From the NCBI RefSeq assembly GCF_017355525.1, contig NZ_CP067395.1:3224001-3288000 (forward strand): a stretch of DNA of 64,000 nucleotides, given 5' to 3'. Origin of the DNA: Lysobacter enzymogenes (GTDB lineage Bacteria > Pseudomonadota > Gammaproteobacteria > Xanthomonadales > Xanthomonadaceae). This document shows positions 1 through 64,000 of this stretch, one piece after another (position 1 is the first letter of the stretch; each line of letters begins with the position of its first letter). Below the pieces are notes generated by a model. The model was not told the origin of the DNA. It ran no database searches and saw nothing but the letters and a program-made list of their open reading frames with translations. The position numbers and the translations under genes were made by a program.

Positions 1-898
1 GGAACTCGTACATCGCGTAGAAGAACAGCTTGTCCTTCACGATCGGCCCGGAGGCGTGCACGTTGAGGTTGGTGCGGTCGTACTTGTCGCGGCTGGCGAT
101 GCGGAACGGATCGCCGTTGCGGTCGTAATGGTTGTCGCCGCCGGATTGCAGCGACTTGGGCTCCCACACCAGCTCGGCGCCGTACTTGAATTCGTTGCCG
201 CCGGACTGGGTCACGGCGTTGATGACGCCGCCGGTGGTGCGGCCGAATTCGACCGAATAGCCGCCGGTCTTGACCTGGAATTCCTTGAAGAAGCCGAACG
301 GAATGCTTGAGAAGCCGACCCGCTTGTAGAAGTCGGTGACGTTGAGGCCGTTGATGTAGACCGCGTTCTCCGACACCGAGGAACCGCCGAACGAGGCGCC
401 GCCGTACTGGCCCTGGATCACGCCCGGCGCCAGCAACGCCACCGCCTGCGCGTCGCGCGCGATCGGCACGCGTTCGAGCTCGGCCTTGGTGATGTTGGTG
501 GCCGATTCGGTCGAACGCACGTCGACCGGGGTGATCACGCGCGAGCCGATCACCTGCACCGCGGCCAGATCGGTGGCGCCGCCGAGATTGACGTTGGCCT
601 CGTTGCCGAGGCTCACCACCACCTGCAGCGGCTCGCCGACGCGCTGGCCGTCCTTGCTGGCCTGCAGCTCGTAAGTGCCGATGGGCAGGAACGGGAAACG
701 GTAATTGCCCTGGGCGTCGGCCTTGACCGTGCGGGTGAAGCCGGTGTCGGCGCTGCGCACGGTGACCTCGGATCCGGCCGCGACGCGGCCGGACAGCGAA
801 CCGTCGGTGTTGGCCGCCAGCGCGGGCAGGGCCATCGATGCGAGGCAGATCCCCATCGCCGCGCACAAACCGGACTTGCGAAAGCTCTTGCCTTTCAT
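1..898 (-). CDS. Oar-type TonB-dependent receptor, N-terminal part (truncated by window edge)
   Basis: The reading frame is open from an ATG at 898 to the window edge, so only about the first 299 residues are seen. They show a signal peptide ending near LPALAAN, then a carboxypeptidase-regulatory-like (transthyretin-fold) domain with GSLSGRV and a YRFPFLPIGTYEL stretch at about residues 30-85. A plug domain follows with VQVIGSRVI, RDAQAVALLAPG, YGGASFGGSS and GGVINAVTQSGGNEF. This layout is typical of Oar-like outer-membrane receptors, which take up peptides or other large ligands using TonB energy. The start is supported by a strong Shine-Dalgarno (GGGGAGG) 8-10 bases upstream. The gene follows the transglutaminase-like gene by 48 bases on the same strand, so they are probably co-transcribed. 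The ligand is unknown; the neighbouring murein-peptide genes make a peptide plausible (inference). Confidence 0.9.
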   Translation of the reverse strand, partial: MKGKSFRKSGLCAAMGICLASMALPALAANTDGSLSGRVAAGSEVTVRSADTGFTRTVKADAQGNYRFPFLPIGTYELQASKDGQRVGEPLQVVVSLGNEANVNLGGATDLAAVQVIGSRVITPVDVRSTESATNITKAELERVPIARDAQAVALLAPGVIQGQYGGASFGGSSVSENAVYINGLNVTDFYKRVGFSSIPFGFFKEFQVKTGGYSVEFGRTTGGVINAVTQSGGNEFKYGAELVWEPKSLQSGGDNHYDRNGDPFRIASRDKYDRTNLNVHASGPIVKDKLFFYAMYEF

Positions 899-946
899 TG
901 CCGCACTTCCTCCCCTGAACGATATGGGCGGAGCTGCGCCGGGCGA

Positions 947-2500
947 TTACTCCGTCGGCAGCACCTGCGCGTTGTAGTCGTAGTCCCACTGGTCGAAGTA
1001 GAGATTTCCCCCTTCCCACTCGACCTCGCCGCGTTGCGAATCCACGGTCTCGGAACGATCGAACCGCTTGGCCGGCGCGAACGCGCGGCCGTAGTCGTCG
1101 TTGTAAGCCACCCGGTACGCGTCGAGGCCGCCGAGATAGAAGCCGGCCAGCTGCGGATCGGGCGATTCGAAGCGGCCGGTGGTGACGTCCACCGGCAGCC
1201 AGCCGTACGGGGCCAGATACATCCAGGCCCAGTCGTGCATGTTGGTGTAGCCGTCGTCGCCGAACACCCAGCCGGACTGCCAGCGCGCCGGAATGCCGTT
1301 GAGGCGCAGCAGCGCCATCAGCAGCAGGGTCTGCTGGCCGCAGTCGGCGTGGCCGGCGTGCAGGGCGTAATCGGAGATGTTGGAGATCGTCGAGTACTCG
1401 CGCGCGCCGGCCCACGGGATCGCGTCGACCGCGGCGTAGAGCTTCTGCGCGACCCGGTACGGGTTTTTCTCATCGCCGACGACCTTGCGCGAGAACGCGC
1501 GCAACGCCGGAGTGAAGACGATGTGCGGCGCGCGCTCGCCCAGGTACGGTCGGGTCTGCGCGTTGTCCGGCGCCGGCACCACCTTGTCCGGATCGATCGC
1601 GCGGTACTGGCCGTACACGGTCAGCTCGTAGCTGACTTCGAACCGGGTCGGCTTGCCGGCCTGCGCGGTCTGTTCGAGATACACGGTGCGCTGCAGCGTC
1701 GACGCCGGCGCGATCGCGTGCTTGGCCGGCGCGCTGGCGAGAAAACGGATGTCCTGTTGCTGATGCGGCAATTCGCGCGGATACGGCAGCCACGCGCGCA
1801 GCGTCTTGCCGGCCGGCACCGCGTCGGCGCGCACGCTCAGCGATTGCACGATGCGCACCCGTCGCGGCGCGCCGTAGCCGCGTTGCAGCGCGGCGTCGCG
1901 CACTTCGCGCTGATGCTCGTTGAGCGTTTCCATCGGCCCCGCGCTCAGCGGTTTGGCATCGGCGCGGCGGCGCGCCAGCGCCTGCGCGCTGAGCCGGAAC
2001 AGGTTCGACGGCGCGCGCTGGAAATAGCGTTTCTCGCCGTCGATGTTCATCGATTCGAGCAGGCCCTGGCGGTCCCAGGCGTCGAACTCGGCCGGGGTCA
2101 GATCGGGAATCTGCGTGCGCAGCTTCTGCTCCGCCTGGGCGCGATCGAGGCTGAAATCCAGGCGGATGCGGCGCATGCGCTCGCGCTGGAATTCCAGCGC
2201 CGCGCGCGCTTCGTCGCGCAGGCCGCGCTGTTGCAGCGCCGCATCGATTTGCGCGCGCGCTTCGCCGAAACGGCCGGCGTCGACCGATACCACCACCGCG
2301 TCGAGCGCGCGCGCGGCGGCTTCGTCGGCGGCGCGCGCCTGCGCTTGCGCCGGGCCGACCGACACGCGCAAGCCCAGTACCAGCGCCGGCAGCGCGAAGA
2401 TCAGGCCGAGCGCGAGCGCACGCGTGCGCCAGCGCCCGGCGGGAGAGACGATGGCCCTCGCGCGGGGAGCGATAAACAGCAGGTCAGTCACGGGATCCAT
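947..2500 (-). CDS. transglutaminase-like domain protein, exported
   Basis: A protein of about 517 residues with an N-terminal hydrophobic segment (ALALGLIFALPALVLG) followed by an Ala-rich helical region. The C-terminal half carries a transglutaminase-like papain-fold core. Its presumed catalytic triad is Cys in HADCGQQ, His in NMHDWAW and Asp in LPVDVT, in the usual order. Bacterial members of this superfamily are often proteases, peptide-processing enzymes or inactive, so the reaction is not certain. It directly precedes the TonB receptor and faces away from the NlpC/P60 gene, which suggests peptide processing. I prefer the ATG at 2500, preceded by GGGTGA seven bases away, over an in-frame ATG at 2533 that has no ribosome-binding site. 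A TTGACC box at 2565-2560 would also put the transcript start close to 2533. Confidence 0.85.
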   Translation of the reverse strand: MDPVTDLLFIAPRARAIVSPAGRWRTRALALGLIFALPALVLGLRVSVGPAQAQARAADEAAARALDAVVVSVDAGRFGEARAQIDAALQQRGLRDEARAALEFQRERMRRIRLDFSLDRAQAEQKLRTQIPDLTPAEFDAWDRQGLLESMNIDGEKRYFQRAPSNLFRLSAQALARRRADAKPLSAGPMETLNEHQREVRDAALQRGYGAPRRVRIVQSLSVRADAVPAGKTLRAWLPYPRELPHQQQDIRFLASAPAKHAIAPASTLQRTVYLEQTAQAGKPTRFEVSYELTVYGQYRAIDPDKVVPAPDNAQTRPYLGERAPHIVFTPALRAFSRKVVGDEKNPYRVAQKLYAAVDAIPWAGAREYSTISNISDYALHAGHADCGQQTLLLMALLRLNGIPARWQSGWVFGDDGYTNMHDWAWMYLAPYGWLPVDVTTGRFESPDPQLAGFYLGGLDAYRVAYNDDYGRAFAPAKRFDRSETVDSQRGEVEWEGGNLYFDQWDYDYNAQVLPTE

Positions 2501-2533
2501 ACCTGTGTCACCCACGCGGGGCCATCGGTTCAT

Positions 2534-2598
2534 GGCTGTGTAACATGTGGATGTCAGGTGGTCAATAAATTATTCCGTATCTATTTTTATTAGGAAGC
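2534..2598. promoter_or_regulatory. AT-rich divergent promoter region
   Basis: Between the leftward transglutaminase/TonB-receptor pair and the rightward NlpC/P60 gene, the sequence becomes markedly AT-rich (around 2562-2600), unlike the GC-rich surroundings. On the minus strand a TTGACC hexamer (2565-2560) could be a -35 box. The stretch also contains AATAAATTATT and TTTTATTAGG (2585-2594). The latter 10-mer recurs at 24418-24427 in the other RpiR-associated promoter. The exact start sites are not determinable from sequence alone. Confidence 0.4.
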
Positions 2599-2712
2599 AT
2601 GTATTCTCCGGACGACCCCGGAGGCGCCGTGGCGCGTCCGGGTCGGTGTCGGAGGTCCGGCATCGGGCCTGTGAGGGCACGCCGCAGCGCGCGCCCGCCG
2701 GAGCATGACGCG

Positions 2713-4149
2713 ATGGGTACCGCCTCGAGCCGCCGCCATCCCACCCGCCGCCGCGCGCTCGCGCGTTGCATCGCAGCAAGCGTGTTGCTGCCGGGGTTGC
2801 TCGCGCTGGGTCCGCTGCAAGCGCGCGACCGCGGCATTCCTCCCACCGGCGTGATCGGCATCGAGGAGAGGCAATTGAACGCCGACTACTGGACCCGGCA
2901 ACTGGCCAAGCCCGACGCGGTGATCCTGGATGCGCGCGCGATCGCCCGGCAGAACGCGCGGCTGGCCGAACTCGATCCGTCGGTGCACGACATCGAACGC
3001 CTGCCGGCCAGCCTGAGCCGCGAACGCGTGCAAGGCTGGATCGAAGCGATTTCGCAGCCGCGCGACGAACCCTTGTTCGACGAACGCGGCGAGCCGGTGG
3101 CGGCTGCGGTGCTGCAAGGCCTCGACGCCGATCTGGCGTTGGACAAGATTCCCGCGCAGCAGGCCACCCGCTACGGCATGGTCGTGCGCCGCGCCGACCT
3201 GCGCACCTTCCCGACCCGCCTGCGCGTGTTCAATTCGCGCGGCGACACCGACATCGACCGCTACCAGGAGAGCGCGCTGTTCCCGGGCACGCCGGTCGCG
3301 GTGGCGCACGAGAGCCGCGACGGCCGCTACTGGTTCGTGGTCAGTCCTTTGTATGCGGCCTGGGTCGAGAAGGACCGGATCGCGCTCGGCGACAAGGCGC
3401 CGGTGTTCGCCTACACCCGCAAGACGCCGTATCTGGTCGTGACCGGCGCGACCGCGCGCAGCGTGCACACGCCCGAGCAGCCCGGCGTGTCGGACGTGCA
3501 GTTGGAGATGGGCGTGCGCGTGCCGCTGCTGGCCGACTGGCCGGCCGACGAAGCGGTCAACGGCCAGCACCATTACGCTTCGCACGTGATCGAGCTGCCG
3601 TACCGCGCTGCCGACGGGACGCTGAGGTTCTCGCCGGCCTTGCTGCCGCGCACTTCGGACACGTCCTCGGACTACCTGCCGCTGACCCAGGCGAATCTGG
3701 TCCGCCAGGGCTTCAAGTTCTTCGGCGAACGCTACGGCTGGGGCCATTCCTACAACACCCGCGATTGCAGCGGCTTCGTCTCCGAGATCTACCGCAGCTT
3801 CGGCGTGCAGCTGCCGCGCAACACCCGCGACCAGGCGGTCAGCCCGGCCTACAACCGCATCGATCTGGACGAGACGCTCGGCCACGACGAGCGCCTGAAG
3901 ATCGTCAAGAGCCTGGAAGTCGGCGACCTGATCTACATCCCCGGCCACGTGATGATGGTGGTCGGGCACCAGGACGGCTGGCCGTACGTGATCCACGACA
4001 CCACCGGCATCACCTTCCGCGACCGCACCGGCGACCTGACCCGGGTCCACCTCAACGGAGTCTCGGTGACGCCGCTGGTGCCGCTGCTGTTCAACAAGGA
4101 ACAGCCGACGGTGGACCGGATCACCAGCATTCAACGTATTCGTCCATGA
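2713..4149 (+). CDS. NlpC/P60 family peptidoglycan endopeptidase with SH3b domains
   Basis: The product has about 478 residues. After a basic N-terminus (SSRRHPTRRRALAR) comes a hydrophobic signal segment ending near GPLQA, so it is exported. The middle, about residues 150-320, resembles the SH3b-type wall-binding domains of YkfC-like gamma-D-glutamyl-L-diamino acid endopeptidases. The C-terminal NlpC/P60 domain has the catalytic Cys in RDCSGFV (about residue 352), the His in IPGHVMMVVGH and a third polar site in IHDTTG. Family knowledge suggests cleavage of the D-Glu/meso-diaminopimelate bond in murein peptides, releasing L-Ala-D-Glu for the epimerase downstream. The ATG at 2713 is preferred because CGGAG lies nine bases upstream and the signal peptide follows at the right distance; an in-frame ATG at 2599 would add 38 unconvincing residues. 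Confidence 0.9.
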   Translation: MGTASSRRHPTRRRALARCIAASVLLPGLLALGPLQARDRGIPPTGVIGIEERQLNADYWTRQLAKPDAVILDARAIARQNARLAELDPSVHDIERLPASLSRERVQGWIEAISQPRDEPLFDERGEPVAAAVLQGLDADLALDKIPAQQATRYGMVVRRADLRTFPTRLRVFNSRGDTDIDRYQESALFPGTPVAVAHESRDGRYWFVVSPLYAAWVEKDRIALGDKAPVFAYTRKTPYLVVTGATARSVHTPEQPGVSDVQLEMGVRVPLLADWPADEAVNGQHHYASHVIELPYRAADGTLRFSPALLPRTSDTSSDYLPLTQANLVRQGFKFFGERYGWGHSYNTRDCSGFVSEIYRSFGVQLPRNTRDQAVSPAYNRIDLDETLGHDERLKIVKSLEVGDLIYIPGHVMMVVGHQDGWPYVIHDTTGITFRDRTGDLTRVHLNGVSVTPLVPLLFNKEQPTVDRITSIQRIRP

Positions 4150-4175
4150 GCCCGGCCACGATGCGTCCTGCTTTG

Positions 4176-4260
4176 GCGGGAGGACCTTTGGGTCCGGTGC
4201 GTTCCGCCCAGGTCGCCGCGGCCCGGAACAAAAGCGCCGGTCCCGAAGGCCCTCCCACAT
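4176..4260. repeat. imperfect inverted repeat (REP-like) between NlpC/P60 and epimerase genes
   Basis: Two imperfect complementary arms, roughly 4176-4205 and 4223-4260, share the core GGGAGG-CCTT-GGG-CCGG-GC followed by TTCCG. Together they could form a large hairpin in the 224-base gap. The unit resembles the dispersed 'gtgggagggactt' palindromes common in Xanthomonadaceae and Pseudomonas genomes (recalled, not searched). Nothing else is recognisable in the gap. Confidence 0.55.
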
Positions 4261-4373
4261 AAAAGCGGCCCGCCGCGAAACGGCGCTCGCCTCCGCGACC
4301 GGACCGGCTTACCTTCTTCCATGGCGCCCCGCGCCTCACCCGAACACGACGCATCCCACGACACCATCGACAC

Positions 4374-5474
4374 ATGAAGATCACCGACATCCGTTTCGGC
4401 ATGCTGCGGGTTCCGCTCAAGACGCCGTTCAAGACCGCGCTGCGCACGGTCGACACGGTCGAGGACATCGTCGTCACCGTCCACACCGACACCGGCCACG
4501 TCGGCTACGGCGAAGCGCCGGCGACCGCGCCGATCACCGGCGACACCCACGGTTCCATCGTCGAGGCGATCCGCAAGTTCATCTCGCCGCGCCTGATCGG
4601 CCAGGAGATCGCCAACCTCAACCGCATCACCGGGCTGATCCAGGGCGCGATCGAGAAGAACTCCAGCGCCAAGGCGGCGGTCGAGATCGCGGTCTACGAC
4701 CTGTTCGGCCAGCTCTACGGCGCGCCGCTGTACAAGATGCTCGGCGGCGGCGACCCGGTCATCACCACCGACCTGACGATTTCGGTCGACTACATCGAGA
4801 AGATGGTCGCCGACTCGATCGACGCGGTCGACCGCGGCTTCGAATCGCTGAAGATCAAGGTCGGCAAGGACATCGGCGTCGACATCGAGCGGGTCAAGGC
4901 GATCTACGCCGCTGTCGAGGGCCGCGCCCTGCTGCGCCTGGACGCGAACCAGGGTTGGACCGCCAAGCAGGCGGTGTACGCCCTGCAGACGCTGGAAGAC
5001 GCCGGCGTGCGCCTGGAACTGGTCGAGCAGCCGGTCAAGGCGCAGGACCTGGAAGGGCTCAAATACGTCACCGACCGCGTCCACACCCCGATCATGGCCG
5101 ACGAAAGCGTGTTCGGCCCGGCCGAGGTGATCGACCTGATCCGGATGCGCGCGGCCGACATCATCAACATCAAGCTGATGAAGACCGGCGGCTTGTCCAA
5201 GGCGATCCAGATCGCCGACATCGCCGCGATGTACGGGGTCGAATGCATGATCGGCTGCATGATCGAGACCTCGATCTCGGTCGCCGCGGCGGTGCACCTG
5301 GCGGTGGCCAAGTCCAACGTCATCACCAAGGTCGACCTCGACGGCCCGTCGCTGTGCGCGTTCAATCCCGTCGACGGCGGGGTGATCTTCAACGAATCGG
5401 AGATCACCGTCACCGATGCGCCGGGCCTGGGCATCCGCGAGATCCGCGGTCTGGAAGCGCTGGCCGCCGCCTGA
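4374..5474 (+). CDS. dipeptide epimerase (L-Ala-D/L-Glu epimerase type), enolase superfamily
   Basis: A cytosolic protein of 366 residues, the full length for the mandelate-racemase/muconate-lactonizing subgroup. The N-terminal capping domain is followed by the barrel. The barrel carries the KxK motif KIKVG (about residues 160-163), metal ligands Asp in DANQGW (about 190), Glu in LVEQPV (about 217) and Asp in MADESV (about 243), and the second acid/base Lys in INIKLMKTGG (about 267). These are the hallmarks of dipeptide epimerases such as YcjG/YkfB, which interconvert L-Ala-D-Glu and L-Ala-L-Glu so that murein peptides can be hydrolysed by ordinary dipeptidases. Its place next to an NlpC/P60 endopeptidase supports that role. 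A different dipeptide specificity cannot be excluded, because this family varies widely. Confidence 0.92.
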   Translation: MKITDIRFGMLRVPLKTPFKTALRTVDTVEDIVVTVHTDTGHVGYGEAPATAPITGDTHGSIVEAIRKFISPRLIGQEIANLNRITGLIQGAIEKNSSAKAAVEIAVYDLFGQLYGAPLYKMLGGGDPVITTDLTISVDYIEKMVADSIDAVDRGFESLKIKVGKDIGVDIERVKAIYAAVEGRALLRLDANQGWTAKQAVYALQTLEDAGVRLELVEQPVKAQDLEGLKYVTDRVHTPIMADESVFGPAEVIDLIRMRAADIINIKLMKTGGLSKAIQIADIAAMYGVECMIGCMIETSISVAAAVHLAVAKSNVITKVDLDGPSLCAFNPVDGGVIFNESEITVTDAPGLGIREIRGLEALAAA

Positions 5475-5541
5475 CCTGCGCGGCGGCGCGAAGCCGGCTA
5501 CGCTGTAGCCTTCCGCCGCGCCCGGGACCGGACCCCTGCCG

Positions 5542-6390
5542 ATGTCGCCCCTGCTCAAGATCCGCTCAGAACGCGACCAGATGTCGGCGATCGAACGCCG
5601 CATCGCCGACTACCTGCTGGAGAACGCGCACCTGCTGCGCGACTATTCTTCGCAACAGCTGGCCAACGCGCTCGGGATCAGCCAGTCCAGCGTGGTCAAG
5701 TTCAGCCAGAAGCTCGGCTTCAAGGGCTATCCGGACCTGAAGTACTCGATCGGCGAAGCGATCGCGCGCGGCGACCGCCACGACGACCACGGCGACGCCC
5801 AGGCCGCGCCGGCCGACCCCAACCTGGCCCTGGCCGAGCGGCTGTGGCACGGCAAGGCCCGCGCCGAGGAAGAAACCCGGCTGATCAACCCGCCCGAGCG
5901 CATCGAGGCCATCGCCGAGCTGATCCAGCACGCGCGCCGGGTCTACGTGATCGGGCTCGGGGAAGACGGCATCGCCGCGCGCGCGCTGTCGATGAAGCTG
6001 GCGATGATCGGCATCCTCAGCGTGCACCATTTCGACCCGGTGCTGATGGCCGCCAGCACCGCCAGCGCCGGCCCCGACGACGTGCTGCTGGTGCTGTCCG
6101 AACAGGGCAAGCTGACCGCGCTGTGCCACCTCGCCCGCACCTTCGGCGAGAGCGGCGGCAGCGTGGTCTCGGCGACCCGCCACACCCCCAACCCGCTGCG
6201 CGCGCACGCCGACCACGCCTTGCTGGTGTCGGCGCACGACGAGCGCGCGCACATGGAGCCGCTGCTGTACCACAGCGCGCTGCAGCACCTGATGGACCTG
6301 ATCTTCGTGCTGCTGTGCGAGCGCGGCCAGGACCGTCTGCGCCAGCTCGACAACCATGCCGAGCGGGTGCAGGACATGCTCGATATCTGA
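5542..6390 (+). CDS. RpiR/MurR-type transcriptional regulator
   Basis: A protein of 282 residues. An N-terminal HTH_6 domain (about residues 5-80) contains ERRIADYLLENA and ISQSSVVKFSQKLGFKGY, the typical RpiR recognition region. It is joined by a DH-rich linker to a SIS sugar-phosphate-binding domain (about 125-260) with VYVIGLGEDGIAA and DDVLLVLSEQGK. RpiR regulators usually respond to sugar phosphates; MurR, for example, senses MurNAc-6-phosphate. Lying 67 bases after the dipeptide epimerase and on the same strand, it probably controls this murein-peptide locus, and the AT-rich promoter at 2534-2598 is a candidate target (inference). No clear ribosome-binding site decides the start; ATG 5581 is an alternative but would cut into the HTH. 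Confidence 0.88.
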   Translation: MSPLLKIRSERDQMSAIERRIADYLLENAHLLRDYSSQQLANALGISQSSVVKFSQKLGFKGYPDLKYSIGEAIARGDRHDDHGDAQAAPADPNLALAERLWHGKARAEEETRLINPPERIEAIAELIQHARRVYVIGLGEDGIAARALSMKLAMIGILSVHHFDPVLMAASTASAGPDDVLLVLSEQGKLTALCHLARTFGESGGSVVSATRHTPNPLRAHADHALLVSAHDERAHMEPLLYHSALQHLMDLIFVLLCERGQDRLRQLDNHAERVQDMLDI

Positions 6391-6447
6391 GCCGCGATGT
6401 CGCGCGACCGCCTCGTCCGACATCCGACCACGACGCCGCGCGCGCTT

Positions 6448-6548
6448 CCTGTAGGAGCGGCGCGAGCCGCGACCGCGACACCTCGCTTGCGGTGCGAGCT
6501 TCGCCGTAGTTGCGTTTTCGCGGTCGCGGCTCGCGCCGCTCCTACAGG
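6448..6548. repeat. 30-bp perfect inverted repeat, 'gtaggagcggcgc' type
   Basis: Arms at 6448-6477 and 6519-6548 are exact reverse complements over 30 bases, separated by 41 bases. Each arm starts cctgtaggagcggcgcgagc. It lies between the RpiR gene and the YkuD-type lipoprotein gene. A close relative (one base different in the core) is at 11069-11207. Such paired palindromes are dispersed widely in Lysobacter and relatives. A role as terminator or RNA-stability element is possible but not shown. Confidence 0.85.
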
Positions 6549-6605
6549 GGCAAACGCGACCGCAATGCACACGTGTACGACCGACTTCGCAGGAACCCGA
6601 CCGCC

Positions 6606-7370
6606 ATGCTCCGCTACGCCGCCGTGCTGATCGCCGCCGCCATGACCCTCACCGCCTGCGCCACCCGCGCCGACCGCGCCGGCGACGACGCGGTGCAGCC
6701 GCAACTCGTGCTGGTCACCACCGCCGATTGGAACGCCACTCAGGGACGCTTGCAGCGCTACCTGTTCGAAGGCGGACAGTGGCTCGCGGTCGGCGCGCCG
6801 GTCGAGGTCAGCATCGGCCGCAACGGCGCCGCCTGGGGCCGCGGCCTGCGCGCCGCGCCGGACGACGGCGGCCCGCGCAAGAAAGAAGGCGACGGCCGCG
6901 CGCCGGCCGGGCTGTTCGCGGTCGGCACCGCGTTCGGTTACGGCGACAGCGCGCAGACGGCGATGGCGTACGCGCCGATGAGCGCCAGCCACTACTGCAT
7001 CGACGTGCCCGATTCGCCGCTGTACGACCGCATCGTCGATGCGCGCCAGGTCGGCAGCGAAGCGGTCAAGGGTTCCACCGAGCCGATGCGCCGCGACCTG
7101 CACGCCGACGGCGATCCGCGTTATCGCCTGGGTTTCGTGATCGCGCACAACCCCGCGCACATCCCCGGCGCCGGCAGTTGCATCTTCGCCCATTTGTGGC
7201 GTACGCCCGGCGAACCGACCGCGGGTTGCACGGCGATGGACGAGGCGGCGATGAACGAGTTGCTGGCGTGGCTGCGGCCGCAGGCGCGGCCGTTGTTCGC
7301 GCTGTTGCCGCAGGCGCAGTATCGGGCGGTGTGGAAGGACTGGGGATTGCCGGCGCCGGTTGCGGAGTAA
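6606..7370 (+). CDS. L,D-transpeptidase (YkuD)-like lipoprotein
   Basis: A product of 254 residues. A lipoprotein signal (MLRYAAVLIAAAMTLTAC) has the lipobox LTAC, so the mature protein should be membrane-anchored in the periplasm. The rest resembles the YkuD catalytic fold of the YafK/ErfK-type group. It has RAPAGLFAVG near residue 100, a His in FVIAHNPAHIP, and the catalytic-type Cys in EPTAGCTAM (about residue 208), matching the usual H-x(n)-S/T-x-G-C pattern. Such enzymes form or cut 3-3 crosslinks or attach proteins to murein. The start at 6606 is chosen because it opens exactly at the lipoprotein signal. It follows the RpiR gene but is separated from it by the inverted repeat, so co-transcription is uncertain. 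Confidence 0.85.
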   Translation: MLRYAAVLIAAAMTLTACATRADRAGDDAVQPQLVLVTTADWNATQGRLQRYLFEGGQWLAVGAPVEVSIGRNGAAWGRGLRAAPDDGGPRKKEGDGRAPAGLFAVGTAFGYGDSAQTAMAYAPMSASHYCIDVPDSPLYDRIVDARQVGSEAVKGSTEPMRRDLHADGDPRYRLGFVIAHNPAHIPGAGSCIFAHLWRTPGEPTAGCTAMDEAAMNELLAWLRPQARPLFALLPQAQYRAVWKDWGLPAPVAE

Positions 7371-7434
7371 ACGTCGGCGGCGAGGTTATGCGGCAGTCGC
7401 GCGTCGTTGCGACGAGCTATTACGCCCCCCCGTT

Positions 7435-7519
7435 CGTCATTCCCGCGAAAGCGGGAATCCAGGGCTTTATCGCGACATGGCTCTGAAGTCTCTGGATTCC
7501 CGCTTTCGCGGGAATGACG
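7435..7519. repeat. 28-bp perfect inverted repeat, 'cattcccgcgaaagcggg' type
   Basis: Arms at 7435-7462 and 7492-7519 are exact reverse complements over 28 bases with a 29-base spacer. Each arm is itself palindromic (TTCCCGC-GAAA-GCGGGAA). It lies in the 228-base gap between two convergent genes, where it could act as a bidirectional terminator. A diverged single unit occurs at 56535-56561. It resembles dispersed ATTCCC...GGGAAT repeats of other proteobacteria. Nothing else is visible in the gap. Confidence 0.8.
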
Positions 7520-7598
7520 ACTGGGAGGGCGACGCATCGGTCTTGCAGCGGCTTCGCCCACAGCGCAGGAACGAAACGCTACCCCACTCCGCCCCGCC

Positions 7599-9476
7599 TC
7601 AATCCTTCTTATCTTCCTCCGCCTTCCTCGCCGCCTTCTTCGCCTTCGCCTCCGCCGCCTTCACCCGGCTTTCGTCGATGAAGCGATCCACCCGCCGCTC
7701 CAGCACCGGCAGCGGCACCGAGCCCAGCGCCAGGATCGCGTCGTGGAAGGCGCGGATGTCGAAGTCCGCGCCGAGCGCCTGCTCGGCCTTGGCGCGCGAG
7801 CGCTCGATGCTCATCTGGCCGAGGTAGTACGACAGCGCCTGCGCCGGCCAGCCGATGTAGCGGTCGACTTCGGTCTCGACCTCGTGCTCGCTCAGCGCGG
7901 TGTTGTCGCGCAGGAACGCCAGCGCCTGCTCGCGGGTCCAGCCCAGGTGGTGCACGCCGGTGTCGACCACCAGCCGGCTCGCGCGCCACATCTGGTAGGT
8001 CAGATAGCCGAAGTAATCGTACGGCGTGTCGTACATCCCCATCTCGATGCCGAGCTTTTCGGTGTACAGCGCCCAGCCTTCGCCGTATGCGGAGATGTAG
8101 GTGTAGCGGCGGAAATCCGGCAGCCCCTCGTGCTCGGCCGCCAGCGACTGCTGCAAGGAATGGCCCGGCGAGGATTCGTGCAGGGTCAGCGCCGGCAGGT
8201 TGAACAGCGGGCGCGACGGCAGGTCGTAGGTATTGAGCAGATAGACGTCGCGGCCGCCGCGGCCGGCGGTGTAGAACGGCGCCAGATCCGCCGGCACCGG
8301 CTTGATCGCGAACCGCTGGCGCGGCAGCAGGCCGATGTAGTTGCCGATCTCGCCGTCGACGCGCTTGGCCAGCCACGACGCGCGCATCAGCAGTTCTTCG
8401 CCGCTCTTGGGATAGAACTTCGGATCGGTGCGCAGGTAGTGCAGGAATTCCGGGAACGTGCCCTTGAACCCGGTCTTGACGATGGTCTGCTCCATCTGCG
8501 CGCGGATCTTCGCGACTTCCTGCACGCCGATCTCGTGGATCTGCTGCGGGGTCAGGTCGAGCGTGGTGAACTCGCGGATCTTGGCGCGGTAATAGTCCTC
8601 GCCGCCGGGCATCTTCTCCGCGGCCAAGGTCTCGCGCGCCTGCTGCATGTATTCGTCTTGGATGAACTTCAGCAGCTTGCGGTACGCAGGCAACACCGAC
8701 GCGTCGATGGCTTTCGCCGCCTCGGCGCGCAGCCGCGCCTGTTCGTCGGCGGGGATGTTCGCCGGCATCTTCACGAACGGGGTGTACAGCAGATTGTCTT
8801 CGAGCTTGGCGTCGATGACTTCCTTGATCGATACGTCGCGCCCCTTCAGCGTCACCCGCGGCACGCTGAAACCGCGCTTGAGGCCGACCCGCATGTTGGC
8901 GATCTGCTCGTCGAAATAGCGCGGAATGTCGCGCAGCTGGCCGAGGTAGCGCTCGTAGCCCTCGACGTCGCGGATCGGACGGCGCGCAGTGAAGCCCAGA
9001 TTGGTCCAGAACGCGCTGTCGCTGTTGAACGGCATCTCGTACTGACGCACGCGCTGGTTGGCGAGCAGGCTCTGGACCTGCTGGCGGAACACCTCGGCGT
9101 TGACCAGGTCTTCGCCGCCGAGCTGCTTGAGGTCGATCGCGTCGAGTTCCTTGAGCACCTGCGCCCAATAGCGCTCGCGCATCGCCTGGGTGGCCGGGTC
9201 GACCTTCGGCAGGCGCGCGGCCGGCTGGCCCTGCGGGCCGTCCTCGTCGTCGCCGCCGGCGAACTGGGCCTGGCGCCATTTCCATTCGCGCGTGTACAGC
9301 GCCTTGAAGCGCGCCGCGACGCCGGTTTCGTCGGCGGGCTTTGCGGCCGCGGACGCGGTCGCTTCGGCGGCCTGCGCAGATATCGGGGCCAAGGCGATCG
9401 CCAACCCCAGGGACAGCGCAGCGACGGACAGCGCGGCCAGCGGCGCGCGCGCGGAGACGGAACGGATCGAAGGCAT
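7599..9476 (-). CDS. DUF885 family protein, exported metallopeptidase-like
   Basis: The product has about 625 residues with a clear signal peptide (APLAALSVAALSLGLAIALAP, cleavage near AQA-AE). The body is the helical DUF885 fold, which is distantly related to thermolysin-like and M32 zincins. It carries the family's HExxxGH signature as LTLHESSPGHSL (about residue 430), plus YGEGWALYTEKLG, the usual downstream Glu-bearing motif. Family members are thought to be periplasmic or secreted peptidases, but few have been characterised. The C-terminus is very Lys/Glu-rich (KAKKAARKAEEDKKD). I take ATG 9476 because the signal peptide starts directly there; ATG 9515 adds 13 residues and neither has a good ribosome-binding site. 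It ends facing the YkuD-type gene. Confidence 0.85.
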   Translation of the reverse strand: MPSIRSVSARAPLAALSVAALSLGLAIALAPISAQAAEATASAAAKPADETGVAARFKALYTREWKWRQAQFAGGDDEDGPQGQPAARLPKVDPATQAMRERYWAQVLKELDAIDLKQLGGEDLVNAEVFRQQVQSLLANQRVRQYEMPFNSDSAFWTNLGFTARRPIRDVEGYERYLGQLRDIPRYFDEQIANMRVGLKRGFSVPRVTLKGRDVSIKEVIDAKLEDNLLYTPFVKMPANIPADEQARLRAEAAKAIDASVLPAYRKLLKFIQDEYMQQARETLAAEKMPGGEDYYRAKIREFTTLDLTPQQIHEIGVQEVAKIRAQMEQTIVKTGFKGTFPEFLHYLRTDPKFYPKSGEELLMRASWLAKRVDGEIGNYIGLLPRQRFAIKPVPADLAPFYTAGRGGRDVYLLNTYDLPSRPLFNLPALTLHESSPGHSLQQSLAAEHEGLPDFRRYTYISAYGEGWALYTEKLGIEMGMYDTPYDYFGYLTYQMWRASRLVVDTGVHHLGWTREQALAFLRDNTALSEHEVETEVDRYIGWPAQALSYYLGQMSIERSRAKAEQALGADFDIRAFHDAILALGSVPLPVLERRVDRFIDESRVKAAEAKAKKAARKAEEDKKD

Positions 9477-9649
9477 CGCGGGACTCTGCGGTGACGGGCT
9501 CAGTCCCGGAATCATGCGGCAATCGCGACGCCGGCGGATATGCCTTTTGGGCTAGAAACACCGGGCTTCGACGCAGGTTGCGCGCCGCCGCGACGCCGGT
9601 CGCCGCGCGTACACGGCAACCGGCAAGTTCGGACAAGTCGCCGCCGCGC

Positions 9650-10894
9650 TCAGGGCACCGGCTGGAAGTTCGGATAGGCCGGGCTGCCGGTCTCGAACAG
9701 ACGCGTCGGCCGCCCCTTCAGATGCAGATCGAAGAACGCCCGCGCATAGGCGCGGGTGCCCGCCACCGCCTCGGCCTCGGGCAGCGTGCCGTAGGTGCCG
9801 GCGGCGAAATCCGCCGGCACGGCGTCGCCGAGCTGCGGCAGGATCGCCGGGAAATCGCTGAAGGTGAAATGCGCGCCGAGCGGCAGGTGCACATCGCGCT
9901 TCCAGCCGCGCTGGTTGCTCCAGAACTGCGGCCACGACGGATCGAACGAATCCAGATGGGTATGCCCTTGCGCGCCGATCAACAGGAACGGCCGGTCCAG
10001 GCCGAAACGCGCGGCCCGGGTCGGCCCGTACGGCAGGTCCTGCGGCGGGCCGTAGGTGGTCGACAGGCGGCCGTCGAAATCCAGGCCGGCATCGACGCGG
10101 CGATCGAAGAACATGGTTTCCGCCGCGGTGGTGCCGCCGTAGGAATGGCCGAAGAAACCAATCCGCGACAGGTCCAGGCCGCCGCGCCAACCCGCCGGCA
10201 AGCGGCCGGCGCCAGCGCCGGGATAGAAGCCGCGGTCGGACAAGGCCAGCGCGTCGAGCAGATAACGCGCATCGCCGACGCGCGTGTCCAGCCACATCTG
10301 GGTCGATTCGACGGTTTCCACCAGATCCTGCCCGCGCACCACGCGGCCGCCGGGAAACGCGGCGTAGAACGCTTCGTGGGTGTGGGTCATCGATGCGACC
10401 ACATAACCGTGGCTGGCCAGATCGTCGGTCATCGAACTGTAGAGCTCGCGGAAGAACTGCAGGCCCGGCGAGAACAGCACCACCGGCCAACCGTGCGGAT
10501 GGCGCAGCAGCGGCGCGTTGCGCAGCGCCGGCCGGCGCGCGCTGCCCCAGTCCACCGCGCCCGGCACGAAGCCGTAGCCTTGCAGGGTGGCGCTCCATTC
10601 CGGCACCAGCACCGGCTCCAGCCACGGCGCGCGCGGGCCGTGCGCGTTGCGCGCGACCGGATAGGTCACGGTCACCATGTACTCGCGCGCGCCGCCGACG
10701 AAGCGGTCGGTGCGCGAACGGTCGATCAGATGCAGGGTGAAGCTGGCGACCTGGTACGGGCCGGTGGTCGGCGGCAGATCGAAGCGCTTGGGCGGCGCGG
10801 CGGCTGCGGGCGCGGCGAGGCCGAGCGCCAACAGCAACACAGCGGCGTAACGCAACGGCGTAGCGAGCCAGGAACGAGGGACGGCGCGGAACAT
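9650..10894 (-). CDS. secreted alpha/beta hydrolase (PAF-acetylhydrolase/cutinase-like)
   Basis: A protein of about 414 residues. It has a signal peptide (LRYAAVLLLALGLAAPAAA) and an alpha/beta-hydrolase core with the oxyanion region VVLFSPGL and nucleophile elbow GHSYGG (Ser about residue 249). An Asp lies in VDAGLDFDG and a His in LPLGAHFTFSDFP. That pattern and the overall length fit the group that includes platelet-activating-factor acetylhydrolases and bacterial lipases/cutinases, so the substrate is probably an ester. The start is firm: AAGGAGG sits six to eight bases before ATG 10894, whereas the upstream in-frame ATG at 10990 lacks such a site. It is 173 bases from the DUF885 gene on the same strand and may be transcribed alone. 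Confidence 0.85.
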   Translation of the reverse strand: MFRAVPRSWLATPLRYAAVLLLALGLAAPAAAAPPKRFDLPPTTGPYQVASFTLHLIDRSRTDRFVGGAREYMVTVTYPVARNAHGPRAPWLEPVLVPEWSATLQGYGFVPGAVDWGSARRPALRNAPLLRHPHGWPVVLFSPGLQFFRELYSSMTDDLASHGYVVASMTHTHEAFYAAFPGGRVVRGQDLVETVESTQMWLDTRVGDARYLLDALALSDRGFYPGAGAGRLPAGWRGGLDLSRIGFFGHSYGGTTAAETMFFDRRVDAGLDFDGRLSTTYGPPQDLPYGPTRAARFGLDRPFLLIGAQGHTHLDSFDPSWPQFWSNQRGWKRDVHLPLGAHFTFSDFPAILPQLGDAVPADFAAGTYGTLPEAEAVAGTRAYARAFFDLHLKGRPTRLFETGSPAYPNFQPVP

Positions 10895-11227
10895 GCGAAC
10901 CTCCTTGGACGGCGTGTTCGGGATGCGCGCCGCGACTGCGGCGCGGCCGTCAGCGAAGCGCGAAGCCGGCGCGGGGCGCCAGTGCCGCAAGGGCTACCGC
11001 AGTGCGTAGCCCGTGATCGGCCGCGCAGATGCACAGTTCGGCGCAACCAAAACGCCTGCCTGGGCTACCTGTAGGAGCGGCGCAAGCCGCGACCGCGCCA
11101 ATGCAATCGCCGACGTCGCCGGGATCGAACGCGGCTCGGTTCCGCGAGCGGACGCAGGTTTCGTCGTTGGCGAAATGCCGCGGTCGCGGCTTGCGCCGCT
11201 CCTACAGTCGGGAACGAAACGCTGACC
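10895..11227. other. 333-base intergenic stretch with palindromes only
   Basis: No convincing gene is present. It holds a short hairpin (GGGCTAC 10991-10997 with GTAGCCC 11006-11012) and the paired repeat described at 11069-11207. The promoter and the strong Shine-Dalgarno of the alpha/beta-hydrolase gene lie at its left end. The short open frames across it follow the repeats and have no ribosome-binding sites. Confidence 0.6.
11069..11207. repeat. 29-bp perfect inverted repeat, 'gtaggagcggcgc' type
   Basis: Arms at 11069-11097 and 11179-11207 are exact reverse complements, each beginning ctgtaggagcggcgcaagc. The unit differs from the copy at 6448-6548 by one base in the core and by a longer spacer (81 bases). 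It lies 20 bases beyond the stop codon of the M24 peptidase gene, where it could end the hydroxyproline operon transcript. Confidence 0.85.
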
Positions 11228-12433
11228 TCAATCCGCAAACGGCCGATCGATCGCCGGCGACGGCTCGGTGAACCAGCGCGCGCCGTCCTCGCTGACATGG
11301 AAATGATCCTCCAGCCGCACGCCGAAGCGTTCCGGCACCACGATCATCGGTTCGTTCGAGCAGCAGTTGCCCACCTCCAGGCCGAGGCGATTGCCGCGCA
11401 CCAGGTACGGCGATTCGTGCACGCTCATCCCGCAACCGTGGCCGGTGCGGTGCGGCAGGCCCGGCAGCCGGTAATCCGGCCCCAGCCCGCCGCGTTCGAG
11501 CACCGCGCGTGCCGCATCGTCGACCGCTTCGCCGCTGACGCCGGGCCGCACCGCGTCGAACGCCGCGCGTTGGGCCGTGTGCTCCAGGTCCCAGATGCGC
11601 CGCTGGTCGTCGCTGGCGCGGCCGCAGATGTAAGTGCGGGTGATGTCGGAGTGATAGCCCTGCACCGAACAGCCGGTGTCGATCAGCACCAGTTCGCCTT
11701 CGCGCAGCGTCTGTTCGCCCGGAATGCCGTGCGGGTACGCGGTGGCATGGCCGAACTGGACGATGCAGAAGGTCGAGCCGTTGTCGGCGCCGAGCGCGCG
11801 GTGCGCTTCGTCGATGAAACGGCGCAAGGCGGTTGTGGTGACGCCTTCCTCGGCCAGGCCCGCGGCCAAGCGATGCGCGTGCAGGGTCATCGCCGTGGCT
11901 TGGTACATCAGCGCCAGCTCGGCCGGCGACTTGCGCCCGCGGCAGCCGTCGACGATCGCCGCGGCATCGCCGAACTCCAGCTGCGGCGCGGCCGCGCGCA
12001 GGCCGGTGTAGACCGCGAACGCCGCGCCCGGATCCAGCGCCAGCCGGCGTGCGCCGCGCTCGCGCAGCGCCGCGGCGACCAGCGCATACGGGTCTTCGTG
12101 CTCGTCCCAGAAACGCGGCTGCGCCGGAATCTTGAGCACGTGCGAAAGCGAGCCGGCCTCGAACGCCGGGCAGATCAGCAGCGGATCGCCGTCGAGGGTC
12201 AGCAGCATCGCCACCAAACGTTCGTTCGCGCCCCACGGCACGCCGGCGAAGTAGCGCAGCGACGCGCCGGCGGAGATCAGCAGCGCATCGAAGCCGCCGG
12301 CGCGCATCAGCGCGCGGGCGCGCTCGATGCGCTGCTGGTGCTCGCCGGCGTCGATCGCCGGCGCGCGCTGCGACCACGGCGCCAGCTGCGCGCGCGCCTG
12401 ATCCAGGGTGAGTCCGCCGATCTGCACGCTCAT
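11228..12433 (-). CDS. M24 family metallopeptidase (Xaa-Pro aminopeptidase/prolidase-like)
   Basis: A 401-residue cytosolic protein with a creatinase-type N-terminal domain and the pita-bread catalytic domain. All five expected dimetal ligands are visible: Asp in LIDTGC (about 250), Asp in SDITRTY (about 262), His in TGHGCGM (about 331), Glu in SNEPMI (about 359) and Glu in LEDHFHV (about 375). A VHESPY motif is also present. The family cleaves bonds next to proline. Its ATG overlaps the stop of the upstream dehydrogenase gene (ATGA), so it is translationally coupled into the hydroxyproline operon. The likely job is to free hydroxyproline or proline from collagen-type Xaa-Hyp peptides (inference). 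Confidence 0.9.
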   Translation of the reverse strand: MSVQIGGLTLDQARAQLAPWSQRAPAIDAGEHQQRIERARALMRAGGFDALLISAGASLRYFAGVPWGANERLVAMLLTLDGDPLLICPAFEAGSLSHVLKIPAQPRFWDEHEDPYALVAAALRERGARRLALDPGAAFAVYTGLRAAAPQLEFGDAAAIVDGCRGRKSPAELALMYQATAMTLHAHRLAAGLAEEGVTTTALRRFIDEAHRALGADNGSTFCIVQFGHATAYPHGIPGEQTLREGELVLIDTGCSVQGYHSDITRTYICGRASDDQRRIWDLEHTAQRAAFDAVRPGVSGEAVDDAARAVLERGGLGPDYRLPGLPHRTGHGCGMSVHESPYLVRGNRLGLEVGNCCSNEPMIVVPERFGVRLEDHFHVSEDGARWFTEPSPAIDRPFAD

Positions 12434-14037
12434 GCCGTCGCTCCGATGTCGTCCAAGGTCCAGCGCCCGTCGATCCAACGCGACAGCCCGCCGGGGTTGC
12501 GGTCGCGCAATTCCTCCGGCAGCGCGTCGACGCGGACGTGATCGTAGCAATGCAGCGCGGCGAATCGGCGGATCGCGCTCGGCATGCCGACCGCGGTGAA
12601 CCCCGGATGGCCGGTGCTCGGATACGGGCCGCCGTGATTCATCGCCGCGCTGACCGCCACGCCGGTCGGCATGCGGCCGTCGATCAGCCGGCCCACGCGC
12701 GGACGCAGCGCGCCGGCGAGGCGGCGCCAGTCTTCGTCGTCGCCGGCTGCGTCGCCGCCGTAGATGGTGCCGGTCAGATTGCCTTCCAGCGCCGCGGCGA
12801 CGCGCAAGGCCTCGTCGATGCCGTCCACGCGCACGATCAGGCTGGCCGGGCCGAAGGCCTCGCCTTGCAGGCGCGGATCGGCGACGAACGCCGCTGCGTC
12901 GCTGCTCAGCAACGCCGGGCGTACCTTGTAGCCCTCGCCGTCCGCGGCAGCGCCGCCGGCGACGAGCTGCGCGCCGGCCTCGCGCCACGCGGCGACGCCG
13001 GCGTGCAGGTGATCGAGCACGCCGCGCGAAAACATCGTGCCCGCCGGCGCCGCGGCGAAGCGTTCGGCCGCGGCGGCGACGAAGCGGTCGCCGGCCTCGC
13101 CGCGCGGCACCACCACCACGCCGGGGTTGGTGCAGAACTGGCCGACGCCGAGCGTGCACGAGGCGAAGAACTCCTGCGCCAGCGCTTCGCCGCGTTCGCG
13201 CAGCGCGCCTTCGAGCAGGAACACCGGATTGACGCTCGACAGTTCCAGATACGCAGGCACGCCCGCGGCATCGGCCGCGGCCTTGAGCGCGAGCCCGGCG
13301 CGGCGGCTGCCGGTGAACGCCAGCGCGCCCAGGCGCGCGTCTCCGGCCAGTTCCAGGCCCAAGGCCGGGTCGAGTTGATACAGCACTTGCAGCGACTGCG
13401 CCGGCAGGTCCGCGTCCAGCAGCGCGCGATGCGCCAGCTGCGCCAGCCGCTGGCTGGTGCCGGGATGCGAGGGGTGCACCTTGGCGATGACCGGATTGCG
13501 CGCGGCGATCGCCGAGGCGAAATCGCTGCCGGCCACGGCGTTGAACGCGAACGGAAAATTGTTCGGGCCGAAGATCAGCACCGGTTTGCGCAGCGGCGCC
13601 AGATGCGAGCGCAGGCCGGCGGCGGTGTCGATGATCGGCTGGGTCCAGTTGCGCTCGCGCGCCGCGCGCGCGGCCTGACGCAGTTGCGCGGTGGTGCGCG
13701 GCAGCTCCACCTCGGCCAGCCGCGGCTTCGCCGCCAGCGCGGTTTCGCGCTGTGCGAGTTCGACCAAGGCTTCGGCATCGCTTTCGATCGCCGCGGCGTA
13801 GGCCTCCAGGAACGCGGCGATGCGCGCCGGCGCGCACGCGGCCAGCGCATCGGCGGCCGCGCAGGCCGAGGCCAGCGCGGCCTGCGCGTCGCGCGCGCCC
13901 GACACCGGAAACGCCGCGCCGACTTCGACCGCGCGGGTCGGATCGAAGGCGCGGAACTCGCCGGCCGCGTCCAGCGACGGCTGCCAACGGCCGCCGATCA
14001 GGACGGGCTCGCGCACTGCCGGTTCGGGCGCGCTCAT
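12430..14037 (-). CDS. 2-oxoglutarate semialdehyde (2,5-dioxovalerate) dehydrogenase
   Basis: An aldehyde dehydrogenase of 535 residues of the NADP-preferring 2,5-dioxopentanoate type. The NAD(P)-site motif FGPNNFPFAFNA, the general-base Glu in LELSSVNPVF (about 266) and the catalytic Cys in GQFCTNPG (about 300) are all present. In hydroxyproline breakdown it oxidises 2-oxoglutarate semialdehyde to 2-oxoglutarate, the last step into the TCA cycle. It starts one base from the deaminase stop (14039) and overlaps the peptidase start, inside a run of coupled genes. Related enzymes act in pentose, glucarate and arabinose pathways, but the neighbours make the hydroxyproline role the best reading. 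Confidence 0.92.
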   Translation of the reverse strand: MSAPEPAVREPVLIGGRWQPSLDAAGEFRAFDPTRAVEVGAAFPVSGARDAQAALASACAAADALAACAPARIAAFLEAYAAAIESDAEALVELAQRETALAAKPRLAEVELPRTTAQLRQAARAARERNWTQPIIDTAAGLRSHLAPLRKPVLIFGPNNFPFAFNAVAGSDFASAIAARNPVIAKVHPSHPGTSQRLAQLAHRALLDADLPAQSLQVLYQLDPALGLELAGDARLGALAFTGSRRAGLALKAAADAAGVPAYLELSSVNPVFLLEGALRERGEALAQEFFASCTLGVGQFCTNPGVVVVPRGEAGDRFVAAAAERFAAAPAGTMFSRGVLDHLHAGVAAWREAGAQLVAGGAAADGEGYKVRPALLSSDAAAFVADPRLQGEAFGPASLIVRVDGIDEALRVAAALEGNLTGTIYGGDAAGDDEDWRRLAGALRPRVGRLIDGRMPTGVAVSAAMNHGGPYPSTGHPGFTAVGMPSAIRRFAALHCYDHVRVDALPEELRDRNPGGLSRWIDGRWTLDDIGATA

Positions 14038-14038
14038 C

Positions 14039-14944
14039 TCAAAGCTCCGGACGCTGCGCCTGGGCGCGCTGGATCACCGCCAGCGCCGCCTCGCGCTCGG
14101 CGCCGGTCAGCGCCAGCCGCGGCGCGCGCACGTGCTCGGCGCCGAGGCCGACCTGCGCCTGCACCAGCTTGATCAGCTGCACGAACTTGGGCACGGTGTC
14201 GAGCCGCAGCAACGGCAGGAACCACGCATACAGCGCCGCCGCCGCCGGCGCGCCGCCGTCGCGGGCGAGTTCGAACAGGCGCACCGATTCCTTCGGATAG
14301 GCGTTGACCAGACCGGCGATCCAACCGGTCGCGCCCATCGCCACGCCTTCGACGATCGCATCGTCCATGCCGACCAGCAGCTCCAGGCGCTCGCCGAGCA
14401 AAGCGCGCAGCGCGGCGAAGCGGCGCACGTCGGCCGAGGATTCCTTGACCGCCTGCACGTTGGCGAATTCGCCGGCCAGTTCGGCGATCTGTTCGGGCGA
14501 GAAGTCGGTTTTGTACGCGACCGGGTTGTTGTAGATCATGCACGGCAGCGAGGTCGCGCCGATCACCGCGGCGACGTGCGCCTTCATTTCGCGCCAGTCG
14601 GTGGAATACACGTACGGCGGCAGCACCATCAGGCCGGCGCAGCCGATCTTCTGCGCTTCTTGCGCCAGCCGCACGGCTTCGTCGGTCGACAGCGCGGCGA
14701 TGCCCGGGATCACCGGCGCGCGGCCGGCCAGGGCCTGGGTCAGCGTGCGCAGGATCGCCAGCTTGTCGTCGAAGCTCAGCGTCGCCGCCTCGCCGAGCGA
14801 GCCCAGCGGGACGATGCCGGTGCAGCCGGCGTCGATCAGCTCGCGCGCGTGGCGGGCGAGGAAGTCGTGATCGATCGAACCGTCGGCGTGGAACGGCGTG
14901 GTGATGGCGGGAATGACGCCGCGCCAGATGGATGCAGTGCTCAT
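14039..14944 (-). CDS. delta1-pyrroline-4-hydroxy-2-carboxylate deaminase (DapA/DHDPS superfamily)
   Basis: A 301-residue TIM-barrel lyase of the dihydrodipicolinate synthase superfamily. The Schiff-base Lys is in QAVKESSAD (about 166) and the partner Tyr in MIYNNPVAY (about 138); the phosphate/carboxylate loop GSLGEAATLS is also visible. In this operon context it should convert cis-4-hydroxy-D-proline-derived pyrroline-4-hydroxy-2-carboxylate to 2-oxoglutarate semialdehyde with loss of ammonia. The start ATG 14944 has AAGGA upstream and overlaps the stop of the dehydrogenase gene (ATGA). By sequence alone a 2-keto-3-deoxy-acid aldolase would be possible; the neighbours decide. Confidence 0.9.
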   Translation of the reverse strand: MSTASIWRGVIPAITTPFHADGSIDHDFLARHARELIDAGCTGIVPLGSLGEAATLSFDDKLAILRTLTQALAGRAPVIPGIAALSTDEAVRLAQEAQKIGCAGLMVLPPYVYSTDWREMKAHVAAVIGATSLPCMIYNNPVAYKTDFSPEQIAELAGEFANVQAVKESSADVRRFAALRALLGERLELLVGMDDAIVEGVAMGATGWIAGLVNAYPKESVRLFELARDGGAPAAAALYAWFLPLLRLDTVPKFVQLIKLVQAQVGLGAEHVRAPRLALTGAEREAALAVIQRAQAQRPEL

Positions 14945-16314
14945 GGAACGGTTCCTTGTGGGGCTGAGTGCGTGATCGGTGCCGGCGATGGCGCGGCCGG
15001 AAGAAGCGGTTCGTCGTGCGCATGCGTCGCGGCCAGGGCCGCCAGACGCACGGGAAACAGCGGCGGCCGCGCACGTGCGGCGGCCTGGGTGGATTCGGAA
15101 ACAGCCGGCGCGAAGCGCGGCCCGCGCAGTTGCGCCAGCGCCGCGCCGCAGATGCGGCCCTGGCAACTGCCCATGCCGCAGCGGGTGGCGAGCTTGGCCG
15201 CGCGCCAGTCCGTGTAGGCGTCGAGTTCGCCGAGGCGCACGTCTTCGCAGCGGCAGACCACGCTGTCGGCGCTGGCCGCGGCGGCGATCTGCTCGCGCAA
15301 GGCGAAATGCTCGGGCAGCAAGCCGGCGAACGCGCGCGCGCGCCGGCGCCGCGTCTGCAACGCCAGAGCCGCCTCGGGCGCGCCGGCGGCGGCGTGGCCG
15401 GCCATCTCGCCTTCGATCAGGGCGCAGTCGCGTCCGCCGATGCCGCAGGCTTCGCCGGCGGCGTAAACGTCGGCGACGCTGGTGCGCATCGCCGCGTCGA
15501 CGCGCACGCAGGCATGGGCGCCGTGCGCCTGCAACTCGCAGCCCAGGCGCTGGGCCAGTTCCAGGTTCGGCACCAGACCGTAGCCGACCGCGAGCTGGTC
15601 GACCGCCACGCGCTCGACTCCGCGCGCGCCGTGCAGCTCGACCTCGGTCACGCGGCCGTCGCCGTGCGCGGCCGCGACCCAGGTGTCGGCGCGATACGCC
15701 ACCGCGGCCAGCCGCGCGCGCAGCGCCGCGGCCTGCGCCAGCTTGCCGGGCCAGCGCCACAGCTTCGTCGCGAACGCGCGCAGCTGCGGCGCCGGCGTTT
15801 GTTCGCAGATCGCGACCACGCGCGCGCCGTGACGGCGCGCGGTGTCGGCGGCGGCCAACAGCAGCGGGCCGCTGCCGGCGATCAGCACGCGCTTGCCGGC
15901 GATCGGCCAGCCTTGCTTGACCAGCGCCTGCAGGCCGCCCGCGCCGGTGACGCCCGGCAAGGTCCAGCCCGCAAACGGCAGCAGCAGTTCGCGCGCGCCG
16001 GTGGCCAGCACCAACGCGCCGTACGCCAGTTCGTAAGCCACGCCCGCCTGTTCGACCAGCACGCATCCGCGCCCGGCGGCGACAACCTGGGTCTGGCCGA
16101 GCCAGCGCACGCGTTCGCCGTCGAGCAAGTGGTCGAGGCGATCGCGCGCCGGATCCGGCCACGGCCGGCGCACGTCGCGCCGCCACACCTGCCCGCCCGC
16201 GCTGGCCTGCATATCGATCAACACCACATCGGCGCCGTGCGAAGCCGCCGCGCGCGCCGCGGCCAGACCGGCCGGCCCCGCGCCCACCACCAGCACGTCG
16301 CAGCGCTCAGTCAT
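14941..16314 (-). CDS. D-hydroxyproline dehydrogenase, FAD/[2Fe-2S] (alpha-type) subunit
   Basis: A 457-residue FAD/NAD-linked reductase with the dinucleotide fold at the N-terminus (VVGAGPAGLAAA) and a second Rossmann segment (VLIAGSGPLLLAAAD). A C-terminal BFD-like [2Fe-2S] region has Cys ligands in VVCRCEDV (about 353-355) and CGMGSCQGRIC (about 378-388). It matches the large subunit of HcnABC-type and opine/D-hydroxyproline dehydrogenases. With the small ferredoxin-like and DAO-type genes that precede it, it should oxidise cis-4-hydroxy-D-proline and pass electrons toward the respiratory chain. It overlaps both neighbours by a few bases. The Pro/His-rich tail after about residue 430 has no evident function. 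Confidence 0.88.
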   Translation of the reverse strand: MTERCDVLVVGAGPAGLAAARAAASHGADVVLIDMQASAGGQVWRRDVRRPWPDPARDRLDHLLDGERVRWLGQTQVVAAGRGCVLVEQAGVAYELAYGALVLATGARELLLPFAGWTLPGVTGAGGLQALVKQGWPIAGKRVLIAGSGPLLLAAADTARRHGARVVAICEQTPAPQLRAFATKLWRWPGKLAQAAALRARLAAVAYRADTWVAAAHGDGRVTEVELHGARGVERVAVDQLAVGYGLVPNLELAQRLGCELQAHGAHACVRVDAAMRTSVADVYAAGEACGIGGRDCALIEGEMAGHAAAGAPEAALALQTRRRRARAFAGLLPEHFALREQIAAAASADSVVCRCEDVRLGELDAYTDWRAAKLATRCGMGSCQGRICGAALAQLRGPRFAPAVSESTQAAARARPPLFPVRLAALAATHAHDEPLLPAAPSPAPITHSAPQGTVP

Positions 16315-16555
16315 CGCAGACCACCTGCATGCCTTCGCGTGCCGGCACCAGGCACGAGCGCTGATGCTCGACGCCGTCGATGCGCACCCGGCATTCGAAG
16401 CACACGCCCATGCCGCACAGCGGCGCGCGCGGCTGGCCGCTGCGCGAGCGGCGGAAATGCGGCGCGGCCAAGGCCACCCCGGCGGCGACGCTGGCGCCGG
16501 CCGGCACGTCGACCTCGCAGCCGTCGACGGCGATGCGGATGCGCGGCGCGTTCAT
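16307..16555 (-). CDS. D-hydroxyproline dehydrogenase, small [2Fe-2S] subunit
   Basis: A small 82-residue ferredoxin-like protein with Cys ligands in PLCGMGVCFECRV and HQRSC, the four-cysteine spacing of HcnA-type subunits. It sits between the FAD subunit genes and overlaps each (8 and 4 bases). This fits a heterotrimeric dehydrogenase in which it relays electrons between the two flavin subunits. Confidence 0.88.
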   Translation of the reverse strand: MNAPRIRIAVDGCEVDVPAGASVAAGVALAAPHFRRSRSGQPRAPLCGMGVCFECRVRIDGVEHQRSCLVPAREGMQVVCDD

Positions 16556-17652
16556 CGCAGCGCCCGGCTCGGCGCGTACGGCGCCGGGTCGATGGCCGGA
16601 GTGCGGCCGAGCAGTTGTTCGATCAGCAATTGCGCGGTGCCCAGCGCGGTGGTTACGCCCAGGCCTTCATGGCCGGCGGCGACCCAGGTGTGCGGCCGCG
16701 ATTCCAGCGCGCCGATGTACGGCCGCCCGTCCGGCGTGCACGGGCGGAAGCCGGTCCACACCCGCAGCGCTTGCAGGTCGCGCAGCATCGGCACGAACGC
16801 GAACGCGCGCTCGAGCATGCGCCGCAGCATCGGCGCCGACACCGCGGCATCGTCCTGGCCGAACTCGCGCGAGGAGCCGATCAGGATCTGCCCGGTCGGC
16901 CGCGGCTGCACGTTGAACGCGACGCTGCTGTCGGCGTCGCCGTGGGCGCTGTCGGCGTAGCCCAGTTCCAGCAGTTGGTGACGGATGCGCTCGGGGTAGC
17001 GCTCGGTGATGACCAAGTGGCCCTTGCGCGAGCGCATCGGCAACTGCGGCAACAGTTCGGGCAAGGCGCAACCGGTCGCGACCAGCACCGGGCCGACGAG
17101 GTCGCTGCCGTCGTCCAGGCGCGCGCCGCGCGCGTTCAACGCCACCGCGCGGCGGCCGAGGTAGCAATGCGCGCGCAGTTCGCGCGCTTGCTGCAACAGG
17201 TATTGGGCGACGCGCGGCGGATACACCACGGCTTCCTGCGGCACCCGCATGCCGCCGCACAGGCCAGGAGTCAGATGCGGTTCCAGTTCGTACAATTCCG
17301 CCGCGTCGATCCGCTGCGCCATCACGCCGGCTTCGGCCAGACGCGCGACCTTGGCCGCGACGCCATCGAGTTCGCGCGGCTCGCGCGCGATCCACAAGGT
17401 CCCGCAGCGGCTGAATTCGGCCAGCGGCAGATCGGCGAAACGTTCCCACAACTGCAGCGACAAGCGCGACAGCGCCAGTTCGGCCGGATCGTCGTCCATC
17501 GCCACCAGATGCCCCATCGCCGCCGCGGTGGCGCCGCCGCCGACCGGACCCGGCTCGACCACCGCCACGCGCAGGCCCTCGCGCACCGCGCGTTCGGCGC
17601 AGGCCGCGCCGACGATGCCGGCGCCGAGGACGATGAGGTCGTAGCTGGCCAT
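16552..17652 (-). CDS. D-hydroxyproline dehydrogenase, DAO-type catalytic (beta-type) subunit
   Basis: A 366-residue FAD-dependent oxidoreductase of the D-amino-acid oxidase/glycine oxidase family. It has the N-terminal FAD motif LGAGIVGAACAE, the GGGATAAAMG loop, and the C-terminal flavin segment GHEGLGVTTALGTA. It resembles HcnC and the beta subunit of proline/hydroxyproline dehydrogenases. It is the likely substrate-oxidising subunit for cis-4-hydroxy-D-proline. It is the first of the three subunit genes, 16 bases after the epimerase gene, and shares four bases with the ferredoxin-like gene. Confidence 0.88.
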   Translation of the reverse strand: MASYDLIVLGAGIVGAACAERAVREGLRVAVVEPGPVGGGATAAAMGHLVAMDDDPAELALSRLSLQLWERFADLPLAEFSRCGTLWIAREPRELDGVAAKVARLAEAGVMAQRIDAAELYELEPHLTPGLCGGMRVPQEAVVYPPRVAQYLLQQARELRAHCYLGRRAVALNARGARLDDGSDLVGPVLVATGCALPELLPQLPMRSRKGHLVITERYPERIRHQLLELGYADSAHGDADSSVAFNVQPRPTGQILIGSSREFGQDDAAVSAPMLRRMLERAFAFVPMLRDLQALRVWTGFRPCTPDGRPYIGALESRPHTWVAAGHEGLGVTTALGTAQLLIEQLLGRTPAIDPAPYAPSRALR

Positions 17653-17668
17653 GCCCGCGGACGCGCGC

Positions 17669-18607
17669 TCAGCGCGCGCCGATGCCCCAGGCGAACGGAT
17701 CGGCGTCGTCGATCAGCAACTGCGTACGCGCGGTGATGTGGGCGCTGCCGGTGATGGTCGGATGCACGCCGCGTTCGCCGACCCGATACTGCCCTTCGAA
17801 CACGCTGCCGAGCACGCTTTCCTGGCGCCACACCTGCCCCGGCGCGAGCTTGCCGTCGGCGGCCAGGCAGGCCAGCTTGGCGCTGGTGCCGGTGCCGCAC
17901 GGCGAGCGGTCGTAGGCCAGGCCCGGGCACAGCACGAAGTTGCGGCCGTCGATGCCCGGCGTGGACGAAGCGGTTTCCAGTTCGATGTGATCGATCTCGG
18001 CGCCGTCGGCGCCGGTGATCCGCGCCGCGACCAGGGCCGCGCGGATCGCTTCGGACAATTCGCTGAGTTCGCGCACGTGGGTCAACGCGATCGCCCGCGC
18101 GACCTTGGCGATGAAGAACCAGTTGCCGCCCCAGGCCACGTCGCCGCTGACCGCGCCGTAGCCGGGCACGTCGAGCTTCACCTGCGCGGCGTGGCGCCAG
18201 CTTTCGACGTTGTCGACCGAGACCCGGCCGTCTTCGTGCAGGCGCGCGCCGACCGTGCCGACCGGCGTGTCGATGCGGTGCTCGCCCGGCTCGATCCGGC
18301 CGAGGAACTGCAATGTGCGCACCAGGCCGATGGTGCCGTGCCCGCACATGCCCAGGTAACCGACGTTGTTGAAGAAGATCGTGCCGGCGCAGGCGCCCGG
18401 CGTCTGCGCCGGCAGCAACAGCGCGCCGACGACCGGGTCGGAACCGCGCGGTTCGCAGGCCACCGCGCTGCGCCAGCGGTCGAACTGCCGGCCGAAACGC
18501 TGGCGCTGTTCGGCGAGGCTGCCGCCGCCGAGGTCGGGGAATCCGGCGACCACCACGCGGGTCGGTTCGCCGCCGGTGTGCGAGTCGATGATGTCGAGGC
18601 TGTGCAT
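17669..18607 (-). CDS. 4-hydroxyproline 2-epimerase (proline racemase family)
   Basis: A 312-residue member of the proline racemase superfamily. Both catalytic thiols are present: Cys in GMCGHGTIG (about 87) and Cys in [11 protein letters not shown] (about 236). The Cys/Cys pair indicates a racemase/epimerase, not a Cys/Thr dehydratase. Residues around [13 protein letters not shown] fit the 4-hydroxyproline epimerases. It converts trans-4-hydroxy-L-proline to cis-4-hydroxy-D-proline, the first step of the pathway completed by the next genes. It is the promoter-proximal gene of the leftward operon that ends at 11228. Confidence 0.93.
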
Positions 18608-18666
18608 GCCGCCATGCTCGCGGCGCGGGGGCCTGGGGGTCTAGACGGGCTTGCCGGACACCGATG

Positions 18667-18690
18667 CGGAATTCGGCATAATCGGTTCCG
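18667..18690. promoter_or_regulatory. candidate operator in the divergent hydroxyproline promoter
   Basis: The 113-base gap between the epimerase and AraC-type genes contains a dyad, CGGAA (18667-18671) with TTCCG (18686-18690), around a CATAAT that could be a -10 box for the rightward gene. Its position between a regulator and its divergent operon makes it a reasonable binding site, but the arms are short. Confidence 0.3.
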
Positions 18691-18720
18691 CCCTCCGCTG
18701 CCCGCGCCGCCGCTGCCCAC

Positions 18721-19476
18721 ATGGCCCCTGCCCTGCCCGCCGCCACCGCCGATCCGGTGCGGATCGACGCCGAACTGATGCAGACCCTGTGCGACGCGCT
18801 CGCCGACGTGGTGTTCTTCGTCAAGGACGAAGCCGGCCGTTACACCCACGCCAATCTGACCCTGGTGCGCAGGCTCGGCCTGAAGCGGCGCGAGGACGTG
18901 ATCGGGCGCGAAGTCGCCGAAGTGTTTCCGGCCCGCCTCGCCGCGCGTTACGCGCAACAGGACCGGCGCGTGCTCGACGGCGGCACCATCGAAAACCAAC
19001 TCGAAGTGCATCTGTACCCGAACCGTCGCCCGGGCTGGTGCCTCACCGGCAAGCGCCCGCTGAGCCTGCCCGGCGGCGGCCGCGGCCTGGTCGGCCTGTC
19101 GCGCGATCTCGGCGCGCCGGACGGCCGCGATCCCACCTACGAACGCCTGCGCCGGGTATTCGAACGGATGCAGCTGCATTTCGCCGAACCCCTGCGCATC
19201 GCCGCGCTGGCGCGCCTGGCCGACCTGTCGGTGGCGCAGCTGGAACGGCATTTCCAGCGCGTGTTCCAGCTCACCCCGCAGCAGACGCTGACCCGTCTGC
19301 GGATCGAAGCGGCGATGCGCGAACTGCACGGCGAGGCCAGCATCGCCGACGTCGGCCTGGCCTGCGGGTTCACCGACCAGAGCGCGTTCGCGCGGCAGTT
19401 CAAGGCGATGGTGGGGATGGCGCCGCGGGATTATCGGGCGTTGCACCGGGACGGGCGGTGGGGCGGGCCGGGCTGA
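18721..19476 (+). CDS. PAS-AraC family transcriptional regulator, probable hydroxyproline regulator
   Basis: A 251-residue protein. The N-terminal half (about 15-130) is PAS-like: LADVVFFVKDEAGRYTHANLTLVRRLGL, then VIGREVAEVFP. The C-terminal half is an AraC/XylS double helix-turn-helix with LARLADLSVAQLERHFQRVF and IADVGLACGFTDQSAFARQFKAMVG. It faces away from the hydroxyproline operon across a short gap, the usual placement for a specific activator. The PAS domain may sense the amino acid or a redox state; this is inference. The ATG at 18721 gives a PAS domain of complete length. Confidence 0.88.
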   Translation: MAPALPAATADPVRIDAELMQTLCDALADVVFFVKDEAGRYTHANLTLVRRLGLKRREDVIGREVAEVFPARLAARYAQQDRRVLDGGTIENQLEVHLYPNRRPGWCLTGKRPLSLPGGGRGLVGLSRDLGAPDGRDPTYERLRRVFERMQLHFAEPLRIAALARLADLSVAQLERHFQRVFQLTPQQTLTRLRIEAAMRELHGEASIADVGLACGFTDQSAFARQFKAMVGMAPRDYRALHRDGRWGGPG

Positions 19477-19493
19477 GCGCGCGGCGCGGGCGC

Positions 19494-19934
19494 TCACGCC
19501 AACGCGATCGCCTCGATCTCGATCCGCCACGCCTCGTCGTAGATCCCCGTCACCACCACGCTCACCGACGGCTGCGCGATGCGCCGCAGCAGCGCGTGGC
19601 GCACTTCGCGTTCGCGCCGGCGGTCTTCGGCGCGGGCCAGGAACACCGTCACTTTGACCAGGTGGCGAAGCTGCATGTCGGCCGCGGCCAGTTGCGCCTC
19701 GACGTTGCGCCACGCCAGCCGGCACTGTTCGGAGAAATGCGGCGGTGTGGTGCCTTCGGCGTCGGCCGGCACTTGGCCGCTGATGAACAACAGGCGCGAA
19801 TGCGCGCCGATATGATGGGCGGCGCTTGCTGCGCCGCGGGTTTCGCCGACGGTTTCGTTGTCGCCGTCGGCCGCGCCGCCCGCCACCAGCAACACCGCCG
19901 CAGCGCCGCCACCGAGGAAATCGCGCCGCCGCAT
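19494..19934 (-). CDS. RidA-family protein with Tat-type export signal
   Basis: A product of 146 residues. It begins MRRRDFLGGGAAAVLLVAGG, a twin-arginine-like signal, followed by a RidA/YjgF domain with FISGQVPADAEG and an acidic C-terminus WRIEIEAIALA. The Arg of the imine-deaminase active site in canonical RidA (usually in PARS) is not evident here; the region reads RRIAQPSVSVVV. The start at 19934 is set by the signal. Export and the altered site suggest a member of the wider, poorly characterised YjgF clan, not a cytosolic enamine deaminase. It lies ten bases after the arginase-like gene on the same strand. Confidence 0.75.
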   Translation of the reverse strand: MRRRDFLGGGAAAVLLVAGGAADGDNETVGETRGAASAAHHIGAHSRLLFISGQVPADAEGTTPPHFSEQCRLAWRNVEAQLAAADMQLRHLVKVTVFLARAEDRRREREVRHALLRRIAQPSVSVVVTGIYDEAWRIEIEAIALA

Positions 19935-19944
19935 CGCCGCGGCC

Positions 19945-21009
19945 TCAGCGCGCCGCGCGCGGCGACGGCCAGCGCCCGCTGTCGGCGAACGCGCCGGCGA
20001 TCGCAGCGGACAACCCGCGCGCATGCGACCCGTCCGGATCGAGCTCAGGATCGAAGATCGTCAACTCCAGCCCCACCGCCTTCGGGCTGGCCAGCAGTTG
20101 CGCGAGCATCGCGCGCAGTTCGGCGAACTCCAGTCCGTCGGGATTCGGCGAATCGACCGCGGGCATGATCCGCTGCGCGAGCACGTCGGCGTCGATGTGG
20201 ATCCAGAACCCTGCGGTCGGCATCGCCTCCAGGCGAGCGCGCGCCGCGCGGCCGGCGGCCGGCGCGCCTTCGCGGCGGATCGCGTCGGCGTCGATGCTGT
20301 GGATGCCGGAACGCTCGAAGGTCTCGAACTCGTAGCCGCGCTTGTCGTCTGGCGTCACCACCAGACCGAGGTGGACGACGTCGCCGGTACGGAAGTACGG
20401 CGATTGTCCGCGCAGATCGGCCAGCGCCGCCGGCCCGTGGCCGGTGGCCAGGCCCAGATCCAGCCCGGCGGCGGTGAAATAGCCGTGGTAACGCTTGCGG
20501 TCGCGCACAAACGAGAAATCGTCGTGCGCATCGATGAAGGCCAGCCCGTAGCGGCCGCGCTGCTTCAACGCGAGTCCGCTGCCGAGCAGCACGCTGCAAT
20601 CGCCGCCGAGCACCAGCACGAAGTCGCCGCTGCGCAGCAACGGTTGCAGGCGGTCGGCCAGACGCTGGCTGTAGTCGCGCAGCGCGGCGCCGTTGCGGAA
20701 TCCGACGACCGGATCGGGCCGCGGCGAATACACCGGCGGTTCGACCCGGCCGGCGTCGCGCGCGCCGAGCGCCGTCAGCAGCCCGGCGCCACGCAGCGCT
20801 TCGGGCAAACGACGTACGCCGGGTTCGTGGCCAGGACGCGGCGGGCGAAGGCCGAGATTGCTCGGGGCGTCGATGGCGACGATGCGCGCGGGCGGCGACG
20901 AGGCGGATTCGCCCGCGTTCGCGGGTCCGCACAGGATCGCGGCGCCGACGCCCAATGCCAGCAGGCAACCCCCGCCGGCGGTTCGCAAGGACGAGGTCGA
21001 AGCGCGCAT
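19945..21009 (-). CDS. arginase/ureohydrolase-family protein, exported, altered metal site
   Basis: A 354-residue protein with a signal peptide (LLALGVGAAILCGPANA) and a ureohydrolase fold. Motifs are LVLGGDCSVLL (about 135), AFIDAHDDFS (about 158) and FWIHIDADVLA (about 271). The second and third match manganese-ligand motifs of arginases and agmatinases. In the first, the usual GGDHS His is replaced by Cys, so one Mn ligand is changed. The substrate is therefore uncertain: guanidino compounds in general, or none. AAGGGG lies before the ATG at 21009. It leads a two-gene leftward unit with the exported RidA-like protein, so both products may act outside the cytoplasm. Confidence 0.8.
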   Translation of the reverse strand: MRASTSSLRTAGGGCLLALGVGAAILCGPANAGESASSPPARIVAIDAPSNLGLRPPRPGHEPGVRRLPEALRGAGLLTALGARDAGRVEPPVYSPRPDPVVGFRNGAALRDYSQRLADRLQPLLRSGDFVLVLGGDCSVLLGSGLALKQRGRYGLAFIDAHDDFSFVRDRKRYHGYFTAAGLDLGLATGHGPAALADLRGQSPYFRTGDVVHLGLVVTPDDKRGYEFETFERSGIHSIDADAIRREGAPAAGRAARARLEAMPTAGFWIHIDADVLAQRIMPAVDSPNPDGLEFAELRAMLAQLLASPKAVGLELTIFDPELDPDGSHARGLSAAIAGAFADSGRWPSPRAAR

Positions 21010-21032
21010 TTCAAACCCCTTAAATGTTTTAT

Positions 21033-21064
21033 ACAGGTTATGGACGAGGTTCCAAACCTGTCAA
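21033..21064 (-). promoter_or_regulatory. promoter/operator of the arginase-like gene
   Basis: An inverted repeat, ACAGGTT (21033-21039) and AACCTGT (21055-21061), lies in a low-GC stretch 24-55 bases before the start. On the minus strand TTGACA (21064-21059) is a perfect -35-type hexamer, and TATAAA (21033-21028) or TAACCT (21040-21035) could serve as -10. The spacing to TATAAA is too long at 25 bases, so the assignment is tentative. Confidence 0.4.
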
Positions 21065-21179
21065 CATCACTTGAAAGGTTAGCCGACGAACGGCCCGCGC
21101 CATCCGCTCGCATCGGCTTTCGCCGCTGCGCTAGGATCGCCGCTCATCCGCGCCGCGCCGGCGCCTTCCGGACCACGCG

Positions 21180-22400
21180 ATGCCCGCCGACCGCGTCAAC
21201 ATCGCAGGCACGATCCCGGCCTTGGCCTGTGCGTTATGGCTGGCGACGGCCGCCGTACCGGTGCGCGCGCAGACCGCGCCGGCGCCGGCGCAACAGGCGC
21301 CGGTCGAAGCGCGCATCCCGTGGGCGCCGGCCGCGGTCGCGGCCACCGACGGCCGCGCGCATCTGGCCTACGAACTGCATCTGAGCAACTTCTACGCCGC
21401 CACCGGCGCCCTGCGCATCGTCCGCCTGGAGGTCTATGCCGACGCGGCGCAAGCGCCGCTGGCGCGGTTCGAAGGCGAAGCGCTGCTGCGCCTGGGCAAG
21501 ACCAGCGGCGACGAAACAGCGCAAACGCCGCGCAAAGACATCGCCATCGACGGCGGCCAGCGCACGGTGCTGTTCGTCTGGCTGGACTTGGCCCAGGACG
21601 CGCCGACGCCGAAGACGCTGCGCCACCGCATCGAATTCGTCGATGCGCGCGGCGCGCGCACCTGGATCGACGGCGCCGCCGTCGCGCTGTCGACGACGCC
21701 GCCGGTGCGCTTGGGCCCGCCGCTGGCCGGCGGGACCTGGCTCGCGTACGAAGGGCCGTCCAACGCGCAGTCGCACCATTGGGGCAGCGTGGTCGCGGCC
21801 AACGGCGAGGCGACGATTCCGCAGCGCTATGCGCTCGACCTGATCGGCCTGGACCGCGCCGGCCGCGCCGTGCGCGCCGGCGCCGGCGAACTGGCCAAGA
21901 CCCGCCATCGCGACTGGGTCGGCTACGGCGCGCCGGTGCTCGCGGTGGCCGACGGCACGGTCCGCGCCGCGCGCGACGGCGAACCCGAGCGCGCGCCGCT
22001 GGCGCCGCAGCCCGAGCCGGCCGCGCTCAGCGCCGACGATCTGTACGGCAACTATGTGATTCTGGAAATCGCGCCGCAGGTGTTCGTGCACTACGCCCAC
22101 CTGCAACCGGGCAGCGTCGCGGCCAAGGCCGGCGAGCGCGTGCGCCGCGGTCAGGCGCTCGGCCGCCTCGGCCAGTCCGGCAACGCCGGCGGGCCGCACC
22201 TGCACCTGCATGTGTCCAACGCGGCGACCTTCGAACAGTCCGAAGGCCTGCCGTTCGTGTTCGAGCGATTCGACATGCTCGGCCGGCGTTCGATCGGCGA
22301 AGCGCTGGCGCCGGATTCGCCGTTCGCGCCGGCGCCGCAGACGCGGCGGGCGCAAATGCCGCTCGACGGCGACGCGATCGGCTTCGATCCGCCGCGCTGA
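21180..22400 (+). CDS. M23 family metallopeptidase, exported
   Basis: A 406-residue protein with a signal peptide (ALACALWLATAAVPVRAQ) and an N-terminal beta-rich domain of unknown type (about 40-190). The C-terminal LytM/M23 domain has QRYALDLIG, GYGAPVLAVADGTV, VFVHYAHLQPGS and GGPHLHLHVSN. The HLHLH motif carries two of the zinc ligands. The first ligand site, usually H-x(3)-D, reads RYALD here, so one His may be missing or replaced. Family members cut peptide bridges in peptidoglycan or other Gly-rich peptides. It is a single gene converging with the GH109 gene and diverging from the arginase-like gene. Confidence 0.85.
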   Translation: MPADRVNIAGTIPALACALWLATAAVPVRAQTAPAPAQQAPVEARIPWAPAAVAATDGRAHLAYELHLSNFYAATGALRIVRLEVYADAAQAPLARFEGEALLRLGKTSGDETAQTPRKDIAIDGGQRTVLFVWLDLAQDAPTPKTLRHRIEFVDARGARTWIDGAAVALSTTPPVRLGPPLAGGTWLAYEGPSNAQSHHWGSVVAANGEATIPQRYALDLIGLDRAGRAVRAGAGELAKTRHRDWVGYGAPVLAVADGTVRAARDGEPERAPLAPQPEPAALSADDLYGNYVILEIAPQVFVHYAHLQPGSVAAKAGERVRRGQALGRLGQSGNAGGPHLHLHVSNAATFEQSEGLPFVFERFDMLGRRSIGEALAPDSPFAPAPQTRRAQMPLDGDAIGFDPPR

Positions 22401-22442
22401 AGCCGGCGGCCGCCGTCGCGGGGACGGCGGCGCGGCGCGGAC

Positions 22443-23798
22443 TCAATAGCGGTCGTCGAACGCGAAGATCGGCTTGCGGTCCTTCCACTTGCCGTCGGTG
22501 AAGTCCGGGAACTCGAGCGTGCGGTGCTCGGCGATGGACTGCTCCGACAACGGCGTGATCGCGCTCCACGCCACCGCGTCGAAGATGTCGATCGGCATCG
22601 GCGCATCGGCCTTGAGCGCTTCGACGAAGGCGTTGACGACGAACCAGTCCATGCCGCCGTGGCCGGCGCCCGCGGCGGTGGCGCCGTGACGCTTCCACAA
22701 CGGATGGTCGTACGGCTCCAGCCAGGTTTCGGCCTTGTCCCACTCGTGCGGCTTGCTCTTGCCTTCGATATGGATCGAATCGTTGACGTCCATCCACAAG
22801 CCGTCGGTGCCCTGCACGCGGAAGCCCAGCGAGTACGGGCGCGGCAGCGAGGTGTCGTGCTGAAGCAGGATGGTCTCGCCGTTGGCGCAGGCGATCTGGG
22901 TCGTCACCAGGTCGCCGAGCTTGAACTTGACCTTGGCGTTGGGATGGTCGGCGCCGCCCTTCTTGACGATGTAGTCGTGCAGGCCGCGCGGCTTGCTCGA
23001 GAACGCGCTGAGGTGGGTGAAGCGGTTGCCGCGATGGATGTTGACCGCCATCGCGCACGGGCCGATGCCGTGGCTGGGATACAGGTCGCCGTCGCGCTTG
23101 ACCGAATGCTCGGTGCGCCAGCGCGCTTCCGACCACGCCTTTGGACCGAACTCCACGCCGCTGCCGTACGGCTGGTCCGGATTGCCGCTGTTGAACTTCA
23201 CCGCGCGCAGGTCGTGCTGGTAACCGCCCTGCAGGTGCACCAGTTCGCCGAACAGGCCCTGACGGACCATGTTGAGCACGGCCAGCACGTCGCGGCGGTA
23301 GCACACGTTCTCCAGCAGCATGTACGGCGTGCCGGTCTTGAGCTGGGTGCGCAGCACCTGCCAGTGGTCGTCCAGGCTCAGCCCGGCGACCACCTCGCAG
23401 GCGACCGGCACGCGCGCCTGCATCGCCGCGATCGCCATCGGCGCGTGGTATTCCCACGGCGTGGCGATGACCACGCCGTCCAGCCCGCCCTTTTCCAGCA
23501 TCTTGCGGTACGCGTCGACGTCGCCGCCTTCGCCGAACGTCGCAGGCTTGGCCTTGCCGGCCTTGTCGATCATCGCCAGCGCGCGGCCGAGCATGATCGG
23601 CTCGATATCGCACAGGGCGACGACTTCGACGTCGTCGCGGCGCACCAGTTCCTTGAGCAGCACTTGCCCGCGCATGCCGGTGCCGATCAGGCCCAGGCGC
23701 AGCTTGGAGCGCTTGCGCGCGAGCGCCGGAGCGAAGGCGTTGGCGGCCAGCAGGGTGCCCGCAGTGGCGGAGCTGGCGAGGAAATCGCGTCGTTTCAT
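22443..23798 (-). CDS. Gfo/Idh/MocA-family glycosidase, GH109 (alpha-N-acetylgalactosaminidase type)
   Basis: A 451-residue protein with a twin-arginine signal (MKRRDFLASSATAGTLLAA). An NAD-binding Rossmann domain follows (LIGTGMRGQ, VALCDIEP), then a Gfo/Idh/MocA C-terminal domain with YPSHGIGPCAM and DVNDSIHIEG. The length, the Tat signal and the YPSHGIGP motif match GH109 enzymes, which keep NAD bound and cleave alpha-GalNAc by an oxidation-elimination route. A plain dehydrogenase is the alternative. It is co-directional with the RidA gene 40 bases upstream and diverges from the amino-sugar-acid-like cluster at 24490. It may therefore supply N-acetylhexosamine to that cluster. Confidence 0.85.
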   Translation of the reverse strand: MKRRDFLASSATAGTLLAANAFAPALARKRSKLRLGLIGTGMRGQVLLKELVRRDDVEVVALCDIEPIMLGRALAMIDKAGKAKPATFGEGGDVDAYRKMLEKGGLDGVVIATPWEYHAPMAIAAMQARVPVACEVVAGLSLDDHWQVLRTQLKTGTPYMLLENVCYRRDVLAVLNMVRQGLFGELVHLQGGYQHDLRAVKFNSGNPDQPYGSGVEFGPKAWSEARWRTEHSVKRDGDLYPSHGIGPCAMAVNIHRGNRFTHLSAFSSKPRGLHDYIVKKGGADHPNAKVKFKLGDLVTTQIACANGETILLQHDTSLPRPYSLGFRVQGTDGLWMDVNDSIHIEGKSKPHEWDKAETWLEPYDHPLWKRHGATAAGAGHGGMDWFVVNAFVEALKADAPMPIDIFDAVAWSAITPLSEQSIAEHRTLEFPDFTDGKWKDRKPIFAFDDRY

Positions 23799-23838
23799 GC
23801 AGGTGCCTCGGTGAGTGCGGTACGGATGCGTGGAAGGG

Positions 23839-24243
23839 TCAGCCCGGCAACGGGCGGTAGGCGATGGCTTCGATCTCGACTTTGCAATCGACCATCATCT
23901 GCGCGCGCACGCACGAACGCGCCGGCGGGGCGGCGTCGAAGTATTCGCGGTAGACGCGGTTGAAGCTCCAGAAATCGCGGGTGTCGTCGAGCCAAACGGT
24001 GACTTTGACCACGTGCGCGAGCGTGCAATCGGCCAGGGCCAGCGCGCGCCGCAGGTTCTCCAGCGTGCGCCGGGTCTGCGCTTCGATGCCGCCGGCGACG
24101 ATCTCGCCGCGTTCGTCCATCGCCACCTGGCCGGACACGTAGACGAAGTCGCCGGCGCGCACCGCCGGCGAGAACGGCAACGGCTGGCCGCCGGCGCCGC
24201 CGGGTTGCAGGCCATAGCGAATGATCCCGTCGTTGTCGCTCAT
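23839..24243 (-). CDS. RidA family protein (2-iminoacid/enamine deaminase-like)
   Basis: A 134-residue cytosolic RidA/YjgF protein with FVYVSGQVAMDERGEI, the Arg-bearing active-site segment PPARSCVRAQ and the terminal Glu in VEIEAIAYR. These keep the residues used for imine deamination. RidA proteins remove reactive enamines/imines formed by PLP-dependent dehydratases. Such an enzyme is encoded in the divergent operon at 26484, giving it a sensible partner. The ATG at 24243 is preferred over longer in-frame starts because the domain begins shortly after it. It is the first gene of the leftward pair with GH109. Confidence 0.88.
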   Translation of the reverse strand: MSDNDGIIRYGLQPGGAGGQPLPFSPAVRAGDFVYVSGQVAMDERGEIVAGGIEAQTRRTLENLRRALALADCTLAHVVKVTVWLDDTRDFWSFNRVYREYFDAAPPARSCVRAQMMVDCKVEIEAIAYRPLPG

Positions 24244-24360
24244 GCGCGGTTTCTCTGGGTGGTCCGGGCGCGGCCCGGGCGAGTGCGCGGACGCGATGCG
24301 CGCGCTCCGCAAGACCGTCGCCGGCGGTCCTTGCGATGCCCGGCGCGATTCGATCGTGAA

Positions 24361-24481
24361 AATATATTACAAATATTCAGAACGCATTTTGCAGCGCACA
24401 ATGCCTGAAATTGCCGGTTTTATTAGGCTATATCCCGAAGCCCGCCGCAAATCGAAAGTTTCTGTTTGAAAATTACAAGGA
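24361..24481. promoter_or_regulatory. AT-rich divergent control region of the amino-sugar-like locus
   Basis: The 246-base gap between the two divergent operons contains an AT-rich core unlike its surroundings. It includes AATATATTACAAATATT (dyad AATAT/ATATT), TTTTATTAGG (24418-24427, also at 2585-2594) and GTTTCTGTTTGAAAAT (24458-24473), a TTTC/GAAA dyad. RpiR regulators often bind such AT-rich dyads, and an RpiR gene lies in the operon. Which element is bound cannot be told by eye. Confidence 0.4.
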
Positions 24482-24489
24482 ATCGAAAG

Positions 24490-25686
24490 ATGTCCGCCGG
24501 ACGCCCCTCCGCGCTGCGCTCGCTGTACGCCTATCCCTGGGACGTGGCCTCGCGCGGTGCGCGCGAGTTCGCCGCGCAGGCGGCGCAGCTGGGCCTGTCC
24601 GGCGCGACCCTGGCGCTGAGCTGCCGCGCCGGCAGGTTCGTCAGCCCGCAACACCGCGGCAGCCGGGTGGTGTTTCCCGAAGACGGCGTGGTGTATTTCG
24701 AGCCCGATGCGCGCGGCTATGGCGAGATCGCGCCGCAGGCGCACAGCGACCCCGCGCTGCGCCACGTCGCCGAAGACCTCGCCGCCGACGGCGCCTTGCA
24801 GCTGCGCGCGTGGACCGTGCTGCTGCACAACCGCCGGCTCGGCGCGCTGCATCCGCTGCACGTGGCCCGCAACGCCTGGGGCGACGCCTACGCTTACAAC
24901 CTGTGTCCGTCGTCGCCGGCGGTGGCCGAGTACGCGCTGGCGCTGTGCGCCGACATCGCCCGCCTGCCGCTGCGCGGGCTGGTGCTGGAAACGCCGAACT
25001 GGCTGCCGTACGCGCACGGCCATCGCGACGAGTTCGCCCAGGTGCGCGGCAATCTCTGGCTCGACACCCTGCTGGGGCTGTGCTTTTGCAGCCATTGCCG
25101 GCGCATGGCCGGCGACGCCGATCTCGACGCCGACGCGCTCGCCGCGCGGGTGCGCGCGCGCGTCGACGGCTATCTGGCCGCGCCGGTGGACGCGGCGCCG
25201 GATCAGGCCGCGGCGTGGCTGCTCGCCGATCTGCTCGAGCTGCCGCAGTTGTCGGCGTATCTGAAACTGCGCCAGCAGCGCGTCGCCGACTTGGTCGCGG
25301 CGATCCGCGCGCGGGTGCCGCGCGACCGCGAAGTCTGGGTGATGCCGAGCGTGCAGCGTCCCACCGCCAACGCCTGGATCGAAGGCAGCCAGCTGGCCGC
25401 GCTGGCGCGCGCCTGCGACGGCGTGGAAGTGCCGTTCTACGAAGCCGACGCCGCGCGCGTGGCCGCCGACGCGTTCGACACCGTGCAGCGCGTCGGCGAT
25501 CCGGCGCGCGTGCGCGCGGTCCTGCGCCCCGGCCCGCCGGATCTGGGCGACGGCGCCGAGCTCGGCGCCGCGATGGACGCGCTCAAGACCGCCGGCATCG
25601 GCGATATTGCGTTCTACAACTACGGCCTGCTGCGTCCCGATCGGCTACGGGCGCTAGGCGCGCAGTTGCGCGCCGAAGCCGTCTGA
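24490..25686 (+). CDS. TIM-barrel-like hydrolase family protein of unknown function
   Basis: I do not recognise this 398-residue protein with certainty. It has no signal peptide, begins LYAYPWDV, and shows alternating strand/helix segments as in glycoside-hydrolase-like barrels: GLSGATLALSCR, GLVLETPNWLPYAHGH, VWVMPSVQRPTA, GIGDIAFYNYGLL. A CFCSHC cluster near residue 200 recalls a motif in some hypothetical glycosyl hydrolase families. It is the first gene of the rightward catabolic operon, so it probably acts on an early substrate such as a glycoside, lactone or oligomer (inference). The start is firm: AAGGAA lies eight bases before ATG 24490. Confidence 0.6.
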   Translation: MSAGRPSALRSLYAYPWDVASRGAREFAAQAAQLGLSGATLALSCRAGRFVSPQHRGSRVVFPEDGVVYFEPDARGYGEIAPQAHSDPALRHVAEDLAADGALQLRAWTVLLHNRRLGALHPLHVARNAWGDAYAYNLCPSSPAVAEYALALCADIARLPLRGLVLETPNWLPYAHGHRDEFAQVRGNLWLDTLLGLCFCSHCRRMAGDADLDADALAARVRARVDGYLAAPVDAAPDQAAAWLLADLLELPQLSAYLKLRQQRVADLVAAIRARVPRDREVWVMPSVQRPTANAWIEGSQLAALARACDGVEVPFYEADAARVAADAFDTVQRVGDPARVRAVLRPGPPDLGDGAELGAAMDALKTAGIGDIAFYNYGLLRPDRLRALGAQLRAEAV

Positions 25687-25710
25687 GCCCCGCCCGAGGA
25701 ACCCGCCCGC

Positions 25711-26487
25711 ATGAGCGCTTCCCGCCTGACCTTGATTACCGGCGCCGCCGGCGGCATCGGCCGCAGCCTGGTCGCGCGCTTCGTCGACGGCGGCGACCGC
25801 GTGCTCGCCCACGACCGCGATGCGGCGGCGCTGGCCGAACTGGCCGCGCAGCATGCGCCCGGCCGCGTAGTCGCCGCCGCGTCCGAGCTCACCGACCTCG
25901 ACGCCTTGCGCGCGGCGCTGGCGCCCGCGATCGCCGCGCACGGCCCGATCGGCGCGACCGTCGCCAACGCCGGCAGCGCCGAAGGCGTGAGTCTGGCCGG
26001 CACCGCACCGGACGCGTGGCGGCGCGATATCGAACAGAACCTGCACGCCGGCTATTGCACGTTCCAGGCCGCGCTCGACGGGCTCGCCGCCTGCGCCGGC
26101 AACATCGTCTTCATCGGCTCGGTCAACGGCCTCGCCGCGCTCGGCCATCCGGCCTACAGCGCGGCCAAGGCGGCGCTGATCAGCTACGCCCGGTCCATCG
26201 CGGTCGAGTACGGGCGGCTCGGCGTGCGCGCGAACGTGGTCTGTCCCGGCACGGTCAAGACCCAGGCCTGGCAGGCGCGCGCGGCGCAGAACCCGCAGGT
26301 GTTCGAAGATCTGAAGAAGTGGTATCCGCTCGGCGATTTCGCCGCGCCGGAGGACGTGGCCGAGGCCGCCTGGTTCCTGGCGTCGGCGCAGGCGCGGATG
26401 ATCAGCGGCGCGGTGGTGCCGGTCGACGGCGGCTTGATGGCCGGCAACCGGGTGATGGCGTCCGAACTTACCCTGGAGGCGTTGTGA
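25711..26487 (+). CDS. SDR-family NAD(P)-dependent oxidoreductase
   Basis: A 258-residue classical short-chain dehydrogenase. It has the cofactor motif TGAAGGIG (about 10-17), NAG at about 89, catalytic Ser in FIGSVNG and the YSAAK Tyr/Lys pair (about 149-153), and the usual PGTVKT and PVDGG segments. In this operon the likely substrate is a sugar or amino-sugar derivative, for example oxidation of an N-acetylhexosamine to its lactone or acid, but the sequence does not fix this. It lies 24 bases after the first gene. Its end overlaps the PLP-enzyme gene start, giving translational coupling. Confidence 0.88.
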   Translation: MSASRLTLITGAAGGIGRSLVARFVDGGDRVLAHDRDAAALAELAAQHAPGRVVAAASELTDLDALRAALAPAIAAHGPIGATVANAGSAEGVSLAGTAPDAWRRDIEQNLHAGYCTFQAALDGLAACAGNIVFIGSVNGLAALGHPAYSAAKAALISYARSIAVEYGRLGVRANVVCPGTVKTQAWQARAAQNPQVFEDLKKWYPLGDFAAPEDVAEAAWFLASAQARMISGAVVPVDGGLMAGNRVMASELTLEAL

Positions 26488-27779
26488 GCGCGAACCCGTC
26501 ACTGCTTGCCTTGCAATCGCAGACGCTGCTGCCCGGCGTCAAAGGCCTGCCGCTGCAGGCGCCGCTGCGTCAGGACCAGATCGCCGCGCAAGGCTACAAC
26601 GTGCTCGACGGCCGCCTGTCGTATCCGGTCGCGGTGTTGCGCCGGTCCACGCTCGAACACAATCTGGCCTGGATGCGCGGATTCGCCGAGCACGCCGGCG
26701 CGCTGCTGGCGCCGCACGGCAAGACCACGATGAGCCCGCAACTGTTCCAGGCCCAGCTCGACGCCGGCGCCTGGGCGATCACCCTGGCGACGATTCCGCA
26801 GTTGCGCGTGGCCCACCGCTTCGGGGTCAGGCGGGTGTTGCTGGCGAACCAGCCGGTCGCTTACGCCGATATCGAAAGTCTCGCGGCGCTGCTGCGCGAC
26901 GACGCCGGATTCGACGCCTGGGTGCTGGTCGATTCCAGCGCCGGCGCGGCGCGCTTGAACGAGGTCATGGCGCGGACGGCGCCGCAGCGGCGGCTGCCGG
27001 TGCTGGTCGAACTGGGCCTGGACGGCGGCCGCACCGGCGCGCGCGGCCTCGACGCCGGGCTGCGGCTGGCGCGCGAAGTCGCCGCCGCGCCGCAGCTGCG
27101 GCTGGCCGGCATCGAAGGTTACGAAGGCCTGTGGACCGGCGCCGACCGCGCCGCCGATCTGGCCCGCGTGCACGCGCTGCTGGCGCAGATGGTCGAGCTG
27201 ACCCGCGAGTGCGACCGCGCGGGACTGTTCGACGGCGACGAGATCCTCATCAGCGCCGGCGGCTCGGCTTACTTCGACTTCGTCGCCGACGCGTTCGCCG
27301 CGCTCGACGGCTTGTCGCGGCCGTTGAAGCGAGTGCTGCGTTCGGGCTGCTATCTGACCTCCGACCACGGCCTCTACCATGGGTTGCAGCAAGAGATGCG
27401 CACCCGCCACGGCGCCGAATTCCGCCACGGCCTGCAACCGGCGCTGGAACTGTGGGCGATGGTGCAGTCGCGCCCGGAACCGGGGCTGGCGCTGCTGACC
27501 CTCGGCAAGCGCGACGCGTCCTACGACGTCGAACTGCCGCGCCCGCTGCAATGGCACCGTCCCGGCGAAGCCGCGCCGCGGCCGCTGCGCGAGGCGCGCA
27601 TCGGCAAGATGAACGACCAGCACGCGTATCTGGAACTGCCGCCGGAGCATCCGCTGCAAGTCGGCGACCTCGTCGCCGTCGGCATCTCGCATCCGTGCAC
27701 CACCTTCGACAAATGGCCGCTGATGCTGCTCAGCGACGACAGTTACGGCGTGACCGGCGCGATCAACACGTTCTTCTGA
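26484..27779 (+). CDS. D-serine/D-threonine-type PLP enzyme, probable amino-sugar-acid (D-glucosaminate-like) dehydratase
   Basis: A 431-residue protein with a fold-type III alanine-racemase-like N-terminal domain and a D-serine-dehydratase-like C-terminal domain. The PLP Lys is in APHGKTTMSP (about 80). The paired metal ligands His and Cys of the DSD1 group are in GISHPCTTFDKW (about 403-405). The family includes D-serine dehydratase, D-threonine aldolase and, as I recall, Mn-dependent D-glucosaminate dehydratase. With a D-aminoacylase, a 2-keto-3-deoxy sugar-acid kinase and a KDPG-type aldolase beside it, deamination of an aminohexonate to a 2-keto-3-deoxyhexonate is the best reading. The start is GTG 26484, overlapping the SDR stop, with GGAGG upstream. 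Confidence 0.82.
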   Translation: MSANPSLLALQSQTLLPGVKGLPLQAPLRQDQIAAQGYNVLDGRLSYPVAVLRRSTLEHNLAWMRGFAEHAGALLAPHGKTTMSPQLFQAQLDAGAWAITLATIPQLRVAHRFGVRRVLLANQPVAYADIESLAALLRDDAGFDAWVLVDSSAGAARLNEVMARTAPQRRLPVLVELGLDGGRTGARGLDAGLRLAREVAAAPQLRLAGIEGYEGLWTGADRAADLARVHALLAQMVELTRECDRAGLFDGDEILISAGGSAYFDFVADAFAALDGLSRPLKRVLRSGCYLTSDHGLYHGLQQEMRTRHGAEFRHGLQPALELWAMVQSRPEPGLALLTLGKRDASYDVELPRPLQWHRPGEAAPRPLREARIGKMNDQHAYLELPPEHPLQVGDLVAVGISHPCTTFDKWPLMLLSDDSYGVTGAINTFF

Positions 27780-27837
27780 GCGCACCGGCCCGTCCGAGGT
27801 TCCTCCGCAATCCCTTTCAGCCAGGAGCGCGCCGCCC

Positions 27838-28695
27838 GTGTCCGACAACTTGATCTCAGCGATCCGCGGCGCGCTGGCGGAACTTCGCCCGGCCGAACGC
27901 AAGGTCGCCGAAGGCGTGCTGGCCGACCTGGACTTCGCCATCCACGCCAGCATCAGCGAACTGGCCGCGCGCGCCGGTGTGTCCGAGCCCAGCGTGACCC
28001 GGTTCTGCCGCGCGGTGGGTTGCGAGAGCCTGCGCCAGTTCAAGGTGCAGCTCGCGCACAGCCTCGCCGCGGGCGTGCCGTATCAGGCCGTCACCATCGA
28101 CAAGGACGACGACACCGGCACCTTGGTGCACAAGGTCTGCGACAGCATCGCCGCGGCGCTGCAGGACGTGCGCGAACGCACCGACCCGGCCGCGCTCGAC
28201 GCCGCCGCGGCGCTGATCGCCGGCGCGCGCCGGGTCTGCTGCATCGGCGTCGGCTCGGGCTCGGGCGTGGCCGCGCAGGACGCGTTCCTGCGCCTGCTGC
28301 GCCTGGACATCGCCGCCAGCGCGCACAGCGACGGCCACCTGCAACGCCTGGCCGCGGGCATGCTCGGCGAACAGGACGTGCTGCTGGCGATCTCGTTGTC
28401 CGGGCGCAGCCCCGAAGTCAACGACAGCGTGCGCATCGCCCGCGAGCACGGCGCCAAGGTCATCGCATTGACCCAGACCGGCACGCCGCTGGGCTGGGAC
28501 GCGCACGTGCCGCTGCTGCTGCCGCCGTCGAGCGCGGCGACGGCGTATTCGCCGGGCGTGTCGCGGCTGATGCAGTTGGCGGTGATCGACATGCTCGCGA
28601 TAGCGGTCGCGCTGCGCCAGCAACCCGCCGTGCTGGAGAAGGCGCGCCGGGCCAAGGCCGAGGTCGAGCGCGCGCAGGCGCCGGGGCGCTCGTGA
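27838..28695 (+). CDS. RpiR-family transcriptional regulator of the amino-sugar-like operon
   Basis: A 285-residue protein starting at a GTG. It has an N-terminal HTH_6 domain (RPAERKVAEGVLADLDF; ISELAARAGVSEPSVTRFCRAVGCESLRQFK) and a C-terminal SIS domain (VCCIGVGSGSGVAAQDAF; DVLLAISLSGRSPEVND). SIS domains of this family bind phosphosugars, so a pathway intermediate such as 2-keto-3-deoxy-6-phosphogalactonate or -gluconate would be a fitting effector (inference). It sits within the operon 58 bases after the PLP-enzyme gene and overlaps the deacylase gene (GTGA), implying autoregulation with the structural genes. Confidence 0.9.
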   Translation: MSDNLISAIRGALAELRPAERKVAEGVLADLDFAIHASISELAARAGVSEPSVTRFCRAVGCESLRQFKVQLAHSLAAGVPYQAVTIDKDDDTGTLVHKVCDSIAAALQDVRERTDPAALDAAAALIAGARRVCCIGVGSGSGVAAQDAFLRLLRLDIAASAHSDGHLQRLAAGMLGEQDVLLAISLSGRSPEVNDSVRIAREHGAKVIALTQTGTPLGWDAHVPLLLPPSSAATAYSPGVSRLMQLAVIDMLAIAVALRQQPAVLEKARRAKAEVERAQAPGRS

Positions 28696-30170
28696 GCGCA
28701 GCCGTCGCTTCGTTCGACGCGGTGATCGCCGATGCGCTGGTCTACGACGGCGACGGCGGCCCCGGCTACCGCGCCGACGTGGCCGCGCGCGACGGCCGCA
28801 TCGCCGCGATCGGCGCGCCGCGCTCGCTGCGCGGGCGCATCGAGGAAGACGCGCGCGGCCTCGCGCTGGCGCCGGGCTTCATCGACGCGCACGCCCACGA
28901 CGACCGCGCCGCGCTCGACGACCCGGCGATGTTCGCCAAGCTCAGCCAGGGCGTGACCACGGTGATCGCCGGCAATTGCGGCATCAGCCTGGCGCCGTGG
29001 CGCGCCGGGCGCGAGCCGCCGGCGCCGCTGTCGCTGATCGGGCGGCGCGGGGATTTCCGCTTCGACGCCTTCGCCGACTACCTCGACGCGGTCGACGCCG
29101 CGGCGCCGGCAGTGAACGTCGCGGCGCTGGTCGGCCATTCGACCTTGCGCGTGGCCGAAGTCGCCGACCTCGACCGCGCGGCCGACGCCACCGAGATCGC
29201 GCGCATGCGCGCCCGCGTCGGCGAAGCGATGCGCGCCGGCGCGCTGGGGTTGTCCAGCGGCTTGTTCTATCGCCCCAGCCGCGCCGCGCCGAACAGCGAG
29301 GTGATCGCGCTGGCCAGCGAAAGCGCCGCGCACGGCGGCGTCTACGCCTCGCACATCCGCGACGAGTACGACGGCGTGCTGGCCGCGCTCGACGAAGCCA
29401 TCGATGCCGGCGAGGCCGCGCGCGCGCCGGTGATCCTGTCGCATCACAAATGCGCCGGCCCGGCCAACTGGGGCCGCACCGTGCAGACGCTGGCGCGCAT
29501 CGACGAACGCCGGCGCCGGCATCCGGTCGCGCTCGACGCGTATCCCTACACGGCCGGTTCCACCGTGCTGGATCCGGACTACGTCGACGGCGTCATCCGC
29601 ATCCTGGTGAGCTGGTCGCAGCCGCATCCCGAACAGGCCGGGCGCGATCTGGCCGAGATCGCGGCCGAGTGGAACCTCGATCAAAAGCAAGCCGCGCAAC
29701 GCCTGCTGCCGGCCGGCGCGGTCTATTTCCAGATGCGCGAAGACGACGTGCGCCGGGTGCTGAGTTTCGACGCGACCATGATCGGCTCCGACGGCCTGCC
29801 GCACGACGCGCACCCGCATCCGCGCCTGTGGGGCGCGTTCCCGCGCGTGCTCGGCCATTACTGCCGCGAGCAAGGCCTGTTCGATCTGCCCGAGGCGATC
29901 CGGCGCATGACTTCGCTGACCGCCGACACCTTCGGCCTGCGCCGCCGCGGCCGCATCGCGCCCGGGTTGGCCGCGGATCTGGTGCTGTTCGATCCGGCCG
30001 CGATCGCCGACCGCGCGAGCTTCGCCGAACCGCGCCGGCCGGCCGCGGGCCTGCATGCCGTGTGGGTCGCCGGGGTTTGCGCGCTGCGCGACGGCGTCGC
30101 CACCGGCGAACGCCGCGGCCGGGCCTTGCGCCGTCAACACGAGCGTTACCAGGACTTCGAACATGTCTGA
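28692..30170 (+). CDS. N-acyl-D-amino-acid deacylase (D-aminoacylase) family amidohydrolase
   Basis: A 492-residue amidohydrolase. Metal-site motif FIDAHAHDD (about 64-70), the Cys-bearing IAGNCGISLAP (about 96), HIRDEYDG, SHHKCAGPANWG and MIGSDGLPHDAHPHPR all match D-aminoacylases. The family removes the acyl group from N-acyl-D-amino acids. Here the substrate could be an N-acetylated 2-amino-2-deoxy-hexonate, whose C2 configuration is like that of a D-amino acid (inference from neighbours). The start is GTG 28692, overlapping the regulator's stop. Its end overlaps the DgoK gene by eight bases. Confidence 0.88.
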   Translation: MSAAVASFDAVIADALVYDGDGGPGYRADVAARDGRIAAIGAPRSLRGRIEEDARGLALAPGFIDAHAHDDRAALDDPAMFAKLSQGVTTVIAGNCGISLAPWRAGREPPAPLSLIGRRGDFRFDAFADYLDAVDAAAPAVNVAALVGHSTLRVAEVADLDRAADATEIARMRARVGEAMRAGALGLSSGLFYRPSRAAPNSEVIALASESAAHGGVYASHIRDEYDGVLAALDEAIDAGEAARAPVILSHHKCAGPANWGRTVQTLARIDERRRRHPVALDAYPYTAGSTVLDPDYVDGVIRILVSWSQPHPEQAGRDLAEIAAEWNLDQKQAAQRLLPAGAVYFQMREDDVRRVLSFDATMIGSDGLPHDAHPHPRLWGAFPRVLGHYCREQGLFDLPEAIRRMTSLTADTFGLRRRGRIAPGLAADLVLFDPAAIADRASFAEPRRPAAGLHAVWVAGVCALRDGVATGERRGRALRRQHERYQDFEHV

Positions 30171-31092
30171 CCCGAACGGATCGGGCATCGCCCTGATCGG
30201 CGTGGATTGGGGCTCGACCCATCTGCGCGTGCACGCCTTCGACGCGCGCGGCGGCGTGCTCGCCACCCGCGCCAGCGCGCGCGGCATGGCCTCGCTCGCG
30301 GCGCCGGCGGAATTCGCCGACGCCCTGGGCGAACTGCTCGGCAGCGAACTCGACGACGGCCGCGCGCCGATCCTGCTGGCCGGCATGGCCGGCGCGCGCG
30401 CGGGCTGGCAGGAAGCGCCGTACGCGCCGCTGCCGACCGATGCGGCGACGCTCGCCGCGATGCTGCAACCGCTGCAGTTCCGCGGCCGCCGCGCCGCCAT
30501 CGTGCCCGGCGTCAGCGGGCCCAGCGACGGTTTCGTCGACGTCATGCGCGGCGAGGAGACGCAGGCGCTCGGCGTGCCGCCGGGAACGGCTCGGGTCGTT
30601 GCGCCGGGGACGCACAGCAAGTGGTTGCGCTTGGACGCGGGCGTCGTGGTCGGGTTTTCCACGTATCCGACCGGGGAGATCTACAGCTTGCTGCTCGAAC
30701 GCAGCTTGCTTGGACGCGGCCTGCCCGCGAACGCGTGGTCCGAGCGCGGCTTCGTGCTCGGCCTGGACACCGCGCGCGAACGCCCGGACTGGCTGCACCA
30801 GTTGTTCGGCGTGCGCGCCCGCAACGTCCGCGACGCGGCGCCGGCCGAGGAACTGCCGGCGTTCCTGTCGGGCCTGCTGATCGGCTACGAATGCCTCGGC
30901 GCCAACCGCATCGATAAAGCCGACGCGGCCGAGGTCTGCGATGGCGAGATCGCGGTCATCGGCGGAGCGCGCGTGGCCGCGACCTATGCGCTGGCGCTGC
31001 GCCGCTACGGCCTGCCGCACTACATCATCGAAGGCGACACCGCGTTCTGCCACGGGCTGTGGCGCATCGCCCAAGCGGCCGAATACGTATGA
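30163..31092 (+). CDS. dgoK: 2-dehydro-3-deoxygalactonokinase (DgoK family)
   Basis: A 309-residue sugar-acid kinase of the DgoK family. It has the N-terminal phosphate loop GVDWGSTHLRVHAFD, MAGARAGWQEAPY, GVSGPSDGFVDVMRGEETQ and VAPGTHSKW, all conserved features of this group. It should phosphorylate 2-keto-3-deoxygalactonate (or -gluconate) at C6 for the aldolase encoded next. Gluco- versus galacto-configuration is not decided by sequence, but the DgoK family points to galacto. Start ATG 30163 and stop overlap both neighbours, as expected for one transcript. Confidence 0.92.
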   Translation: MSDPNGSGIALIGVDWGSTHLRVHAFDARGGVLATRASARGMASLAAPAEFADALGELLGSELDDGRAPILLAGMAGARAGWQEAPYAPLPTDAATLAAMLQPLQFRGRRAAIVPGVSGPSDGFVDVMRGEETQALGVPPGTARVVAPGTHSKWLRLDAGVVVGFSTYPTGEIYSLLLERSLLGRGLPANAWSERGFVLGLDTARERPDWLHQLFGVRARNVRDAAPAEELPAFLSGLLIGYECLGANRIDKADAAEVCDGEIAVIGGARVAATYALALRRYGLPHYIIEGDTAFCHGLWRIAQAAEYV

Positions 31093-31745
31093 CCGAGACG
31101 ACGACGAGCCGCGTCGCGACGCCGTCCGCCCTCGCGCCCTGGCTGGCCCGGGCGCCGTTCGTCGCGATCCTGCGCGGCATCACGCCCGACGAAGCGGTGC
31201 CGGTCGGCGAAGCGCTGTGGTCGGCCGGCTGGCGCATCGTCGAAGTGCCGCTGAATTCGCCCGACGCCTTCGTCAGCATCGAACGGCTGCAACGGCGTTT
31301 CGGCGATGCGATCCTGCTCGGCGCGGGCACCGTGCGGCGTTTGCACGAGGTCGACGCGCTGGCGCGGCTCGGCGCGCGCCTGATGGTCTGCCCGCACACC
31401 GACCCGGCGCTGATCGCGCACGCCAAGGCGAGCGGCCTGCTGGCCCTGCCCGGCGCGGCCACCGCCAGCGAATGCCTGAGCGCGCTCGACGCCGGCGCCG
31501 ATGCGCTCAAGCTGTTTCCGGCCGACATGTTCAGTCCCGCCGCATTGGCCGCGTTGCGCGCGGTGTTGCCGGGCAGCACCGCGGTGCTGCCGGTTGGCGG
31601 CATCCGCGCCGAACGGCTGACGCCGTGGCGCGCGGCCGGCGCCGACGGCTTCGGCATCGGCAGCGCGCTGTACCGGCCCGGGCGCAGCGCCGACGAAGTC
31701 GCGCGCATCGCCCACCGCTTCAACCTCGCCTGGAATTCGCCGTGA
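31089..31745 (+). CDS. dgoA: 2-dehydro-3-deoxy-6-phosphogalactonate/gluconate aldolase
   Basis: A 218-residue class I aldolase of the KDPG/KDPGal family. Key segments are VAILRGITPDEAV with the Glu-containing IVEVPLNSP, GAGTV, and the Schiff-base Lys in DALKLFPADMF (about 141). It cleaves the phosphorylated keto-deoxy acid to pyruvate and glyceraldehyde 3-phosphate, ending the pathway. IVEVPLNSP is the form seen in DgoA-type aldolases, favouring the galacto substrate. ATG 31089 overlaps the kinase stop (ATGA). It is the last gene of the operon. Confidence 0.92.
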   Translation: MTETTTSRVATPSALAPWLARAPFVAILRGITPDEAVPVGEALWSAGWRIVEVPLNSPDAFVSIERLQRRFGDAILLGAGTVRRLHEVDALARLGARLMVCPHTDPALIAHAKASGLLALPGAATASECLSALDAGADALKLFPADMFSPAALAALRAVLPGSTAVLPVGGIRAERLTPWRAAGADGFGIGSALYRPGRSADEVARIAHRFNLAWNSP

Positions 31746-31829
31746 CCTGAGCCCGAGGCGGGATCGAACAAGCCGGCGATGGAGGAACCCGCAACGGCGC
31801 GAAACGCCGCTCGTCGCCTTCGCTCCGTG

Positions 31830-32381
31830 TTACTCGCCCTTCCCTTCGGCGCGATGCGCATAGCTGATCACGCGCGTCACCCGCCATTGGCCGCCTTCGT
31901 GGCGCCACAACATGACGAACTCGCCACGCCCCTCGCAAACGCCGCCGTCGGGCGCGCAGAAACGGTGTTCGCCGATCTCCATCGCGCCGAAGTCCGGCAA
32001 CGGATAGACGCGCAAGGTGCCAGGCACCAACTCGCGCCGGATCTTTCCGCAGACGTTGCGGCGCGTGTTCTCCAGCATCGTGTCGCGGGTCCAGGTGACG
32101 CCGCCGCGGTCGTGATAGAACTCGACGTTCGGGTCGAACAGCGCGGCGTGGCGGGCCAGTTGGGCCGGGTCGGCGCAGCGGTTGAAGGAATCGAACAATT
32201 GCGCGTCGAGCCCGGCGACGCGATCGGTCAGCGCCTGGCCCTGCAGCGCGGCTTCGCTGCCTGCCTCGGCCTCGGCCTTGTCCGCGCCGGGTCCTGCGGC
32301 TGCGGCCGTCGACGACATCGCCGCGATCGCCAGCGCCGAGCATGCCGCGATCCTGAGCGCCTTGCCTGCGTGTCCCTTCAT
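31830..32381 (-). CDS. exported SnoaL/DUF4440-like (NTF2-fold) protein
   Basis: A 183-residue protein with a signal peptide (ALRIAACSALAIAAMSSTAAAA). Its NTF2-like domain shows LFDSFNRCADPAQLARHAALFDPNVEFYHDRGG, then GEFVMLWRHEGGQWRVTRVISYAH at the end, the pattern of SnoaL-like and DUF4440 proteins. No catalytic role can be read; many are small-ligand binding or of unknown function. The start at 32381 is chosen because the signal peptide begins there; upstream in-frame ATGs give unlikely N-termini. It converges with the aldolase gene. Confidence 0.75.
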   Translation of the reverse strand: MKGHAGKALRIAACSALAIAAMSSTAAAAGPGADKAEAEAGSEAALQGQALTDRVAGLDAQLFDSFNRCADPAQLARHAALFDPNVEFYHDRGGVTWTRDTMLENTRRNVCGKIRRELVPGTLRVYPLPDFGAMEIGEHRFCAPDGGVCEGRGEFVMLWRHEGGQWRVTRVISYAHRAEGKGE

Positions 32382-32526
32382 CGAAACCGTCCTGTCGCAT
32401 CCGCGCCATCCGCGTGCGCCGCAGCCTAGCGCGGACAGCGCGGCGCGGCCGGGGCCAGAGGTCATTGGGCCATCCGTCATGGCCGCGCCGCGGCGCGGCC
32501 GGCGAGGTCGCGCGGACCGGGCCGGG

Positions 32527-32829
32527 TCAATCCTGCGCGTCGTCTTCGTCGTGCGCCGGCGGTTCGGCGTCGACCAGCGCCAGTTGCGGCCGCGCCCGCG
32601 CTTCGGCTGCGCCCTGCTCCTGAGCGGCCCGCTCCTGCGCCGCCGGCGCCTCGACGATGGCCTGGCGGATTTCCGCCAGCATCGGCAACAGGTTGTAGAA
32701 CGAATTGGCGACCGCCTTGCGGCCCATCGCGGTGTAGCGGTCGCCTTCGCACAACGCGAACCAGGTCGCGTTGTGCAGGGCCTGGATCGCGCGGTCGGCC
32801 TGCGCGGCGGAAACGGTGTGGGTGCTCAT
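32527..32829 (-). CDS. hypothetical protein, 100 residues, acidic tail
   Basis: I do not recognise this protein. It has an N-terminal helical part (SAAQADRAIQALHNATWFALCEGDRYTAM), a central segment rich in Ala/Glu/Gln, and an acidic end (EPPAHDEDDAQD). There is no signal peptide or membrane segment. Codon use matches the genome, and GGAG lies upstream of the ATG. It stands alone on the minus strand between unrelated genes. Confidence 0.55.
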   Translation of the reverse strand: MSTHTVSAAQADRAIQALHNATWFALCEGDRYTAMGRKAVANSFYNLLPMLAEIRQAIVEAPAAQERAAQEQGAAEARARPQLALVDAEPPAHDEDDAQD

Positions 32830-33060
32830 GGCGGACTCCCATCGGCTGATGGCGTGCAGCGATGAGCCAATCTAGCCGAGCCCCGGTGCAGCGCCTGCGA
32901 CGGCGTCGAGGAATACGCGGTCGAACAACCGGCGCGTTGTGCTGGCGATCAGTTTCGTCCTCTGCGACGCGGCGATGGAATCCTGTGCCCGCTCCGACCG
33001 GCGCGCGTCGCGCCGGTCCAGACCGCACGCATTCGCATGCGGCACATCGGGAACGTCCGC

Positions 33061-33300
33061 ATGACCGATCTCATCGATCAGGCCCAACACTACGAAGCCA
33101 TCAATCTGGCGCAGTCGCTGCAGGCGCAACAGCGCCGGGCCGAAACCTCGCAGCGCCCGGCCGCGCGCGGGCATTGCCTCAATCGCGAATGCCTGGAGCC
33201 GTTCGAGCCGGCCGCATCGGCGCGCCTGTTTTGCGGCCCGGCCTGCGCCGAGGCGCATCAGCGCCAGATGGCGTTGGCGCAGCATCGTTCAGGCCGCTGA
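33061..33300 (+). CDS. small zinc-finger-like protein
   Basis: A 79-residue protein whose C-terminal half holds a four-ligand cluster, HCLNRECLEPF then RLFCGPACAEAH. This could bind zinc in a TraR/DksA-like or similar ribbon. The N-terminal half is helical and Gln-rich (DLIDQAQHYEAINLAQSLQAQQ). Phage- and plasmid-type TraR proteins share this general layout, but the spacing is not a clear match, so the family is uncertain. ATG 33061 is preferred; ATG 33037 adds eight residues. It is the last gene before the flagellar-like operon and is separated from it by a low-GC promoter region. Confidence 0.6.
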   Translation: MTDLIDQAQHYEAINLAQSLQAQQRRAETSQRPAARGHCLNRECLEPFEPAASARLFCGPACAEAHQRQMALAQHRSGR

Positions 33301-33422
33301 AGATGAACGACACAACCGATGCGGGTCACAAAAACGGCGCGTTGTCCACATGAAAAGGCTGAACAGAAACCGCCGGTCAGCCGACGAACGATGCTTGACC
33401 CAGTCCGCATCTGAACCAAGTC

Positions 33423-33449
33423 TAAAGTCTCATTTCCTCGTGACGAAAA
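33423..33449 (+). promoter_or_regulatory. candidate sigma-28 (FliA) promoter of the flagellar-like operon
   Basis: TAAA (33423-33426), 15 bases, then GACGAAAA (33442-33449). The sigma-28 consensus is TAAA-N15-GCCGATAA, so the -35 and spacing match and six of eight -10 bases match. It lies in a low-GC gap (33301-33524) about 75 bases before the first gene of the operon, and that operon encodes a FliA-type sigma factor at its 3' end. The rest of the gap shows nothing else recognisable. Confidence 0.6.
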
Positions 33450-33524
33450 GTTAGGATATCGTCAAACCATTGCGCTTCACTTTTCCTTCACATTTGTGAA
33501 TCAGTACAGGGATGTAACCGCATC

Positions 33525-34664
33525 ATGAACGCCGCTTTCGACTTCGCCGCCCTCACGGCGCGGCATCAGCGCCTGCAGCAGTACCTGCAAGCCGATCCCG
33601 ACAACACCGGCCTGCTCGCCGACGCCGCGTCGGCCGCGTTCGAGGCGCGCCATTTCGACGATTGCGACGCGCTGATCGCGCGCTACGCGCAGCACGCGCC
33701 GCTGCCGCCGACGCTGCGCAACCTCGCCGGCCTGTCGGCGATGTCGGCCAGCCGCTTCGATCAGGCCGAGTCGCTGTTCGCCGGCCTGCTGGCCGAATTC
33801 GACGACGCCCACCTGCGCTACAACCACGCCTACTCGGTGGCGATGCAGCAGCGCTACGCGCAGGCGCTCGACGGGCTCGACGAGGCGGTGCTGGAACAGG
33901 CGCCCGAAGCGGTTTCGTTGAAGATGCTGTGCCTGCATCACCTCGGCCAACTCGATGAAGTGGTCGCGCTCGGCGAACGCTACGCCGCGCATCCGCAGGT
34001 CGGCGCGCAGGTCAGCGGCCTGCTCGCGACCGCGCTGTTCGACGCCGACGACTTCGAACGCGCCCAGCATTACGCCGCGCTAGCGCCCGACTCGGTCGGC
34101 GGCCTCACTGTGCAAGGCCTGCTGGCGCTGCACGAGGACGACGTGGCGACCGCGCGCCAGCGGTTCGCGCTGGCGCTGGAAGCCGATCCCGGCAGCGGCC
34201 GCGCCCAGCTCGGCGAAGGCCTGGCCTGTCTGGCCGATCACGATTTCGCCGCGGCCGCGCCGCGCCTGGACCGCGCGGCCACGCTGCTGCGCAGCCACGC
34301 CGGTTCTTGGCTGTCGGCCGGCTGGGCCTATCTGATGGCCGGCCAGCCCGAGCAGGCGCGCGAGCGTTTCGAACGCAGCCTGCAGACCGACCGCGGCTTC
34401 GCCGAAGCCACCGGCGCGCTGGCCGTGGTCGATGCGATGCAAGGCCACGACGAGTCGGCCGGCCACCGCGCTGAAGTGGCGCTGCGCCTGGATCCGAACT
34501 GCCTGTCCGCGACCTACGCCCGCAGCCTGCTGCTGGCGCGTTCCGGGCGCGAGCAGGAAGGCGCCGCGCTGTACCAAGAGCTGTTGCAGCACCCGCTCGG
34601 CCAGGACGGCCCGAGCATCGCCCAGTTGATCGCACGCCGTGCCTCGCACGGCGCGATCGACTGA
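33525..34664 (+). CDS. TPR-repeat protein, first gene of flagellar-like operon
   Basis: A 379-residue soluble protein made of tetratricopeptide-like helical pairs throughout, for example AASAAFEARHFDDCDALIARYA, YNHAYSVAMQQRYAQALDGLDEAVLE and AGWAYLMAGQPEQARERFERSLQ. There is no signal peptide or membrane segment. TPR proteins serve as chaperones of export substrates in type III systems, so a substrate-binding role is plausible here but not shown. It is 28 bases before fliQ and shares the sigma-28-like promoter. A second TPR gene lies near the other end of the operon (53937). Confidence 0.75.
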   Translation: MNAAFDFAALTARHQRLQQYLQADPDNTGLLADAASAAFEARHFDDCDALIARYAQHAPLPPTLRNLAGLSAMSASRFDQAESLFAGLLAEFDDAHLRYNHAYSVAMQQRYAQALDGLDEAVLEQAPEAVSLKMLCLHHLGQLDEVVALGERYAAHPQVGAQVSGLLATALFDADDFERAQHYAALAPDSVGGLTVQGLLALHEDDVATARQRFALALEADPGSGRAQLGEGLACLADHDFAAAAPRLDRAATLLRSHAGSWLSAGWAYLMAGQPEQARERFERSLQTDRGFAEATGALAVVDAMQGHDESAGHRAEVALRLDPNCLSATYARSLLLARSGREQEGAALYQELLQHPLGQDGPSIAQLIARRASHGAID

Positions 34665-34692
34665 GCGACCGACTGCTTCCACAGGGGGACCC

Positions 34693-34959
34693 ATGTCGGC
34701 CGACCAAGCCTTGCAGCTGATGGAACAGCTGTTCTGGAACAGTTTTCTGATCGCCGCGCCGATCCTGATCGCCACGCTGCTGGTCGGCGTGCTGATCAGC
34801 GTCTTGCAGGTGGTGACGCAGTTGCAGGAGATGAGCCTGAGCTACGTGCCCAAGCTGGGCGTGGCGGTGCTGATCGTGGTCGTGCTCGGCGGCTGGATGC
34901 TCGGGCGGCTGACCGGATTCGCCACCGAACTGTTCAAGAGCATCGCCAACCTCGGCTGA
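34693..34959 (+). CDS. fliQ: FliQ, flagellar/type III export gate protein
   Basis: An 88-residue membrane protein, full length for FliQ. It has two hydrophobic helices (FWNSFLIAAPILIATLLVGVLIS and LGVAVLIVVVLGGWML) and the conserved LQVVTQLQEMSLSYVPKL link. FliQ joins FliP and FliR in the inner-membrane export channel. The ATG at 34693 with GGGGG upstream gives the standard N-terminus SADQALQLM. It is unusual that fliQ starts the machine genes while fliO-fliP lie about 17 kb away at the other end. Confidence 0.95.
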   Translation: MSADQALQLMEQLFWNSFLIAAPILIATLLVGVLISVLQVVTQLQEMSLSYVPKLGVAVLIVVVLGGWMLGRLTGFATELFKSIANLG

Positions 34960-34963
34960 CCCG

Positions 34964-35716
34964 ATGAACGCCTACGTCGCCGCGATCGCCCTGCTGACCC
35001 TGCGCATCGGGCCGGTCTTCGTACTCTCGCCTCCGTTCTCGCTGGTGCGCGTGCCGCAGCGCGTGCGCGTGTGCCTGGTGCTGGCGCTGGCGGCGTTGCT
35101 GGCGCCGGTGCTGCCGATGGCGTTGCCGGCGAACGAAGGCGCGTTCGTGCTGTCGGCGCTGTCGGAGCTGTTGATCGGCCTGACCTTCGCGGTGTCCCTG
35201 CAAATGGCGTTCGCCGCGCTGTCGTTCGCCGGGCGCGTGCTCGACGTGCAGGCCGGCTACGGTCTGGCGCTGGTCATCGACCCGTCCACGCGCGCGCAGT
35301 CGCCGCTGTTCGGCACCCTCTTCGCCCTCGCCGCGGCGGCGATCTTCTTCGCCAGCAACGGCCATCTGGAACTGGTCCGGGTGCTGGCCGCCAGCGCCCA
35401 CGCCATGCCGATCGGGCTGCCGGTGATGGCCGGCTCGCCGCAGGCGCTGATCGGTTACCTGAGCCTGCTGATGAGCACCGCGTTCGGCGCGATCGCCGCG
35501 GTCACCGTGGTGCTGTTCCTGATCGACGTCACCATCGCCCTGCTGTCGCGCGCGCTGCCGCAGATGAACGCGCTGATGCTCGGCCTGCAGGTCAAGACCA
35601 TCGCCACCCTGCTGATGCTGACCGTGTCCTCCGGCCTGCTCGCGCCGGTGGCGCTGCGGCTGATCCGCCACGCGCTGGACTTCATGGCCGCGCTAGGCCC
35701 GGGGAGCGCGCCGTGA
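34964..35716 (+). CDS. fliR: FliR, flagellar/type III export gate protein
   Basis: A 250-residue polytopic membrane protein with six or so hydrophobic helices. It shows family features such as LRIGPVFVLSPPFS, ALSELLIGLTFAVSLQMAF, FAGRVLDVQAGYGLALVIDP and LPQMNALMLGLQVKTIATLL. It forms part of the FliPQR core of the export gate. It begins four bases after fliQ and its stop overlaps the flhB GTG start, so translation is coupled. Confidence 0.95.
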   Translation: MNAYVAAIALLTLRIGPVFVLSPPFSLVRVPQRVRVCLVLALAALLAPVLPMALPANEGAFVLSALSELLIGLTFAVSLQMAFAALSFAGRVLDVQAGYGLALVIDPSTRAQSPLFGTLFALAAAAIFFASNGHLELVRVLAASAHAMPIGLPVMAGSPQALIGYLSLLMSTAFGAIAAVTVVLFLIDVTIALLSRALPQMNALMLGLQVKTIATLLMLTVSSGLLAPVALRLIRHALDFMAALGPGSAP

Positions 35717-36777
35717 GCGAGAGCGACCTCAACAAATCCGAGCAAGCCACGCCGTACAAGCTCGAACAGGCGCGCAAGAAGGGCATGGTCGCCAAGAGCC
35801 AGGAGCTCGGCCTGGTGATCTCGCTGGCTTGCGCCGGCGGTTATCTGTACGTGCGCGGCGACGTCCTGTTCGCCCGCCTCGGCGAGCTCAACGCGCGCGC
35901 GCTGGCCGAGGCCGCCGCGCTCGACGGCGGCGGCCGCGCGTTGCTGCACTGGATGCAGCGGCTGATGCTGGAAACCGCGGCGGCGCTGGCGCCGTTGATC
36001 GGCATCGTCGCGCTCGGCGCGCTGCTGTCGAGCGTGGCCCAGACCGGCCTGCTGTTCGCGCCGGCCGCGGTCAAGCCGGACATGTCCAAGCTCAATCCGA
36101 TGCAGGGCCTGAAGCGGGTGTTCTCGCTGCAGACCCTGATCGAAGCGGTCAAGGCCTGCTTCAAGATGCTGGTCTACAGCGGCCTGTGCGGGCTGCTGAT
36201 CTGGCAGGCCGCGCGCGCGCTCGCCCACGCCGGCGGCGACGCCGGCCGCATCGCGGTCGCGCTGTCCGCGCTGGGCCTGAAGCTGCTGCTGTGGTTCCTG
36301 CTCGCGGCGGCGGTGTTCGCCGCGATCGACCAGATCCTGGTGCGGCGCATGTTCGCCCGGCGCATGCGCATGAGCAAGCACGAGGTCAAGCAGGAATACA
36401 AGCAGCGCGAAGGCGACCCGCGGATCAAGCAGCGGCGCAAGCAGTTGCAGCGCGAGCTGCTGCAACGCGCGCAGAGCATGCGCTCGGTGCGCGGCGCCGA
36501 CGTGCTGATCACCAATCCCACCCATTACGCCATCGCGCTGAAGTACGAGCCCGCCAAGATGCTTGCTCCCACCGTCGTCGCCAAAGGTTCCGGCGAGTTC
36601 GCCCTGCGCCTGCGCAAACTGGCCTTCGTCTACGGCGTGCCGGTGATCGAATCGCGCGCGCTGGCGCGGCAGCTGTTCCACAAGACCCCGCTGGAACGCG
36701 AGGTGCCCGACGCGCTGTACCGCGACGTGGCCCAGCTGTACCTGCGCCTGCGCCGCGGCGCGGAGGCCCGCGCATGA
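35713..36777 (+). CDS. flhB: FlhB, export gate substrate-specificity switch
   Basis: A 354-residue protein with the N-terminal signature EQATPYKLEQARKKG, four membrane helices, and a cytosolic domain containing the self-cleavage site ITNPTHYAIAL (NPTH about 268-271). FlhB cleaves itself between Asn and Pro and switches export from hook/rod to later substrates. Retention of NPTH means the switch is still possible even though no filament genes are nearby. It starts at GTG 35713 overlapping fliR and overlaps flhA by four bases. Confidence 0.95.
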   Translation: MSESDLNKSEQATPYKLEQARKKGMVAKSQELGLVISLACAGGYLYVRGDVLFARLGELNARALAEAAALDGGGRALLHWMQRLMLETAAALAPLIGIVALGALLSSVAQTGLLFAPAAVKPDMSKLNPMQGLKRVFSLQTLIEAVKACFKMLVYSGLCGLLIWQAARALAHAGGDAGRIAVALSALGLKLLLWFLLAAAVFAAIDQILVRRMFARRMRMSKHEVKQEYKQREGDPRIKQRRKQLQRELLQRAQSMRSVRGADVLITNPTHYAIALKYEPAKMLAPTVVAKGSGEFALRLRKLAFVYGVPVIESRALARQLFHKTPLEREVPDALYRDVAQLYLRLRRGAEARA

Positions 36778-38891
36778 GCGCGCTCGCTTCGAAAACCTGG
36801 CTCGGCAAGCTCGGCCGCCACGCCGATCTGGCCCTGGTCGGCGCGGTGCTCGGCATCCTGCTGATCCTGTTCATCCCGATCCCGCCGGCGCTGCTGGACC
36901 TGCTGATCCTGGTCAACTTCGCCTTCGCCCTGTCGATCCTGCTGATGACGTTCTACGTCGCCCGGCCGGTCGACTTCTCCACGTTCCCGTCGCTGCTGCT
37001 GATCGCCACGCTGTTCCGGCTCGCGCTGAACATCGCCGCGACCCGCCTGATCATGTCCGGCGCCGACGCCGGCAACGTGATCCATTCGATCGGCGACTTC
37101 GTGGTGCGCGGCAACTACGTCATCGGTTTGATCGTGTTCTTCATCCTGATCGTGGTCCAGTACGTGGTGGTCACCGCCGGCGCCCAGCGCGTGTCGGAAG
37201 TGGCCGCGCGCTTCGTGCTCGACGCCATGCCCGGCCAGCAGATGAGCATCGACGCCGACCTCAACATGGGCCTGATCGACCAGGACGAGGCCAAGCGGCG
37301 GCGCAAGGAACTGGAAAAGGAGGCCGGCTTCTACGGCTCGATGGACGGCGCCAGCAAGTTCGTAAAGGGCGACGCGATCGCCGGCATCGTGATCCTGCTG
37401 ATCAACATCTTCGGCGGCTGGGCGGTCGGCGTGGCGCAGATGGGCATGCAGTGGCACGACGCGCTGCGCACCTTCACCCTGTTGACCATCGGCGACGGCA
37501 TCGTCACCCAGGTGCCGGCGCTGGTCATCTCGGTCGCCACCGGCATCATCGTCACCCGTTCCTCGTCCGACAACGAGCTCAGCGCCGAAGTGGTGCGGCA
37601 GATGGTGCGCTTCCCCAAGATCCAGCTGATGGTGGTGCTGGCGCTGATGGGGCTGTTGCTGCTGCCGGGCATGCCGAAGTGGCCGCTGCCGATCCTGGCC
37701 GCGGTGGCGCTGGCGATCTGGCTGCTGTTGCGCAAGATCCAGCGCGCGGCCAAGAGCGAGCCGGCCGCCGAAACCGAGGACGCGCCGGCCGAAGCCGCCG
37801 CCAACGGCGCGGTGGCGCCGATCGAGATCGCGTTCGGCCCGGCCCTGGCCGCGGCCTGGATGCCGATGCGCAGCGTGCTGACCGACCGCATCGCCTCGTT
37901 CCGCAAGCACTATTCCAAGGACATGGGCGTGACCGTGCCGGCGGTGGCGTTCCGCGAAGAAGCCATGCCGGGCGCCAACGACTACCGCATCTACCTGTTC
38001 GGCGACCGCTTCGCCGACGCCAGCGTGCACGCCGACAAGACCCTGGCGATCCACGCCTCGGACAAGGCCGGCAAGCTCGCCGGCATCGCCACCAAGGATC
38101 CGGCGTTCGGCTTGCCGGCGGTGTGGATCGACAACGAACTCGCCGCGCAGGCGCGCCAGCTCGGCTACACCCCGATCGACCCGGTGACGGTGCTGACCAC
38201 CCACGCGATCGAAGTGGTCAAGGCCAACATCGCGTCCTTGCTGACCCGCGCCGAGACCATGGCGCTGCTGGAAGGCGTGCGCACGCGCCAGCCGGGGCTG
38301 GTCGAGGAACTGGTGCCGAACGTGCTCGCGGTCAGCGACGTGCAGCACGTGCTGCAAGGCCTGCTGGAAGAAAACGTGTCGATCCGCAACATCGACCTGA
38401 TCGTCGAAGTGCTGGCCGACACCGGCCGCCACGAAAAAGACCCGGCGCGACTGGTCGAAGCGATCCGCCGCCGCCTCGGCCACGGCATCTGCCGCGCGCT
38501 GCAGGGCGAGCGCGAATCGCTGTCGGTGCTGACCCTGGACCCGGCGGTCGAGAACCGCATGCTGCAAAGCCTGGCTCAGGCCGGCGACAGCAGCCACGGC
38601 TTCGTGCTCGATCCGCGTCTGGCCGAAAGCTTCCTGGCGCGGCTGCTCAAGCTCAACGAAGCGATGATGCGCAAGAACCTCACGCCCGCCTTGCTGTGCC
38701 GGCCGGAAATCCGCCGCGCGCTGCGCCAGTTCACCCGTCGCGTCGCACCGCGCCTGGCGGTGCTGTCGATGAGCGAAATCCCGCATTCGATCAGCCTGAG
38801 CTCGTTCGGCACCGTCGGCGCCGACCTGCCGCCCGCGCCGGGCGAAACGCCCGCGCCCGCCGCCGCTTCCTTCAAACCCGTCGCCGCCTGA
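36774..38891 (+). CDS. flhA: FlhA, export gate and chaperone-docking protein
   Basis: A 705-residue protein with about eight N-terminal membrane helices and the FHIPEP-region segments FSTFPSLLLIATLFRLALN and MPGQQMSIDADLNMGLID. A C-terminal cytosolic domain (about 350-690) docks substrate-chaperone complexes. Length and motifs are normal for flagellar FlhA. A Pro/Ala-rich tail follows the last domain. It overlaps flhB by four bases and is eight bases before the flgF-like gene. Confidence 0.96.
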   Translation: MSALASKTWLGKLGRHADLALVGAVLGILLILFIPIPPALLDLLILVNFAFALSILLMTFYVARPVDFSTFPSLLLIATLFRLALNIAATRLIMSGADAGNVIHSIGDFVVRGNYVIGLIVFFILIVVQYVVVTAGAQRVSEVAARFVLDAMPGQQMSIDADLNMGLIDQDEAKRRRKELEKEAGFYGSMDGASKFVKGDAIAGIVILLINIFGGWAVGVAQMGMQWHDALRTFTLLTIGDGIVTQVPALVISVATGIIVTRSSSDNELSAEVVRQMVRFPKIQLMVVLALMGLLLLPGMPKWPLPILAAVALAIWLLLRKIQRAAKSEPAAETEDAPAEAAANGAVAPIEIAFGPALAAAWMPMRSVLTDRIASFRKHYSKDMGVTVPAVAFREEAMPGANDYRIYLFGDRFADASVHADKTLAIHASDKAGKLAGIATKDPAFGLPAVWIDNELAAQARQLGYTPIDPVTVLTTHAIEVVKANIASLLTRAETMALLEGVRTRQPGLVEELVPNVLAVSDVQHVLQGLLEENVSIRNIDLIVEVLADTGRHEKDPARLVEAIRRRLGHGICRALQGERESLSVLTLDPAVENRMLQSLAQAGDSSHGFVLDPRLAESFLARLLKLNEAMMRKNLTPALLCRPEIRRALRQFTRRVAPRLAVLSMSEIPHSISLSSFGTVGADLPPAPGETPAPAAASFKPVAA

Positions 38892-38899
38892 GGATCGCC

Positions 38900-39709
38900 A
38901 TGGACAATCTGATGCTGACGGCCACCCAGATGATCGCGCGCGAATCGCAGCGCGTGGAAGTCTCAGCCAATAACATCGCCAACGTCGCCACGCCGGGCTT
39001 CAAGCGCGAACTCGCGTTCCAGAGCGTGCTCGGCGCCGAAGCCGCGCAGCAGTTGCAGCAGCAGACGCTCGACGCCGCCACCGGCGTCGCCCCGGATGCC
39101 GGCCTGCGCGAAGGCGCGACGCAGGCGCCGGCCGCGAGCCGGGCGATGCGCCGCGCGACCGACTTCGCCGCCGGCAAGTTGCAGCACACCGGCAATCCTT
39201 ACGACCTCAGCGTCACTGGGCCCGGCTTCCTGCAACTGGCGACCGCGCGCGGCTACGTCTACGCGCGCACCGCCGCGCTGCACCGCGACGGCGAAGGCCG
39301 CCTGGTCACCGCGCAAGGCTGGCGCCTGCAGGCGGCCGGCGGCGGCGACGTCACCGTGTCCGGCGAGAACTGGAAGCTGGAACGCGACGGCACCGTGCTC
39401 GATGCCGGCAATCCCGCGTCGGCGGTGCGGCTGGTCGAGTTCGAACAGCTCGACCGCCTGACCCGCGCCGGCGGCAACGCCTTCCTCGCGCCCGACGACG
39501 CGCGCATGAGCGAGCGCTTGCCCGGCGCGCAGGGCCCGGCGCTGGCCAGCGCGGTGCAGCAAGGCTACCTGGAAGCGGCCAACGTCTCGGTCGGCGACGA
39601 CATGGTCCAGATCATGGAAGCGATGCGCCGCATCGAATCCGCACAAAAGCTCGTCCATGCCTACGACGACATGGTCGGCAGCGCACTGCAACGCCTCGGA
39701 GGCATGTAA
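38900..39709 (+). CDS. flgF: FlgF-type proximal rod protein
   Basis: A 269-residue rod/hook-family protein. The N-terminal helix motif is SQRVEVSANNIANVATPGFKREL, the core includes DLSVTGPGFLQLATARGYVYART, and the C-terminal helix is GYLEAANVSVGDDMVQIMEAMRRIESAQKL. These are the diagnostic features of axial flagellar proteins. Placement directly before the FlgG-like gene suggests FlgF. It is exported without a signal peptide to form the periplasmic rod. Confidence 0.88.
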   Translation: MDNLMLTATQMIARESQRVEVSANNIANVATPGFKRELAFQSVLGAEAAQQLQQQTLDAATGVAPDAGLREGATQAPAASRAMRRATDFAAGKLQHTGNPYDLSVTGPGFLQLATARGYVYARTAALHRDGEGRLVTAQGWRLQAAGGGDVTVSGENWKLERDGTVLDAGNPASAVRLVEFEQLDRLTRAGGNAFLAPDDARMSERLPGAQGPALASAVQQGYLEAANVSVGDDMVQIMEAMRRIESAQKLVHAYDDMVGSALQRLGGM

Positions 39710-39712
39710 GCG

Positions 39713-40480
39713 ATGAACGGAATTTTCTATATCGGCGCGACCGGGCTGGACGCGCAGGGCAAGGCGGTGGAGACGGTCGCCAACAACGTCGCCAACATCA
39801 ACACCGCCGCGTACAAGCGCGGCACGGTGTCGTTCTCGGAACTGCTCAGCGCCAGCCCGACCGACGCGGCCGCCGGCGACAACGTCGCGCGTTCGGCCGC
39901 CGGCGTCATGGCCAACCCGACCCTGCACGTGTTCGCCCAGGGCGACCTGCGCCCGACCGGCAACGACATGGACCTGGCCGTGCAGGGCGAAGGCTTCCTG
40001 GAACTGGCCGGCGGCGACGGCCGCACCACGCTGTGGCGCGGCGGCACCTTGCGGGTCGGCGCCGACGGCTATCTGACCGCGGCCAACGGCATGCCGCTGG
40101 CGGCGATGATCTCGGTGCCGGCCGATGCCGAGGCGATCCACATCGGCAAGAACGGGCTGGTGACCGCGAACCTGCGCAACGAACGCACGCCGGTGGAGAT
40201 CGGCCAGATCGAGCTGACCGTGCCGGCCGACCTGCAGCGCATGGAATCGCTCGGCGACGGGCTGTACGCGCTGCCGGACGATGCGTTGTCGGCGACCCGC
40301 TCGATGCCGGGCGAGGACAAGGCCGGGCTGCTCGCGCAGGGCTTCAGCGAAGCCTCCAACATCAAGCTCGCCGACGAGATGGTCAGCCTGATGATCTATC
40401 AGCGCGCCTATGCCTCCAGCGCGCGGCTGGTGCAGATCGGCGACGAGCTGATGGGCATCGCCAACGGGCTCAAGCGCTGA
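39713..40480 (+). CDS. flgG: FlgG-type distal rod protein
   Basis: A 255-residue axial protein. It starts IFYIGATGLDAQGKAVETVANNVANINTAAYKR, has DMDLAVQGEGFLELAGGDGRT in the middle, and ends GFSEASNIKLADEMVSLMIYQRAYASS. FlgG forms the distal rod that passes the outer rings. It is slightly shorter than the usual 260 residues. It lies three bases after flgF. Confidence 0.9.
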   Translation: MNGIFYIGATGLDAQGKAVETVANNVANINTAAYKRGTVSFSELLSASPTDAAAGDNVARSAAGVMANPTLHVFAQGDLRPTGNDMDLAVQGEGFLELAGGDGRTTLWRGGTLRVGADGYLTAANGMPLAAMISVPADAEAIHIGKNGLVTANLRNERTPVEIGQIELTVPADLQRMESLGDGLYALPDDALSATRSMPGEDKAGLLAQGFSEASNIKLADEMVSLMIYQRAYASSARLVQIGDELMGIANGLKR

Positions 40481-40482
40481 GC

Positions 40483-41097
40483 ATGGCCGTCGTCGTGCGC
40501 CCGCCGTTCGCCTTCCGCTTGCTGTCGCCGCGCGCGTGCGCGGCGCTGCTGCTCGCCGTCGCGTGCGCGCCGGCGGCGGCGGGCGTGCGCCTGGATCGCG
40601 CCGCGGAGGCCGACGCCGATGCGCCCGCAGCGACCGAGGCCGCCGACGCGCGGGCCGACGCCGGCGCGCGCGCCTGCATGCGCGTGCTGCGCCCGGTCGC
40701 GCGCGCCCAGGCCTTGCTCGCCGCCGATCTGCGCCGCGAGTCCTGCGGCGACAAGGAACCCGTGCAGCGCGCGCACTACGACCGCGACGCGGGGTTGGTG
40801 CGCGCGCCGGCCGACCTCGCCGCGGGCGACGCGCTCGCCGCGATCGCGCCGAGCCTGCTCGCCGATCTGCGCCAGGGCGACAAGGTCGCGCTCATCTACC
40901 GCGACGGCGCCATCGCAATATCCCGCGACGGCGTCGCCGCGCGCGACAGCAAGCCCGGCGCGCCGGTGCGCGTCGTCCTCGCCGACGGCGCATTCGTAAC
41001 CGCGCCATCGGCGGGCGCCGCGCCCGCTTCGCAGACGCCCGCATCGCTTCAACCTTCTTCACCTCCGTCTTCGTCCCGCTCCGGGGAAACGCCATGA
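40483..41097 (+). CDS. flgA: FlgA-like P-ring assembly chaperone
   Basis: A 204-residue protein with a signal peptide (ACAALLLAVACAPAAAGV) and a C-terminal SAF/FlgA-like region with VARAQALLAADLRRESC, VRAPADLAAGDALAAIAP and LRQGDKVALIYRDGAIAIS. FlgA helps FlgI assemble in the periplasm, matching its place just before flgH-flgI. The sequence is divergent, so the call rests partly on gene order. A Ser/Pro-rich tail follows. Confidence 0.75.
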   Translation: MAVVVRPPFAFRLLSPRACAALLLAVACAPAAAGVRLDRAAEADADAPAATEAADARADAGARACMRVLRPVARAQALLAADLRRESCGDKEPVQRAHYDRDAGLVRAPADLAAGDALAAIAPSLLADLRQGDKVALIYRDGAIAISRDGVAARDSKPGAPVRVVLADGAFVTAPSAGAAPASQTPASLQPSSPPSSSRSGETP

Positions 41098-41693
41098 ACC
41101 GCCGCAACCGCGCGCCGCTGTCCGGCGCGCTGCTCGCCCTGCTGATCGCCGCGCCCGCCGTCGCGCCCGCCACCGCGGCCGACCTGTACCGCGAGGAGAC
41201 GTTCCAGCCGCTGACCTCCGACCGCCGCGCCCAGCGCGTCGGCGATCTGGTCACCATCCTGGTCTACGAAAACTCCAGCGCGCGCAACACCGCCGACACC
41301 ACCACCAAGACCGACGTCAGCATCGGCGGCAACATCAAGACGCTCGGCGACACCAGTTCCGACTTCACTGTCGGCCTCGGCGACCGCTACGGCGGCCGCG
41401 GCCAGATCCAGCGCAGCGGCAACCTGCTCGCGCAGATCAGCGCGACCGTCACCGGCACCTTTCCGAACGGCGATCTGGCCATCTCCGGCGAGCAGCGCAT
41501 CAACATCAACGGCGAGAAAACCCAGATCCGCCTGACCGGCAAGGTCCGGCCCAACGACATCGGCCAGAACAACACCGTGCTGTCGAGCCGCATCGCCGAC
41601 GCGCGCATCGACTACACCGGCGACGGCTACGTCAGCGACCGCACCAAGCCCGGCTTGATCCCGCGCATCCTCGGCTGGCTGGGGCTGTGGTGA
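41094..41693 (+). CDS. flgH: FlgH-like L-ring protein lacking the lipoprotein cysteine
   Basis: A 199-residue protein with the FlgH core: AQRVGDLVTILVYENSSARN, RGQIQRSGNLLAQISATV, GDLAISGEQRININGEKTQIRLTG and VRPNDIGQNNTVLSSRIADARI. FlgH normally is an outer-membrane lipoprotein, but here the signal (ALLALLIAAPAVAPATAADLY) has no Cys at or near the cleavage site, so it should be released as a soluble periplasmic protein or insert without lipid. The ATG overlaps the FlgA stop. Its function in an outer-membrane ring may be altered. Confidence 0.9.
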   Translation: MNRRNRAPLSGALLALLIAAPAVAPATAADLYREETFQPLTSDRRAQRVGDLVTILVYENSSARNTADTTTKTDVSIGGNIKTLGDTSSDFTVGLGDRYGGRGQIQRSGNLLAQISATVTGTFPNGDLAISGEQRININGEKTQIRLTGKVRPNDIGQNNTVLSSRIADARIDYTGDGYVSDRTKPGLIPRILGWLGLW

Positions 41694-41698
41694 ACCTC

Positions 41699-42853
41699 AT
41701 GACCCAGACTTCCCTCTCCCGCCGCGCGCTCGCCGCGCTCGCCCTCGCCGCCGCGCTCGCCGCGGCCGCGCCCGCCGCGTTCGCCGCCGAAGACAGCGCC
41801 GCCGGCGCGGTGCGGCTGAAAGACCTCGGCCGCTTCCTCGGCCGCCGCGACAACATGCTGGTCGGCTACGGCATCGTCACCGGCCTGGCCGGCTCGGGCG
41901 ACGCGCCGCGCAACCAGGCCACCCGCCAGGCGATGCAGAACCTGCTGTCGCAGTTCGACCTGACCGTGCCGCTGGAGCAGATCCAGAGCCGCAACGTGGC
42001 GATGGTGATGATCACCGCGACGCTGCCGGCCACCTCCAACATCGGCGACAAGATCGACGTCAACGTCACCTCGACCGGCGATGCGCGCAGCATCGCCGGC
42101 GGCACCCTCATCATGAGCGCGCTGCGCGGGCCGGACAAACGCGTCTACGCGCTGGCGCAAGGCCCGATCACGGTCGGCGGCTACCGCTTCGACGGCAACG
42201 GCAACCTGCGCCAGAAGAACCACCCGACCGTCGGCGTGGTGTCCGAGGGCGCGACCGTCGAAGTGCCGGTGCGCGCGCAGATCGCCGCGCGCGACGGCAA
42301 GCTCGACTACGTGCTCAAGAACAGCGACGCGGTCACCTCCGAACGCGTCGCCGCGCGCATCAACCAGGCTTTCGGCGCCGGCGCGGCGGTGTCGCTGGAT
42401 CCGGAAACCGTCAGCATCCGCGCGCCGCAGGATCCGGGCCGGCTCAACGCTTACGTGGCCTCGATCGAAGCGTTGGCGGTGGTGCCCGACGTGGCGTCGC
42501 GGGTCATCATCAACGAGCGCACCGGCACCCTCGCCGCCGGCGGCGACACCCGCATCTCGCCGGTGACGATCTCGCACGGCGACCTGCGCGTGTCGATCGA
42601 CACCGAGTACACCGCCTCGCAGCCGAACTTCATCGGCATCGCCGACGACTCGGTGCGCAGCCTGATCGTCGGCAACAGCCGCCTGGACGTCGACGAAGCC
42701 GGCCAGCACGTGGCCCAGACCTACAAGCAGACCACCGTGTCCGAGCTGGTCGCCAGCCTGGCCAAGGCGCGGGTCAGCACCCGCGACGTGATTTCCATCC
42801 TTCAGGCGATCAAGGCCGCCGGCGCGCTGCACGCCGACCTGATCGTCCAGTAA
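41699..42853 (+). CDS. flgI: FlgI, P-ring protein
   Basis: A 384-residue protein with a signal peptide (ALAALALAAALAAAAPAAFA) and the complete FlgI pattern: VRLKDLGRFLGRRDNMLVGYGIVTGLAGSGD, RNVAMVMITATLPATSNIGDKIDV, YALAQGPITVGGY and the final RDVISILQAIKAAGALHADLIVQ. FlgI forms the peptidoglycan-level bushing. An in-frame GTG at 41690 that overlaps flgH is an alternative start; the ATG at 41699 gives a usual signal peptide. Confidence 0.95.
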   Translation: MTQTSLSRRALAALALAAALAAAAPAAFAAEDSAAGAVRLKDLGRFLGRRDNMLVGYGIVTGLAGSGDAPRNQATRQAMQNLLSQFDLTVPLEQIQSRNVAMVMITATLPATSNIGDKIDVNVTSTGDARSIAGGTLIMSALRGPDKRVYALAQGPITVGGYRFDGNGNLRQKNHPTVGVVSEGATVEVPVRAQIAARDGKLDYVLKNSDAVTSERVAARINQAFGAGAAVSLDPETVSIRAPQDPGRLNAYVASIEALAVVPDVASRVIINERTGTLAAGGDTRISPVTISHGDLRVSIDTEYTASQPNFIGIADDSVRSLIVGNSRLDVDEAGQHVAQTYKQTTVSELVASLAKARVSTRDVISILQAIKAAGALHADLIVQ

Positions 42854-42888
42854 CCGCCACGCCGCACCGAATCCACAGGGGAAGAACC

Positions 42889-43254
42889 ATGACATCGCCG
42901 GTACTCGAAGCGATCGTAAGCAAGGCCCTGGACGGCCTGCACCTGCGCGAGGTCGCCACTTCGCACAACGTCGCCAACGCCTCCTCGCCCGGTTTCGTGC
43001 CGGTGCGGGTGAGCTTCGAAGGCCAGTTGCAGGAGCTCGCCCAGGCCACGGCCGGGCTCGCGCCGCAACAGCGCGCCGAACAGTTCGCCGCGTTGCAGCC
43101 GCAGGTCGCCGCGTCGGCCGACCCGGCCGAGCGCAGCGTCAAGATCGACCAGGAAATCGCCATCGCCTCGGAGACCTCGGTGCGCTACGCGATGCTGATC
43201 GGCATGCTCAACCGCAGCCTGCAGATCCAGCAGCTGGCGATCCGCGGGAGCTGA
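42889..43254 (+). CDS. flgB: FlgB-like proximal rod protein
   Basis: A 121-residue protein with the rod motif LREVATSHNVANASSPGFVPVRVSFEGQLQEL and a C-terminal helix SVRYAMLIGMLNRSLQIQQLAIRG. Length and position just before flgC fit FlgB, although the sequence is divergent. A clear AGGGGAAG precedes the ATG, after a 35-base gap from flgI, the longest gap inside the first half of the operon apart from that before fliQ. Confidence 0.85.
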   Translation: MTSPVLEAIVSKALDGLHLREVATSHNVANASSPGFVPVRVSFEGQLQELAQATAGLAPQQRAEQFAALQPQVAASADPAERSVKIDQEIAIASETSVRYAMLIGMLNRSLQIQQLAIRGS

Positions 43255-43259
43255 CGGCC

Positions 43260-43721
43260 ATGAGCGACACGCTATTCGCCATCGCCCGCTCCGGCATGGA
43301 CGTCGAACGCCTGCGCATGGAAGTGATCGCGCAGAACCTGGCCAACGCCGGCGCCGCGCGCCTGCCCGGCGGCGAGGGCTACCAGCCGATGCGGCTGGTG
43401 TCCGGCCCCAACGCCGTGTCCGGCTTCGAGCAGGCGCTCGGCGACGCCGCGCGCGGCTACACCGTGCACGCGCCCGAAGCGCTGGCCGGCACCCGCAGCT
43501 ACGGCGTGCAGGCCACCGCGGCGCCGCCGCGGATCGTGCACGAACCGGCCAATCCGCTGGCCGACCAGGACGGCAACGTCGCCTACCCCGGCGTCGACCA
43601 CGCCGGCGAGATGGCGCTGATGGTGCAGACCCAGCGCATCTACGAGGCCAACGTCGTCATGTACAACTCCGCGCGCAGCATGTTCATGCGCGCGATGGAT
43701 ATCGGAGGCAACAGCCCGTGA
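43260..43721 (+). CDS. flgC: FlgC-like proximal rod protein
   Basis: A 153-residue axial protein starting FAIARSGMDVERLRMEVIAQNLANAGAARL. It has NVAYPGVDHAGEMALMVQTQRIYEANVVMYNSARSM at the C-terminus, both diagnostic of FlgC. It is part of the proximal rod with FlgB and FliE. It begins five bases after flgB and overlaps the fliE GTG start. Confidence 0.9.
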   Translation: MSDTLFAIARSGMDVERLRMEVIAQNLANAGAARLPGGEGYQPMRLVSGPNAVSGFEQALGDAARGYTVHAPEALAGTRSYGVQATAAPPRIVHEPANPLADQDGNVAYPGVDHAGEMALMVQTQRIYEANVVMYNSARSMFMRAMDIGGNSP

Positions 43722-44032
43722 GCATCGACGCCATCGCCGCGCTGAGCGCGGCGCAGATTTCCGCCACCGCCGCCGCAGCGGCGCCGCAAGCCGCCGCGCC
43801 GCAAGCCGCGGGCCAGAGTTTCGGCTCGATGCTGCTGGCCAACGTCATGCACGCCGACGCCTCGGTGCAGGCCGCCGAACAGGCGGTGCAGGCGTTCGCC
43901 GTCGACGGCCAGGCGCCGCCGCACCAGGTCATGCTCGCGCTGGAGGAGGCGCGCATGTCCCTGCATTTCGCCCTGCAGGTGCGCAATCGCCTGGTCGAGG
44001 GTTACCAAGAACTGATGCGCATGCAGCTCTGA
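43718..44032 (+). CDS. fliE: FliE, MS-ring/rod junction protein
   Basis: A 104-residue protein with an Ala-rich N-terminus and the FliE region FGSMLLANVMHADASVQAAEQAVQAF, then PPHQVMLALEEARMSLHFALQVRNRLVEGYQELMRMQ. FliE links the MS ring to the rod and is the first axial substrate exported. It starts at GTG 43718 in an overlap with flgC and stops two bases before fliF. Confidence 0.9.
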   Translation: MSIDAIAALSAAQISATAAAAAPQAAAPQAAGQSFGSMLLANVMHADASVQAAEQAVQAFAVDGQAPPHQVMLALEEARMSLHFALQVRNRLVEGYQELMRMQL

Positions 44033-44033
44033 C

Positions 44034-45470
44034 ATGGACACCGCCACCCAATCTCCCGCGCCCGACGGCTTGCTCGCGCGCCTTCCCGGCGACCCGCGCC
44101 AGCGCCAGATCCTGGTCGCCGTCGCCTTGTCGCTGCTGATCTTCGCCCTGCTCCTGGGCGGCTACCTGATGCTGCGCCCGAACTACATCGTGCTGTTCCG
44201 CGGGCTCAAGCCGCTGGACGCGGCGGCGGTGGTGAAGGAGCTGGAGAAGGAGAAGATCCCTTACCGCTACGACGAAGCCGCGAACGCCATCCTGGTGCCG
44301 GAAGGCGAGTCCAAGGCCGCGCGGATCAAGCTCGGCAGCGCCGACCTGCGCCTGCAGGACGTGGTCGGCCTGGAACTGTTCAAGGACTCCGACCTGGGCC
44401 TGACCGAGTTCGCGCAGAAGGTGAACTACCAGCGCGCGCTGCAGGGCGAGGTCGCGCGCACGCTGATGTCGCTGGAAGAAGTCGACATGGCGCGGGTCCA
44501 CCTGACCCTGCCGGAGTCGTCGATCTTCCGCCGCGACCAGGCCAAGCCGAAAGCGTCGGTGACGATCTTCCCGAAGGGCGAGGCGCCGCTCGGCGAGGAC
44601 AGCATCCGCGGCATCCAGAAGCTCGTCGCCGCGTCGGTGCCGGGGATGACGCCGGCCGACGTGATCGTGCTCGACCAGCGCGGCGCGGCCGCGACCGCGG
44701 ACGAGATCGGCGAGGTGTCCGATCCCAAGTTCGCGCTCAAGCAGGCGATCGAGCGCAGCTACGAGAAGAAGATCGCCGAGCAGCTGGCGCGGGTGCTGCG
44801 CGAGACCGGCGCCACCGTCAGCGTCAACGCCGACATCAATTTCGATCAGGTCCAGACCACCCGCGAAACCGGCGTGGCGCCGCCGGCCGAGGCCGCATCG
44901 CGCGCGCTGCCGCCGTTGCCTGCGGTGGCCGGCGCCACCGCCGCGCCGGGCGCGGCCGATCCGTTGCCGCCGCTGCCGGCGTCCGCCGCGGCGCCGGTCG
45001 CGCCGGTGCGCACCAACCGCGTGCTCGAGCAGATCGTCAGCGCGCCGGGCACGGTGCGCCGGCTCAGCGTGGCGATCGTGCTGGAACAAGAGCCGCCGGC
45101 CGAGCTCGTGGACAAGTTGCAGGCGGTGGTGACGGCTTCGGCCGGCATCGACAGCAAGCGCGGCGACGTGGTGTCGATCGTGGTGCGCGATCCGGCGCTG
45201 CCGGTCGCGGCCGCGGCGACGCCGGTGCGTGCGCTGCCCGCGCTGGCGTCGGCGCGCGCGCAGGAACGGCCTGCGCCGGCGTTCGCCGCCAAGGACGCGG
45301 CGCTGATCGGCGTGGCCGCGCTGCTGCTGTTGCTCGGCGTCGTCGCCTGGCGCGTGCTGCGCCGGCGCGATCCGGCGCCGCGCCGGCTCAGCGCCGCCGA
45401 GCGCGAGGAATTCGCCGCGCGGCTCAAGCGCTTGCTCGACGCACAAGGAGAGGCGCATGTCCGCCCCTGA
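44034..45470 (+). CDS. fliF: FliF, MS-ring protein
   Basis: A 478-residue protein with two membrane helices (QILVAVALSLLIFALLLGGYL and AALIGVAALLLLLGVVAW). A YscJ-type ring domain (YIVLFRGLKPLDAAAVVKELEKEKIPYRY, VNYQRALQGEVARTLMSLEEVDMARVHL) and a second FliF domain lie between. It is shorter than typical FliF (about 550). The C-terminal cytoplasmic tail, which normally grips FliG, is about 45 residues long. The end overlaps the FliG-position gene by 14 bases. Confidence 0.95.
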   Translation: MDTATQSPAPDGLLARLPGDPRQRQILVAVALSLLIFALLLGGYLMLRPNYIVLFRGLKPLDAAAVVKELEKEKIPYRYDEAANAILVPEGESKAARIKLGSADLRLQDVVGLELFKDSDLGLTEFAQKVNYQRALQGEVARTLMSLEEVDMARVHLTLPESSIFRRDQAKPKASVTIFPKGEAPLGEDSIRGIQKLVAASVPGMTPADVIVLDQRGAAATADEIGEVSDPKFALKQAIERSYEKKIAEQLARVLRETGATVSVNADINFDQVQTTRETGVAPPAEAASRALPPLPAVAGATAAPGAADPLPPLPASAAAPVAPVRTNRVLEQIVSAPGTVRRLSVAIVLEQEPPAELVDKLQAVVTASAGIDSKRGDVVSIVVRDPALPVAAAATPVRALPALASARAQERPAPAFAAKDAALIGVAALLLLLGVVAWRVLRRRDPAPRRLSAAEREEFAARLKRLLDAQGEAHVRP

Positions 45471-45990
45471 CGCAGCACGTCCCAAGTCCGAACGCGACCT
45501 GCGCCGCGCGGTGGGCCAGCTCAGCCAGTACGCGATCGAGGACATCGAAGCGATCTGGTCGCAGCTGGATCCGCGCGAACAGGCGCAGTTGCGGCCGTTG
45601 CTGGCGCAAGCCAGCGGCTCGCTGCCCGGTTCGGCGCTGAGCGCGTTGCCGGCGGCGCCGGCCGCGCGCGAGACGCCGGTCGCCGCGGCGCTGCCGCCGG
45701 GACTCGGCGGCTACCTCGCACGCCTGCCCGAAGCGGTCGCCGCCAGCGTACTCGCCAGCTTCGATGCCAGCGCGCGCGACGCGGCGCTGCAAGCGCTGCC
45801 GGATCCGGCGCGACGCGAAACCCTGCGCGCCGCGGCCGCGCCCCTGCGCCTGCGCCCGGCCGCGCGCCGCGCCTTGCAGGCCGCGGCGCTGGCCGCCGCG
45901 CGCGAGGCCGCCCCGACGGTCGAAGCGCCGGCCGCAATCGAAGCGCCGCGCGGCCTGTCGCGGCTGTGGCGGCGGAGCGCGCGCGCATGA
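45457..45990 (+). CDS. short FliG-position protein without a recognisable torque domain
   Basis: A 177-residue protein in the place of fliG between fliF and fliH, starting with AAGGAGAGG before the ATG. FliG is normally about 330 residues with a C-terminal domain of charged residues that works against the stator. Here only helical, Ala-rich segments are visible (DLRRAVGQLSQYAIEDIEAIWSQL; LARLPEAVAASVLASFDASARDAALQALP). These may match a FliG N- or middle-type domain, and no charged torque helix or EHPQ motif is seen. It may be a structural adaptor of the C ring, or of different descent. The FliG relation is inferred mostly from position. Confidence 0.6.
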   Translation: MSAPDAARPKSERDLRRAVGQLSQYAIEDIEAIWSQLDPREQAQLRPLLAQASGSLPGSALSALPAAPAARETPVAAALPPGLGGYLARLPEAVAASVLASFDASARDAALQALPDPARRETLRAAAAPLRLRPAARRALQAAALAAAREAAPTVEAPAAIEAPRGLSRLWRRSARA

Positions 45991-46712
45991 GCGGGCCGAA
46001 AGCGGGCGTCATCAAGGCCGACACGGTCATGGTCAGCGACGAACGCCGCTCGACCTTGCGCGAAGCCACACCCGCGCTCGCGCCGACGCCGGCCGCGCCC
46101 GCGGCGGACGCGCAAGCGCTGCGCATCGCCGAACTCGAACGCAAGCTGGCCGCCGCGCAGGCGCAGCTGGCCGCCCAGGCCAAGTCGGCCGAAACCCTGG
46201 AAAAGCAGGCCTTCGAACGCGGCCGCAGCGAGGGCGCGCAAGCCGGCCAAGCGGCTGCGCAAGACCGCTACGACGACCGCGTGCGCGCGCTGACCGAAGC
46301 GGTCAGCGGCGCGCAGGAACGCTTCGAAACCCAACTGGCCGACGTCGCCCGCGACTGGTCGCTGCAACTGGCGCAGGCCGCGCTGGCGCGCATCGTCGGC
46401 GATGCGTCCGCGCACGCCGACCTGATCGCGCGCAGCCTCGCCCATCATCTGTCGGCGCTGAGCCAGGACAGCGTGCTCGCGGTGGAAGTGTCGGCGCTGG
46501 ATTTCCCCGACCGCGAGTTCCCCGACCAACCGTCGCTGCGCGCCGCCCTGTCGCGCCACGGCGCGCTGCCGCCGTGCCGGATCGACACCGATCCCGGCCG
46601 CGCCGTCGGCACCTGCATCGTCCGGCTCAAGCTCGGCCGCCTCGACCTGGGCCTGAAATCGCAGCGCCAGCGTCTGAACGCCGCGTTCGCGCAGCTGCGG
46701 GAGCGAGACTGA
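45987..46712 (+). CDS. fliH: FliH-like export ATPase regulator
   Basis: A 241-residue protein with an Ala/Pro-rich start and a coiled-coil (RIAELERKLAAAQAQLAAQAKSAETLEKQAFERGRSEGAQAGQAAAQ) carrying the GxxxG-like repeats of FliH. A C-terminal domain then has LQLAQAALARIVGD and GTCIVRLKLGRLDLGLKSQ. It binds FliI and the C ring in known systems. The ATG overlaps the preceding stop (ATGA). Confidence 0.85.
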   Translation: MSGPKAGVIKADTVMVSDERRSTLREATPALAPTPAAPAADAQALRIAELERKLAAAQAQLAAQAKSAETLEKQAFERGRSEGAQAGQAAAQDRYDDRVRALTEAVSGAQERFETQLADVARDWSLQLAQAALARIVGDASAHADLIARSLAHHLSALSQDSVLAVEVSALDFPDREFPDQPSLRAALSRHGALPPCRIDTDPGRAVGTCIVRLKLGRLDLGLKSQRQRLNAAFAQLRERD

Positions 46713-46713
46713 C

Positions 46714-48048
46714 ATGGCCGTGCGCGCGCTGCTCGATGCGATCGGCCGGGTCGACACCGCGACCCGGCTCGGCACCGTGACCCGGATCATGCCGACCTTC
46801 ATCGAGGCCGACGGCCCCGGCGCGCCGCTGGGCTCGCTGTGCCGCGTGCGCGCCGGCGGCCACGGCGGCGCCGAGCTGCTGGCGGAAGTGGCCAAGGTCG
46901 AGACCGGCCGCATCACCCTGGCGCCGTACGGCCCGGTGTCGGCCGCGCATGTCGGCGACACGGTCGAAGCGCTGCGCGTGGGCGCGACGTTCCCGGTCGG
47001 CCCGCAATACCTCGGCCGCGTCGTCGACCCGATGGGCGCGCCGCTCGACGGCGGCCCCGCGATCGGCGACTGCGAACGCGACTGGCCGCTGAGCGGCGCC
47101 GCGACCGCCGCGCTGGATCGGCTGTCGCCGCGGCAACCGCTGCACAGCGGGCTGCGTGCGATCGATGCGCTGCTGACCCTCGGCGTCGGCCAGCGCGTCG
47201 GCATCTTCGCCGGCAGCGGCGTCGGCAAGACCACGCTGCTGGCCGATCTGGCCGGCAACGTGGAGGCCGACGTGTGCGTGCTGTGCCTGGTCGGCGAACG
47301 CGGCCGCGAGGCCGACGACTTCTGGCGCCACGCGCTCGACGAACGCGCGCGCCAGCGCTCGGTGATGGTGGTGGCGACCTCCGACCAGCCGGCGATCCTG
47401 CGCGCGCGCAGCGTGCTGGCGGCGCTGTCGCTGGCCGAGTATTTCCGCGCCCAGGGCAAGCACGTGCTGCTGCTGTTGGATTCGATCACCCGCTACGCCC
47501 TGGCCTTGCGCGAAATAGGTTTGGCCGCCGGCGAGCCGCCGACCGTGCGCGCCTACACCCCGAGTGTGTTCGCCGCCCTGCCCAAGGCGATCGAACGCTG
47601 CGGCGCGCTGCGCCAGGGCGGCGCGATCACCGCGCTGATGACGGTGCTGGCCGAAACCGACGACATCGACGATCCGATGACCGAAACCCTGCGCGCGCTG
47701 CTCGACGGCCACATCGTGCTGACCCGCGCGCTGGCCGAACAAGGGCATTACCCGGCCATCGACGTGCCGCGCAGCATCAGCCGGGTGTTCGCCCAGGTCA
47801 CCCAGCCCGAACACCGCGCCGCGGCCAAGACCGCAGTCGCGCAGCTGTCGCTGTACGACAGCTCGCGCACCCTGGTCGAATCCGGCCTGTACGCCGACGG
47901 CAGCAATCCCGAACTCGACCGCACGCTGCGCACGCGCCCGGCGCTGATCGATTTCCTGCGCCAGGACAGCGGCCGCGCCGACACCGCCGCGGCCAGCGTC
48001 GAACGCCTGCGCGCGCTGCTCGCCGCCGGCGAAGGGGTCGCGCGATGA
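46714..48048 (+). CDS. fliI: FliI, export ATPase
   Basis: A 444-residue F1-beta-like ATPase with Walker A GIFAGSGVGKTTLL (about 164-177), CLVGERGREADDFW, Walker B HVLLLLDSITRYALALREIG, and VYTPS-type segment RAYTPSVFAALPKAIERCG. The N-terminal domain is compact. It drives or assists unfolding and entry of export substrates. All catalytic motifs are intact, so the secretion apparatus is expected to be active. It starts one base after fliH and overlaps fliJ. Confidence 0.96.
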   Translation: MAVRALLDAIGRVDTATRLGTVTRIMPTFIEADGPGAPLGSLCRVRAGGHGGAELLAEVAKVETGRITLAPYGPVSAAHVGDTVEALRVGATFPVGPQYLGRVVDPMGAPLDGGPAIGDCERDWPLSGAATAALDRLSPRQPLHSGLRAIDALLTLGVGQRVGIFAGSGVGKTTLLADLAGNVEADVCVLCLVGERGREADDFWRHALDERARQRSVMVVATSDQPAILRARSVLAALSLAEYFRAQGKHVLLLLDSITRYALALREIGLAAGEPPTVRAYTPSVFAALPKAIERCGALRQGGAITALMTVLAETDDIDDPMTETLRALLDGHIVLTRALAEQGHYPAIDVPRSISRVFAQVTQPEHRAAAKTAVAQLSLYDSSRTLVESGLYADGSNPELDRTLRTRPALIDFLRQDSGRADTAAASVERLRALLAAGEGVAR

Positions 48049-48494
48049 GCCGCGAGCGCCTGCGCCAGCTCGAAGACATCGCCCAGTTGCAGCGCCTGCG
48101 CCTGGACCGGGCGCAGCTGCGCGCCGCCGGCCTGCGCCGCGATCTGCAAAGCGCGCACTACGCCTGCGAACTGGCCGCGGCCGAGCGCGGCCGCATCGAC
48201 GCGCAATGGCGCGCCGCGCTGGCGCGCAGCGAAGCCCTGGACCTGGCCGCGATCGCCGGCTGGCGCTCGCTGGCCGGCGACGCGCAAGGCCGCTGCGAAC
48301 AGTGCGAGGCCGAACACCAGCGCGCGCAGGACGCGGCGGATGCGTTCGCGCACGAACTGCTGCGCGTGCGCACCCAGTCCGAGCGCGCCGACGAGGACGC
48401 CGCGCGCGAACGCGCCGCAGTGGCGCGCAAGCGCGAGGAAAAGACCGCCGACGCCGTACTCGAACGCCACAACGCCATCGGAGCCGCGCCATGA
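48045..48494 (+). CDS. fliJ: FliJ-like coiled-coil stalk protein
   Basis: A 149-residue all-helical protein of coiled-coil character (LRQLEDIAQLQRLRLDRAQLRAAGLRRDLQ; AFAHELLRVRTQSERADEDAARERAAVARKREEK). Directly following fliI, it fits FliJ/SctO, the central stalk that engages the ATPase ring and FlhA. Identification rests on order, length and helical pattern; the family is poorly conserved. It overlaps both neighbours by four bases. Confidence 0.7.
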   Translation: MSRERLRQLEDIAQLQRLRLDRAQLRAAGLRRDLQSAHYACELAAAERGRIDAQWRAALARSEALDLAAIAGWRSLAGDAQGRCEQCEAEHQRAQDAADAFAHELLRVRTQSERADEDAARERAAVARKREEKTADAVLERHNAIGAAP

Positions 48495-49177
48495 AGATCG
48501 CCGCACCGCCTGCGCCGCCGCTGCCCGCGCCCGCCGCGGGCGCCGCGCCGCGCGGGCAAGAGCGCGGACAGTTCCAGCAGCTGGTGCAGCAGCTGGAGCA
48601 CGACATGTGGTCCGGCGCCGCAGCAGGCGGCGCGCCCGGCGCGGCGTCGCAGCCGCGCGCCGGCGCGGCGCGGCCGCTGGTCGCGCAGCCCGCACCGGCA
48701 GTGGTGCGGCCGCTGGCTCACCTGCGCGATCCCGAACTGCCCGCAGGCGGCGCCGAACCCGCGCCGCGCTACGACCTGCGCGACATCGTCGAAGCCGCCG
48801 CGCTGCCGACGGCGCCCGTATTCGCGACGACGAAGGCCGGCACGAACCCCACGTTCGCCGCGTTCGTCGCGCCGACGCCGACGCCGATGCGAACCAACGC
48901 CGCGAACGCGACCGACAGCGCCGCCGCGCCGACACGCGCCTTCGCCCTCGCCACGCCGCAACGCGAAGAACCCGCCGGCGAGCGCCTGAGCCTGCTGGCC
49001 GCGCCGTCCGGCTTCGGCGTCGCCCTGCGACTGCGCGAAGACCGGCCGCTGGACGCGGACCTGCTCAAGCGCGCCCTGGCGCGGGTGCTGCACGAACACG
49101 GCGCGAGCCTGATGCGCCTGACCATCAACGGAACCGACGCAAGCCTTTTCCAAGGGGAAACACGACATGGCGATTAG
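48491..49177 (+). CDS. FliK-position protein, possible hook-length control
   Basis: A 228-residue protein with a long low-complexity Pro/Ala-rich N-terminal region (PPAPPLPAPAAGAAPRG...) and a compact C-terminal segment (FGVALRLREDRPLDADLLKRALARVLHEHGASLMRLTINGTD). That layout, unstructured ruler plus small globular end, is like FliK/SctP, and it lies between fliJ and flgD where fliK is usual. No direct sequence signature is recognisable, so the symbol is left empty. Confidence 0.55.
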   Translation: MKIAAPPAPPLPAPAAGAAPRGQERGQFQQLVQQLEHDMWSGAAAGGAPGAASQPRAGAARPLVAQPAPAVVRPLAHLRDPELPAGGAEPAPRYDLRDIVEAAALPTAPVFATTKAGTNPTFAAFVAPTPTPMRTNAANATDSAAAPTRAFALATPQREEPAGERLSLLAAPSGFGVALRLREDRPLDADLLKRALARVLHEHGASLMRLTINGTDASLFQGETRHGD

Positions 49178-49580
49178 TCCCATCAGCGGCGGCGGCAACG
49201 CCGGCACGTCGCAACGCATCGAGTCGCTGGGCCTGGACATGCAGTCGCTGCTGCAGATCATCCTGACCCAGCTGACCTACCAGGATCCGCTCAAGCCGGT
49301 CGACAACTTCGAGTTCGTCTCGCAGCTGGCCCAGTTCACCTCGCTGGAACAAAGCCGTCAGCTCACCGACAAGATGGATCAGCTGCTGGGCGTGCAGTCG
49401 GCCACCCAGACCCTGGGCCTGCTCGGCCGCAGCGTCGACGTGCAGCAGGGCGAAGGCCTGATCTCCGGCGTGGTCAAGAACGTCTCGTTCAAGAACGGCG
49501 CGCCGGAGCTGACCATCACCACCGTCGGCGGCGAGTTCCTCGCCAACGCCTCCCTGTCCCAGATCGTGCAAGTGCGCTGA
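49167..49580 (+). CDS. flgD: FlgD-like hook-cap protein, short form
   Basis: A 137-residue protein with the FlgD N-terminal signature LLQIILTQLTYQDPLKPVDNFEFVSQLAQFTSLEQ. Standard FlgD is about 220-230 residues and has Tudor-like and Ig-like domains. Here only about 70 residues follow the signature (LLGRSVDVQQGEGLISGVVKNVSF...LTITTVGGEFL), so most of the cap portion is missing. It overlaps the preceding gene by 11 bases and is 11 bases before flgE. A hook may still be formed, but the cap is reduced. Confidence 0.88.
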   Translation: MAISPISGGGNAGTSQRIESLGLDMQSLLQIILTQLTYQDPLKPVDNFEFVSQLAQFTSLEQSRQLTDKMDQLLGVQSATQTLGLLGRSVDVQQGEGLISGVVKNVSFKNGAPELTITTVGGEFLANASLSQIVQVR

Positions 49581-49591
49581 AGGAGATCGAC

Positions 49592-50839
49592 ATGCTGGAC
49601 AGCATCTACATCGGCATGAGCGGCCTGACCGCCCATTCCAAGGGTCTGCAGACCATCAGCAACAACGTCGCCAACCTCAACACCCCGGGCTTCAAGACCA
49701 CCACGCCGCGGTTTTCCGACCTGTACTACGGCCAGCAGTTCTTCGGCCAGGGCCCGGATTCGGCGCGCGTGGCGACCGCCGGCAGCGGCGTGGAATACGA
49801 CTACGCGGCGCTGAACTTCAAGCAGGGCGAGATCCGCCGCAGCGACGGTCAGCTCGACCTGGCGATCGAAGGCCCGGGCTTCCTGGCGCTGCTGGAAGAC
49901 GGCAAGGTGCGTTACGCGCGCACCGGCCAGTTCATCATCGACGACGACGGCAAGGTGCGCGAGAAGGGCAGCAAGCTGCAACTGACCACGCTCGGCCCCG
50001 ACGGCACCCTGCAGCCGATCACCATCGACAAGCTGCGCTCCAGCGCGCCCAAGCCGACCTCGTCGGTCAAGATCGACGGCTCGCTGCTGTCGATGGGCAG
50101 CGCCGGCAGCGGCGGCACCAATCCGCCGACCACGGCGGAGACGTTCTCGATTCCCAACGTCGAGCTCTACGACGGCTCCGGCGCCAAGATCGTCGCCACC
50201 ATCAAGCTGACCCGCGACACCGTTTCGCCGCCGATCGGCACCAACGGCGCGCGCTGGCAGGTCGTCTTGCTGGACAAGGACTCCAAGACGCTCGGCCAGG
50301 GCGAGATCCGCATGATCGGCAGAACCCCCGAGCCGGGCGCCGACCGCATCACGGTCACCCTGACCTCGGCCAACGGCGTCGCCAGCAGGCTCGATCTGGA
50401 TTTCTCCAGCATCCAGTACCTCAGCGGCAACACCAACAACTCCGGCCTCAAGGTCTCCAAGATCGACGGCTACGGCGCGGGCACGATGTCGGCGCTGCGC
50501 GTGGACGACAAGGGCGCGCTGGTCGTGGACTACTCGAACGGCCAGAAGGAAGAACTCGGCACGGTGGCGATGGCCGACTTCGCCGACCCGCAGCGGCTGG
50601 TGCAGCTCGGCGACGGTGTGTTCGACGCCTCGCAGCTGCCGCCGCCGATCTTCGTCGGCAGCAAGCAAGGCGCCGGCACCTTGTCGTCGGGCGTGATCGA
50701 GGCCTCCAACGTCGACCTGTCGACCGAGTTCGGCCGCCTGATCCTGATCCAGCGCGGCTTCCAGGCGTCTTCGCAAGTCATCAGCACCGCCAACGAAATG
50801 ATCATGCAGCTGTTCCAGATGAAGAGCGGCCAAGGATGA
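49592..50839 (+). CDS. flgE: FlgE, hook protein
   Basis: A 415-residue axial protein with N-terminal IGMSGLTAHSKGLQTISNNVANLNTPGFKTT, the middle QLDLAIEGPGFLALLEDGKVRYARTGQF and the C-terminal GVIEASNVDLSTEFGRLILIQRGFQASSQVI. These are complete hook-protein termini around a variable centre. It shows that the apparatus still encodes an extracellular hook-type structure. An AAGGAG site precedes the ATG. Confidence 0.93.
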   Translation: MLDSIYIGMSGLTAHSKGLQTISNNVANLNTPGFKTTTPRFSDLYYGQQFFGQGPDSARVATAGSGVEYDYAALNFKQGEIRRSDGQLDLAIEGPGFLALLEDGKVRYARTGQFIIDDDGKVREKGSKLQLTTLGPDGTLQPITIDKLRSSAPKPTSSVKIDGSLLSMGSAGSGGTNPPTTAETFSIPNVELYDGSGAKIVATIKLTRDTVSPPIGTNGARWQVVLLDKDSKTLGQGEIRMIGRTPEPGADRITVTLTSANGVASRLDLDFSSIQYLSGNTNNSGLKVSKIDGYGAGTMSALRVDDKGALVVDYSNGQKEELGTVAMADFADPQRLVQLGDGVFDASQLPPPIFVGSKQGAGTLSSGVIEASNVDLSTEFGRLILIQRGFQASSQVISTANEMIMQLFQMKSGQG

Positions 50840-51663
50840 GCGCCGCGACTGCAACGTCTGCACGCGAAAGCGCCGCGGCGCCGCGCTGGCGGCCGCTCGG
50901 ACAAGCCGATGCCGACTGGCTGCGCGAACGCGCAGCCGCGGCGTTGCGTGCGTGGCAGGACGACTGGCTCGACGCCGGCGCGTTCGAAGTGCTCGACGCG
51001 CAGGCCTTCGCTTCGGGCCAGCCGGCCTCCGCCGGCGGCGCCTGCTGGCGCGCCGGCGCGCAGCTGACGGCGCGCACCGAGCCCGGCGCGTGGAAGCGCC
51101 ACGCGCTGGCGGCGATGGCCTTGTCGGCGCAGGCCGAGGCGGTGCCCGACGAGTTGCTCGAACCGGTGCAGGAGCAACTGCTCGACGCGCTGCTCTCGCG
51201 CCTCGCCGCCGCGTTGCTGGACGGCGCCGCGGACAGTCTCGCCGCATTCGAACGCGCGGCGCCGGGAACCGACAGCGGTTTCGCCGCCGGCGGCGTGCGC
51301 CTGCGCATCGGCACCGCGCGCGATCCGCAACTGCTCGACCTGGATTGCGCGGCCGAACTGGCGTGGCGGCGGCCGCTCGCCGCCGCGCCGGCGGCGAAGC
51401 GGGCCGAGCCCGCCGCGCGCGCCGCCGCGCTCGGCGACAACACCGTGCAGCTCTCGGCCGTGCTCGGCAGCTGCGAACTCACCGCGCTGCAACTCAGCGA
51501 ACTGGCGGTCGGCGACGTGCTGACCACCGCGCAGCTGTTGCACGAACCGATCCAGCTGCGCCTGCACGCCGACGGCGCCGCGCCGCGCACCATCGCCCAC
51601 GGCCGGCCGGGACGCGCGCAACAGCGGCTCTCGATCCAGCTCACCACCCTTCAGCAGAAGTGA
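50836..51663 (+). CDS. FliM-like C-ring protein lacking the CheY-binding region
   Basis: A 275-residue protein in the usual place of fliM. The C-terminal 70 residues match a SpoA/FliMN domain (VQLSAVLGSCELTALQLSELAVGDVLTTAQLL...RLSIQL). The N-terminus lacks the FliM switch motif (usually LSQDEIDALL) that binds CheY-P, and I see no middle-domain GGxG motif. The first two hundred residues are Ala-rich and unrecognised, more like SctQ of injectisomes. Its ATG overlaps the flgE stop. Function as part of a sorting platform or C ring is likely; control by chemotaxis is not. Confidence 0.72.
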   Translation: MSAATATSARESAAAPRWRPLGQADADWLRERAAAALRAWQDDWLDAGAFEVLDAQAFASGQPASAGGACWRAGAQLTARTEPGAWKRHALAAMALSAQAEAVPDELLEPVQEQLLDALLSRLAAALLDGAADSLAAFERAAPGTDSGFAAGGVRLRIGTARDPQLLDLDCAAELAWRRPLAAAPAAKRAEPAARAAALGDNTVQLSAVLGSCELTALQLSELAVGDVLTTAQLLHEPIQLRLHADGAAPRTIAHGRPGRAQQRLSIQLTTLQQK

Positions 51664-51668
51664 ACCCC

Positions 51669-52004
51669 ATGAATACCCCGCTCGGCGTCAGCAAGATCGA
51701 CATCATGCAGATCGACCTTCCCGAACACGCGGCCGCCGCGCCGGTCGCCGGCGACAAGCCGGGCCAGCGCATTCCGCTGGACATGCTCGGCGAGATCGCG
51801 GTCAAGGTCGAAATCCAGCTCGGCACGGCCCGGCTCACGGTCAAGGAACTGATGGCCTTGCAGGCCGGTTCGATGCTGACCCTGGACCAGCACCTGTCGC
51901 AGGACGTGGACGTGCTGCTCAACGAACGCGTGGTCGCGCGCGGCGAAGTGGTCGCGGTCGGCGATCACTTCGGCGTGCGGATCAAGCAGCTCGGCGCCGC
52001 CTGA
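51669..52004 (+). CDS. fliN: FliN-type C-ring protein
   Basis: A 111-residue protein. Its C-terminal SpoA domain is complete: LDMLGEIAVKVEIQLGTARLTVKELMALQAGSMLTLDQHLSQDVDVLLNERVVARGEVVAVGDHFGVRI. It pairs with FliM to form the lower C ring and holds FliH. It starts five bases after the preceding gene. Confidence 0.92.
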   Translation: MNTPLGVSKIDIMQIDLPEHAAAAPVAGDKPGQRIPLDMLGEIAVKVEIQLGTARLTVKELMALQAGSMLTLDQHLSQDVDVLLNERVVARGEVVAVGDHFGVRIKQLGAA

Positions 52005-52044
52005 GCGCCCCGTCCGCCGCGGCGGACGGACCGGAAACGACGAC

Positions 52045-52392
52045 ATGTCCATGCAAATCGATTACCTGCGCGTCGCGCTGTCGCTGGCCTTGTGCCTGGG
52101 ACTCGGCGTGGCCGCGATCTTCCTGCTGCGCTCGCGCTTCCGCGGGCTCAGCGTCGGCCCCGCGCGCGATCTGGCGTTGCTGGAAAGCCTGCGCGTGGAC
52201 CCGCGCACGGCCGTGCACGTGCTCGCCTACGGCAACGAACGGCTGCTGCTGACCACGCGCGACAACGCCGTGCACGTGACCGTGCTGCCGGCGGGCGCCG
52301 CGCCGCGCGCGCCTGAGCCGGCGGCCGTCCCGCAAGACGCGGGTGCAGCGCCCGCCACACACGACGCCCGCGACGGAGCGCCCGCGCCATGA
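52045..52392 (+). CDS. fliO: FliO-like export gate assembly protein
   Basis: A 115-residue protein with one N-terminal membrane helix (YLRVALSLALCLGLGVAAIFLL) and a short cytosolic part with LALLESLRVDPRTAVHVLAYGNERLLLTTRD, the FliO pattern. A Pro/Ala-rich tail follows. FliO assists FliP assembly, and the next gene is fliP, whose start overlaps the stop here. Confidence 0.82.
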   Translation: MSMQIDYLRVALSLALCLGLGVAAIFLLRSRFRGLSVGPARDLALLESLRVDPRTAVHVLAYGNERLLLTTRDNAVHVTVLPAGAAPRAPEPAAVPQDAGAAPATHDARDGAPAP

Positions 52393-53174
52393 CCGATTTC
52401 TTCGTCCGCCACCGCCGCCTGCTGTTGCTGGCGCTGCTGCTCGGCGTGTTCGCCGCCGCCTCGGCGATGGCTGCAGCGCCGCCGCAGGCGCCGAGCGTAC
52501 CCGACCCGTTCGCCCAACAAGGCGCCGTGCTCGGCGCGCTCAAGGGCGGCACCAGCGAGAGCGTGCGCATCGCCACCGTGCTGACGATCCTCAGCATCGT
52601 GCCGGCGCTGGTGATCTCGATGACCGCGTTCATCCGCATCATCATCGTGCTGTCGATGATCCGCCACGCCTTCGGCATGCCCGAGACGCCGCCGACGCCG
52701 GTGCTGATCAGCCTCGGCCTGTTGCTGACCGTGTTCACCATGTTGCCGACGCTGGAGAAGGTCAACACGCAGGCCTATCAGCCTTTCATGAGCGGGCAGA
52801 TGACCCTCGACGTGGCGCTGGAGAAAGGCAGCGCGCCGGTCAAGGACTTCATGCTGCGGCAGGTGCGCGAGGACGAGCTCAAGCTGATGTACGAAATCTC
52901 CGGCAAGCCGCTGCCGGACGAACCCGCGCAGGTCGGCCTGTTGCAGCTGACCTCGGCCTTCATCCTCAACGAGCTGCGCGTGGCCTTCCAGATCGGCTTC
53001 GTGATCCTGCTGCCGTTCCTGTTGATCGACCTGGTGGTGTCGAGCGTGCTGCTGTCGCTGGGCATGCTGATGGTTCCGCCGGCGACGATCTCGCTGCCGC
53101 TGAAGGTGCTGATGTTCGTACTGGTCGACGGCTGGAGCCTGATCCTGCAAGGCGTGGTGCTCAGCTTCAAATGA
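52389..53174 (+). CDS. fliP: FliP, export gate protein
   Basis: A 261-residue protein with a cleavable signal (LLLLALLLGVFAAASAMA) and the family motifs LSIVPALVISMTAFIRIIIVLSMIRHAFG, TLEKVNTQAYQPFMSGQMT, AFILNELRVAFQIGFVILLPFLLIDLVVSS and SLPLKVLMFVLVDGW. It is the pentameric core of the channel. In most flagellar operons fliQ follows directly; here a sigma factor gene does. Confidence 0.96.
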   Translation: MTDFFVRHRRLLLLALLLGVFAAASAMAAAPPQAPSVPDPFAQQGAVLGALKGGTSESVRIATVLTILSIVPALVISMTAFIRIIIVLSMIRHAFGMPETPPTPVLISLGLLLTVFTMLPTLEKVNTQAYQPFMSGQMTLDVALEKGSAPVKDFMLRQVREDELKLMYEISGKPLPDEPAQVGLLQLTSAFILNELRVAFQIGFVILLPFLLIDLVVSSVLLSLGMLMVPPATISLPLKVLMFVLVDGWSLILQGVVLSFK

Positions 53175-53923
53175 CCTGGCCGACCGCCCTCGCCCTCCAC
53201 GACGACGACCCCGCCGCGCCCGCCGCGGAAGCGTCGCTGTGGGCGGCGTTGCGGCGCGACGGCTCGACCGCGGCGCGCGAAGCGCTGTTCCTGCGTTATC
53301 TGCCGTACGCGCAAGCGCTGGCCGCGCGCATCTACGGCGGCCGCCACAGCCGCGAGGTGGAACTGCGCGACTATCAGCAACTGGCCTGCATCGGCCTGCT
53401 CGATGCGCTGGACCGCTACGACCCGCAGCATGGCGCGAGCTTCAAGACCTTCTGCACGCCGCGCATCACCGGCAGCGTGCTCGACGGCCTGCGCGCGCTG
53501 AGCGAGGCGCAGGAGCAGATCACGCTCAAGCGCCGCCTGCAGCGCGACCGCTTGAGTTCGCTCAAGGACGGCGGTGCCCGCGACGGCAAGCCGGCCGCGC
53601 GCAAGCTCGAAGCGCTGTCGGAACTGGCGGTCGGGCTAGCCATCGGCCATATGCTCGAAGGCACCGGCATGTACGCCGACGAGCTCAGCGCCAATCATCA
53701 CGACGGTTATGCTGCGGTCGCGTGGCAACAGACCTGCCGCAGCCTGCGCCAGGCGGTGGACCGACTGCCGACCGATATGGCCAAGGTCATCGGTTACCAC
53801 TATTTCCATTCGCTGCCGTTCGAACAGATCGCCGGCATCCTCGGCCTGAGCAAGGGCCGCATCTCGCAGATCCATCGCGCCGGGCTGCGCCTGCTGCGCG
53901 AGAAGATCCAACCCCATTCCTGA
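53171..53923 (+). CDS. fliA: FliA-type sigma-28 factor
   Basis: A 250-residue sigma factor. Region 2 is clear (YLPYAQALAARIYGG, DYQQLACIGLLDALDRYDPQHGASFKTFCTPRITGSVLDGLRAL), as is region 4 (VIGYHYFHSLPFEQIAGILGLSKGRISQIHRAGLRLLREK). The usual D-W-x-PRS motif just after region 2 of FliA is missing, replaced by SEAQEQITLKRRLQ, so promoter or anti-sigma recognition may differ. It lies directly behind fliP (four-base overlap) and should recognise the sigma-28-like promoter at 33423 (inference), giving positive feedback. No anti-sigma factor FlgM is seen in the window. Confidence 0.88.
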   Translation: MTWPTALALHDDDPAAPAAEASLWAALRRDGSTAAREALFLRYLPYAQALAARIYGGRHSREVELRDYQQLACIGLLDALDRYDPQHGASFKTFCTPRITGSVLDGLRALSEAQEQITLKRRLQRDRLSSLKDGGARDGKPAARKLEALSELAVGLAIGHMLEGTGMYADELSANHHDGYAAVAWQQTCRSLRQAVDRLPTDMAKVIGYHYFHSLPFEQIAGILGLSKGRISQIHRAGLRLLREKIQPHS

Positions 53924-53936
53924 TCCGGACCACGAC

Positions 53937-54566
53937 ATGAGAGACGACCGCTACCCCATCGCCTGCGACGACGACCGCATCGACGCGATCAAGGCCGCGA
54001 TGAACCGCTCCGACGACGAAGCGCTGGCCCTGCTCGACGCCGCCGTCGCCGAATTTCCGGCCGATGCGCGTCTGGCCCTGCTGCGCGGCTCGGTCTACGC
54101 CAGTCTCAACGCCTATCCGCAGGCCTTCGCCGACCTGAGCCAAGCCGTGGTGATGGCGCCGGAACTGCACGCGGCGCGCTTCATGCTCGGCTACCTCGAG
54201 CTGTGCCACCGCGGCGCGGCGCAGGCGATCGCGGTGTGGCATCCGCTGACCCGGCTCGGCGAGAACGAAGCGCTCGGCGATTTCGCCCGCGGCCTGACCG
54301 CGCTGGTGACCGGCGAACCGGAGCAGGCGCGCGCCTACCTGCAGCGCGGGTTGGAGGCCAATCGCGATCATCCCGAGCTGTCGCCGTTCGTGCAGTCGCT
54401 GATCGAGAAGTCGCACGAGATCGTCGCCGATGCCGCGCTGTCGCCGGTGCCCGGATTCGCCGCGCCGCCGGTGGCCGATGCGGCGGCGGACGAGCAGGAC
54501 GACGACAACGCCGGCACGGGCAGTCATCTGCTGCTCGGCGGCTACCTCGACCGTCGCGATCACTGA
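53937..54566 (+). CDS. TPR-repeat protein, possible export chaperone
   Basis: A 209-residue soluble protein with at least three TPR-like helical pairs (DEALALLDAAVAEFPADARLALLRGSVYA; AYPQAFADLSQAVVMAPELHAARFMLGYLELC; PEQARAYLQRGLEANRDHPELSP) and an acidic C-terminus. Class II type III chaperones have three TPRs, so a chaperone role for an unseen secreted substrate is a reasonable idea, not shown. It is 13 bases after fliA and overlaps the transglycosylase gene by one base. Confidence 0.7.
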   Translation: MRDDRYPIACDDDRIDAIKAAMNRSDDEALALLDAAVAEFPADARLALLRGSVYASLNAYPQAFADLSQAVVMAPELHAARFMLGYLELCHRGAAQAIAVWHPLTRLGENEALGDFARGLTALVTGEPEQARAYLQRGLEANRDHPELSPFVQSLIEKSHEIVADAALSPVPGFAAPPVADAAADEQDDDNAGTGSHLLLGGYLDRRDH

Positions 54567-55129
54567 TGCGTCCGCACCGTCTCCTGTCGTCGCCGCGCAC
54601 CGCGGCGTTGCTGCTGGCTTCGGCGTTTTCGCTGGCGGCCGCGCCGGCCGCGGCCGACTGCATCGACGACGCCGCACGCTACCAGGGCGTGCATCCGCAC
54701 GTGCTGCGCGCGATCGCGTTCCACGAATCGCGGATGAAGCCCGAGACTGTCAACCACAACAAGAACAGCACCCGCGATATCGGGCTGATGGGCATCAACA
54801 CCGTGCATGGCGGCGAGTTGTCGCGTTACGGCATCGGCCAGGACCGGTTGTTCGATCCTTGCGTCAACGCGTATGTCGGCGCGTGGCTGTTGCGGCGCAA
54901 GGTCGACAAGTACGGCGCCACCTGGAAAGCGGTGGCGGCGTATCACTCGGAGACGCCGGAGATCGGTGAGGCGTATATGCGCCGGATTCAGGACGTGATG
55001 CGGCGTTGGGGGTTGTTGCCGGCGTTGGCGGCGGCGAAGCCGGCGATAGCGAACGCCGCGTCGAGCGCAGCCGCGGGCGTGGCGCAGAACGGTGGCGGCG
55101 AGCTCGACGCGTTGGCGACGATTCGCTGA
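54566..55129 (+). CDS. IagB/IpgF-like lytic transglycosylase
   Basis: A 187-residue protein with a signal peptide (TAALLLASAFSLAAAPAAA). Its SLT (lysozyme-like) domain has catalytic Glu in AIAFHESRMKP, DIGLMGIN, CVNAYVGAWLLRRKVDKYG and AVAAYHSE. The form is that of IagB/IpgF enzymes, which open murein for injectisomes and type IV systems. It stands in for FlgJ, which in flagella caps the rod and cuts murein. It closes the operon. Confidence 0.88.
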   Translation: MRPHRLLSSPRTAALLLASAFSLAAAPAAADCIDDAARYQGVHPHVLRAIAFHESRMKPETVNHNKNSTRDIGLMGINTVHGGELSRYGIGQDRLFDPCVNAYVGAWLLRRKVDKYGATWKAVAAYHSETPEIGEAYMRRIQDVMRRWGLLPALAAAKPAIANAASSAAAGVAQNGGGELDALATIR

Positions 55130-55131
55130 AG

Positions 55132-55152
55132 GGATCGCGTCGACGGCGATCC
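55132..55152 (+). terminator. hairpin after the flagellar-like operon
   Basis: GGATCGC (55132-55138), loop GTCGACG, GCGATCC (55146-55152) begins three bases after the last stop codon. It has a strong stem but no U-run, so it is at best a Rho-assisted or partial terminator. Confidence 0.3.
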
Positions 55153-55283
55153 GCCGACCTGTTCAATTCGATGACGATCTGCCGACGCACCTGCGCGGAT
55201 TTCGATCGGCCCGCACATTCACCCTGATATCGGCCGACGCGCGTCGTCTGCGCCTCGCTGGACCGTTCGCGCACACTGCGCGC

Positions 55284-55628
55284 TCAGGCTTCCTCGACGC
55301 AGGCCTTGCACAGCGCCCAGGCTTCCGCATCTTCGGCCAGCACCGACACGACCACGGCAATGGTCTGGTGGAACTCGGCCGAATTGGCCAGCTCGTCGCC
55401 GAACTCCTCGGCCAGCAAGCCTTCGACTAGGCGCCCGACCAGCACCTTCTCGTCGCCGACCCCGGCCGCCTTGAGCGCCTGCACGGCCTGCAACGGCGAC
55501 TGCCGCCCAGCCTCGCGCGCCGGCGCGCCTTGCTCGCGCGGCTGCCGCGCGGCGGCCACCCCGCCTTGTTTGCGCAAATGCACGCGCAGTTGCGCGATCA
55601 GGCGGTCGAGGCGGGAAATGTCGGTCAT
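55284..55628 (-). CDS. hypothetical protein, 114 residues, facing the flagellar-like operon
   Basis: I do not recognise this cytosolic protein. It has a basic helical start (SRLDRLIAQLRVHLRKQGG), a Gln/Arg-rich linker, and a compact C-terminal part (VGRLVEGLLAEEFGDELANSAEFHQTIAVVVSVLAEDAEAWALCKACVEEA). There is no export signal. It converges with the flagellar-like operon. A role as small regulator or anti-sigma factor cannot be excluded, but it shows no FlgM signature. Confidence 0.6.
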   Translation of the reverse strand: MTDISRLDRLIAQLRVHLRKQGGVAAARQPREQGAPAREAGRQSPLQAVQALKAAGVGDEKVLVGRLVEGLLAEEFGDELANSAEFHQTIAVVVSVLAEDAEAWALCKACVEEA

Positions 55629-55868
55629 CGCGGGAATCGGAATCCAAAGACGGCGGGAGGAAGCGGCGGGAAACCGCAGCCGTACACTGCAACGGCCGGA
55701 TCGCAGCGCCTGCGGCGCTAGCGCCGTGGCGTACGCGCATTATGCTGCATGGCTTGGTGCAAAAACCGTTGCTGGCGCGTGTCTGGCCCAGCGCTGCGGG
55801 GATAAATGGCCCTGTCTGCGGGCCGCCGGAGCGGGCACCGTTGAGGCCCGTCCGAGCGAGCTGCCCGC

Positions 55869-56474
55869 ATGTCCACGTCCGCGTCCCCTTCGCGCCGCCG
55901 TCTCCTCGCAGACGCGCTCGCCGGCGCCGCCGCGCTGAGCCTAGCGCCGTTGGCGGGCGCCGCCGCTCGCTCCGCAACCGCGACGCTGCCCGGCACCGAC
56001 ATCGCCCTGCCCACCGGCGACGTCCACGACTTCGACTTCTTCGTCGGCGACTGGACCTTCCGCAACCGCCGGCTCAAGCAGCGCTGGATCGGCAGCCAGG
56101 ACTGGGACGAGTTCCCCGCATCGCTGCGGTGCGAGAGCCGCATGGGCGGCATCGTCAATCTCGACGAAGGAGTGTTCCCGACCAAAGGTTGGCAGGGCAT
56201 GACCGTGCGCGTGTTCAACCTGCAGGAAAAGCGCTGGTACCTGTACTGGATCAACAGCAGCACCGGGCAACTGTTCCCGCCCGTGGCCGGCGGCTTCGAC
56301 GGTGACCGCGGCGAGTTCTACGGTGACGATACCGACGATGGGCGGCCTATCAAGGTGCGCTTTCGTTGGACCCGCGTCGATGCGGATCATGCGCGCTGGG
56401 AGCAGGCGTTTTCGCTGGATGGGAAGGCGTGGGAGACGAACTGGACGATGGAGCACACACGGGTTGGAGCGTGA
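55869..56474 (+). CDS. Tat-exported protein, DUF1579-like beta-barrel
   Basis: A 201-residue protein with a twin-arginine signal (SPSRRRLLADALAGAAALSLAPLAGAAA). A beta-rich domain starts FDFFVGDWTFRNRRLKQRW and continues with GGIVNLDEG, RVFNLQEKRWYLYWINSSTGQLF and GRPIKVRFRWTRVDADHARWEQAFSLDGKAWETNW. The pattern resembles DUF1579-type, lipocalin-like proteins; the function is unknown. The 240-base gap before it holds no other feature I can support. Confidence 0.75.
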   Translation: MSTSASPSRRRLLADALAGAAALSLAPLAGAAARSATATLPGTDIALPTGDVHDFDFFVGDWTFRNRRLKQRWIGSQDWDEFPASLRCESRMGGIVNLDEGVFPTKGWQGMTVRVFNLQEKRWYLYWINSSTGQLFPPVAGGFDGDRGEFYGDDTDDGRPIKVRFRWTRVDADHARWEQAFSLDGKAWETNWTMEHTRVGA

Positions 56475-56534
56475 TCCTGCGACGGTAGACGGGCGCAGGC
56501 CACGGCAACCGGGCTGACCGCGCCTCCCCAAGCC

Positions 56535-56561
56535 GTCATCCCCGCGAACGCGGGGATCCAG
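56535..56561. repeat. single palindromic unit, diverged 'cattcccgcgaaagcggg' type
   Basis: Contains ATCCCCGCG-AA-CGCGGGGAT, a perfect nine-base stem with a two-base loop, flanked by GTC and CCAG as in the paired copy at 7435-7519. It lies 60 bases after the Tat-protein gene and may end its transcript. Confidence 0.65.
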
Positions 56562-56670
56562 AGCCTCAAGCGCCATGCCACGATTTCACGTCAGTAAGTC
56601 CAGGCGGCGCCGGCCCACCACGTGACATCCCTCATGCCCCGCCCTCACGCGAACGGGCTACCCTACCGGC

Positions 56671-58185
56671 ATGGCCAAACACGCCGGTTCCGTATTCAGC
56701 GTCGACGTCACCGGCCTGGACCGCGACGCCGGCCAACCCGCCTACGCCCGCATCAGCGAGCGTATCCGCACCGCGATCCTCAGCGGAGCGCTGGTGCCGA
56801 ATGCGCGCCTGCCGTCGGGCCGCACGCTAGCCCGCGACCTTGGCGTGTCCCGCAACACTGTCGACTGGGCGTTGGATCAACTCGTCGCTGATGGGTACAT
56901 CGTGCGCCGCCGTGGCGCCGGCAGCTTCGTCGCCGCGCAATTGCCCGAGCGCGATTCGGCGCCGCTGCGGCCCGAGCGCAGCCTTATCATCGTTGCCGAC
57001 ACCGCTCCACGTCGCATCTCGCGACGGGCCGAGGCGTTGCGCGCTTATCCCGGCCACTACGAGCCGGCCAGTTCTGTACCGTTTACACCATCGTTGCCGC
57101 CGATGGGTTTGTTTCCCCGCGATGTCTGGAATCGGTTGTTGCAACGCGAAGCTGCGAAGCCTGGCGACGACTACTGGCATTACGGCGCAAGCAACGGCTT
57201 GCCCGCCTTGCGTCGCGCCATCGCCGCGCACGCGTCGGCAATGCGTGCGGTGCGGTGTTCGCCCGAGCAGGTGATCGTGGTGACCAGCACGCAGCAAGCG
57301 GTCGAATTGGCGGCGAAATCGCTGGCCGATTCGGGCGATCGCGCGTGGTGCGAATTGCCGGGTTACCCGCCGGTGCGGCATGGCTTACGCAATGCGGGCT
57401 TGGAGGTCGTTGATGTACCGGTGGATGACGATGGCCTGGACGTCGCAGCGGGGCTAGCCGCTGCGCCGGATGCGCGTTTAGCCTATGTGACACCCGCGCA
57501 TCAGTATCCTTTGGGGGTCGAACTCTCGCTGGCACGTCGCCACGCTCTTCTCGACTGGGCGCATGAACGCGATGCTTATGTGCTCGAGGATGATTACGAT
57601 GGCGACTATCGCTACGAGGGCCGGCCCATCGCGTCGCTGCAAGGAATGGACGAGCGTGGGCGGGTGATCTACATCGGCAGCTTCAACAAGATTCTGTTTC
57701 CATCGTTGCGTATCGCTTATGCGATCGTGCCCGAGCCGCTGGTGGATGCAATCGTTGGCGCAAAGCATATCGCGGACGGGCATACGGCGCTGCTAATGCA
57801 GGGAGTGCTGGCGGCTTTCATTGATGAAGGCCACCTGGGACACCATCTGCGCAAGACCCGATCAATCTACGACCAACGAAGACAAGCGTTCCTGGAAGAA
57901 GCGAAAATGCTGGAGCACTGGCTGAACTTCAGACGCGCCATTTCCGGAATGCATATAACCGCCCGCTTTAACGAAGCGGCCATAAGAGTAGAAGACCGCA
58001 TTGTTGCCGAGATTTGCTTCGACGAAGGACTGATAGTGCATCCGCTATCAAGATACGGAGAGGCTTCGAACCCTGGAGGCCTGGTATTCGGCTTCGCGGG
58101 AAGCGACCGAGAGCAAATTCACGATAAGCTGAAAATCGTGAAGGCGGCGCTGTCGAAACTCGACAAGCGCCCGCGCGGACGATGA
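56671..58185 (+). CDS. MocR/PdxR-family regulator (GntR HTH fused to aminotransferase-like domain)
   Basis: A 504-residue fusion. A GntR winged helix (about 25-90; YARISERIRTAILSGALVPNARLPSGRTLARDLGVSRNTVD) is joined to a fold-type I aminotransferase-like domain (about 125-495). That domain has YGASNGLPALRRAIA, TSTQQAVELAAKSL, EDDYDGDYRYEG and the PLP Lys in GSFNKILFPSLR (about 339). MocR proteins use PLP as a ligand to control genes of vitamin B6, amino-acid or GABA metabolism; no such target is adjacent. GC content falls over the last 110 codons, continuing into the low-GC toxin segment. This suggests that the 3' end lies at a recombination border. Confidence 0.9.
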   Translation: MAKHAGSVFSVDVTGLDRDAGQPAYARISERIRTAILSGALVPNARLPSGRTLARDLGVSRNTVDWALDQLVADGYIVRRRGAGSFVAAQLPERDSAPLRPERSLIIVADTAPRRISRRAEALRAYPGHYEPASSVPFTPSLPPMGLFPRDVWNRLLQREAAKPGDDYWHYGASNGLPALRRAIAAHASAMRAVRCSPEQVIVVTSTQQAVELAAKSLADSGDRAWCELPGYPPVRHGLRNAGLEVVDVPVDDDGLDVAAGLAAAPDARLAYVTPAHQYPLGVELSLARRHALLDWAHERDAYVLEDDYDGDYRYEGRPIASLQGMDERGRVIYIGSFNKILFPSLRIAYAIVPEPLVDAIVGAKHIADGHTALLMQGVLAAFIDEGHLGHHLRKTRSIYDQRRQAFLEEAKMLEHWLNFRRAISGMHITARFNEAAIRVEDRIVAEICFDEGLIVHPLSRYGEASNPGGLVFGFAGSDREQIHDKLKIVKAALSKLDKRPRGR

Positions 58186-58283
58186 TAAGACCCCAAACAG
58201 CCGTCGAGAGGATACGACTCGTCTGCGTAGAAGCCCTCACAAAGAACTCGATGAGCGCTTCGGCAAAATGATCTTCGTGGCCG

Positions 58284-58562
58284 CTATCGCTCCAGGCGAG
58301 AGGAAAACCTCTCGATGAATTTTTGAGCGACCTCACTCATGTCCCGAAGCCCTTCGCTCGACACCGAGTACCAAACCCCCTTTTCCTCATAGCTTTTTAT
58401 GAACGCGCCGATCTGAGTCCTTATCTCCAGCGGCAATTCATCGAAATCCGCGAGACTTCCTCCTTCGGACAGGTACTCAAGAGCGATTGCAGCCACGGTA
58501 GAAGGCGGAATAACACCATCCCCCATCAAGGCGAGATACTTGTCGAGCAATGGAATAGCCAT
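58284..58562 (-). CDS. probable immunity protein for the Rhs toxin
   Basis: A 92-residue small acidic protein (IPLLDKYLALMGDGVIPPSTVAAIALEYLSEGG...LADFDELPLEIRTQIGAFIKSYEEKG). It resembles no family I can name. It starts immediately at the end of the Rhs gene: the ATG at 58562 shares one base with its stop codon. It is small, low in GC, and follows a polymorphic toxin directly, as immunity genes do. A GTG one codon earlier is an alternative start. Confidence 0.75.
   Translation of the reverse strand: MAIPLLDKYLALMGDGVIPPSTVAAIALEYLSEGGSLADFDELPLEIRTQIGAFIKSYEEKGVWYSVSSEGLRDMSEVAQKFIERFSSRLER
58298..58325 (+). terminator. hairpin with T-run, possible terminator for the MocR gene
   Basis: GAGAGG-AAAA-CCTCTC (58298-58313) followed by GATGAATTTTTGAG on the plus strand. 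It lies about 110 bases after the MocR stop and inside the 3' end of the convergent immunity gene, so it may be coincidental coding sequence. Confidence 0.3.
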
Positions 58563-61500
58563 CACAACCCTCTCTTCTTCATAGCCTTGACAAGGTCATC
58601 GCCGAACGCCACCGCACGCGTATGCGCATTTTCCCCACCCGACGACGGAGAGACCAGAGCGTTGTAGTCCTTAACGCGCATCATACCGCCGGAGCGCTGG
58701 AACTCGGCCTCCAGCTCCCATATTTCCGATGTCTCATGACCGAAGATGGCGACAATCGCCCTATCGCTGTTGAGAACTGATTTCCGGAAAAAAACTGGCA
58801 ATCTCCCGTCGCTGTCCAGAAGAGAAATTTTTCCAGGACGACTTTTCCAGCTCACGATCTCATTCAAAGCCACATTGTCTAACCGGCCATAGGTCGCGTC
58901 TGAATTCGGCATTCCAACGCCCCTGGAACCTCCGGTCCCGAAGTACACGTCATCTTCCAGCGGGATCAGCCTGACGTAGTCGGGCACATCGACACCGTTG
59001 TCTTCCGCTATTTTCAAAGCCTGCTCCAAGGATCTGGGGCCATCGGCGTTCGGTATCCAATCGGCCATAGTCTGATGGGCGCTTGCGTTCCCGTAAACGT
59101 TGTGCAGCGCCCAATCCTCGCGTGCCTTGAAACCTCTGAAGCGCAGGGCATCCTCCGCCTCATAAACCAACCCCGCCTTTCGCGCCAGCCCCCCGCCGTA
59201 CTCGAGCGCCTTAGCTGTTGCTGCCTCGACCCCGAGGCCCGCCAGGTAGGTGCCGGAGGCAGCGCCTACTTTGCGCCACATCTGATCGGAAGGAAGCCCA
59301 AAGAAGTCAGACGTGCTCATGACTGCTTTGTTGTACAAATCCATGGGCTTTGTACTGCCCAACCCGATAAGTCCGCTCTGAAACTCTCGCTGCGACTGCC
59401 GATCCGTAGCCAAAGCAAAAACGCTACGCGCCCCGGTGTACAGATTCGCCGTAACATCGGCCAATAGCATGGCTTCGTTCGCGCGGATGTCTCCGTAAAG
59501 GCTGTCGCCACGGAACGCATCGGTCACGTTCTTGATCGTATCCAGCAGTTCTTCGTGATCTCGCTGAGCTACCGTCAGCGCGGAGTCGACCGTGATGCGT
59601 TTTTGGGCATAACCCGCTTGCAGCCAATGGTTGTAGCTGACCAACGCTTCCGGCTGATCGACTCCCGGCGGGGTGGGCAGGAAATTCCCAATTACGTTCT
59701 GATAGGCAACCCACGCAGACGTATCGAGAGACAACTGAGCCAGCTTACGCCCACCATCTGGATTGCGATCGATCAGTACCTCTTCATAATTTCGAGGCAC
59801 GTAGTAACCGTATCTTCGGTCACTCATGGAAGCACCTGGAGTCTTGGAGAAGATGTCTCCGTTGGTTCCAACGACTCCGGTCGGTGAACCGATACCGATG
59901 CCGCCCCCATTGGCGCCGCCGGAAAGAGCCGATCCCGAGCCATCGCTTGATCCGGCGGCCAGAACATCGCCGCCCGACCAAGCCCGAGCTTCACGATCCC
60001 AAAGTCGATCAAGCATGGCGCCAGCGTCCATTGCGCCTGTACCCAGCCCCTTCCAGGGCGCGCTCTGCTTCGCCATTTGGGAACTGACGGCATGGCCTAT
60101 TGTCGTGGCCGCAGCATTCAAGCCGATGCTCGCCAAAACACTGCTCGACAAGTTTCCGCGAGCTGCGGCGGTGGTTACATCGGAAGCAAAGCTTGCACTG
60201 AAGTCCGCGAATCCGTTGATGGTCCGATCACCCCACTGACGCGCCGAGCCGAAGGCCTTGGCCTTGTCTCCAACCCATCGGCCGACGCTCGCGCTCACTG
60301 CTGAAATTGCAGCGCCCTTCCAATCGAACCCGTTCTGCACACCCAACGCCACGGCGACGCCCTGTGACGCCACGTTGCCAGCCACCGCGCGAGCTGCTGT
60401 CTGAGCCCACTCGCTTCGGATACCCACCCGGCTCAATGCGGATCCAAACCCGGACGTAGCCATGCCCGCGCTGATTGCGCCTCCAGCAGCGCCCAAAGCA
60501 ACGCCCTTCCAATCAAATTTGTCCTGGACACCACCTGCGATCAATACTGCCTGACTAGCAATACTGCCGACTGCACCGCCGATAGCCGCAGCGCCAACCA
60601 AAGCTCCTGCTCCCAGGCCGCCGACTGCCGTACCACCCAGCACGCTCAGCCCCGCGCTCATCGTTGCGCCGATTGCACCACCTGTGCTCAGTGTGGCCGA
60701 CATCGCCGCAGCGGCAGCGCCCGCAGTGTAAATCGTTACGACGACCGCCACGACGATCGCGAGCACCTGCACAAACCCACCACACCCCTTCTTAGCCGCC
60801 GGCGGCGGCGGCGGCTCCGGCGCCGTCGGGCTCGTATTCCCCATCGCCGAGCCCGCGTCGTACGGCTTGAACGTGCTCGCGTTGTTGTGGATGTTGGTGA
60901 CCTTGTTCGGCACCGTCAGCACGGTGTTCGGAATCAAGGGCTGGTTCGGCGCCAAGCCGTTCGCGTCGGCTAGCAGGTACCACATCGCTGCGTCGCCCCA
61001 CAGCGCGGCGGCGATGCCTTGCAGGGTGTCGCCGGACTTGACGATGTAGCTGCCCGGCGCGGCGGTCGGGTACAGGCTGTTGATCGGCTGGTAGTTCTCG
61101 TCGAAGTTGGCGCCGGCCACGGGGGTGAAGCGCTTGTGGCGGTCGTCGTTCTTGGCGCCGGCCTGGGCTTCGTTCTGCGCCAGTTCCTTGGCGTAGTCGA
61201 TGCGGTCGATGCCGTCGTTGCCGACGTTGCCGATCTGCCGGTCGTCGAAGAAGTAGTAGCTGTGGTGGCGGTTCTGCTGGGCGTTGACGACGTTGCCGTT
61301 GGCGTCGACTTCGCCGCCGATCAGTTCGTCGCGCTGCAGGATCCGGCCTTCGCCGTCGACCTGGTAGGCGAAGCCGCGGTTGCCGGCCTGGTCGTAGGCC
61401 AGCTTGATCCGGCCCTGGCTGTCGTAGACGTAGCGCGAGAAGCCCGGCGCCCAGTTCTTCACGTCCTGGTTGGACGCCTGGACCATGATCTGGCTTTGCT

Positions 61501-64000
61501 TGGCGCTGTCGAACCACTCGTAGGTGTAGCTGGTTTTGACCGTGGTTTCTTCGCCGTAGGTCTCGGTGAAATCGACCGTGCCGTCGGCCAGGCGATAGGT
61601 CTCCGTGCCCTTGTTGGCCAGATTGTCGTGCTCCAGCATCAACAGGCTGTCGTTGTCCCAGGTGCGCGACGAGCTGTTCTTGAGCGTGCCGTTGGCGTCG
61701 TACTCGTAGTAGTCGCCGACGCGGCCGGCCAGGTCGTTGACGCGGCGGGCGCGCAGCACGCCGTCGATGACGGTGTCGGTGAGATAGCCGCGCGCGTCGT
61801 AGTCGTAGCGCTCGGTGTGGCCGTCGCGGCCGTACTTGGCCATGCGCCGCTGGTTGGCCTGGTCGTAGGCCAGCAGCACGCCGTCTTCGTTGCCTTCGTA
61901 CACCCACACGCTGTTGTCGCTGGCGCTGGAGCCACGGGTCTGTCCGTTGCCGCTGAGCTTGCCCATGGTCACGGTGAAGCGGTTCATGCTGTCGTACTGG
62001 TACCAGTACTCCTGGACGCGGCTGGCGCCGTTGAGACCGTCCTTGTACAGCGAGTGCATGCGGATGCGGTTGCCCTGCGCGTCGAACTCGTAGGTGATTT
62101 CGTAGCGCGGGTCGTCGACCTTGATCAGGCGGTTCAGCGCGTCGTAGGTGGCCTTGGACTGCTGGAACGCCCAGTTGCCGTCCTTGCCGGTGAAGCCCTC
62201 GAAGGTGCGGTTGCCGTTCTCGTCGTATTCGTAATAGGCCTTGATACCGCTGCCGGCATCGTTCATGCGCTTGATCAGGCCGTTGGCGTAGTACTCGTAC
62301 ACCGTGGTGCCCGAACTGCTCAGCAGGCCGGCGTGGTTGTACTCGTAGGTGAACCAGCGATCGCCCAGATCCTTGTGCATGAACTTGCGGCCGAACGCGT
62401 CGACGTAGTCGATCAGGCTGCGGCCGTTGGCGTCGGTCATGGTGCGGATCCAGCCGGCGTGGTTGCCGGTGATCGCGTCGCTCCACACCGACGAATACGT
62501 GGTGGTGCGGCCGCCCGCGGTCACCACGCGGCTGACTTCGCCTTCGATGTTGAAGTCGGTGGTGGTCGCGCCGAGCAGGCTGCTGGTGTGGCGGATGCGG
62601 CGGTCGAGTTCGTCGTAGGCGTAGCTGTCGACGATCTCGCCGGTTTCGCCTTCGCCCTTGGGCCGCTGGATCGAGACCAGACGGTTGCCGCGGTCGTAAC
62701 CGTAACCGGTGGTGCGGCCGAGTTCGTCGACCGACACGCGCTGGTTGCCGAACACGTCGTACTGGAAGCGCTTGAAGCCGCCGTCGGCATGCCACTCGCC
62801 GACCAGGGTCGGCTTGGCGCTGCCGTAGTTCCAGGCTTGCGTGGTCAGGTTGCCGTTGGCGTCGCGATAGGCGACGACGTTGCCGGCCAGATCGTTGACG
62901 TACTGGGTGAACGGGTTGATTTGCTCGCGGAAGCCGTTGGCGCGGGTGACCCAGACCAAGGGATCGGTCTTGCGGGTCAGCTTGCCCAAGGTGTTGTAGC
63001 TCAGCGCGGTGGCGTTGCCGCGGCCGTCGATCTCGCGTGCGATCTCGCCGAAGGCGTTGTATTCCTGGCGGCGGTGGATGGTCAGCGACGACGGCTCGAA
63101 GTTCTTGATCTCCCAGCTGGCTTCGGTGGCCGGGCGGTCGTTGTCGGGCCAGAAGTAGCCGCTGTTGCGCACCAGGCTTTGGCTGCCGGCCGGGTTCTGC
63201 GCTTCGGCCAAGGTACGGAACACGTCGTAGAAGTATTCGTACGTCGCTTCCTTGTTGAGGCCCAGGCTGTCCCAACGGAACTTGCCGTCGGCGCCGCGCA
63301 GGATCACGACTTCCTGGAACGGCGTGTTGACGTTGCCCTCGGGGCGATAGTGCAGCACCAGCACCTGGCCTTCGGGCTGCTTGGGATCGAGGTTGAGCGT
63401 GTAGAGGTGGCGATCGACCTGGATCACCGCCTTGGGTTCGCGCTGCGGACCGACTTCGATGCTGCCCACGGCGTTGTAGCTGCTCGGCGGCACCACCCGA
63501 TTGTCGGTGAAGGTCAGCTTCATGCCGTAGCGGCGCACGCCGTCGCCGGCGGCGGCGAGGATCTCTGGCGGGATCGGCCAGTTCAGCGCGCCGTTGGCGA
63601 TCGACAGGCCTGCGGCGGTCCAGGCGACGCTGCCGTCTTCGTTCAACAGGGTCAGATCGACCGCGGACGCGTTCGGCGGCAGGTTGCTCAGGCGCACGAC
63701 GTCGGCGTCGTGGGCGAAGTCCAGGGCGACGCGCGGATTGGCGCCGACGCTGACTTCGCCCTTGATGCTGTCGAGCAGCGTGTCGTTGTCGCCGAGCAGC
63801 TTGAGCACGACTTCGTAGTCGCCGTTCAAGCCAGTGGTGTCCCAGCGCACGCTGCCCGGCGTGGCCATCGGCGGCAGGCCGGGGAGCCCGTTCGTGCCGC
63901 CCCACGCATCCTGGCTGCCCTTGCGGCGATACTCGACCACCACCTTCTTCGGCACCTGGCTGCGGTAGGTGAGCAAGTTGCTCATGTCCAGACCGTTGCT
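58562..64000 (-). CDS. Rhs/YD-repeat polymorphic toxin with LysM and membrane segments (5' end beyond window)
   Basis: The frame is open to the window edge, so at least 1812 residues are encoded and the N-terminus is not seen. From the visible start (numbers approximate): beta-sandwich-like regions to 300; many YD/RHS repeats from 300 to 960 (YNAFGEIAREIDGRGN, YDELDRRIRHT, YEYDENGNRTFEG and others); a LysM-like domain at about 980-1035 (YIVKSGDTLQGIAAALWG); a Pro run and KKGCGG near 1065; hydrophobic Gly/Ala-rich repeats to 1310 with two VQ-FDWKG segments; then a low-GC C-terminal tip. The tip ends with IFGHETSEIWELE near 1749 and NAHTRAVAFGDDLV near the end, a possible metal-site pattern. 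No DPxGL core-end motif is seen. The tip is the likely toxin; its activity is unknown. Confidence 0.9.
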   Translation of the reverse strand, partial: SNGLDMSNLLTYRSQVPKKVVVEYRRKGSQDAWGGTNGLPGLPPMATPGSVRWDTTGLNGDYEVVLKLLGDNDTLLDSIKGEVSVGANPRVALDFAHDADVVRLSNLPPNASAVDLTLLNEDGSVAWTAAGLSIANGALNWPIPPEILAAAGDGVRRYGMKLTFTDNRVVPPSSYNAVGSIEVGPQREPKAVIQVDRHLYTLNLDPKQPEGQVLVLHYRPEGNVNTPFQEVVILRGADGKFRWDSLGLNKEATYEYFYDVFRTLAEAQNPAGSQSLVRNSGYFWPDNDRPATEASWEIKNFEPSSLTIHRRQEYNAFGEIAREIDGRGNATALSYNTLGKLTRKTDPLVWVTRANGFREQINPFTQYVNDLAGNVVAYRDANGNLTTQAWNYGSAKPTLVGEWHADGGFKRFQYDVFGNQRVSVDELGRTTGYGYDRGNRLVSIQRPKGEGETGEIVDSYAYDELDRRIRHTSSLLGATTTDFNIEGEVSRVVTAGGRTTTYSSVWSDAITGNHAGWIRTMTDANGRSLIDYVDAFGRKFMHKDLGDRWFTYEYNHAGLLSSSGTTVYEYYANGLIKRMNDAGSGIKAYYEYDENGNRTFEGFTGKDGNWAFQQSKATYDALNRLIKVDDPRYEITYEFDAQGNRIRMHSLYKDGLNGASRVQEYWYQYDSMNRFTVTMGKLSGNGQTRGSSASDNSVWVYEGNEDGVLLAYDQANQRRMAKYGRDGHTERYDYDARGYLTDTVIDGVLRARRVNDLAGRVGDYYEYDANGTLKNSSSRTWDNDSLLMLEHDNLANKGTETYRLADGTVDFTETYGEETTVKTSYTYEWFDSAKQSQIMVQASNQDVKNWAPGFSRYVYDSQGRIKLAYDQAGNRGFAYQVDGEGRILQRDELIGGEVDANGNVVNAQQNRHHSYYFFDDRQIGNVGNDGIDRIDYAKELAQNEAQAGAKNDDRHKRFTPVAGANFDENYQPINSLYPTAAPGSYIVKSGDTLQGIAAALWGDAAMWYLLADANGLAPNQPLIPNTVLTVPNKVTNIHNNASTFKPYDAGSAMGNTSPTAPEPPPPPAAKKGCGGFVQVLAIVVAVVVTIYTAGAAAAAMSATLSTGGAIGATMSAGLSVLGGTAVGGLGAGALVGAAAIGGAVGSIASQAVLIAGGVQDKFDWKGVALGAAGGAISAGMATSGFGSALSRVGIRSEWAQTAARAVAGNVASQGVAVALGVQNGFDWKGAAISAVSASVGRWVGDKAKAFGSARQWGDRTINGFADFSASFASDVTTAAARGNLSSSVLASIGLNAAATTIGHAVSSQMAKQSAPWKGLGTGAMDAGAMLDRLWDREARAWSGGDVLAAGSSDGSGSALSGGANGGGIGIGSPTGVVGTNGDIFSKTPGASMSDRRYGYYVPRNYEEVLIDRNPDGGRKLAQLSLDTSAWVAYQNVIGNFLPTPPGVDQPEALVSYNHWLQAGYAQKRITVDSALTVAQRDHEELLDTIKNVTDAFRGDSLYGDIRANEAMLLADVTANLYTGARSVFALATDRQSQREFQSGLIGLGSTKPMDLYNKAVMSTSDFFGLPSDQMWRKVGAASGTYLAGLGVEAATAKALEYGGGLARKAGLVYEAEDALRFRGFKAREDWALHNVYGNASAHQTMADWIPNADGPRSLEQALKIAEDNGVDVPDYVRLIPLEDDVYFGTGGSRGVGMPNSDATYGRLDNVALNEIVSWKSRPGKISLLDSDGRLPVFFRKSVLNSDRAIVAIFGHETSEIWELEAEFQRSGGMMRVKDYNALVSPSSGGENAHTRAVAFGDDLVKAMKKRGL

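Follow-up and report, generated by a model that had tools for sequence, protein, structure and literature searches.

We analysed a 64-kb stretch of the Lysobacter enzymogenes genome (hereafter the window) and observed 28 tandem coding sequences at positions 33525-55129, all on the + strand. Their junctions ranged from a 25-nt overlap to a 40-nt gap, and 4-nt overlaps were frequent. The run codes for a flagellar export gate with its ATPase, for the rod, P/L rings and hook, and for a sigma factor of the FliA type, which upholds the compact, one-strand arrangement of such genes claimed in a preliminary description of this DNA; most assignments were backed by Pfam matches.

The run begins with a tetratricopeptide protein, TPR1 (33525..34664; Pfam TPR), a possible cargo chaperone that was matched by HMM in 12 of 16 full loci at variable positions. 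The export gate genes follow: fliQ (34693..34959; Pfam 2.4e-21), fliR (34964..35716; 1.1e-46), flhB (35713..36777; 2.5e-103), whose product is also the specificity switch, and flhA (36774..38891; 1.8e-231, and tree placement). Behind these lie the rod genes flgF (38900..39709) and flgG (39713..40480), both Pfam-backed, and the genes for the P-ring chaperone FlgA (40483..41097; 0.00058), the L ring FlgH (41094..41693; 1.3e-47) and the P ring FlgI (41699..42853; 5.4e-106). Two further rod genes, flgB (42889..43254) and flgC (43260..43721; Flg_bbr_C, 5.2e-08), are followed by fliE (43718..44032; 1.3e-21), fliF for the MS ring (44034..45470; 3.2e-55), a short FliG-position protein of 177 aa (45457..45990), fliH (45966..46712), the ATPase gene fliI (46714..48048; 6.5e-80, and tree placement), a FliJ-position protein (48045..48494) and a FliK-position protein that may be a hook-length ruler (48491..49177). 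The hook cap FlgD (49167..49580; 137 aa; Pfam 3.5e-15 and alignment A1), our marker for the machine, precedes the hook protein FlgE (49592..50839; Pfam), a FliM-like protein (50836..51663; SpoA domain alone, 9.9e-09), FliN (51669..52004; 1.2e-20), FliO (52045..52392; 0.002), the export gate protein FliP (52389..53174; 4.8e-68), the FliA-type sigma factor (53171..53923; sigma-70 regions 2 and 4), TPR2 (53937..54566; Pfam TPR) and an SLT-domain transglycosylase (54566..55129; 2.1e-18), which among the compared loci was restricted to the window and one other (L001).

The scores of FlgA and FliO fell under the Pfam cut-off. FliH had weak Pfam matches and an NCBIfam match (FliH_bacil, 1.6e-07), also under the family cut-off. 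FlgB, FliJ and FliK had no flagellar match in the Pfam scan and were assigned by position, FlgB additionally through homologous FlgB proteins in related loci. The intact FlhB NPTH motif and FliI Walker A motif (GSGVGKTT) were readable in the translations, and the two TPR proteins and the transglycosylase were recovered in the same run, all as first described. The span 33525-55129 set in that description leaves out the giant gene next door and a promoter-like site at 33422-33450.

Missing motility components and a reduced C ring

Pfam searches for filament, stator and chemotaxis families gave zero matches among the 28 genes. Genome-wide, Flagellin_N and MotB_plug were also without a match. The absence of filament, stator and chemotaxis genes claimed earlier thus stood for the locus, and at genome level for these two families. 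No secretin or needle was matched within the 28 genes. FHIPEP matched two proteins in the genome, FlhA of the locus and one that groups with SctV. A second flagellar locus, named beforehand as evidence against a self-contained machine, was not found by the Flagellin_N, MotB_plug and FHIPEP searches. Gene content and genome searches therefore agree with the proposed secretion device that has rod, rings and hook without filament or stator.

The FliG-position proteins were shortened to 148-212 aa in 19 loci. In the six scanned with Pfam, the FliG torque domain was absent; the FliM middle domain was likewise absent from six FliM-like proteins, leaving the SpoA end. The window's FliM-like protein also matched SctQ (2.5e-05) and FliM (4.6e-05), both far under the cut-off. 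Protein lengths and domain scans together show that the C ring encoded by this machine is reduced. The FliG-like protein was unusable as a marker because its homolog search yielded 9 proteins, too few, from 8,000 scored candidates.

A lineage separate from true flagella

A gene-order comparison, proposed in the preliminary description for Xanthomonadaceae, showed that the order is conserved and recurs in Burkholderiales, in Dyella and on plasmids. Machine-bearing genomes often also encode a true flagellum. Five relatives have, in addition to the machine, another FlhA that is of flagellar type, and flagellin was matched at other places in their genomes. In trees, the machine FlhA formed its own clade, apart from both true flagella and SctV, and the machine FliI also formed its own clade. 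By these phylogenies, the machine lineage is distinct from that of true flagella. We therefore rejected the identification of the locus as a flagellar remnant, because the gene order recurs elsewhere, true flagella coexist with it in other bacteria and the FlhA and FliI clades are separate; the earlier suggestion that flagellar genes were kept after flagellum loss was not supported.

Giant Rhs/YD-repeat proteins beside the machine

Next to the locus lies a gene for a 4,981-aa Rhs/YD-repeat, polymorphic-toxin-like protein with the N-terminus MVAIVTGNGLGL. The window holds the 3' part of this LysM protein gene (58562..64000, - strand); its start is beyond the window at G000:C1:3297507. RHS repeats (PF05593, 4.8e-199) covered 25 stretches. 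A small ORF of 93 aa (58284..58565, - strand), which overlaps the giant's stop by 4 nt and had zero Pfam matches, is a candidate immunity gene.

The genome encodes three giants. The 12 giants measured were 4,412-4,981 aa long, and one relative has a giant of 12,948 aa. They share an N-terminal module (MVAIVxGxGLG...); identity was 39-100% over the first 500 aa vs 16-26% over the C-terminal 300 aa. Small ORFs lay behind 12/12 giants by an uncontrolled count, and toxin families were matched in related giants. On these comparisons, the giants' C-termini are polymorphic. A flagellin-like N-terminus spotted by eye was dropped when 14 giants compared with 4 flagellins scored no better than shuffles (controls were shuffled sequences and other proteins). 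Undibacterium YM2, with a tandem-95 giant beside the machine, was considered as an exception and discarded as one, since the same N-module and upstream site were found.

We observed a promoter-like site of sigma-28 type before TPR1 (33422..33450, + strand; CTAAAG-N16-CGAAAAG; genome pattern search). The pattern CTAAAS-N16-CGANAAG had four matches in the 5.95-Mb genome, before the three giants and the operon, which share the site even at ~1 Mb apart. The reversed pattern had 0 matches in this genome, and the pattern itself had 0 matches in three machine-free genomes of the same genus. CTAAAC occurred near 17/20 giant starts vs 0/20 farther windows, and in 5/5 further plasmid giants. We infer that the operon's FliA-type sigma factor uses these promoter-like sites. 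The giants and the shared sites, missed in the preliminary description, are the best clue to function.

Co-occurrence of giants and machine

The N-module was strong in 36 of 796 sampled genomes, and a machine marker was present in 36/36 of those (by FlgD alone in 16), with both profiles partly derived from genomes in the sample (A1 draws on G000, the window's genome, and on G003, G004, G006 and G007; A2 on G000, G006 and two plasmids). Among 398 Burkholderiaceae, 14 genomes had a strong N-module, 16 a compact FlgD and 14 both; in the order of the window (398 genomes), these counts were 22, 22 and 21. The one giant-bearing genome without compact FlgD (G727) has a compact FlhA. N-module matches weaker than 1e-25 were excluded (2/16 matching Burkholderiaceae, 18/40 matching genomes of the order); their E-values were 8.5e-4 to 1.6e-8 and most align with only a portion of the model. 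For FlgD, the matches scoring 69-78 bits (17/39 genomes of the order) were treated as ordinary FlgD and excluded by score, not case by case, with a cut chosen after seeing the gap to 88.7 bits.

Giant and FlgD shared a contig, 4.6-52 kb apart and in several orientations, in 31/36 genomes (genus labels and distances entered by hand). Against a strict link, on three plasmid records from two organisms the N-module was present and the machine absent, in a search of that replicon alone. Overall, the co-occurrence suggests that the adjacent giant is likely a cargo of the machine.

Discussion

Our data point to a non-rotating secretion machine built on the flagellar plan and dedicated to giant toxins (probability roughly 0.8), with export itself predicted. 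The putative machine would consist of an export gate with its ATPase, the MS ring, a reduced C-ring adaptor, the rod, the P/L rings and the hook, with giant Rhs/YD-repeat proteins replacing flagellin as the late cargo. Rod and hook would be exported and assembled first. The FliK-position protein and FlhB would then switch specificity, and the operon's sigma factor would drive transcription of the giants from CTAAAC-N15-nGGA-type sites. Finally, the giant would be threaded via the hook to the exterior, possibly with TPR1 and TPR2 as chaperones, and would probably serve as a weapon against neighbours. The export step, its signal, the chaperones and the target are all predictions. Consistent with export, a test flagellin leaves cells of L. 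enzymogenes OH11 in an flhB- and fliI-dependent manner (PMC7277350). Weighing against this reading are the giants' N-terminus, which is not significantly similar to flagellin, and the published OH11 findings of twitching phenotypes and of FT3SS-like genes that form no operon (PMC7277350).

An alternative is that machine and giants travel together although the giants leave by T6SS, Sec or another pathway, the machine having a different cargo. Rhs proteins are often described as T6SS cargo, and TssB was matched in 28/36 giant-bearing genomes. However, TssB was undetected in 8/36, including this genome, and three of the eight are single-contig genomes, this one among them. T6SS spike and PAAR families were unmatched in the window's giant, and giants and operon share a sigma-28-type site over long distances. 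On these T6SS and promoter-site data, we consider this alternative unlikely.

Quite improbable for this locus, in our assessment, is the view proposed for OH11: a remnant of an ancestral flagellum, retained after its filament and motor genes were lost and then recruited to govern twitching by type IV pili. In its favour, deletion of flhA, flhB, fliI or fliR abolishes twitching in OH11, deletion of fliP or fliQ does not (PMC7277350), and the flagellin and stator searches of this genome were without a match. Against it stand the separate FlhA and FliI clades, the five relatives with a flagellar-type FlhA and flagellin matches besides the machine, the gene order conserved across orders and plasmids, and the near-complete tie to the giants. 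A second motile flagellum with filament and motor genes elsewhere is scarcely credible: the locus does supply rod, rings, hook and a sigma factor of the FliA type, and some Burkholderia are reported with two flagellar clusters (available text of PMC9601139), but Flagellin_N and MotB_plug are absent from the genome, and scans of six FliG-position and six FliM-like proteins matched neither the FliG torque domain nor the FliM middle domain.

The dedicated toxin-secretion reading can be set against known systems. Injectisomes have a reduced cytosolic ring, which the short FliG-position protein, the SpoA-only FliM-like protein and its weak SctQ match recall; unlike them, the machine retains rod, hook and P/L rings, and its FlhA lies outside the SctV clade. 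The giants resemble Rhs/YD polymorphic toxins in their repeats, variable C-termini and downstream small ORFs, but have their own N-module and are tied to a flagellum-type machine, not to T6SS, Sec or Tc routes. The OH11 FT3SS is likely the same system: there, too, a Lysobacter without flagella has export genes of flagellum type, and these are functional in test-flagellin export (PMC7277350, PMC9927559). It was described, however, as retained flagellar genes that form no operon and have lost fliE and fliG (PMC7277350, PMC9927559), and its published phenotypes concern twitching (PMC7277350); the available text of both papers names no giant Rhs/YD cargo. This machine may also be among the non-flagellar T3SS operons that contain FliO and occur in Xanthomonadales, Burkholderiales and other groups; the available text of PMC12248157 gives a Luteimonas example, with or without a flagellum, and mentions the operons as FliO context without gene set or cargo. 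The flag-2 locus of Enterobacterales is, like ours, a second flagellar locus with a proposed secretion role, and one such locus contains an Rhs gene and an immunity gene; by contrast, the available text of PMC6993521 reports flagellin glycosylation genes, a discussed locomotory role and variable cargo, and describes no fixed link to one N-module.

We think it fairly likely that the locus represents a third T3SS class beside flagellum and injectisome: a hook-basal body without torque or filament, with its own sigma factor, dedicated to giant polymorphic toxins that carry the N-module and leave via the hook, and passed horizontally between Xanthomonadales and Burkholderiales, also on plasmids. 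If true, type III secretion would extend to a toxin exporter that has rod, rings and a hook, giant Rhs proteins would gain a route without a T6SS requirement, and the N-module would be a handle for cargo discovery. The purpose of orphan "flagellar" genes would be explained. It may also answer the question posed for OH11 (PMC7277350) of why a Lysobacter without flagella retains a working flagellar exporter and which native protein leaves through it.

A flagellum-type export operon without flagellin or stator genes

The preliminary description of a compact, one-strand flagellum-type gene set held: the machine operon comprised 28 tandem genes on the plus strand (window positions 33525-55129) of the single-contig, 5.95-Mb source genome (G000), of which the window covers G000:C1:3224001-3288000. 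The order was TPR1, fliQ, fliR, flhB, flhA, flgF, flgG, flgA, flgH, flgI, flgB, flgC, fliE (43718-44032, +), fliF, a short fliG-position gene, fliH, fliI, fliJ- and fliK-position genes, flgD, flgE, a fliM-like gene, fliN, fliO, fliP, a fliA-type sigma gene, TPR2 and an SLT transglycosylase gene. As also proposed, flagellin and stator genes were absent (no Flagellin_N or MotB_plug matches across the G000 genome). The sole FHIPEP protein besides the operon FlhA (G000:C1:3719290-3721215, minus strand) grouped with SctV in the FlhA tree, and the Flagellin_N, MotB_plug and FHIPEP searches showed no second flagellar locus in G000. From this SctV-grouping protein, an injectisome-type system may also be present. 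A GntR-type regulator with an aminotransferase domain (56671-58185, +) sits between the operon and the neighboring giant gene, and 22443-23798 (minus strand) encodes a protein carrying a Glyco_hydro_109 C-terminal domain (Pfam, 9e-87).

We observed that the protein encoded after fliF was only 148-212 aa in 19 loci. Pfam scans of six FliG-position proteins found no FliG middle or torque domain; the best match was FliG_N in one protein (0.0021, below cut-off). Six FliM-like proteins matched the SpoA domain in Pfam, and none matched the middle domain of FliM. In the one from B. ubonensis, SpoA matched over two stretches and SepQ weakly; the window protein matched SctQ and FliM about equally, both weakly. 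Judged by protein lengths and Pfam scans, this is a machine without torque parts.

Conservation and origin of the locus

The operon FliI was 91% identical to that of Lysobacter sp. yr284, which together with a named L. enzymogenes relative of the neighboring giant (below) indicates a Lysobacter host close to L. enzymogenes. Among the 80 of 209 FliI relatives listed, there were eight close loci at 66-91% identity (two Lysobacter, Dyella, Trinickia, two Paraburkholderia, two Burkholderia), after which identity fell to 46%. In a profile tabulation of relatives, 16 of 20 loci had an identical set of 19 core genes (fliQ, fliR, flhB, flhA, flgF, flgG, flgH, flgI, flgB, flgC, fliE, fliF, fliI, flgD, flgE, fliN, fliO, fliP, fliA) in identical order, adjacent swaps being tolerated where open frames overlap. 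The others were L007, a locus partly covered by the examined stretch, and three partial copies lacking the first part of the set (L004, L005 and G238:C39). A giant-gene fragment adjoins the missing side of L004 and of L005, as though deletion had brought fragment and operon together. TPR1 matched in 12 of the 16 full loci; flgA and the fliG-, fliH-, fliJ-, fliK-like and fliM-like genes were too divergent for detection in every locus. Three plasmids carried the gene set, one of them typed conjugative; on the L083 plasmid the FlgI annotation is split in two pieces. The locus is real and conserved.

The suggestion that these genes were retained from a lost flagellum was not upheld. Flagellin_N matched in five of eight genomes searched, the five non-Lysobacter ones, and each had a second, higher-scoring FlhA on the flagellin-match contig, away from the machine. 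In the FlhA tree (49 rows: 27 compact, 16 flagellar, 4 SctV, 2 unassigned), a 100/100 branch parted the compact rows from all others, and 21 compact rows split off (99/96) in a 57-row FliI tree that included other phyla; both trees are unrooted, with some long branches and an incomplete sample of secondary flagella kinds. Conserved order, plasmid carriage, coexistence with flagella and separate FlhA and FliI branches make a remnant unlikely. Because Lysobacter and G794 nest among eight Burkholderiales rows of the FlhA tree while G690 and G710, of the window's genus, lie in a different compact branch, horizontal transfer is suggested. G650 (its FlhA contig coordinates equal those of G005, Dyella acidisoli) combined a true flagellar FlhA with both a full machine belonging to one branch (C11) and, on C10, an incomplete copy of the window-type operon.

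Giant Rhs/YD-repeat genes accompany the machine

A 4,981-aa giant, convergent with the operon, ends at 58562 on the minus strand and starts beyond the window. It had 25 RHS-repeat stretches and one LysM domain; domain search recognized no toxin family in it. Its first 200 residues were 95% identical to a named L. enzymogenes protein. Two further giants lie ~1 Mb off in G000, one to each side. Two G000 giants (G000:C1:3297034-3297507 and 4259387-4259860) had identical first 500 residues, near-identical upstream regions and different C-termini, which suggests recent duplication with exchange of the C-termini. Giant homologs or parts of them adjoined the machine on a B. ubonensis and a Variovorax plasmid, in Burkholderia SRS-W-2-2016 (G006), and in L004, L005, G003 and G007; the N-terminal N-module was detected in the giants of G003 and G007. 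Orientation varied (window, convergent; G006 and L081, divergent beside TPR1; G758, directly behind the sigma gene).

We ran profiles of the N-module (first 160 aa of four giants; strong match, E < 1e-25) and of ten compact FlgD proteins on the same two genome samples. Among 398 Burkholderiaceae genomes, 14 had the N-module, 16 compact FlgD and 14 both (P = 5e-24, Fisher test); among 398 genomes of the window's order, 22, 22 and 21 did (P = 1e-32), with genomes treated as independent. At genus level the latter gave P = 1e-12, genera being treated as independent. Since G727, the sole giant genome without a compact FlgD match, has a compact FlhA, all 36 giant genomes carry a machine marker (20 via the FlhA tree, 16 via FlgD alone). 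Three genomes were machine-only: G004 and G238, in which no compact FlhA was seen (two lower-scoring G004 FHIPEP matches lay outside the tree), and G794, whose 37-residue N-module match stops at a contig end. Giant and FlgD shared a contig in 31 of 36 genomes, 4.6-52 kb apart (median 17.7 kb), and were on separate contigs in four; FlgD was not found in the 36th, G727. Within the genus of the window, both were present in three sampled genomes and absent from another three.

The N-module occurred in 6 of 72,556 plasmid records, three with compact FlhA and FlgD and three without the machine on the same replicon (Undibacterium KW1, two of Eleftheria terrae). The machine of Undibacterium YM2 adjoins a 12,948-aa tandem-95 protein; it was ruled out as an exception, as this neighbor has the same upstream site and an N-module (MVAIVNGQGLG...; 40% identity to the Variovorax module over 151 residues; E 1.9e-39, one protein searched).

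A promoter-like site upstream of giants and operon

Giants were preceded by CTAAAC, 15 nt and a CGGATAAC- or CCGAGAAG-like box. CTAAAS-N16-CGANAAG, a pattern derived from these very sites so that its exclusivity is the result, matched four times in the G000 genome, at three giants and the operon start. It matched once in G002 and not in G001, whose giants were outside the survey. Neither the reversed pattern in G000 nor the pattern itself in three genomes of the same genus that lack the machine gave any match. When a stricter pattern was searched with as many as three mismatches allowed, only the three giants in G000 were found. Of 20 giant starts, 17 had CTAAAC no more than 130 nt away, two of the regions being masked in part; none of 20 windows taken farther upstream contained it. 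All five plasmid giants beyond that set had CTAAAC within 160 nt and GGA at the same spacing. By eye, flagellin upstream regions of three relatives had a similar CTAAAG/CTCAAG...GCCG layout.

Toxin character and export route

The first 500 aa of 12 giants (4,412-4,981 aa) were 39-100% identical to those of the window giant; their last 300 aa shared 16-26% identity. A different ORF of 87-212 aa, uncorrected for chance ORFs in GC-rich DNA, followed each, starting 4 nt before to 5 nt after the giant stop region. Searching with residues 1-200 of the giant gave 667 proteins; C-terminal Pfam families among the 120 listed included the toxin families PF14424, PF14414, PF14412, PF14410 and PF14436.

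The type VI secretion system cannot be the general route for giants because TssB was undetected in 8 of 36 giant genomes (G000, G498, G741, G523, G791, G448, G796, G222), the first three being single contigs.

In a report on L. enzymogenes OH11 (PMC7277350), a test flagellin was exported in a flhB- and fliI-dependent manner, and the authors consider that native substrates, yet to be named, might exist. The OH11 export genes are said there to form no operon; this counts against OH11 carrying the window locus, unless the lack of an operon stems from the way those genes were chosen. Another report describes secretion of FlgD and of antifungal toxins, and lists fliE and fliG among the genes lost in Lysobacter (PMC9927559). 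Because named L. enzymogenes FliE proteins are 88% identical to the window's, the fliE loss it describes may not be general. We recognized no publication linking giant Rhs/YD proteins with a flagellum-type exporter, in coverage mostly at title and abstract level and with few subscription papers. Overall, the machine is best read as a dedicated, putative exporter of giant polymorphic-toxin-like proteins.
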